Shown: one piece after another, positions 1 through 37,921 of the stretch
Layout of the letters: every line of letters starts with the position of its first letter
Numbering within the stretch: position 1 is the stretch's first letter
NCBI RefSeq assembly: GCF_000003605.2
Contig: NW_003145285.1
Coordinates: 218,508-256,428, forward strand
From: Saccoglossus kowalevskii
Lineage: Eukaryota > Hemichordata > Enteropneusta > Harrimaniidae
Length of the DNA stretch: 37,921 nucleotides
Direction of reading: 5' to 3'
Program-made: the position numbers and the translations under genes
Notes under the pieces: generated by a model
Told to the model about the DNA's origin: nothing
Database searches by the model: none
Seen by the model: only the letters and a program-made list of their open reading frames with translations

Positions 1-1305
1 TATATATGCATATTGCCAGTACCCTGTACTATATTTGTAAATTCCCAGTACCCTGTACTATATATGCATATTTCCAGTACCTTGTACTATATATATGTAA
101 ATTTCCAGTACCCTGTAGTATATATGCATATTTCCAGTACCCTGTATTATATACGTAAATTTCCAGTATCTTGTACTTTATATGCATATTTCCAGTACCC
201 TATACTATATATGTAAATTTCCAGTACCCTGTAGTATATATGCATATTTCCAGTACCCTGTACTATATACGTAAATTTCCAGTATCCTGTACTTTATATG
301 CATTTTTCCAGTACCCTATACTATATATGTAAATTTCCAGTACCCTGTAGTATATATGCATATTTCCAGTACCCTGTACTATATACGTAAATTTCCAGTA
401 CCCTGTACTATATATATGTAAATTTCCAGTACCCTGTAATATATATGAATATTTCCAGTACCCTGTAGTATATATGCATATTTCCAGTACCCTGTACTAT
501 ATATGTAAATTTCCAGTACCCTGTAGTATATAGGCATATTTCCAGTACCGAGTACTATATACGTAAATTTCCAGTACCCTGTAGTATATATATATATGTA
601 AATTTCCAGTACCCTGTAGTATATATGCATATTTCCAGTACCCTGTAGTATATATGCATATTTCCAGTACCCTGTACTATATTTGTAAATTCCCAGTACC
701 CTGTACTATATATGCATATTTCCAGTACCTTGTACTATATATATGTAAATTTCCAGTACCCTGTAGTATATATGCATATTTCCAGTACCCTGTACTATAT
801 ACGTAAATTTCCAGTATCCTGTACTTTATATGCATATTTCCAGTACCCTATACTATATATGTAAATTTCCAGTACCCTGTAGTATATATGCATATTTCCA
901 GTACCCTGTACTATATACGTAAATTTCCAGTATCCTGTACTTTATATGCATATTTCCAGTACCCTATACTATATATGTAAATTTCCAGTACCCTGTAGTA
1001 TATATGCATATTTCCAGTACCCTGTACTATATACGTAAATTTCCAGTACCCTGTACTATATATATGTAAATTTCCAGTACCCTGTAGTATATATGCATAT
1101 TTCCAGTACCCTGTAGTATATATGCATATTTCCAGTACCCTGTACTATATATGTAAATTTCCAGTACCCTGTACTATATATATGTAAATTTCCAGTACCC
1201 TGTAGTATATATGCATATTTCCAGTACCCTGTAGTATATATGCATATTTCCAGTACCCTGTACTATATATGTAAATTTCCTGTACCCTGTACTATATATA
1301 TACGT
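1..1305. repeat. 29-bp AT-rich tandem array with 648-bp higher-order period
   Basis: The stretch is a head-to-tail array of a unit of about 29 bp built on TTTCCAGTACCCTGTA, followed by alternating TATATGCATA-type and TATACGTAAA-type spacers. Some units carry an extra TA. Each unit contains AGTAC-CCT-GTACT or a near variant, a short inverted repeat. The diagnostic variants TTTGTAAATTCCCAG and CCAGTACCTTGTACT occur near position 34 and again near 682, so a block of about 648 bp has been duplicated. The array runs off the left edge and decays at about 1305. The open frames inside it are by-products of the repeat. Confidence 0.95.
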
Positions 1306-2669
1306 AATGTTGTCTGAAACATTACTCGTTTTATACCTTCAGAGACATTGTGTTAAGTAAATTACTTACTCCCGACACATCTGCAGAAACGTACACTCTG
1401 CATACCAGTAAATAGTTATTTATTGTCCTGTAATCGAGGTGTACATGTATCATACAATAAGACTAAAACAAAGTCCGTTCTACATGAATAGATATCAAAC
1501 GAGTAACCATTTTTGTTCACTATTCAAGAACTTTCTAATTGCGCACTCGGTACGTTATTTGTTTGCTAAACGAATATTTATCAGTAGGACTGATTTAATC
1601 TCGTGAGTGCTCAGTGTACCTAGCAGAAATAATGACATTGAATTTAACATTAAATGCACTCCCTGCAATGTGACTCGTTCTATATGCATTGTTGGGTTTT
1701 GAGACATGTTTTTTTTTTCTTTTATTTGCAGTAATCGTCTTTTTGCAAGAACAGAGAATACACGCGGGATCTCTGAAAGACCTTTGGGCATATGTCAGTC
1801 CTATCTCCCCACGCTACAATTAGTCAGCGATAATGGTGTGATATTCAGACGAGATATGGCTAATAAGTATCTAATTAAAACAACACAGGAAACGTAGCTC
1901 GAACAAAGTAGAATAACTAAGTAGAATTCTAAACCACATGATGTCTTGTTGAATACATGCCGAGGATATTACTGTCCATGACATGCGTCTGAAGTAGTTG
2001 AAATTGCTGGATACTCGGCAATAAGCACCGGCAAGCGCATTGTAATACATCCACTGAAATACAGATTAAATATCAGAATGGAATATTTTATATATATATT
2101 GCTCGATCATGTATAAAAATTCAAGATCTGTTAGTCTCCTTCTAACAATACAATGGTGGGAGTGTTCAAAAGCCTTCTGCGAGACAGACAGACGGATGAA
2201 GAAATCACTCTCGTCGGCTCAAGGTAAACTTTATTTTCATCTTGAGTTCGTAAAATATGGACACGACAGTCACTGACTTAGATGTTGAGAATCACACGAC
2301 TACCGCAGTTTAATTTGTGAGGGGTTTCCTTTTAGTGACTTATAATTGTGACTATAGAGATGATCACTCTAACATGGAAAATTGCATCACTGGTATTATG
2401 ACTTTGTAAAAAAAAAAAGATGTGAAAAAGTTACCCCACCACACCCTTTACCGCAACTCTTGGAGTACGTAGCAGTACCAAAGAATATCATATAGTTATT
2501 TTTCTTTCACAACGAATTTCGCGATATACTGTCAACATATTGAACATTTTCTAGAAACAGTACACCCAGTTACGTGGTATTCTCTTGATAATCGCGTATC
2601 ACGGGCTGTAATGCGCATGACTAAATTCAGCACACAGTCTGATCAATTACTGATCTTGTCAGCCGTAAT
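1306..2669. other. Flank and probable 3' UTR downstream of gene 1
   Basis: No gene is supported here. The part next to 2670 should be the 3' untranslated region of gene 1 on the minus strand. A T-rich run ending in TTTGCAG near 1731 looks like a plus-strand splice acceptor, but the short open frame after it has no recognisable content. Confidence 0.4.
2230..2235 (-). promoter_or_regulatory. Candidate polyadenylation signal AATAAA of gene 1
   Basis: TTTATT on the plus strand reads AATAAA on the minus strand, about 435 nt past the gene 1 stop codon. It is the first exact match I see downstream of the stop. Such hexamers are common by chance in AT-rich DNA, so this is only a candidate. Confidence 0.35.
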
Positions 2670-2983
2670 TCACTCTTCGTATGGCGGCGGCGGAGTGATA
2701 TCCGACGAGGGTGTGTTTATTCGGCTCTGGTAAGGAGGAGGTAAATCCGTTTCACCGCCGTATTCGGGAGGTGAAACGTTCACCCTATCGTAAGAGGGCG
2801 GCGATGCCATCATATTGACACGTTGAATCGTATGTGTAACATCATCGCCAATACGTAGATGCGACTCCGTTGCATTCCCGTCTGATTGGCTGCCGTACAT
2901 AGGTGGCATTCCTTCGGCTATTCGGGTACTTTCGTTTATCTCCCCTTCATCAAATTCGGTGAAGGAATGTCTTGAGAAATTTG
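2670..2983 (-). CDS. Gene 1 coding exon 6: cytoplasmic tail with five PPxY motifs and stop
   Basis: The exon begins after acceptor TTTTTTTCAG, 100 nt downstream of exon 5, and ends in TGA at 2672-2670. It encodes residues 230-333. The motifs are P-P-M-Y (256), P-P-S-Y-D-R-V (291), P-P-E-Y (301), L-P-P-P-Y (311) and P-P-P-P-Y-E-E at the C terminus. The whole cytoplasmic part contains no lysine. PPxY repeats are the known binding mode of proteins that recruit Nedd4-family ligases, for example Commissureless, Ndfip and PMEPA1. Relationship to any of these is not claimed. Confidence 0.9.
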
Positions 2984-5900
2984 CTGAAAAAAAGGTATAA
3001 AATCGACACATAACAATGAATTTCCGATCTGTAATTAATAGCTATCGAGTTGAAAATTAAAATACACAAATTCCAAGGCATACCTGCATCGACATTGATT
3101 ATGTCATCTTCGGAATTTTCCGTAATGTCTTCGTTGATAACCGAACCGCTGTTCGTGCTTCTTCGAAGAACGACGCAGTAGAAGCAAGCTGCGGCGGGCA
3201 GTATGACAGTCGTGATCAGGACAGCGGGCACAGAAGCCAATATGACGCCCACCGTGTCCGTATCGGGCGGTTCTTCAGAATCTTTCCACCATTCTAGTCG
3301 AATGAGATAAACAAAAATGAATGCACATACACAAGCTGTGTATATAATTTTCGGTAAAGAGCGCCCCCTGCGGCCTTATTTAAAACTGTTTAGTTTTGTT
3401 CCCATTATTCATTGCTCGTTGACAAGGGTTCTAATAAAGTCTTCTTCGCCCTGATTACATTAGGAATTAATGTGATTATGTTATTTGTACTATATAACAA
3501 GGTTCATGTACTCCTGTGACAGCAACATTGGGAATAATATCAATAATGCTGTTAAACACGATAGTAATAATATTGTGAATAATAATTAACAAACGTTGCC
3601 TAATAGAATAATAACATAAAATACTAAATATACTAATCAGTGATCCACGGTGGCCGACCACACTGTACAAATAAGTAAACTATTTAGAAAGAAGCTAAAA
3701 CCGAATTATTCACACGCCTTTACTTAAATTGTCTATTATTGCAATTCTTCTCACGTAAACCCAGTTATGAATGTAGTCAGCGAATAGTCACGATTTGCTA
3801 GAGGAGGTCAGATCAATTGACCCGTTAGAAAACTGAAACAAATTTTGACAACCATCTGCGATATAACTAAAGAACACAGAATAGACATGGGAATTGTGTA
3901 ATTCATTCAAATTATATGTACTACGGAAATTATGAGAAAACGCGCTCTGTAAACAAAATAGCGACAACTTGTATCACTCTCAAAGATAACTCTTACCTTC
4001 TCTTAACTCGCAGTTCTTGCCAAAGTATCCCTCGTTACATTGACATTTGGCCGTCTCCTGGCAACGCCCTCCATTCAGACATTGTTCATCTGTTTCACAG
4101 TATCGCTTGCAACCCTCGTGCTTTACCGTCTTGACTGCTGAGGTTACATAGGCTGGGAATGACAAAATACAGAATTGAAAATGAAGAAAAACCCATTGGA
4201 ATAACGACATTATATGTAATTATCTGACCCCTTTCATGTTGTTCAATGCAATCTCTTTACATGAGTATCTTCAGGCCATTCAACATGTTACAGTAGTGAA
4301 TAGAGGATTTTACGTTTTGTGTTAGCCGAGATTAAAAATAGTGTCAATAAACCAAATGGATTATTTTCCTGTGTTGTGCAACTTGCCAAATTCAAATAAT
4401 ATACGCAAAATTCAGACTTCGAATTGACCAAAAAAAAAAAACGTTTTGCTCGAAGGTAGACAGCAAATACGTGAATATATCGCCATTTGTAGTTGAACAT
4501 TATATATTTCAACACACATGCCTGATGAGTGATTCATGTACCGTCCGTTGCAATACTTAGTCCATTAAAGAAATGGTCATGGGGGACGCAAAGTTCAATT
4601 TTGGTAATTATCACAATCCAATTTCCGCTTAAATTCTCGATGCAATATATGTTCATACATACTATCCATTTTTATTGCTTGGTGTATGAAATGTGCATGG
4701 TAACATGGTTCACTGTTCATTTTTGCTAAGTAGACTGGACAGGTATTCATTTCTACTACCACTTTCCTGGAACTGTAATGTCGACGTTTGAACACAAAGC
4801 CGTCGTTGCTAAGTACCTATGCAAAACCACGTAATCAGTAGCTAAACAGGGGGTGCCTAAGTTGTACTTCCAAATTGTATTATACACAGGAAAAATCTTC
4901 TGATGATTATGACAATCAGAAAAAATATTGCTTTGATAACAGATCCCGAAACATTGAAATTAACCTGTACTAAAAGATCGAGATGCCTAATCAAATAATC
5001 AAACATAATTTTCACAAGGACACTCTAGTTTAAAAGCCTTCTAAATCGATTTCAGGGTCCTGTTGGATTAGATTGCTCGTGAACTGTACTATGTTGGCCA
5101 CAGGGTTCAGTGAGAGGTTTTCTGCAGATTATACTAAGTGGAAATGGAACTTAAATGTTTAATACGATATGTGATTTGTTCTCAAAAAATACAATTGTTT
5201 ATGTGAAAACATATATGACACGGAGATGCAGGGTTGTGTCCTGATGAATGCACTACAATGCGTCATGATAAAGATTACAACGAGTCAAACATTTCACCGA
5301 CAATAAGAATAAATTGCAATGACAGATATTAGATTTAAGTGCGAATTTATTAGTGTGTACGGCTACAAAAAACATGTTGCAGATTTTGTTATCGCAACCA
5401 CGAACATAAAAATGAACGAGACTAGAAGTCCATTAAGAATTATAGTTTAAATTTGGCATCCCTGCATTCTGATAATTCCCCATTATCTTTTATTACTTTT
5501 CGAGAAGAGTAATATTCTTAACATAGGCAAGGATTTTATATATATATAAAATATGCAGCAATCTAATCCGGGTTATCACTGGTCAATTTGATAATTGACT
5601 AATTTGCGGTGGACAAATCAGCATAAATGAATGATAGATGTATGTGGCGGGCGCCTCAGCTCTGCAGGATGTGCCCACTCTTTTTGAAACACCTGGCATC
5701 AACTCATGGTTAGTTTCCAGGAAGTCCAAGTATGTTGTCAGAGTGTTTGCTAATTGACGTAGAGTATTGACATTGTATTTTTTCAGTGAAGATGCTAAGG
5801 TTCAACTCCTCTCTTATAATGTCCCTTTCAATGTATCGACATTATGAGTACCGTTACGATGTACCCGCGTAGGTACGATCACGTACATCGTAAGTCGTTG

Positions 5901-8900
5901 GAACAAGTCGATTGTTTTATGTAACCACGTGTAACAGAGGTGCTTCGACAGAAATTGAGCGCCTCACTCAGTTATATATTTTCCATTCTAGCTTATTTCT
6001 CGCGATAAAAAAATCGATAATCTATTCCCACCTCAGTAACGAAGTGTATTGTATTTTAAGAGTTTTGAAAATGTTGGCTTAGTCGTTATTTATTGCTTTT
6101 AAGATCAACCAAGTAGTACTGGTATTGTGCTCATGATACTGTGTAATATATTTCGGAAGTAGAAATCACAGCATCTTATTCGTTGCATAGTTTCCCACGT
6201 CTCTCAACCAATTACAGTTGTAGAATTGAGTTATTTTCATAACAGTGACGAAACCGTCATTCATTTTCTCATTATGGAAACGAAACAACAATGAACATAT
6301 GACCATTTCTGCTTAGTCATGACAGAATTGTGGCAGAATTAGTCACGGTTCTGTCAGTCGTCGCGGCGCTGTGTTCGATAAAGCTACGTAATCAGAATAC
6401 ATTGTGTGTTTACACAACATTTGAACGTGAGCAGCTCAACGACTCCGGCGCGTGAAGAGCATGCAATGTTGTACTTACATCCTTCGCAGTGTTCGCCGAA
6501 GAAGCTTTCGTGGCAAATACACATACCAATGGTCTCAAAACACACCCCACCATTCTTACAACCGCCACATTCGTTGTTTGGATCCGGAGAACCAATTGGG
6601 TATGAAGGACAGGGATTTCCTGAAAAAATAGCATTGTAATAATTATCTATATTTAAAGTAAAATAAAGTCACATCGGGATTATATAATATTAAAGTCCAG
6701 TATAAAGCGTTTTTTTTGGTGTATTGTGGTCTAACCGTGTATATGGTAATTATCATGGTATTACTAATTGTAAGCATGTACCAAACACCAATTATTTCAC
6801 TCGTTATTATACTCTGTTCATGAGTAAGTCAGCTGGTGTGTATATGAATTGTATATAGCAAGGGGGGAAGTTGTGAAACCACATTCACGAAACATCACAT
6901 TACACAAATTTCAAAGCAAAAAATAATTTACATGAGTATTTACTACTCAGAGGCGGCTACACGTAATTTTGCATGAGGGGGTGAGACCTGCTCACCAACC
7001 TTGCGCCGAAAGCGCGACTTTACAAGGGGGTCCGGGGGCATGCTCCCCCTTAAAAAAATGAAATATAGACGCTCTGAAACGCTTTTCCTGCATTTTGAAG
7101 GTTTCAGCTTGTATTGGAGGGGCGATCGCCCCCCCTCGTGTGCCGCCTTCACTGATGTCCAATTTCACAATCACGACGCGTTAATATTCCGTGAAACTGG
7201 GATGTCGGTAAATTTCAAGTTTACTCGTGAATATAAACTCAACTCAAAATTGATGTTGACGTATATTCATTCAAGCGTTCCAAGTCTAGGATCGTCGAGT
7301 ACATCAATACAACGGCTGCTTATACATATTGGTGTGGTAGGCACGTACGAACAGTTTGTTATTTCTGACCGCGGGGTTATAACTACTGCTGTATGACATT
7401 TACTGTAGCCCCTGCGATCGTCACTCATGTATGGAATAACATTTGCAAAATCTGCAAAATGCGGATTAACCCCCGTTAGACGAATACGATAGCGACAGTA
7501 ATTGTTGGCTGGAAATCTGCTCTGCATTTTAAAGTTAAAACATGTCAATAAATTCAACTTCAAAACCCGTGCACCAAAGTTTCTTATCATGTGTTGTCAG
7601 TTGTCTTTAATTTCTACATCATTCGAAATGGCACTCACAAAAATGTTCATATTCGTAATTTGAAAGTAATTTCGTCGTAATTGCTGTTGTGTACTAGTTT
7701 GCTTTAAGGCCAGCATACTTGTTTCACGGAATAAGACCACTGCTCTATTATAGAAACGTGTCTACAGCATCGTAACATACATAAAACATTTGGACTTAAA
7801 ATATTGTTTAAACGATATGATTTGTAGATACATAACATATGCTAGAATTATTGGTACGCAATTAAGAGTAAATGGCTAAATATATGTTGCAATGAATATT
7901 AGTAATAAAATATTAATATGCATGTATAAACACAATGAAACATTTATGTATTCAACAATTAGTAAATTATTAACATCTTTAGCTGATTTGTGCAATTGTC
8001 AACTGTTGATATGTTTATAAACATACATGAAGACACACTGTAATACACTAGCCAAAATATGTAAGTAATATAATCTGAATCTTAAATTAACCACATCTTG
8101 AATTAGCGAAATGACATTGTAGCTAAATTAACTAAAGTGATATTCTGGCGGAAATGACATATTTTACTATGAAAGTACGATGATCAGATTACAATTTATT
8201 TTCTTGAAACACACTAATATGTCATTCATTTCATTTCCGGCTTGTAATTACATAGACCCCTATTATTGAATGTATTTGGGGGAAATGACATACAATTTTC
8301 AAATGGACTAACACTCATTCTAAGTGTTTAAGTTTCTTGCTAGACGAAATGACAGCATATTTAGTCGGGCAATCACGCAATAGCTTTCATCAAAGACTCA
8401 ATGCAAAAATACTCTCCAAGGTCGACTACTTGCTTAACAAAGATTGAGAACAGATGTCATGAACTGCGGTCTTTGCAAAATTAATTCTAATTACTGTAAC
8501 CATACACCTATGCTGACTGCTCGAACTCACCTGCATGTTCTGATTTCAAGGGAATAATTAGGCACGTCAATCACGTGTTTATATACTCATGTTTCTATGC
8601 AGACAATGTTCACTTTGTTCTTACTGACGAGATGTAACATCTTCAACATGTTTCAGAATTAAATCTCATTACTATATCAGTACTAGCGTGACATTCAGTC
8701 GATGTTAACATATGTATTCATTGTAGTAATGTTTAATGGGTGTACAGCTAAACGACGTGCAAGCATTGGGAAGAATCTCAATGGTTGCGGTGCATACAGC
8801 GTCCAGTCGAATTTAATGTTGATCGTTGACAATTGATTCAGTCGACAATATATACGCAGTAATGAGTTCATTTATGTTCATAACACATAATGGCTTATTA

Positions 8901-11900
8901 TTTTTAATTCAATGTTATGCAGATGTGGAACCCACGGTCTATAACTATTACGTCATAGCTACAACTATGATAAAGATACGTTACATAATACCTAAGATAA
9001 TAATATAAGATTACTACGAAGATACCTCAAAGTATGCACGAAGACGTAGCGCAGCGGAGGTTGATGCGACAGCGTACTGTCTGAGAGCATACTTTGAGGT
9101 ATCTTCGTAATAACCTTATTATTATACATCTTTTCCTACCAAGGATACATCATGGGAATGCCGAAATCTAAAAAGTTTAGAACAGAATCAGCGAACTTCT
9201 TTGTATGGACTCCGGTCAAACCCGTGACAGCCATGTTTGTTTTTATTATTAGAGGACGCTTACGCGCGTAATCATTCCATATTTGGAATTAGCATTTCCT
9301 AATATGGTAGGATGAAAATACCCCGTAAAATACCGCAAAATTACGGCACGCTGTAACCAATGAAGTTACGGTGAGAGATGTATAATAATATAAATTAAGG
9401 TCACTTACTTTTATCGCACAGGTCACCATAGTAACTGGGAATGCAGAGACATTTACGTGCAAACTCTATACAGGTTCCTCCATGCAAACAACCGCCACAT
9501 GGATCCCAGCTTATCAAGTAATCTGAAATACACACATAATGTAGATCAGATATCAACCTGGAACGTTTCCGATTACCTATCCACTTCAACACCTAAGCAA
9601 TGAATTGTACTCATCCAAACATGATAACGTATACTCCATCAGTGACGTATTACGTATGTAATAGATATATTTATTAATGCAATGCATGTACACTGATCAA
9701 TTTGATAACAAGTCCATTGTCTGCTCGGTAGGGAATTAGAGTACTGAATGTGTACGGTACAGTATAATACTAAGCTGATATATCTGACGGTGGACATTGC
9801 AAATGAGACTATGAAGCGATTCGCCTACCATTTGAGCAACACTAAAGTGATCACAGAGATGGTTCAATACAATAAATACCGAGAGCTTAATGTGTACCAT
9901 GCACGCATGTTAAAATGGCATTGTGACAACGATGAGATATTTACAGGGAATAAAAACAAATACATACCCAGTATATTTATGGTTATTATGACAAACCCAA
10001 ATTGAAAAAAAAAAAAAAAACATTTCGACGCATTGACTAAGGGAAAAGATTGACAGAAAAGCGCAGTAATGTATATGTATTTGCACCTGTCGGAAACAGA
10101 AAGCTGAAATGTACTCGATCAATAAACAAGTCAATTCGAATTTTGCTAGGTTAAAAATAACACGCTGGTGATGCATGTATGTAACTATGCAATAGAACAT
10201 ATGATTCAAATAAGACGAGGAAGCCTATATTGTCAGATGCACGTTATTTAATGCACGCCGGGTCGCATACAAATATACCATAATCTCAAAGAAAGGCTTA
10301 GGAATTAGTAAAGTCACTATTACACGTCTTGTTCATCTTCCGACGAGTTATCCAATGACCGGACAGATGTTATGAGCATGCGCATAATCTCAGTTATAAA
10401 GACTGTATAAACCATGATCTGTATAACAACTTACAAGCAGTGACCACACTATTTCACGAAATAACTGTAACGTATGAGTCGATTTGTTGAATGAGAATAA
10501 AAATATACATATATTCATTCGAAACGTTAAATAATGTAATCTCCATCATTATAAATACAGAAGCGGTGATACTATACAATACTATGTAAATGCCATTTCC
10601 ACTGTGATTAATTTCAATCGCATTTAGAGCATTTCTCTGATTAAAATCGGTGCCAGACTGGCAGGCTCGTGAACTCGTACCAATGTCTCACACCGACGTA
10701 CTTCAAAATAGGAAGATAAATTATAATCATGGATTATATGTATGAACTAACTGAATATCATAACCTGGAGGATAATGTAAGACATTTGCTGATGGTATTA
10801 TTATTCGAGAGTAGCGCGATTATACCCTAGTCACGTAGGTGAATCTATAGTGAGACCCAGATAACTCATTAAATAATTGGCCGCTTTAACAATCGTACGA
10901 AGACGAGCAATCGCCGATACACATGATACAGCTTCACAAATTGGAATGACAACCCAGACGTCACGATTCTGAAAATTGAGTTGTCAACGATTCGGAACAA
11001 GATTTACACCTGCGTGATTTAGTTTTGCCCATGGGAATAATATTTTCTGCATTTCGAACAGTTAAAACGATTGAGCTTACCATCAAGCCAGTTTGCACCT
11101 GTCCCCGAATGTAAAGACTGTGTCAAATAAAAATAAGCTAAGCTGCAAGAACATATTTCATAGAGTCACATCGCCATAATAACGATTTCAAATACTGTTC
11201 TATTTAATATTCTTGTTGTCGTAGTCATAGAGCCTACATGTGACCTTTCATGGCAGTAAAAACATTCACTACTAAATATGTGTATTATTACCAAGGGACC
11301 GGCATTGCTGTAGCGTTGAGTAATAAAAAATAATTATTGAGTACAAATACGATATCAAAGTTGTAATAAATGGCTTGATTGATTTGAAACCAATTAGCGA
11401 TGGACTTTAAGCACACTAGCTCCGATAATAGTCTTATCATATAAATATTTATAAATACGACTAGTCATCAGTTCCGTGAATGATAATGACTGGACAAATT
11501 ATTATATACCGAATCAGCACTGCCTTGTCAGAAAACTAATACATAGAAAAGTCATATATATGCCCACATTGGTGGACAGATGTGAATTCAAAAAAATTGT
11601 GTTGATATTGAATTCAAATTAGTAAAAAACTATGGACTATCATTTCCATTCAATTATCAGTTGTTATATACCCATTTGTAATTTCTCAAATGCGCTGACT
11701 AATAACGCTGCGCAATAATGACTGTCGGGATCAAACATTACAATTGCCATTTAGTGTCATATCGGTAATTCTAAAACTTTCGTCGAGCTAAATAATTATT
11801 GATTAAGTGTCATGAGGTCATTATCCGTGAACTTTCATCCACCAGATCAAAGATAGGCAGGATGAGCCAGAAGCACCAATCACTATCAAATGGCAGGACA

Positions 11901-14420
11901 TTGTAATGACATAAACTCACCCCAATAATAATGAGCATTGATTGACATTAAGGATTGATTAGCAAGATTGTTGAACTTATAATGTCAACTGTCGACTATC
12001 AGGACTGTTGAGTGTCAACACTGAACATCGACTAGCAAGGCTGTTGAGTGTTGACTAGCAAGACTGTCGAGTGTTGACTAGCAATGCCAGGGGCAGATCT
12101 AGGATTCTGGAATGGGGGGGGGGGGGCGATAAGTTGGCCGAAGGCCAAGTTAGCGAGCGCTGATGGCGCGAAGCCCTGTTGGTTGTTAAAAATAGGGGGG
12201 CCGCGGCCCCCTCGGCTCCCTCTAAATCCGCCAATGTNNNNNNNNNNNNNNNNNNNNNNNNNNNNNNNNNNNNNNNNNNNNNNNNNNCGTGAAGTAAATT
12301 AACTCTCACAGACGGGGTGCAGACTGGTGGTAAAGTTTGTACAGTTATATTCGTGAAGTAGATTAACTCTCACAGACGGGGTGCATGCTGGTGGTAAGGT
12401 TTGGATAGTTGTATTCGTGAAGTAGATTACCTCTCACAGACGGGGTGCAGGCTGGTGGTAAGGTTTGGACAGTTATATTCGTGAAGTAGATTAACTCTCG
12501 CAGACGGGGTGCAGGCTGTTAGTAAGGTTTGGACAGAGTTATATTCGTGAAGTAGACTAACTCTCACAGACGGGGTGCAGGCTGGTGGTAAGGTTTGGAC
12601 AGTTTTTTTCGTGAAGTAGACTAACTCTCACAGACGGGGTGCAGGCTGGTGGTAAGGTTTGGACACAGTTATATTCGTGAAGTAGATTAACTCTCACAGA
12701 TGGGGTGCATGCGGTGGTAAGGTTTGGACAGTTGTATTCGTGAAGTAGAATACCTCTCACAGACGGGGTGCAGGCTGGTGGTAAGTTTTGGACAGTAATA
12801 TTCGTGAAGTAGACTGACTTTCACAGACGTCTATGAATAACTCACTTGATTATTCTTCCATTTTTACAAACGATAGTACTTACTAATTATTAATCAAGAT
12901 GTTACATATATTCATATATATTTCTCATAATTGTATACAACTTCTAATTGTTAAATGCAGTCATGCAAGTTGATTATTTGCACTTTCACCTGCGGGGCAT
13001 TAGAGCTCCCTAGAAAAGATCATATAGTTCGCCCACTACATAAATACAAATGTCGATTATGTGAGCAATGGCCAGAATATCAATGAATACATTGTTTTCA
13101 AAATACACGATAACTTGTTCATTTTATGAATTTAAAATGCAATGACATAGGTAGGTATATTTATGGTAATGTACTACCTGAATGTTGTATGAACTGATAG
13201 TAGTACGTTTAAGGTACCACATTTTTACTATATTTAGTTGGTTTGTGTAACGCTCATTGCAAGTAATGGCATCGGAACTAGGGTTATAATGTAGATAGAG
13301 TTTTGGCAAATGTGTCTCAGTGGATTCCACATACTATCAATTTGCAGGCCACCAATCAGTAAAGCTAACAAAGCAACTTTGTTACAGCCATAATTCCTTT
13401 CATGGGTAGGACTGCTGGTTATGATATCTACTACATTGCTGGCTGAGTTTAAAACCACGTTGGTTCTTGGTGTAACAGACGTATTGAGTTAAATCCTATT
13501 GTTAATGCTTTGCTTTACGTATTGAATATAGTGTGTGAACTAATTGAAATTAACGAGTTAGTTTCAACCAAACAAGTTATTATCATATGTGTAGTCATTT
13601 AAAACATTTGATATGTGTGAAAGTATTTATTATTGCTTTAATTGTGAATGGTCATGTTTGGAAATAAAGGTGGAGAGGGGTCTTTGACCAGCAACTATGT
13701 CTGTATAGCAGATTAACACTAAATGAATTCCAAATAGAAATGTGGAGTAATCGTTCCTGGTAGCTGGTTCATCTCATTTGTATCATGGGTATACGTCTGC
13801 AATCGGGGAGCTTACGATGTTTGCTGTTATAATGACAAGTTGCAGTGATGAAAATTAGTGATGATCTGGTCAATGAACAAATTAGATTTACATTGATATA
13901 CATGGAGACCTTCGTTCAATAATGTCAAGTATGCAGTGATAGTACTCGGGATGACTGGAATAATAATGACAATGTTTATGATATACCCGGCGTTTGCCAG
14001 TTCAATAATGACAAAGGTAAACACTCACCATAGAATCTTTGAGATTTTGTATCTGAGAAAAATATTATCTTTTTAAAAATCTGCCCATAATAGTTTGCTA
14101 GTGTAAAGTTGAATTATACTCTTGACAAATGAGCATTTGTTTTACTATGAATCACTCAAAATAGATTTTGGGGAAAATATTCTAAAATTATCTAGTATTT
14201 CACTATAAAAATGACACGTTGATATGTTGTTGGATAATGTCAAACACTGAACTAGTATATATTAACTACTTAATTCACAAACCATCGATTTCTCATACTA
14301 TCGATTTTCCCCGCACAATAATCAATAAACTGAATAAATAAGAATTGCTTTACCTTGAGTGTACACAAATGAGATGCCGGTGGCTATAAACAGCAGCCAA
14401 ATACATAAACTGGCAAACAT
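2670..14420 (-). CDS. Gene 1: three-EGF single-pass membrane protein with lysine-free PPxY tail (six coding exons)
   Basis: Joined exons on the minus strand are 14420-14354, 9522-9409, 6619-6479, 4152-3997, 3293-3084 and 2983-2670. They total 1002 nt and encode 333 residues in one open frame, with every intron in phase 1. Predicted layout: signal peptide 1-21; EGF modules at about 31-58, 78-105 and 126-155; acidic stalk; transmembrane helix about 174-202; cytoplasmic tail 203-333 with PPxY at 256, 291, 301, 311 and 328. PPxY motifs bind WW domains, chiefly of Nedd4-type E3 ligases, so I infer a surface receptor or trafficking adaptor. The EGF part would lie outside the cell and the tail in the cytosol. 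No named family is recognised. An additional exon could be missed in the 4.8-kb first intron, which contains the N gap. Gene 2 is a paralogue on the same strand. Confidence 0.85.
3084..3293 (-). CDS. Gene 1 coding exon 5: stalk, transmembrane helix, start of tail
   Basis: The exon is 210 nt with acceptor CGACTAG and donor GCAG|GTATGCC, phase 1 on both sides, encoding residues 160-229. It opens with E-W-W-K and an acidic, proline-containing stalk. The hydrophobic span of about 174-202 ends in C-F-Y-C-V-V-L-R-R, a normal stop-transfer with cytosolic arginines and possible acylated cysteines. The segment after it is acidic. The first coding bases after the acceptor, AA-TGG, are the same as in the corresponding exon of gene 2. 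Confidence 0.88.
3997..4152 (-). CDS. Gene 1 coding exon 4: EGF module 3
   Basis: The exon is 156 nt with acceptor CATTCCCAG and donor GAAG|GTAAGA, phase 1 on both sides, encoding residues 109-159. A linker rich in Val, Lys and Thr leads to cysteines at 126, 132, 138, 144, 146 and 155, spaced C-x5-C-x5-C-x5-C-x-C-x8-C. An extra cysteine at 122 precedes them, as in module 2. The ending C-N-E-G-Y-F-G-K-N-C is classic EGF. It is followed directly by the transmembrane exon, so this is the membrane-proximal module. Confidence 0.9.
4153..6478 (-). other. Gene 1 intron 3, no internal gene supported
   Basis: This is 2.3 kb of AT-rich sequence between EGF exons 2 and 3. Two items stand out. A GC-richer patch at about 5639-5757 is open in both directions. 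A perfect 11-bp inverted repeat lies at 5854-5864 and 5883-5893, with an 18-nt spacer. Nothing else is recognisable. Confidence 0.5.
5854..5893. repeat. Perfect 11-bp inverted repeat with 18-nt spacer
   Basis: TTACGATGTAC at 5854-5864 is matched by its exact reverse complement GTACATCGTAA at 5883-5893. It lies in gene 1 intron 3. A function in RNA folding or as a transposon relic is possible but not shown. Confidence 0.6.
6479..6619 (-). CDS. Gene 1 coding exon 3: EGF module 2
   Basis: The exon is 141 nt between acceptor TTTTTTCAG and donor GGAT|GTAAGTA, phase 1 on both sides, encoding residues 62-107. The frame is fixed by the splice phase. The cysteines at 78, 81, 87, 94, 96 and 105 have the same spacing as module 1, and an extra cysteine lies at 64 after the linker. 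The NGG turn and the GxxC ending (G102, C105) are typical of EGF. Valine replaces Ser/Thr before C87, so the O-fucose site of module 1 is absent here. Confidence 0.87.
6945..7147. mobile_element. GC-rich dispersed-repeat fragment
   Basis: A sharp GC-rich island sits in gene 1 intron 2. It includes GCGCCGAAAGCGCG, the segment GGGGGTCCGGGGGCATGCTC and, near 7120, GGGGCGATCGCCCC. This style of G-run plus short palindromes is characteristic of non-autonomous dispersed repeats in many marine invertebrate genomes. A similar patch is at 12088-12237. No transposase is present, and the ends cannot be fixed without other copies. Confidence 0.45.
7148..8992. other. Gene 1 intron 2, mostly featureless
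   Basis: No gene is supported. Open frames around 7267-7590 have no recognisable domain. The only structure I see is a cluster of four GAAATGACA motifs between 8108 and 8354, listed separately. Confidence 0.5.
8108..8354 (+). repeat. Four relic copies of the 26-bp satellite core
   Basis: GAAATGACAT occurs at 8108, 8151 and 8282, and GAAATGACA at 8346. This is the invariant core of the large satellite at 16590-23437. The best copy continues TTTTACTATGAAAG, resembling the satellite continuation AGCTTACTCAATGATAG. Intervals of 43, 131 and 64 bp are not regular, so this is a decayed or scattered set rather than an intact array. Confidence 0.45.
8996..9127. mobile_element. Foldback element with 27-bp arms and tRNA-like loop
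   Basis: Arms 9011-9037 and 9087-9113 are inverted copies, 26 of 27 bases matching, sharing the core ACGAAGATACCTCAAAG. Weaker AT-rich complementarity extends to about 8996 and 9127. The 49-nt loop carries TAGCGCAGCGG at 9047-9057, close to the A-box of RNA polymerase III tRNA promoters, and a GACAG/CTGTC stem at 9068-9081. No B-box is seen. It is most likely a MITE or foldback element that captured a tRNA-derived segment, lying in gene 1 intron 2. Confidence 0.55.
9409..9522 (-). CDS. Gene 1 coding exon 2: EGF module 1
   Basis: The exon is 114 nt, with acceptor TATTTCAG and donor AAAA|GTAAGT, phase 1 on both sides. It encodes residues 23-60. Six cysteines are spaced C-x2-C-x5-C-x6-C-x-C-x8-C (C31, C34, C40, C47, C49, C58), the pattern of an EGF-like domain. 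The C2-C3 segment, C-LHGG-T-C, fits the protein O-fucosyltransferase consensus C2-x4-(S/T)-C3 known from Notch. There is no clear calcium-binding signature before the first cysteine. Confidence 0.88.
10005..10020 (+). repeat. A16 homopolymer
   Basis: Sixteen A residues directly follow the TGA stop of an 85-codon plus-strand open frame (9748-10005). This could be the tail of a retroposed sequence, but the frame has no recognisable domain and no target-site duplication was found. Confidence 0.7.
10021..11930. other. Gene 1 intron 1, left part, featureless
   Basis: AT-rich sequence without a supported gene, RNA or repeat. Cysteine-rich EGF-like coding was looked for on the minus strand and not found. 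Confidence 0.4.
11935..12080. repeat. Short degenerate minisatellite, about 23 bp
   Basis: Copies of TGTTGAGTGTTGACTAGCAA recur with changes (for example CATCGACTAGCAAGGC and TGTCGAGTGTTGACTAGCAA). The last two copies are 23-24 bp apart and earlier ones are diverged. Confidence 0.6.
12088..12237. mobile_element. GC-rich dispersed-repeat fragment abutting the assembly gap
   Basis: After AT-rich DNA the sequence changes to a G-run of 12, then GGCCGAAGGCCAAGTTAGCG, GCGCTGATGGCGCG and GGGGGGCCGCGGCCCCCTCG. The composition and short palindromes match the patch at 6945-7147. The element is cut on the right by the run of N. Confidence 0.45.
12238..12287. other. Assembly gap, 50 N
   Basis: Exactly fifty N. 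The round size suggests a placeholder of unknown true length. It separates the GC-rich element from the 64-bp array, a place where assemblies commonly break. Confidence 0.98.
12288..12830. repeat. 64-bp minisatellite, about 8.5 copies
   Basis: Each unit begins CGTGAAGTAGATTAACTCTC and continues through CAGACGGGGTGCAGGCTGG and TGGTAAGGTTTGGACAG. Unit starts are at 12288, 12352, 12416, 12480, 12546, 12610, 12676, 12739 and 12803, giving periods of 63-66 bp. The left end is at the assembly gap, so the true array may be longer. It lies in gene 1 intron 1. Confidence 0.95.
12831..14353. other. Gene 1 intron 1, right part
   Basis: AT-rich DNA between the 64-bp array and the signal-peptide exon. 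Minus-strand open frames at 13124-13330 and 13234-13458 show no domain I recognise. No gene is supported. Confidence 0.4.
14354..14420 (-). CDS. Gene 1 coding exon 1: start codon and signal peptide
   Basis: Reading the minus strand, ATG at 14420 opens MFASLCIWLLFIATGISFVY, a typical short secretory signal, followed by T-Q and a phase-1 donor CAAG|GTAAAG. The first base left over joins AT of the next exon to make Asp. This start is chosen because it begins a hydrophobic leader in frame with the EGF exons. A possible acceptor, GTTTGCAG, lies 8 nt upstream of the ATG, so an untranslated first exon may exist further upstream. Confidence 0.75.
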
Positions 14421-14428
14421 GGAGTCGC

Positions 14429-16116
14429 CTGCAAACGCATAAACTATATCCATATATGAAATCAAGTCATGTACAAAGACGAGTTATTTGCTGTGAGAAA
14501 TACTAGAATGTCAGTTCCAACGTGCATGGATACGTCCATCCCTCGTCACATGACCGCCGACCTTGTTAAATTATGCTGATTCCAGGGCTAATTTGCCTGT
14601 GGAAAAAAAAAGAAGAACATTTGAACATTTAGTATTACCAGCTGTAATATGAAGTATCTTGCAGCGCAGAAAGAGGGGATTACGTGCATAATTACTATTA
14701 AAGTTAAAGGCCGGTCACGGGGGTCGTTGCGACGTACCTTGTTCGAGATGGATTACATCTCTGCAATCATGTTACGACTAAGGTGCAAAAAAGTCACATA
14801 GAAAGTGCTGGCATAATCTCTCGAAATAATAGTCTGATCGTATCTACACAGCAGAGTATATTCGTCAGTCATTAACACTGAAATACTCATTTTCTTAAAA
14901 AATATATAATTCATGTTTGCTGTGTACACATTTTGAATGCACTTCGTGTGACGACTGCAAAATAGTTGAGAAAGAAAGAGAGAGAGAGAGAGAGTGCAGT
15001 GGATGTGCCACGTTTTTCATCGTACTCTATATGGCTTCATATATCAAATTAATATTGTTGCAAAATAAATATTAGCTTTTGATAGCGATGTTTGAGTAAA
15101 ACACGCTGCGAAATATTAGCGTCAGAATTTGATACATCAGATGAAATCTAAGACAACGCTTCTTTGTATTGGTAATATAAACAGAGAATTTCTCATTTTA
15201 ACAAGACACTGCTCGTGTCCACATTTGCATTTGCTGACACTATATATGTACAACGGCGTATAACACGAGAACATTCACAAGTATGAACGCCTAGCTGCAC
15301 AGGTGGCAATTCTCCGGCGACTGTCTGAGTGTTCATTATGTACATTCGACAATACATCACACTGCATTCAAATTAATCGTCAAATATAGCTAAATGCATG
15401 TCAAGTATGATATTCTCGCACGACAATATTCACACATCATACAAATTGTTCATCAAATACGCCTGATCGTCTGCCACGTGTGACATGTAAACTTCTCAGT
15501 ATATCGTACTTCATAAAAATTATTCATTAACTGCAGGTGAACACAACCATGTACGATATGAACAATTCTCATTTTATCAAACTAAGAAATAAATAAACAC
15601 TGACAAATAAACACGCCATAATACGGTTGTTCGCTGAATATTTAGAATTACTCATCCCAGTGTGTGTCATAAATATATCAATGTCGTATGAAATGTCATT
15701 ATTAGTAATATTGCCTGTATGGATATAACATGTCAAATTATTGATGATTGAATTACTCGTTAGTAACTAAACAATTCTAATATGTATTCCAAAACAGTTC
15801 TAAAAAAGTATTACTGTACATATACTTACTATGCAATCTGAGTTACTGATTAGTACATTTAGGTATATGCCATAGGCATACACAACAGACATAATTTAGC
15901 CACTTGACATTTAGTATAATGGTTAATTATTTATGTTACACACATTTCACATCAAAGTATGCGTGTTATATTAATACTATGCCTGACCCGATATACACAG
16001 AGTTTAGTCATTATTTTTGCAAAACGACAGACATTGCCCCGGACTATGAATAATTCCATGATGGTTTCATTTCCACGCTGTTTAGATGCGGTGACGCTAA
16101 TACACATACGTATCAT
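14429..16116. other. Upstream region of gene 1
   Basis: Contains the presumed promoter and 5' leader of gene 1. On the minus strand a good donor, AACAAG|GTACGTC, ends at 14738 and pairs with acceptor GTTTGCAG just above the ATG, suggesting a 309-bp leader intron. No TATA box or other promoter element could be assigned. The rest shows only the GA microsatellite listed separately. Confidence 0.35.
14968..14994. repeat. GA microsatellite
   Basis: GAGAAAGAAAGA followed by an uninterrupted GA run, about 27 bp in total, upstream of gene 1. Confidence 0.9.
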
Positions 16117-16589
16117 TGATAGACATTACATAACTTTGTCACCGATCGACATTACACGATTCTCATTGACAGAAATAAAACAACTTTGTGATATAAATGG
16201 CATAACTTTGCCATTGGTAGAATTGAAACAGCTTTCTCTCTGATAGAAGTGACGTGGCTCTCATTGATTTAACTGGCATGACTTCCTCACTGATCGAAAT
16301 TACGTAGCAATCTCATTGATGAAAATAATACAGCTTTCTCTCTGACAGGTTTCGCATTAATAGATATAACAAATATTTAACTGATCGAAATTACTCACTG
16401 ACTGTGCTTTCGCTTTGATTGTGATGTCTCAGTTTTCTGAATTATATACACCACTCAGCATTCTCACTGACAGTAAATACAGCCTTAATGATATTAAAAA
16501 CGGCATAGTTGTCTCATTAATACGAATGACAGCTTACGTTTTCATTGAAATGATAGCTTTCACACTGATAAACATGGCATAGCTTTCTC
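16117..16589. repeat. Left decayed shoulder of the 26-bp satellite
   Basis: Diverged units can be followed by eye, such as TTGATAGACATTACATAACT, GATCGAAATTACGTAGC and CTCTGATAGAAGTGACG. They are irregularly spaced. The link between units usually reads TTTCTCA rather than the TTACTCA of the core array. Confidence 0.8.
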
Positions 16590-19500
16590 AATGATAGAAA
16601 TGGCATAGCTTACTCAAAGATAGAAATGACATAGCTTACTCAAAGGTAGAAATTACATTGCTTACTCAAGGATAGAAATGACATAGCTTACTCAAGGATA
16701 GAAATGACATAGCTTACTCAATGATAGAAATGACATAGCTTACTCAATGATAGAAATGACATGGCTTACTCAATGATAGAAATGACATAGCTTACTCAAT
16801 GATAGAAATGACATAGCTTACTCAATGATAGAAATGATATAGCTTACTCAAGGATAGAAATGACATAGCTTACTCAAGGATAGAAATGACTTAGCTTACT
16901 CAAGGATAGAAATCACACAGTTTACTCAAGGATAGAAATGACATAGCTTACTCAATGATAGAAATGACATAGCTTACTCAAGGATAGAAATGACATAGCT
17001 TACTCAATGATAGAAATGACATAGCTTACTCAATGATAGAAATGACATAGCTTACTCAAGGATAGAAATGACATAGCTTACTCAATGATAGAAATGACAT
17101 GGCTTACTCAATGATAGAAATGACATAGCTTACTCAATCATAGAAATGACATAGCTTACTCAATGATAGAAATGACATAGCTTACTCAATGATAGAAATG
17201 ATATAGCTTACTCAAGGATAGAAATGACATAGCTTACTCAAGGATAGAAATGGCACAGCTTACTCAAGGATAGAAATGGCATAGCTTACTCAATGATAGA
17301 AATGACATAGCTTACTCAAGGATAGAAATGACATAGCTTACTCAATGATAGAAATGACATAGCTTACCCAATGATAGAAATGACATAGCTTACTCAATGA
17401 TAGAAATGACATAGCTTACTCAATGATAGAAATGACATAGCTTACCCAAGGATAGAAATGACATAGCTTACTCAAGGATAGAAATGACATAGCTTACTCA
17501 ATGATAGAAATGACATAGCTTACCCAAGGATAGAAATGGCATAGCTTACTCAACGATAGAAATGACATAGCTTACTCGAGGATAGAAATGACATAGCTTA
17601 CTCAATGATAGAAATGGCATAGCTTACCCAAGGATAGAAATGGCATAGCTTACTCAACGATAGAAATGGCATAGCTTACCCAAGGATAGAAATGGCATAG
17701 CTTACTCAACGATAGAAATGGCATAGCTTACCCAAGGATAGAAATGGCATAACTTACTCAAGGATAGAAATGGCATAACTTACTCAAGGATAGAAATGAC
17801 ACAGCTTACTCAATGATAGAAATGACATAGCTTACCCAAGGATAGAAATGACATAGCTTACTCAAGGATAGAAATGGCATAGCTTACTCAATGATAGAAA
17901 TGACATAGCTTACCCAAGGATATGAAATGGCATAGCTTACTCAATGATAGAAATGACATAGCTTACTCAATGATAGAAATGACATAGCTTACTCAAGGAC
18001 AGAAATGGCATAGCTTACCCAAGGATAGAAATGGCATAGCTTACCCAAGGATAGAAATGACATAGCTTACCCAAGGATAGAAATTAAATGGCTTACTCAA
18101 CGATAGAAATGACATAGCTTACTCAAGAATAGAAATGACACAGCTTACTCAAAGATAGAAATGACATAGCTTACTCAAGGATAGAAATGACATAGCTTAC
18201 TCAAGGCTAGAAATGACATAGCTTACTCAATGATAGAAATGACATAGCTTACTCAATGATAGAAATGACATAGCTTACTCAAGGATAGAAATGACATAGC
18301 TTACTCAATGATAGAAATGACATAGCTTACTCAAAGATTGAAATGGCATAGCTTACCCAGGGATAGAAATGGCATAGTTTACTCAACGATAGAAATGACA
18401 TAGCTTACTCAAGGATAGAAATGGCATAGCTTACTCAAGGATAGAAATGACATAGCTTATTCAATGGTAGAAATGAACATAGCTTACTCAAAGATTGAAA
18501 TGGCATAGCTTACCCAAGGATAGAAATGGCATAGCTTACTCAATGATAGAAATGGCATAGCTTACTCAACGATAGAAATGACATAGCATACTCAATGATA
18601 GAAATGACATGGCTTACTCAATGATAGAAATGACATAGCTTACTCAAGGATAGAAATGACATAGCTTACTCAACGATGGAAATGACATAGCTTACTCAAT
18701 GATAGAAATGGCATAGCTTACTCAAGGATAGAAATGGCATAGCTTACTCAAGGATAGAAATGGCATAGCTTACTCAATGATAGAAATGGCATAGCTTACT
18801 CAAGGATAGAAATGGCATAGCTTACTCAATGAAAGTAATGACATAACTTACTCAAGGATAGAAATAGCATAGCTTACTCAATGATAGAAATGACATAGCT
18901 TACTCAATGATAGAAATGGCATAGCTTACTCAAGGATAGAAATGGCATAGCTTACTCAATGATAGAAATGACATAACTTACTCAAGGATAGAAATGGCAT
19001 AGCTTACTCAAAGATTGAAATGGCATAGCTTACCCAAGGATAGAAATGGCATAGCTTACTCAAGGATAGAAATGGCATAGCTTACTCAATGATAGAAATG
19101 ACATAGCTTACTCAAGGATAGAAATGACATAGCTTACTCAAGGATAGAAATGGCATAGCTTACTCAAGGATAGAAATGACATAGCTTACTCAAGGATAGA
19201 AATGACATAGCTCACCCAAGGATAGAAATGGCATAGCTTATTCAAGGATAGAAATGGCATAGCATACTCAAGGATAGAAATGGCGTAGCTTACCCAAGGA
19301 TAGAAATGGCATAGCTTACTCAAGGATAGAAATTAAATTGCTTACTCAAGGATAGAAATGACACAGCTTACTCAAGGATAGAAATGACATAGCTTACCCA
19401 AGGATAGAAATGGCATAGCTTACTCAATGATAGAAATGACATAGCTTAGTCAACGATAGAAATGACATAGCTTACTCAACGATAGAAATGACATAGCTTA

Positions 19501-22500
19501 CTCAAGGATAGAAATGACACAGCTTACTCAAGGATAGAAATGGCATAGCTTATTCAAGGATAGAAATGACATAGCTTACTCGAGGATAGAAATGACACAG
19601 CTTACTCAATGATAGAAATGACATAGCTTACTCAAGGATAGAAATGACATAGCTTACTCAAGGATAGAAATGGCATAGCTTATTCAAGGATAGAAATGAC
19701 ATAACTTACTCAATGATAGAAATGACATAGCTTACTCAAGGATAGAAATGACATAGCTTACTCAAGGATAGAAATGGCATAGCTTATTCAAGGATAGAAA
19801 TGACATAGCTTACTCAAAGATAGAAATGACATAGCTTACTCAAGGATAGAAATGACACAGCTTACTCAATGATAGAAATGACATAGCTTACTCAATGATA
19901 GAAATGGCATAGCTTCTCAATGATAGAAATGACATAGCTTACTCAAGGATAGAAATGGCATAGCTTACTCAATGATAGAAATGACATAGCTTACTCAAGT
20001 ATAGAAATGGCATAGCTTACTCAATGATAGAAATGACATAGCTTACTCATTGATAGAAATGACATAGCTTACCCAAGGATAGAAATGACACAGCTTACTC
20101 AAGGATAGAAATGACATAGCTTACCCAAGGATAGAAATGACACAGCTTACTCAATGATAGAAAGGAAGGACATACATAGCTTACTCAAAGATAGAAATGA
20201 CATAGCTTATTCAGGGATAGAAATGGCATAGCTTACTCAAGGATAGAAATGACACAGCTTACTCAAGGATAGGAATGACATGGCTTACTCAAGGTTAGAA
20301 ATGACATAGCTTACTCAATGATAGAAATGGCATAGCTTACTCAAGGATAGAAATGACACAGCTTACTCAAGGATAGAAATGGCATAGCTTACTCAAGGAT
20401 AGAAATGACACAGCTTACTCAAGGATAGAAATGGCATAGCTTACTCAAGGATAGAAATGACACAGCTTACGCAAGGATAGGAATGACATGGCTTACTCAA
20501 GGTTAGAAATGACATAGCTTACTCAATGATAGAAATGGCATAGCTTACTCAAGGATAGAAATGACACAGCTTACTCAAGGATAGAAATGGCATAGCTTAC
20601 TCAAGGATAGAAATGACATAGCTTACGCAAGGATAGAAATGACATAGCTTACTCAAGGATAGAAATGACACAGCTTACTCAATGATAGAAATGGCATAGC
20701 TTACCCAAGGATAGAAATGACACAGCTTACTCAATGATAGAAATGACATAGCTTACTCAATGATAGAAATGGCATAGCTTACCCAAGGATAGAAATGGCA
20801 TAGCTTATTCAAGGATAGAAATGGCATAGCTTACTCAAGGATAGAAATGGCATAGCTTATTCAAGGATAGAAATGGCATAGCTTACTCAATGATAGAAAT
20901 GACATAGCTTATTCAAGGATAGAAATGACATAGCTTACTCAATGATAGAAATGACATAGCTTACTCAATGATAGAAATGACATAGCTTACTCAATGATAG
21001 AAATGGCATAGCTTACTTAAGGATAGAAATGGCATAGCTTACTCAAGGATAGAAATGACACAGCTTACTCAAGGATAGAAATGACACAGCTTACTCAATT
21101 ATAGAAATGGCATAGCTTACTCAAGAATAGAAATGGCATAGCTTACTCAATGATAGAAATGGCTTAGCTTACTTAATGATAGAAATGACATAGCTTACTC
21201 AAGGATAGAAATGGCATAGCTTACTCAAGGATAGAAATGACATAGCTTACTCAAGGATAGAAATGACATAGCTTACTCAAGGATAGAAATGGCATTGCTT
21301 ACCCAAGGATAGAAATGGCATAGCTTATTCAAGGATAGAAATGGCATAGCTTATTCAAGGATAGAAATGGCATAGCTTATTCAAGGATAGAAATGACATA
21401 GCTTACTCAAGGATAGAAATGACACAGCTTACTCAACGATAGAAATGGCATAGCTTATTCAAGGATAGAAATGGCATAGCTTATTCAAGGATAGAAATGG
21501 CATAGCTTATTCAAGGATAGAAATGACATAGCTTACTCAAGGATAGAAATGACACAGCTTACTCAACGATAGAAATGGCATAGCTTATTCAAGGATAGAA
21601 ATGGCATAGCTTACTCAATGATAGAAATGGCATAGCTTATTCAAGGATAGAAATGGCATAGCTTACTCAAGGATAGAAATGGCATAGCTTATTCAAGGAT
21701 AGAAATGGCATAGCTTATTCAAGGATAGAAATGGCATAGCTTACTCAAGGATAGAAATGACATAGCTTACTCAAGGATAGAAATGACATAGCCTACTCAA
21801 GGATAGAAATGGCATAGCTTATTCAAGGATAGAAATGGCATAGCTTATTCAACGATAGAAATGGCATAGCTTACCCAAGGATAGAAATGGCATAGCTTAT
21901 TCAAGGATAGAAATGGCATAGCTTATTCAAGGATAGAAATGACATAGCTTATTCAAGTATAGAAATGATATAGCTTACTCAATGATAGAAATGGCATAGC
22001 TTACTCAAGTATAGAAATGACATAGCTTACTCAAGGATAGAAATGGCATAGCTTACCCAAGGATAGAAATGGCATAGCTTATTCAAGGATAGAAATGGCA
22101 TAGCTTATTCAAGGATAGAAATGACATAGCTTATTCAAGTATAGAAATGATATAGCTTACTCAATGATAGAAATGGCATAGCTTACTCAAGGATAGAAAT
22201 GACATAGCTTACCCAAGGATAGAAATGGCATAGCTTACTCAAGGATAGAAATGGCATAGCTTATTCAACGATAGAAATGGCATAGCTTATTCAATGATAG
22301 AAATGGCATAGCTTATTCAACGATAGAAATGGCATAGCTTACCCAAGGATAGAAATGGCATAGCTTATTCAATGATAGAAATGACATAGCTTACTCAACG
22401 ATAGAAATGACATAGCTTATTCAAGGATAGAAATGACACAGCTTATTCAACGATAGAAATGACATAGCTTATTCAACGATAGAAATGACATAGCTTACTC

Positions 22501-23437
22501 AAGGATAGAAATGGCATAGCTTACCCAAGGATAGAAATGGCATAGCTTATTCAAGGATAGAAATGGCATAGCTTATTCAAGGATAGAAATGGCATAGCTT
22601 ATTCAAGGATAGAAATGACATAGCTTACTCAAGGATAGAAATGACACAGCTTACTCAACGATAGAAATGGCATAGCTTATTCAAGGATAGAAATGGCATA
22701 GCTTACTCAAGGATAGAAATGGCATAGCTTACTCAAGGATAGAAATGACATAGCTTATTCAAGGATAGAAATGGCATAGCTTATTCAACGATAGAAATGG
22801 CATAGCTTACCCAAGGATAGAAATGGCATAGCTTATTCAAGGATAGAAATGGCATAGCTTATTCAAGGATAGAAATGACATAGCTTATTCAAGTATAGAA
22901 ATGATATAGCTTACTCAATGATAGAAATGGCATAGCTTACTCAAAGATAGAAATGACATAGCTTACTCAAGGATAGAAATGGCATAGCTTACCCAAGGAT
23001 AGAAATGGCATAGCTTATTCAAGGATAGAAATGGCATAGCTTATTCAAGGATAGAAATGACATAGCTTACGCAAGGATAGAAATGACATAGCTTACTCAA
23101 GGATAGAAATGACATAGCTTATTCAAGTATAGAAATGATATAGCTTACTCAATGATAGAAATGGCATAGCTTACTCAAGGATAGAAATGACATAGCTTAC
23201 TCAAGGATAGAAATGGCATAGCTTACCCAAGGATAGAAATGGCATAGCTTATTCAATGATAGAAATGGCATAGCTTATTCAATGATAGAAATGGCATAGC
23301 TTATTCAAGGATAGAAATGGCATAGCTTATTCAATGATAGAAATGGCATAGCTTACCCAAGGATAGAAATGGCATAGCTTACCCAAGGATAGAAATGACA
23401 TAGCTTACTCAAGGATAGAAATGACACAGCTTACTCA
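16590..23437. repeat. 26-bp satellite, about 260 homogeneous copies
   Basis: The unit is built on GAAATGACATAGCTTACTC followed by AAGGATA or AATGATA. Period 26 is constant apart from rare indels (for example near 17924, 18473, 19915 and 20163). Variation is concentrated at a few sites: GACATAG/GGCATAG/GACACAG, TTACTC/TTACCC/TTATTC and CAAGG/CAATG/CAACG. The unit contains TAG in frame and 26 is not a multiple of three, so no long open frame survives. It lies between the two EGF-PPxY genes. Confidence 0.98.
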
Positions 23438-23830
23438 ATAATAGTAGTGGCGTTGATATCTCACTGACAGAAGACATAGCTGTCTCATTACTGTTGACAG
23501 AAATAACAGCTATTTATTTATAGATACAGCTTTATCACTGATAAACTTCACCTAGTTTTTTCAATCATCGAAATTACAAATTACATCATTGATAGAAATG
23601 ACATCAGTTTTTATGCATGGAAATGGCACAGCTTTCTCGGTGATGAACTTGAACTATCTTTCTAATTAACAGATAAGACATAGCTTGCTCATTGGTAGAC
23701 ATGACTTGGGTGTCTCTCTGATGGGAAAGACATAATCTTTTCACTGATAAATTACACAACTTTCTCAATGCTGAAAATGACATTTTCTCATTTAAAGAAG
23801 GGATGCATATTTCTCACTGAAACAAAATGA
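23438..23830. repeat. Right decayed shoulder of the 26-bp satellite
   Basis: Diverged units continue beyond the homogeneous array, for example TCATTGATAGAAATGACATC, TTCTCAATGCTGAAAATGAC and CTCATTGGTAGACATGAC. As on the left, the linker is mostly TTTCTCA-like and spacing is irregular. Confidence 0.8.
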
Positions 23831-25440
23831 AAACGTTGAACACTGAGTCGTGTTCCAAAAAATAATCTGCGCCCTCCGGTTAAATGGCATGAATATATAT
23901 ACAAAGATTCCGATCACGTTTCATTGAATCGAAATGTACAAATTGTGTTTGAATGCTGGTCCATTTACCAATACATCGTTATCGGATGTTGATTTAGTAA
24001 CTTTTTTTTATCTATAGCAAAATAATCAGCATTCGCTACAAGATTACATCTTGATCTAAAACGTAGGTGGAATTAAAAGTACAGTAAAAAACGATGTATC
24101 ATCGATGTCTGCTGAACGTACAAGTAAAATAGCCAATCTAGCTAGGATTCAGGTGTGATTATCGCGACTAAGAGGTTGGAGTGCGCGTAGTGCTTTATCA
24201 TAATTATTATAATGACCGGATAACCCTATATGTATAGGTAGCAAATATGCCAGACTGATGACCAGCTTTTCACGAGCATTACAGCATATCTACTTACAGT
24301 GTTCCTTGAAGGATGTACTCTTGGATGAGTAAAGTACGAGGCAAATGACCAATCGACTATAAAACGGCTATCAGTCTAGGTCTGCCTCTCGCCAAAACTG
24401 CCGTACAAACACGCGGTTTATTTTAGGGGGCTTGCAGGATTCGGAGGACGATATTTATGTGGAGGAAGGGTAAAAATTATTATACTAAAATTGCCAAGAA
24501 AAAGAAGAAAGAAGATGAATAGAAATGTGTTCTTTCGTATATGTGCGTACAATATTCCAATAACTGGCAAATGCATCGACCCCTGATTTCAATTGGGAGA
24601 CCCCTTACGCAGGAAGGGGAAGGTGTAATGCTTTTATTTTTCTTGAGAATGATTCACCAGCTTGTTAATAAATGTAAACAGAAAAAAAACACGTTTCCTG
24701 TAATAATTAAATACCAATGACGTCCATTGAAAGCCTTAGTTAAATACTGTCATTATGTACACCGCACTTTCAACCGGCCGCAGTAGATGTTAGATGCGTA
24801 CTCCATGAAATCTGGGTTGCAACAGCACTTATATGTCATGATTTGTATTAGCCAAGGAAGAATCCCACTCCAATGTCGAACCTTGCACCTTAGCCAAACT
24901 AAATTAGCATAAACATAAAATTAGCAAAAAATTACTCGAATTACACACTAAACTAACGTAAACATCTATATTATTCACAAAATTTAACGCTTGGATTGTA
25001 TTCCATTTACGCAGACTAAGCATTGTTAAGAACACTAAAAACCGTCAGATTATGTAGTGCACCATGAGGCCGCCCAATAAATGCGAAAGCTAGGAGAGTC
25101 CCATAAATAGTACGTAAATATGAAATCTGAAAGAAAAGCATACATGCTAAGAGCATAGCAAATATGAAAACCACCACCACCATCACACAGCCAGACACCA
25201 CACGACAACCACTTGCATAAAAACTGGTAGAACACGCTCTTTTATGTTGTGAAACATATATGCATTTCGATATATCAATAAACAGTGTGACGAGACTCGA
25301 TCTCTTCCGACATTTATATTTATCTCGATTAATTTCGAATTAATTGGCTTGTATGCAACAATTTGATACTATCTGAAACGAATTCACAAAGATTACCCAA
25401 TCTCACATCGGTGAACACAAATACCGGCGTTGTACCGTGC
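23831..25440. other. Intergenic, no gene supported
   Basis: Mixed AT-rich sequence. A minus-strand frame at 25016-25201 is hydrophobic, but without splice context or homology I do not call it. Confidence 0.4.
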
Positions 25441-26216
25441 AGTACAGCCAATCATAGTCGAGGCCATGTAGAACAGCCAATTATAGTCGAGGCCGTGCAG
25501 AACAGCTAATCATAGCCGAGGCCGTGCAGAACAGCCAATTATAGCCGAGGCCATGCAGAATAGCCAATCTCAGCTGAGGTCGTGCATAACAGCCAATCAT
25601 AGCAGAGACCATGCAGAACTAACAATCATAGCAGAGGCCGCACAGAACAGCCAATCACAGCTAAGGCCGTGCAGAACAGCCAATCATAGCCGAGGCCGTG
25701 CAGAACAGCCAATCACAGCTGAGGCCGTGCAGAACAGCCAATCATAGCCGAGGCCGTTTAGAACAGCCAATCTCACCAGAGGCCGTGTAGAACAGCCAAT
25801 CATAGTCGAGGACGAGCAGAACAGCCAATCATAGTCGAGGACGAGCAGAACAGCCAATCATAGCAGAGGCCATGCAGAACTACCAATCACAGCTGAGGCC
25901 GTGCAGAATAGGCAATCACAGCTGAGGCCGTGCTGAACAGCCAATCATAGCAGATGCCGTGAAAACAGCCAATCATAGCAGAAGCCATGCAGAACTACCA
26001 ATCACAGCTGAGGCCGTGCAGAATAGCCAATCACAGCTGAGGCCGTGCTGAACAGCCAATCATAGCAGATGCCATGAAAACAGCCAATCATAGCAGATGC
26101 CGCGAAAAAAGCCAATCATAGCAGATGCCGTGCAGAACTACCAATCATAGCAGAAGCCATGCAGAACAGCTAATCATAGCCGAGGCCGTGCAGAACAGCC
26201 AATTATAGCAGTGGCG
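25441..26216. repeat. 29-bp minisatellite with a CCAAT box in most units, about 27 copies
   Basis: The unit is GAGGCCGTGCAGAACAGCC followed by AATCATAGCC. The interval between CAATCATAG at 25681 and CAATCACAG at 25710 is 29 bp. Most units contain AGCCAATCA, an exact match to the NF-Y (CBF) consensus RRCCAATSR. Some copies have mutated it to CTAATC or GCAATC. Small deletions occur around 25960-26110. The open frames inside are repeat by-products, with a 29-residue super-period because 29 is not divisible by three. Confidence 0.93.
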
Positions 26217-27174
26217 TATGAGTCATATATTGTGCTTACAACTAATACAACGTGCTTTGTCAAAAAATAACCACACTACAGAGTTAAAATATATAAAGTG
26301 TCACCTACGAGGCCGGATACATCGCACACTAATTAATAAGACCGTGTTTTTCGTGGCAAAAGTAAAATAGAATCCTGTTATATCAATGAACGTATACGGG
26401 AGATGATTAATGGATAGTGATTATTGAATGACAACTGAAAATTGATTATCGATCTTATAGCCGCAAGTCGCCATCAAACGTAGTTACAATCAAAATGACG
26501 TCGTCTACATTTGACTTTGAGTTAAACCGCGCCGTCAACATGTCATGTTTAAAAATCACTGAGCAATCTCATTGACCCCAAGACAATGTTCAATCGTGTG
26601 TACATTTTGACTTTTACCAAGACAGAAATTGCAAACTGAATATTAATTTAATTTCAGCTAATTCCGATTATTTAGTAGAAAATACTGCCATTTCCACACC
26701 ATTTTCTAACTATTCAAACATGTTGGAAGCGGGAAACGACCCGCTGTGCATTCGTTGATTGCGGTAGTCAAACACACGAGAATCGTTTTTATTTGGCTGA
26801 ATGTTATAATACATCATTATCACTGGGTGAAATATGACGACGAAGATGAATTTCTTTGTACGCGAAGCTCATTAAACGAGTACATGAATGAGTCTATATG
26901 CGCAGAAGAGGGATTCCATGTGCGTAGACCGCCTGTCACCATTTAATTTTGATATTGTCAATTATATACCGACCTTGCTTCGCATGCGTTCCTTAACGCG
27001 AACATTTGAATACACACTAAATCGTATTTTCTGAACAAATTTAATTTGTTCATTCAATTTTAATGTTGTTGCCGAAAGCAGAAAAGAAGTCTCGCGCCAT
27101 TTGAGTCAGATAAAAAACAACCGTGATATGAGAATATGGGAAATACCTTTCTAGATCAAAATCTGAAGATTCCA

Positions 27175-27365
27175 AACACGCAAGCATACGTGCACTACAA
27201 TACACCGCACCGCTGGCGCCTTATCGTCACATAGAAACACACAAGCAATACCAACATTGCGCTATATTCACCACTTACACGCTCACACTGCATGCCCCTT
27301 TTTCACACAGCACACCATATTCCCACGTGCACTACTGCACGCATACCACAGGTTAACTATCAACC
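27175..27365. repeat. CA-rich low-complexity tract
   Basis: The plus strand is rich in CAC and CAA words (CACTACAATACACCGCACC, CACACAGCACACC) and poor in G over about 190 bp. It is consistent with a decayed CA microsatellite. Confidence 0.5.
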
Positions 27366-28296
27366 ATCACGCACGCTACATGAAATCCTACCTGAAATGA
27401 TTTCGATTGTCGACGATTACATATAAAGATTGGAAGTGCAGCTAGAGGACAGGGAACTCGGCGATGTCGATATTGATGACTTGCGTTGTTATGAAGACAG
27501 TGAGAAAACAAACATGTGACAGTGTCCACGCTGAGTTAATTGTCGTACAATTGTGACATGATATATATAAAAACGATAGATTTTACCAGAATATAATTTT
27601 ACCATGAAATATAGCGAATGAAATAGAAACAAACTGTGCAGGGGTGACTGAAATATAAATTATCCAAATTCAGGAAAGTCCACATGGGCACGGTGCTTAA
27701 ATAGTCGCGGTTTGCAACGAGTTGTTTATGATATCTGCCTATACTGTCTCCAACACCGACTTAAAATCGTCTACGTGATTACTATCGAATATCAGAGTGT
27801 CATGAAATGATCGGCGAAAGATGTGAAAGTTAGTATTTCACCGATGTATCCAATTCGATCGCAACCAGGAGCGCGTTACAAAGAGGTACCACTATCCGGA
27901 GTATTTCTACTATGAGTGAGCGATAGGTAGCCCGTATGTAAATGAATTCATCATCCGCTTTTCGCTTCGCTGCTACCCACCCGTGACGTCATGCTATGGA
28001 TTATTCAATCACTATGACAAATCCCGAGTGATGACAACGTTATTGCCGAAATTGTCATTACGGCTGTCTTTTGTTTGAGAATTATTTCGGGGAAAAGATA
28101 AGAATGTCTGTAAAATTAAATTGCAGTCACGTGCAATTCGTAAATATCATGAACCTAAAACAAAAACAAATCTGTGATCGTTTTGTAATCTTACACTGGT
28201 ACAAGAATAGTACCCTCATTTAACATATTGACATTTGACATATTTAAAACAGTTGATTTGTTTATTCATCGATACGAAGCAATGTAGGACTTGGCC

Positions 28297-28452
28297 CGGG
28301 GTGGGCAATTATTTTTTTTCGCCGGTAGTCATGCGTATTTGTTTCAAAGCAGTCCCGTCTGGTGAATAATATAGCTGATTGCAGTGATACTGTGGGGACT
28401 TTGCGCTGTACTCTCGGGTACGCTTGAAGGAAAGAGCCAAATTGCCCTACTG
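28297..28452. mobile_element. Possible hAT-like miniature element relic
   Basis: CGGGGTGGGCAATT at 28297-28310 faces AATTGCCCTACTG at 28440-28452, an imperfect inverted pair. The left end resembles the CAGGGGTGGGCAA termini common in hAT transposons. No matching 8-bp target duplication is visible, so support is weak. Confidence 0.25.
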
Positions 28453-31400
28453 TAATATATCTATCAAATCCTAAATACAAAGAACGATTTCACGTTTAAA
28501 TATAATCCATTACAAAAATCCGCATAATGCATAATGCAATTGCAAATCCATTTCTTTACTTCAACAATAGAAAACTATTCAATGTTTTCGCTGAAAAATC
28601 TCGAACAGCAGTCATGTTTTCTGTTGCTGTTGTCATCACCATGGGTAATATGAGAGCAGCATTTTCTATAGCCGTACATAAAGCACTGAGCCGTCGCTCT
28701 CAGAGGCCTCGTATTTTGACAATATGAATCGTATCTTGCATGCTAAATGGAGTTAACGCTGCTCAGTTCTCATCACTTAATACGTCTGGACATGTGCAAT
28801 ATACCCAATGCGTAGAGCAATTGAAGGTTCAATATAGTGTCATACTTCAATATGGTGAAAGCAACCACATTACTTAGTTTAATCGCCAGAAACATAATTG
28901 AGGAAAGAGGGTAGGTATTCGATTGTCAATCTGTCAATAATATCACAATTGACTGTCAAGAATTGCGTGACAAAAACCTATACCCCGGTTTTTAAGGTAA
29001 ATTATAGTAACTACATTGCACGTTACGCGAAGGATAATTTTCAGTTGCCCACTTTGGATTCAAATTATCCAAATTCATGATATAATATAAATTGAGGCCA
29101 TTTCATTGGACGCTGTAGATAATATTGAAGAATTGTCTATATAAAGATGGTCTCCGTCTTTTGCGGGTCGTCAAATATGCCAACACATATTGTGAGACGG
29201 GCGCCGGTCTGCGCCACAATAAACACAAAATGAGTGTTTCGAATGACCGTGACAGGTCGCATAATATTTTACGCGAGTTTTGACAGCACGACATATGTGT
29301 GCGACACTAAGTGCTCATACACGACCTAGTTTTTTAATGTTTTATTGATGTATTCAATGTGCAGTTTGTCTGAATATTATACACCAATATCGACATGACC
29401 GGCATTGATGAGAAATGGGAAATGCATGAACGCATTGTCGGACAAGATGGCGTAAATGCTCTCGGCCGTACATCCAACACAACAGGGAATATCTAGTGAA
29501 CGCATTATGACCTGTCATATATAACACACAAATGCAGACGTCATTGAGACATCACGAGCGCAATTTATGTATTCAATCTTCCAAAAATTAAGAAAAAAAT
29601 AGGGCGAAGGCATAATCTACTGCAGATCAACGGGAAAGTGGGCAGAGAAATGTTGCGATAACTGACACAAGACCGCTATATATTAATTACAATTCCCATA
29701 GACGACAGTATTAACGTTTAGTTCGGCGTCACGAATTCGAAACTGTGTTCAGTCTAGTTATTGTCGGTTACCGGTAGCTGAGTTATTCGCAAATAGTCCA
29801 CCATTCTATCGTGAAGTAGCACTGGAAGTAGCACATCGGCTCAAAAAACCCCAAAAAAACCCCACTGTACTCTGAGCGGAATCTCAAAGATTATCCCAGC
29901 CAATGGCAATAACCTACCATGAGTTAGACGAATTACTGCTGCGTCTTTCATGTAAGATCTCTGCTCTTGTGTGTATTGTGTGAAAAATATTGACTTGTCA
30001 AACCAGTAACGTATCTAACATTTGCAGGAATCAAATCTCACTTAACACGTTGTGATTGTATTGGGTAAACCATTTGTATATTTCAATTTAAGGACATAGT
30101 TATTTTACGAGAGACCTTACATATTTTGGAATAAAGCATACAGTATGAAGTATTACAGTTGGAATAAGTATGGCGCCACCTATATGTTGAATCGATTTAA
30201 ATCATATGTGCAAACAAGGTTGTTTTTTGTTTTTACCTTAAAAAACAGGACTTATTTTATTTCTTAGAAATAGGGAAAGGTTTGAAATCTCTTTCTGTGA
30301 CGGATATTAAATGAAAATGTGTTGAATATAGATGACGTGGAGAAATCAGTTATCGGATTTTATGGATTATTGATATAGATTATAAGTTTACATTGTTGGG
30401 ATCATCATTTCCCTGACTCAACTCCCCCATAAATTGTCATCCGCGTGATCTAATCTCGATTTTAAGTCATTTTGGACAACCCTGTACTTATAACTCTGTA
30501 CCCTGTAACCGGCTTATTCTAAAATGTATAGTTACTCTAGTTGTATAATATTCGTAATGAATACATATAATCGCTAAAACACTAATTAACAATAACAGAT
30601 GAACTTCAGAACCTGAGATTGTGGTTAGACTACTGGTTTGACCTGGTTAGCACACATATTTGATAGCGACTGAAAACCTCACTGTATCTAGGAACGCTAG
30701 GAGATAAGGCAGATTCAATCAATCTATTACCAATTTTAGATATTCTCATAAGAAAACTGCCTCCCTTCGGATACATTCAAACGTACTAAAACAGTTATTT
30801 ACACAACACTGGCTAATAACATTAATCCCGAATCCATGGAAGTTTCTAGAGGCGTTGTTGTAGCCAACGCTGACACAATAAACCAGAAATGAGAGCATTA
30901 CATATTAAAAAAGATATAATTTAACTAATAGAAAACAGTGGTGCATGCTACAGACAAGGCTAAACACTTCTCATTTGCTGTTTGTGCGTACGTAAGGGAG
31001 TTACCAATAGTATTGAGGTTACAGTATTATGCAATGAATCGGATGTGAATTTATTGCGTGAAAATTTGAAATAGTTTATGTTCTCTTTTATTTGTCTAGG
31101 TGTTCATCGATTAATTGAAAACGACTATCATGGGAGCTCCAAACTATAAACACATATTATATTAAAATTTAATTATTATGTCTATAAATAATACAAAAAA
31201 ATAACAATCCCAGTTGTAGGTAATTGTAGATATCATGACGTAGTATTGAAACAAATTGATGCAATTTACTTTTGGTATACGATAGCAAGAAATTATTTCT
31301 CGCAACATGTACATTAAGCTTCAAATGCACGAATCAATAAAACCAATACTTATGTCAAGGCCACGCACATAATTCTCACCTGGTTCTCACTTTAGGATGA

Positions 31401-32919
31401 AATTAACACCTCTCTGTCAATGTCGTATTTAATTGAATATGACTTGAATATCATTTTGTCTGACAAAAACTAAATTAGTCTAATTTTAATCAGCTGATTC
31501 AAAGAAGTGATTACATATACAACAGGCGAGGATCATGTGTCTACTTTGAATCTTGGACCTGATTGAAGTGGGAGCTTGTAGAGTAGTTGTAGTAGGTTTT
31601 GTTATTACTGATTTGAATCGTTTGCCGGGGTCATGGCAATATAGAGGTTACTAATTGTCTCCAGGAATGCAGTATTCAAAGCCAATTACACTCCTTAATG
31701 ATGTTCTATCGACGACTAAGGTCCGAGATGATTAAAGCTTACCCATCCAAGCAATGTATTAATGCGATCTAGTACGTATTTTGACATAAACAAATAGACT
31801 ATTGATACACCGTTAAATACCCGTGAGTCTTATTCCGTGTACGTGCACGGATTACGGACATAAATGGTGTATACTTCAAGGTATACATGCAGGCTAGTGG
31901 TCATTCAGGAGCCTAATGGTTTTGCTTTGTCTTATATTTAGTCAGTGTTGGTTCACACACTGTTACAAATTTAGAGCTCTGTTGTAAGTATTTCCATCGG
32001 TTATTCTCTACAGGGAGTTGCTCATCTAAATGAGTTTTAAGAATTTTCTTTTAACTTGATTGGAAATGTCTACACTATTAGGCATCTCTAGAAAAAAGCG
32101 GCCGGGACTTTTGATATTTTTCGTTGTATTTCGTGAATGATGTGACTTATTTGAGTGGGTTCAATTATGCGGATAATGTTTAGTTAACACATTCCCACTA
32201 GAGAACAATTCTAGGCGCCGACGTAGTGTGGAAATTTCACAGGGCGAAAACTCTAGAGCTATTTAAGTTGAAACATTTTTAACCAACTATATCTAAAAAA
32301 AAGTTGAGAGAAAAACTAATTTGCACAATAATGACCCAGAGCAAATTTTTCATGAAAATGGTAAATTTACACAAAGATTTCGGCTTCGATTTTTGAAACA
32401 AAATAATAGTTTCAGTTATTTGTGTACCACCTTACCAATTTATGCACAGAGTTCAAAAAAATGCATTTCCCGATAATTTAACTTTGTTTAAATATGTTGC
32501 GTCTGTGACAGAGCGCTATAACTTTAAGAGTGTGAAGCTATATGTAAAAACTTAAACACTTTTTTTAACACAATAATATGTTTTGGACTGTATCTACAAC
32601 TAAGACTACAGTCGACAGTGTTCGATATTGTGTAGAAAAATACATTGTTTGTTTACTCGAACTCCGAACACGCGTTGTTACCGAAAGATAAAGACACACT
32701 TGTGTTGATTGGAAATATACTTTTACTGGGTCATATTTTTATATAGCGGAACATTTATAAATGTCATATATATAGAAATAATAAAATACAAAATATTTCA
32801 AAACAAATTCCACACTACTATGTGTGTTTAAAGTATATAGTAGAAGAAAGCGTGTTCAAATCGAAAGTTGAAAATTGTTTTAAAGGGATGTTTTAAACAC
32901 TACGGTTATAATGATTTGT

Positions 32920-33310
32920 TTTTTTTGGGGGGGGGGACTGTATTTGTTTCTCGGGAACCGTTTTTGTTTGGGGGTCAATGATTGTTTTCTTGGGCATCAT
33001 GCTTGTTTCATGGGGCACTGTGTTCGTTTCTTGGGGAATCGTGTTTTTTTTTCATGGCATCATGTTTGTTTCTTGTGGTACCATGTCTGTGTCTAGGAAC
33101 TTCATGTTTGTTTCTCAGGGCGCCATGTTTGTCTCTCAGGGAACCATATTTTTTTCTTATGACACCATTTTTTCGTTTTTTTTTTCAGAAACCTTGTTTG
33201 CTTCGTGGGGCACCATGTTTGTTTATTGGGAAAACAAGTTTGTGTCTTGAAGGCATCGTGTTTGTTTCTTCGGGTATCAAGTTTGTTGCACCTTGTTTAT
33301 TTTTATGGGG
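32920..33310 (+). repeat. 21-bp minisatellite, open in all three plus-strand frames
   Basis: The unit is CATGTTTGTTTCTCAGGGCG plus C, with strong variation and T-run expansions. Successive CATG starts near 33079, 33100, 33121 and 33142 are 21 bp apart. Because 21 is divisible by three and the unit lacks stops, overlapping frames result, including one of 149 codons (32982-33431) with a seven-residue repeat resembling C-L-F-L-x-x-P. I regard these as incidental. The array lies just beyond the 3' end of gene 2 and may fall in its transcript. Confidence 0.8.
33296..33301 (-). promoter_or_regulatory. Candidate polyadenylation signal AATAAA of gene 2
   Basis: TTTATT on the plus strand is AATAAA on the minus strand, about 245 nt past the gene 2 stop. 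It overlaps the right edge of the 21-bp repeat. Confidence 0.3.
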
Positions 33311-33546
33311 ATGTTTGTCGGAAATGGAAGCGATTGAGACATATGTTAACACGTCAGTTCTGTATAAGCAGATTGTATATTTACATGATAACATTTCACC
33401 GTACACAGTGAGTCTGAGGTATGGTCGTTGAACATATACTAAACCCTTACTTTCCCATCACAGAAAGAACAATGATATATCTTGTAACAAAATATATAAT
33501 ATTTGTAGCAGGATTTTGTTTAAATAACTAACTAGTCCAATGAATG

Positions 33547-33920
33547 TTAATACTTCATATCATCCTCACGTACGTCGGCGAGTTTGACGGTTTGGTACTG
33601 TTTTGTTACGGTGTCGTACGAGGGCGGCAGTTCAGGAACGCGACGTGTTGGGGTACTCTGTTGCGTTCTGCCCGATCTCGCCGATATACTGATTGAAGGT
33701 ATGGGTGGAGCAGGCACAGAGGGCGCTATATCATGCTGGCTCATTTCGAGCTGATCGTAGCGATAGTTTCCACTTCCTCTAGCTCGACCACCATCGTCAG
33801 CATCAGAGGCGGTATTCATTGGTTCCAGCGTTCCATTCACAATAATTTTGGGTCGGGTTTCTTCTTTCTGGCGGACACTCTCAAAATGGGTATACCAATG
33901 TGGACGATAAGTTTGAAAAC
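33547..33920 (-). CDS. Gene 2 cytoplasmic tail exon and stop
   Basis: Acceptor TTTCTTTCCCAG precedes the exon and TAA at 33549-33547 ends it. It encodes 123 complete residues: a basic start (R-Q-K-E-E-T-R-P-K), a Gly/Asp-rich linker, a proline stretch P-S-V-P-A-P-P-I-P that could bind SH3-like domains, then E-L-P-P-S-Y-D-T-V and an acidic end, D-D-M-K-Y. It has one PPxY where gene 1 has five. Confidence 0.87.
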
Positions 33921-36900
33921 CTGGGAAAGAAACATTTAGAAAAGAAAATTTAAAGAAGTGGCATAAATACACTGCATGACAAAGGCACGAAAACAGAAGA
34001 TGGAGAGATCGTCAATACGTCATAAATTAGAGGCAGAGCCTTACGTAGTGGAGTCTCGAGAAAAAAACTTTATGAATTCAGAGAATTGTAATTACTGCGT
34101 AACATTTTTTGAATTAGTTCCATTAACCTAATGAAATAAAATATAAAATTTGAAAAATTTGTAAACAGCAAAAATGAAAATCTGTTTTCGTGAAACAGCC
34201 TAGTAATATGCTGGAGTGAATTATTCCAACATACTAGTATACATATTAACTGAATTCAAGGTTACTACTCGGATGGCATGAATTCGCTCTACTCTCGTGA
34301 TTACCAAGGCAACCACTTTAATAAAATTACTTGTTCTACTGACATACCTTGCTTAGGCTGTAGTGATATGTTGGCTGCCATCATTTGGTGGCGCTGTCTG
34401 GTCTTGGCATTTCGTCGCGATACACAGACACAACAGGCGCAGAGACCGGTTATAGCAATAACTATTATCACAAAGGCTATGACCAAAATTTCCGTCACAG
34501 ATTTCTTGTTTTCTTTATTTTCTTCTTCTTCAAGACTGTACCATTCTTTGTTTAAAACAACAGAGGAGACCATAGTTAGAGGCTGCACAGCTTCTAGTTT
34601 GCGCCTTATGATTTTTTTCGCGTTTAACTACTACAATTCAAAGGCTGTGTTACGACTGTTACGTTCATACACTCTGTTTCAATCTAAACCTACAATCAGT
34701 ACGCAACCCCGTATTACGATATTGTAATATTCTCTAGAAACTAGCGTGCATTGAAATTGAATGTACATACTCAGTCGTCGGTAGGCAATTTTAATTAATC
34801 GTTGTTGTTACCATAATACGGGGCATCATCATTGTTATTTGAGAGACACAATTTGAATCACCTTCAGTTAAAGATATATTTCCGTTCAGAAAAATTTAAT
34901 TATTTTCCGTGAACAGCTGGCGTAGTTATCTGAATTAGATGTCGTATAAAATACATTTTGAGTGGTAAACCCTATTTCCAACCGACACACGCATGTACAA
35001 TTCATACTAAAGAAGATACGTACAGGAAGCTTTCATCACACTCTCATTTGAACACTGTAGATTGTTGTTCCTATCAGTTAATTTAAGAGATGGACAACAA
35101 GAGACGGAAACTCATCAGATAGCAGGAAATTAATTCGACCGACACGTGACGTACACTTGTAGACTCTGTAACCTACACCGTTGCCATCGCCTCAACGTGT
35201 TATGACTGATTGAAACGTTAGTTGCATCGATTAAATAGATCGCCTTGCAATTTATTTGATTACTAGCTTCCCTGGTTAATACTTCCTCGGATGTGTTAGC
35301 CAGGTAGATCAATCAATGTCAAGAACGCAATTATTATTTACATTTGATCTCTATGACAACAGTTCTCCTCTTGTCGAACGGATGTGTGTTCTTATTTCAG
35401 CATCAACGTACGCGTATTTTGCGTTTTTGAATTAAGATCTTTTTAGAGCACCTTTTTATGATGCAATGGGTAACCGAAATGACATCATATCCACCGACAA
35501 CGCCTGTGCTGTCACGGAATTGGTCACGTGACATCATGAATAATTGATATTTGTTTTACTTCAGTAGTCGTGATTTTATCTTATCTAAGTAAATATTTGA
35601 AGAACATATAACAACGTATGTTCTGAATGGTCCGATAAATGTCCCCGATAACCATCCATCGACATTTAGTTACGGCAGGGAGTCTCATTTACAAGCACCA
35701 ATAAGAAACATAATCATTTCAAATTGCAAGTACACTTTAAAACAATATACATTGGCATTAAGCAGCAACAACGCATTATATACGGTCCACTAAATTTATA
35801 CATCATTTGGGACAAATTCAACTATTTCATTGGTCTAGCTAAGGGCGAATGAATCAACACGACTACAGGGAGGAAGTCTGAAATATGGAAGACCGCCACA
35901 TTCTGAATGAATGAGATTATAAAATCACAGAAGCGTCGTAAATACCGCTGTCTCTTTCATTATTTGTAGAGCATAATGTCGATGTAGACGATGATATAAA
36001 TGCAGGTATGCATTGAGAAAGTATTCACGCTGATCACCATCGTATATCTTATCAGTTTGATAAAACAGAGATAATAACTTAGCGCTGGATTCGTCATCGC
36101 CACTCAATGTGTTTTGTCTGTCTAGAAATTTCCAATCCATTTCTGAATTGATGTATAGATGAATATTACACTGTTATTAACTATACCAAACACTGACAGC
36201 GTATTCTGAATTAATTCTCATTGTGCACCGCAAATAATGATAACAAATATATCCTGCTAGCATTTATCATACACAATAATACGATGAAGTTGTGCTTTAC
36301 ACGGAAAACAACATCCCAGTAGTCGAAGTCTTGAAAATGAAAATGATATTGTTTCCCAGTCGTGTAACGAGGGAACAACTTGAATCTTGGACAATAATAT
36401 ACAAGTAATATACCGATTGTTCACGAGATACCTACATTAAGTTTATTACATTTTGTAGTATCTATTATTGATTATAACTCTTTACATGTAGTAGATGTTG
36501 ATCGTACATTCATATGAAACAAAATGTATTTACACCGTGTCTTGAAATTGATGTAGCATGTATTCACATCCCCAACCATATTTCCCATCTCATACCATTT
36601 TATTGTTGGATATCAGGTAAACTGCCACAAATGACACTCACATCATAGCAGAACACATTCAAACGCTAACAGCTGAATGTGACGTCCATCCTTAGTGACT
36701 TTGCATAATATGTATTAATTTCAACTTGTTTAAGTTCTCGCCCTAGGGCAAACTGGCAGTGACGTTTTATTTCTAGTAACAGTTAAATAGGTATTTCCGG
36801 ATAATGTAGCATTATTATTATTTGTTATTAAGTATACAGAATTTAATTCCACGGAGACTGAATTCGTAACCAAATAGAGGCAAATTTATGCATTTGCAGC

Positions 36901-37139
36901 GATGTAAATGGTGAGATACAACACAAAAGTTGTTATGCAGAGGTCGACGGAACACTCACCCGCTATGTTCTCACATTGTTCTCCCTCGTAACGGAAAGGG
37001 CAGTGGCACTCGCCGTTGGCGAGGCACGTACCGCCATTTTGACAACCATTCACGGTATATTCACAATGAAAATCACCATCTGCAATATATGCTGACTCGT
37101 CTATCCCGTATTTTTTATCGAGCAATTCCTCGTAGCTAT
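33547..37139 (-). CDS. Gene 2 (partial): EGF single-pass membrane protein with PPSY tail, paralogue of gene 1
   Basis: Exons on the minus strand are 37139-36960, 34545-34348 and 33920-33547, with phase-1 junctions throughout, giving the last 250 residues. The first residue is split with an exon outside the window, so the signal peptide and any further EGF modules lie to the right. Layout of the visible part: EGF at about 26-56, acidic stalk 61-79, transmembrane helix about 80-102 ending in a cysteine cluster, cytoplasmic tail 103-250 with PPSY at 225. The transmembrane exon starts like that of gene 1 (AG|AA-TGG, Glu-Trp), and both tails share P-P-S-Y-D-x-V. The tail has seven lysines, unlike gene 1. 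The likely role is a surface receptor or adaptor binding WW-domain proteins. I do not recognise a named gene. Confidence 0.82.
34348..34545 (-). CDS. Gene 2 transmembrane exon
   Basis: The exon is 198 nt, encoding E-W-Y-S-L, a glutamate and lysine-rich stalk, the helix I-L-V-I-A-F-V-I-I-V-I-A-I-T-G-L and then C-A-C-C-V-C-V-S-R-R. The cysteine cluster at the cytosolic face is typical of palmitoylated juxtamembrane segments. The donor AAG|GTATGT is strong. The acceptor TTTTAAACAAAG has a poor pyrimidine tract, but it alone keeps the phase and aligns with gene 1 exon 5. Confidence 0.85.
34546..36959. other. Gene 2 intron, largely featureless
   Basis: This is 2.4 kb between the EGF and transmembrane exons. 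No further EGF exon was found on the minus strand. A single GAAATGACAT satellite core is at 35476-35485, and the uncertain open exon at 35925-36142 is listed separately. Confidence 0.5.
35925..36142 (-). CDS. Uncertain candidate exon inside gene 2 intron
   Basis: On the minus strand, ATCAATTCAG|AA-ATG opens a 71-codon frame in the same phase as the gene 2 exons. It begins M-D-W-K-F-L-D and is rich in Asp, Tyr, Leu and His. Possible phase-1 donors inside (G|GTGATC, C|GTGAAT) are weak. It has no cysteines and no counterpart in gene 1. It may be an alternative stalk exon or chance. Confidence 0.15.
36960..37139 (-). CDS. Gene 2 EGF exon
   Basis: The exon is 180 nt with acceptor TTGTATTTCAG and donor GCGG|GTGAGTG, phase 1 on both sides. 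After an acidic linker of about 24 residues (S-Y-E-E-L-L-D-K-K) it shows cysteines spaced C-x6-C-x5-C-x5-C-x-C-x8-C, with the NGGT turn and EGEQC ending of an EGF module. The C2-C3 segment C-QNGG-T-C fits the O-fucose consensus, as in gene 1 module 1. Confidence 0.9.
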
Positions 37140-37174
37140 CTGAAATACAATAGTTCAAAACATTGGATGGTTAC

Positions 37175-37245
37175 TACATGAATGAATGAATCATTCGATT
37201 GAATGAATGAATGAAAGAGTGGAAGCATTAATGAAAGAATGAATT
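37175..37245. repeat. GAAT microsatellite, interrupted
   Basis: Runs of GAATGAATGAAT at about 37179-37191 and 37201-37213, plus scattered further copies to about 37243, immediately upstream of the gene 2 EGF exon. Confidence 0.8.
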
Positions 37246-37921
37246 ATAATCTCAGAGCTAATAATAACTAAGAAATAGTTTTTTTGTACGACTCCGAAAA
37301 GCCATTTATCCGGGAATGTTCAGGGTGTATTGTTGTCATATAAAAGGGAAAAAAATATATTATGCCTCATATTTTGTCAATGACAACTACTTAAATGATT
37401 TGTTTTTCGAAAGAATTATTATAATAATCTCCCCCAAGAAAGTTCATCATATGTGACCTTCAAGGGCTTAACGTCTACTGTGATGTTTACATACAAATTA
37501 AGTTACAATCAGCTTTTATTCTCATCTTTTATCACGTGTTAAGACTGTTTGAACAAGCACACCTTGACTAGCAGTGAACTCTATTATATATATTAAACTC
37601 CTATCTGTTCTCCACATAGCATATATTTTGCTATTACAACGAATTTGGACGTGAACTGCTCGTACGACAACTATCGAAAAACAGAAATGATGGCTACTTA
37701 GCAACAGCCGATGCTGTTTCGTAATGGTTTACGACGTTGTTGTACATTTCAAACGCTGCGTCTTTGTAAGCGGGAACGATAAGGCACTCAACAGCGCAAT
37801 CTGATTAAAATCTGATGTAGTGTACGGGCTTTAATTATTTTGGCTATAAACTTATTTTAATTTTATTTTTTATTACTTTTGTTATTAATGCCCTTTTATT
37901 TTATTATTTTACTTTGATTTT
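37246..37921. other. Right edge, gene 2 upstream intron
   Basis: Gene 2 enters the EGF exon in phase 1, so an upstream exon must lie further right and this stretch should be intron. Nothing coding is recognised. The last 80 bases are T-rich and low in complexity. Confidence 0.45.

Follow-up and report, generated by a model that had tools for sequence, protein, structure and literature searches.

Two minus-strand EGF-transmembrane-PPxY genes of Saccoglossus kowalevskii: probable members of a diverged family and candidate ubiquitin-ligase adaptors

What do the two minus-strand genes within a 37,921-nt stretch of Saccoglossus kowalevskii DNA (contig NW_003145285.1, positions 218,508 to 256,428; hereafter the window) encode, and are they copies of one another? 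An earlier note had read them as a head-to-tail pair of EGF-transmembrane-PPxY membrane proteins, expanded by tandem duplication and coupled to ubiquitin-dependent trafficking. As a whole, this interpretation is partly supported. Both gene models are predicted from the sequence alone, and all features below lie on the minus strand in window coordinates.

Gene 1 is a complete six-exon model. Its exons join in exact frame, as had been claimed, to 1002 nt (333 codons and the stop), and the predicted protein begins with a signal peptide, followed by three EGF modules and a single transmembrane helix; its tail carries five PPxY motifs. The five introns are all GT-AG and in phase 1. Exon 1 (14354..14420) contains the start codon and the signal peptide MFASLCIWLLFIATGISFVYTQ (mean hydropathy 2.21 over 19 residues), and it ends with a GT donor in phase 1. 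The following three exons, each flanked by AG and GT (phase 1-1), carry one EGF module each: module 1 in exon 2 (9409..9522) has the cysteine spacing 2,5,6,1,8 with a two-residue first loop, CGGC; module 2 in exon 3 (6479..6619) also has a CGGC first loop and contains the best EGF_2 stretch (residues 75-105); and module 3 in exon 4 (3997..4152) adjoins the membrane, with its best PF00008 stretch at residues 126-154. EGF_2 was found in three stretches of the protein by the Pfam search (E 4.6e-11). Exon 5 (3084..3293, phase 1-1) starts at AG/AATGG, where the slash marks the exon boundary, and encodes a Glu-Trp-Trp stalk and the transmembrane helix TVGVILASVPAVLITTVILPAAACFYCVV (3169..3255; hydropathy maximum 2.43 over 19 residues). 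The cytosolic tail and the TGA stop codon are encoded by exon 6 (2670..2983; AG acceptor, phase 1). The tail contains PPMY (2895..2906), PPSY (2790..2801, in PPSYDRV), PPEY (2760..2771), and two PPPY motifs (2730..2741 and 2679..2690), the last of which is two residues before the C-terminus. Five PPxY motifs were reached by none of 100,000 shuffles of this tail.

Gene 2 is represented only by its 3' part, consisting of an EGF module, a transmembrane helix, and a tail with one PPxY motif; its 5' side enters N sequence (window coordinates 37922-59116). The exons are in frame, and both introns are GT-AG and in phase 1. The EGF exon (36960..37139; AG/GT, phase 1), upstream of which the 5' part of the gene lies outside the window, has all six cysteines with the spacing 6,5,5,1,8, and it scores under the Pfam cut-off (EGF_2 19.0 bits against 22.1). 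The next exon (34348..34545, phase 1-1) also starts at AG/AATGG and encodes a Glu-Trp-Tyr stalk and the helix ILVIAFVIIVIAITGLCACCVCV (34421..34489; hydropathy maximum 3.12 over 19 residues). The tail exon (33547..33920; AG acceptor, TAA stop) contains a single PPSY (33616..33627, in PPSYDTV). At least one PPxY appeared in 4,408 of 100,000 shuffles of this tail, and one PPxY is held by 11.7% of human proteins according to the accessible part of PMC8509885; therefore, the single motif is weak when taken alone, and it could be a chance occurrence. A match of gene 2 to WW-binding protein 1 (Pfam WBP-1, E 0.15) was under the cut-off and was rejected. Thus, the proposed order of EGF modules, Glu-Trp stalk, one transmembrane helix, and PPxY tail was found in both genes, as were the phase-1 junctions in all gene 1 introns and both gene 2 introns and the common boundary at both transmembrane exons. 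The pair itself holds for a complete gene 1 with five motifs, whereas gene 2 is a 3' part with one.

The tails of genes 1 and 2 were no more similar than expected by chance, since 134 of 500 shuffles in one run and 281 of 1000 in another aligned equally well, and with whole PY words the count was 1565 of 2000. The second of these values comes from a comparison of all 28 pairs of eight tails, and the third from 17 comparisons on 15 of those pairs. On the tail comparison a recent tandem duplication was rejected, and the expansion of genes 1 and 2 proposed in the earlier note is not upheld. When the two proteins were compared by blastp alone, the gene 2 query aligned from the EGF module to the helix (2.4e-8, 27% identity), and the reversed search gave 6.4e-5 over the EGF module and EWW. 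The boundary Glu is the fifth residue past the last EGF cysteine in both. The two genes would be no more than ancient paralogs, connected chiefly by way of relatives on a different contig.

These relatives were searched for in 572 Mb of the genome. The ectodomain of gene 1 gave 33 matches, including its own four exons, and the best two of the other 29 were EGF exons on contig C2918 (1.8e-4 and 2.7e-3). They belong to two genes, A and B, which have the EGF-xW-TM-PPxY plan, phase-1 introns, and a CGxC distal EGF module as in gene 1. Although reached by EGF matches alone, both have an xW transmembrane exon. Gene A has two PPxY motifs in its tail and gene B has one; because both genes were found by EGF similarity, these motifs are independent evidence. 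In the reverse search with the ectodomain and helix of gene A, 13 matches were obtained, three of them gene A itself, and the first EGF module of gene 1 was second among the other ten (2.1e-3). Genes 1, A, B, and D have five distal EGF modules between them, all with the two-residue first loop, which occurs in none of 30 background modules from eight other loci of this genome (top PF00008 loci, leaning toward Notch-like modules and taken by a fixed pattern).

Gene 2 is linked to the same contig by the start of its tail, GFQTYRPHWY, which matches GFDYRPSWY of gene A (11 and 4 of 2000 shuffles equally good). The tail link between genes 1 and A is weaker with whole PY words (29 and 94 of 2000). 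With the PY words whole, 750, 618, and 138 of 2000 shuffles were equally good for genes 1 and B, genes 1 and C, and genes 2 and B, respectively, and transmembrane-tail queries from genes 1, 2, A, and C did not list one another across the two contigs. Phase-1 EGF exons, a phase 1-1 transmembrane exon starting with xW, and a single PPxY tail exon are common to genes 1, 2, A, and B. Gene C, which came up through its similarity to gene A in the transmembrane and tail parts and was read for these two parts only, fits this plan with W as the second full codon, and gene D, read without a tail, lacks the W in its transmembrane exon and falls outside it. The extended motif PPxYxx(V/A) is present in genes 1, 2, A, B, and C. 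A stretch near gene B reading RPAFYYPLF, with no acceptor seen nearby, was taken as chance.

The two genes could instead encode unrelated EGF receptors in which phase-1 EGF exons and PPxY motifs arose convergently. Many animal genes have phase-1 EGF exons, and the dissimilar tails agree with this explanation. Moreover, the EGF module of gene 2 is absent both from the 33 matches of the gene 1 ectodomain and from the 13 matches of gene A, which strengthens convergence and weakens the family and adaptor readings. However, AG/AATGG and the position of the boundary Glu are shared by both genes, xW recurs in genes A, B, and C, and the best-match link of gene 1 and the tail link of gene 2 both point to C2918. 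We therefore consider convergence unlikely; genes 1 and 2 are probably members of an ancient family whose genes lie in clusters.

The earlier note had suggested a look for further copies in the flanking sequence. Three more PPxY-tailed genes (3, 4, and 5) were located 41-88 kb beyond the window, one of them with LDLa and EGF modules. They were found through a PPxY scan, so their PPxY motifs are there by selection. Of the nine open frames that the scan gave, two correspond to genes 1 and 2, four come from genes 3, 4, and 5 (gene 3 accounts for two), and those at C3610:248209, 285838, and 325681 were dropped as PPxY frames without context. The reading of contig C3610 started after base 118507 and stopped 258 bases before its end, and what was read has long N stretches. 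The stalk W is absent from genes 3, 4, and 5, and the transmembrane exon of gene 5 starts in phase 0, which sets them apart from the family plan. Gene 3 reads LDLa-EGF-TM-PPPY-PPSY. Its tail comparisons with whole PY words were not significant (1336, 202, and 155 of 2000 shuffles equally good against genes 1, A, and 5, respectively), and gene 3 was accordingly rejected as a homolog and is regarded as a neighbor of the same kind whose relationship is not established. Another stretch of C3610 reads EQWW and was dropped, with no transmembrane helix seen in its frame.

The earlier note could name no family for these proteins, and we agree: the transmembrane and tail parts of genes 1, 2, 3, A, B, and C have no Pfam family at the cut-off, and no PDB sequence matched this part. 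Other Pfam rows on these parts were under the cut-off (for example, EphA2_TM with E 0.02 in gene A and COX14 with 0.029 in gene C). Searches for tRNAs and Rfam families in the window gave nothing. No description of an EGF-TM-PPxY family was recognized in titles and abstract starts, in a search that reached only a minority of subscription-journal papers and does not prove absence.

An EGF module adjoining the membrane is a feature that gene 1 shares with membrane-anchored EGF receptor ligands, and the proteins might be precursors of the EGF/TGF-alpha type, from which this module would be shed to activate an EGF receptor. In a PDB search, residues 127-163 of gene 1 aligned with mature EGF through the Trp-Trp end (1egf, E 0.0085), with WIF1 (2.1e-6) and Jagged-1 as better matches, and gene B reads CQYRDGWW from its sixth EGF cysteine onward. 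However, EGF receptor ligands have the cysteine spacing 7,4-5,10-13,1,8 and an essential Arg just before the sixth cysteine. The 11 modules considered here have spacings of 2-6,5,5-9,1,8-9; none shows the ligand pattern and none has the Arg. On spacing and Arg position an EGF receptor ligand identity was rejected, and we regard the precursor explanation as very improbable.

We give about even chances to the reading that genes 1 and 2 are members of one diverged family of type I EGF-xW-TM-PPxY proteins with a single membrane pass, present in at least two genome clusters, and likely act as Nedd4-type substrate adaptors. The EGF part would recognize either a ligand or a partner receptor, and a HECT ubiquitin ligase would be docked by the PPxY motifs through its WW domains. 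The adaptor and its cargo might then be ubiquitinated, internalized, and sent to endosomes and lysosomes. Gene 1, with five motifs, would bind multi-WW ligases most tightly, and binding by gene 2, with one, would be weaker or more selective. The sequence itself shows the architecture, the exon phases, the motif counts, and the links to other genes; that both proteins reach the surface, bind WW domains, become ubiquitinated, and have a cargo are predictions. The ubiquitin coupling proposed earlier is retained in part, in that we infer a WW-ligase role from the WW domains in the genome and the known PY-tailed membrane adaptors.

By analogy, the best reading is that genes 1 and 2 would work like Commissureless, PRRG4, LDLRAD3, or ENTREP, without implying membership. 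Commissureless is described, in the accessible parts of PMC12101832 and PMC5578492, as a short protein known only from insects that crosses the membrane once; with its L/PPxY motifs it recruits Nedd4, to which it brings Robo1 for degradation. Its LPSYDEAL (PMC5578492, in part) resembles PPSYDRV of gene 1 and PPSYDTV of gene 2 when the motif text is compared by eye; the accessible text mentions neither a signal sequence nor an EGF module, unlike gene 1, and the likeness is one of description only. PRRG1-4 combine a small extracellular module with a single transmembrane helix and a tail that carries PPxY and LPxY, and PRRG4 binds Nedd4 (PMC5578492, accessible part). Genes 1 and 2 likewise have a single transmembrane helix followed by PPxY, and genes 4 and 5 pair PPxY with LPxY. 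Unlike PRRG, with its Gla ectodomain, no Gla family was matched at E up to 1 in the complete gene 1 or in the partly read ectodomains of genes 2, 3, A, and B; for genes 4, 5, and C no ectodomain was found.

LDLRAD3 reportedly regulates Itch and Nedd4, as the title of Noyes 2016 has it. It is a membrane protein (LRAD3) with LDLa modules and two PPxY motifs (PMC11150648, accessible part). It has three LDLa modules, whereas a single LDLa and a single EGF were read in gene 3, and the Pfam search found no LDLa in gene 1 or in the read part of gene 2. The two PPxY motifs of its tail compare with two in gene 3, five in gene 1, and one in gene 2. ENTREP/FAM189A2 sits in the plasma membrane as a type I single-pass protein, and its PPxY motifs bind ITCH, activate it, and draw CXCR4 to it (PMC8811627, accessible part); an EGF ectodomain, as in genes 1 and 2, is unmentioned there, and the likeness is again by description.

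A broader proposal, which we put forward only tentatively, is that the two clusters encode modular surface proteins, with various ectodomains (EGF types, LDLa plus EGF) placed on a single transmembrane-tail cassette that evolves fast and retains little beyond L/PPxYxx(V/A). They would be lineage-expanded ubiquitin-ligase adaptors, each specific for its ligand, and would match Commissureless and PRRG on the scale of a whole family. Known Nedd4-type membrane adaptors look unrelated between animals (Commissureless in insects; PRRG, LDLRAD3, and ENTREP in vertebrates). If a family of this kind is clustered and its EGF parts can be recognized, it would provide natural variants for comparing partner and number of docking motifs, and would show whether adaptors have arisen repeatedly in animals from PY tails joined to small extracellular modules.

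PPxY motifs can also bind WW proteins other than ligases, and the C-terminal PPxY of beta-dystroglycan binds such domains. The tails might therefore provide an adhesive or cytoskeletal link through dystrophin-, YAP/Yorkie-, or MAGI-like proteins. Gene 1 ends in PPPPYEE, two residues past its last motif, which would suit such a link. However, several spaced motifs and the form PPxYxx(V/A) are closer to Commissureless and PRRG4 (PMC5578492, accessible part) than to a single terminal motif, and we judge this link improbable relative to ligase docking. The genome contains 15 WW matches spread over 11 contigs, and WW proteins besides one ligase are therefore likely; three of the matches lie within 1.8 kb on contig C3354.

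The window covers bases 218508-256428 of contig C3610. Its minus strand encodes gene 1, whose six exons join into a frame of 1002 nt through introns that are all GT-AG and phase 1. The product begins with a signal peptide, and each of the next three exons supplies an EGF module with six cysteines. A Glu-Trp-Trp stalk and a single transmembrane helix follow, and the terminal exon is 314 nt long. The cytosolic tail contains PPMY, PPSY, PPEY, and two PPPY words, and none of 100,000 shuffles with composition kept attained this total of five PPxY motifs. Upstream of it on this strand, gene 2 was read as three exons (EGF, transmembrane, and tail), the tail containing a single PPSY; the missing 5' part presumably lies in an N-reading stretch outside the window. 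The transmembrane exon starts at AG|AA-TGG in both genes, with the boundary Glu at residue 5 past the last EGF cysteine. The EGF-transmembrane-PPxY architecture described in the earlier note is real, and somewhat richer than stated; the frame continuity, phase-1 junctions, and exon boundary were also borne out.

The proposed origin by tandem duplication fails. In direct comparison, the tails of genes 1 and 2 are no more alike than shuffles. Two-sequence blastp aligned the part from EGF to helix at 2.4e-8 with 27% identity (gene 2 as the query) and at 6.4e-5 when reversed. A recent tandem duplication is unsupported, and the two genes are joined mainly via a third party, the genes on contig C2918 of the same genome.

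A search of the assembly (572 Mb, 4830 contigs) with the gene 1 ectodomain gave 33 matches, four of them gene 1's own exons and none of them the EGF of gene 2; the best two of the other 29 (1.8e-4 and 2.7e-3) are both on C2918. Genes A and B were located there via EGF similarity alone. As read, without 5' ends, gene A (plus strand) has EGF exons at 636796-636915 and 637503-637646, a transmembrane exon at 646774-646998, and a tail exon at 647732-648264; gene B (minus strand) has the corresponding exons at 667973-667860, 667754-667641, 666438-666190, and 654030-653477. The junctions read are phase 1, and the transmembrane exon has Trp second in both (SW, GWW). The tail of A contains PPKY and PPGYEEA, and that of B contains PPSYEEV, its first motif having decayed to PRKY. 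Since nothing but EGF similarity had led to these two genes, their PPxY motifs and Trp are predictions that came true. The mature EGF C-terminal end reads CQYRDLKWW, and gene B from its last EGF cysteine, CQYRDGWW, resembles it; the module fails the EGFR-ligand tests. Gene C (transmembrane exon 601049-600780, tail 600413-599917, with PPSYRYV and PPEYDAA) was located via transmembrane and tail similarity to A. Gene D was read as two EGF exons and a transmembrane exon between 591.2 and 588.6 kb, and this transmembrane exon lacks the Trp. A one-frame match to gene A from EGF 2 to the helix, with one TAG (G000:C3134:444632-444892, plus strand, E 0.023), could reflect one more relative, a degenerated copy, or coincidence.

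In shuffles (n=2000) that kept each (P/L)PxYxx word whole, the A-B, A-C, and B-C tail similarities were never matched, and these three genes plainly belong to one family. The gene 2 tail joins A (GFQTYRPHWYTHF vs GFDYRPSWYLPF; 11/2000 and 4/2000 shuffles); against B the count was 138/2000. The gene 1 tail against A gave 0/1000 plain shuffles, and 29/2000 and 94/2000 with the PY words kept, which suggests a weaker link than that of gene 2; against B and C it gave nothing (750/2000 and 618/2000, PY words kept). The ectodomain link of gene 1 is better than its tail link. In the reverse genome search with the ectodomain and helix of A, three of 13 matches were A itself, and gene 1 EGF 1 ranked second of the other ten (2.1e-3), after gene D (1.6e-3); gene 2 and the EGF exons of B were absent from the 13. 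When only the transmembrane and tail part served as the query, genome searches gave no crossing between C2918 and C3610, the contig of the window. The first loop has two residues (CGxC) in all five distal EGF modules of genes 1, A, B, and D, and four in 30/30 modules from eight other loci of this genome, a background that leans to Notch-like modules. On these comparisons, genes 1, 2, A, B, and C are likely to share an ancestor, gene 2 being the least firm member.

Three further PPxY-tailed genes lie on the plus strand of C3610 outside the window: gene 3 (297150-300205; LDLa, EGF, helix, and tail with PPPY and PPSY), gene 4 (327755-329086; helix and tail), and gene 5 (339680-344849; helix and tail). 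Their PPxY motifs are no independent evidence, because the genes were found by a PPxY scan. With PY words kept, the gene 3 tail had no significant similarity to the other tails. The tails of genes 4 and 5 (PPSY plus LPDY or LPNY) are homologous (0/2000 word-keeping shuffles), and that of gene 4 matches the tail of C (0/2000) and, less so, of A (17/2000). Ectodomains of genes 4 and 5 were not found in the sequence read, and N stretches lie upstream. The gene 5 transmembrane exon starts in phase 0, not 1. The gene 3 stalk (G000:C3610:299151-299315) has a PPTY just outside the helix, on the extracellular side and beyond reach of a WW domain.

At the Pfam cut-off, gene 1 contains EGF families only (EGF_2, EGF). 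The transmembrane and tail part had no Pfam model at cut-off and no PDB sequence covering it; its one PDB row, a ribosomal protein (E 0.25), was taken as noise. In the PDB sequence search, gene 1 aligns with mature EGF through its Trp-Trp, and WIF1 and Jagged-1 score better. Identity as EGF-receptor ligands was rejected, since 0/11 EGF modules have the required spacing and Arg. Membership of PRRG was rejected for want of Gla in the ectodomains read, and that of LDLRAD3 for want of LDLa in gene 1 and in gene 2 as read. Relatives may be annotated elsewhere as uncharacterised EGF proteins.

PPxY is a ligand of WW domains, notably in Nedd4-type ligases. The genome has 15 WW domain matches on 11 contigs (three within 1.8 kb on C3354); therefore, possible partners for the tails exist. 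The extended form PPxYxx(V/A) is common to genes 1, 2, A, B, and C (e.g. PPSYDRV, PPSYDTV, PPSYEEV) and is close to the Commissureless (Comm) and PRRG4 motifs given in PMC5578492. Membrane proteins with tails of this sort are known to pass receptors to such ligases. In a PY-dependent manner, Comm assembles with Nedd4 and Robo1 into a complex that directs Robo1 to degradation (PMC12101832). PRRG4, also a Nedd4 binder, reportedly acts as a functional homologue of Comm (PMC5578492), and for CXCR4 it is ENTREP that recruits ITCH and activates it (PMC8811627). LDLRAD3 combines LDLa modules with two PPxY motifs (PMC11150648), and the title of its primary paper names Itch and Nedd4. The tails described here would dock the WW domains of Nedd4-type ligases, and receptors would be handed over as by these proteins. 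The reading with the best support places the proteins in the Comm/PRRG4/ENTREP/LDLRAD3 functional class, as adaptors or receptors headed by EGF modules, in which we infer all binding steps; coupling to WW ligases seems reasonable. The proteins would be a variant of an already known kind.

Several repeats accompany the genes. A 26-bp tandem repeat (16553-23438; about 264 copies, 6.9 kb, 91% matches) lies between the first exon of gene 1 and gene 2, and a 29-bp unit, also readable as 58 bp, recurs about 44 times at 1-1299, 1.4 kb downstream of the gene 1 stop. Another array, of 27 copies of a 29-bp unit, occupies a GC-richer stretch at 25435-26215, and 64-bp units at 12288-12829 border a 50-base run of N. 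The gene 1 intron between exons 2 and 3 contains an imperfect, MITE-like inverted repeat (9005-9119) with 41-nt arms, 88% complementary, and a 33-nt loop.
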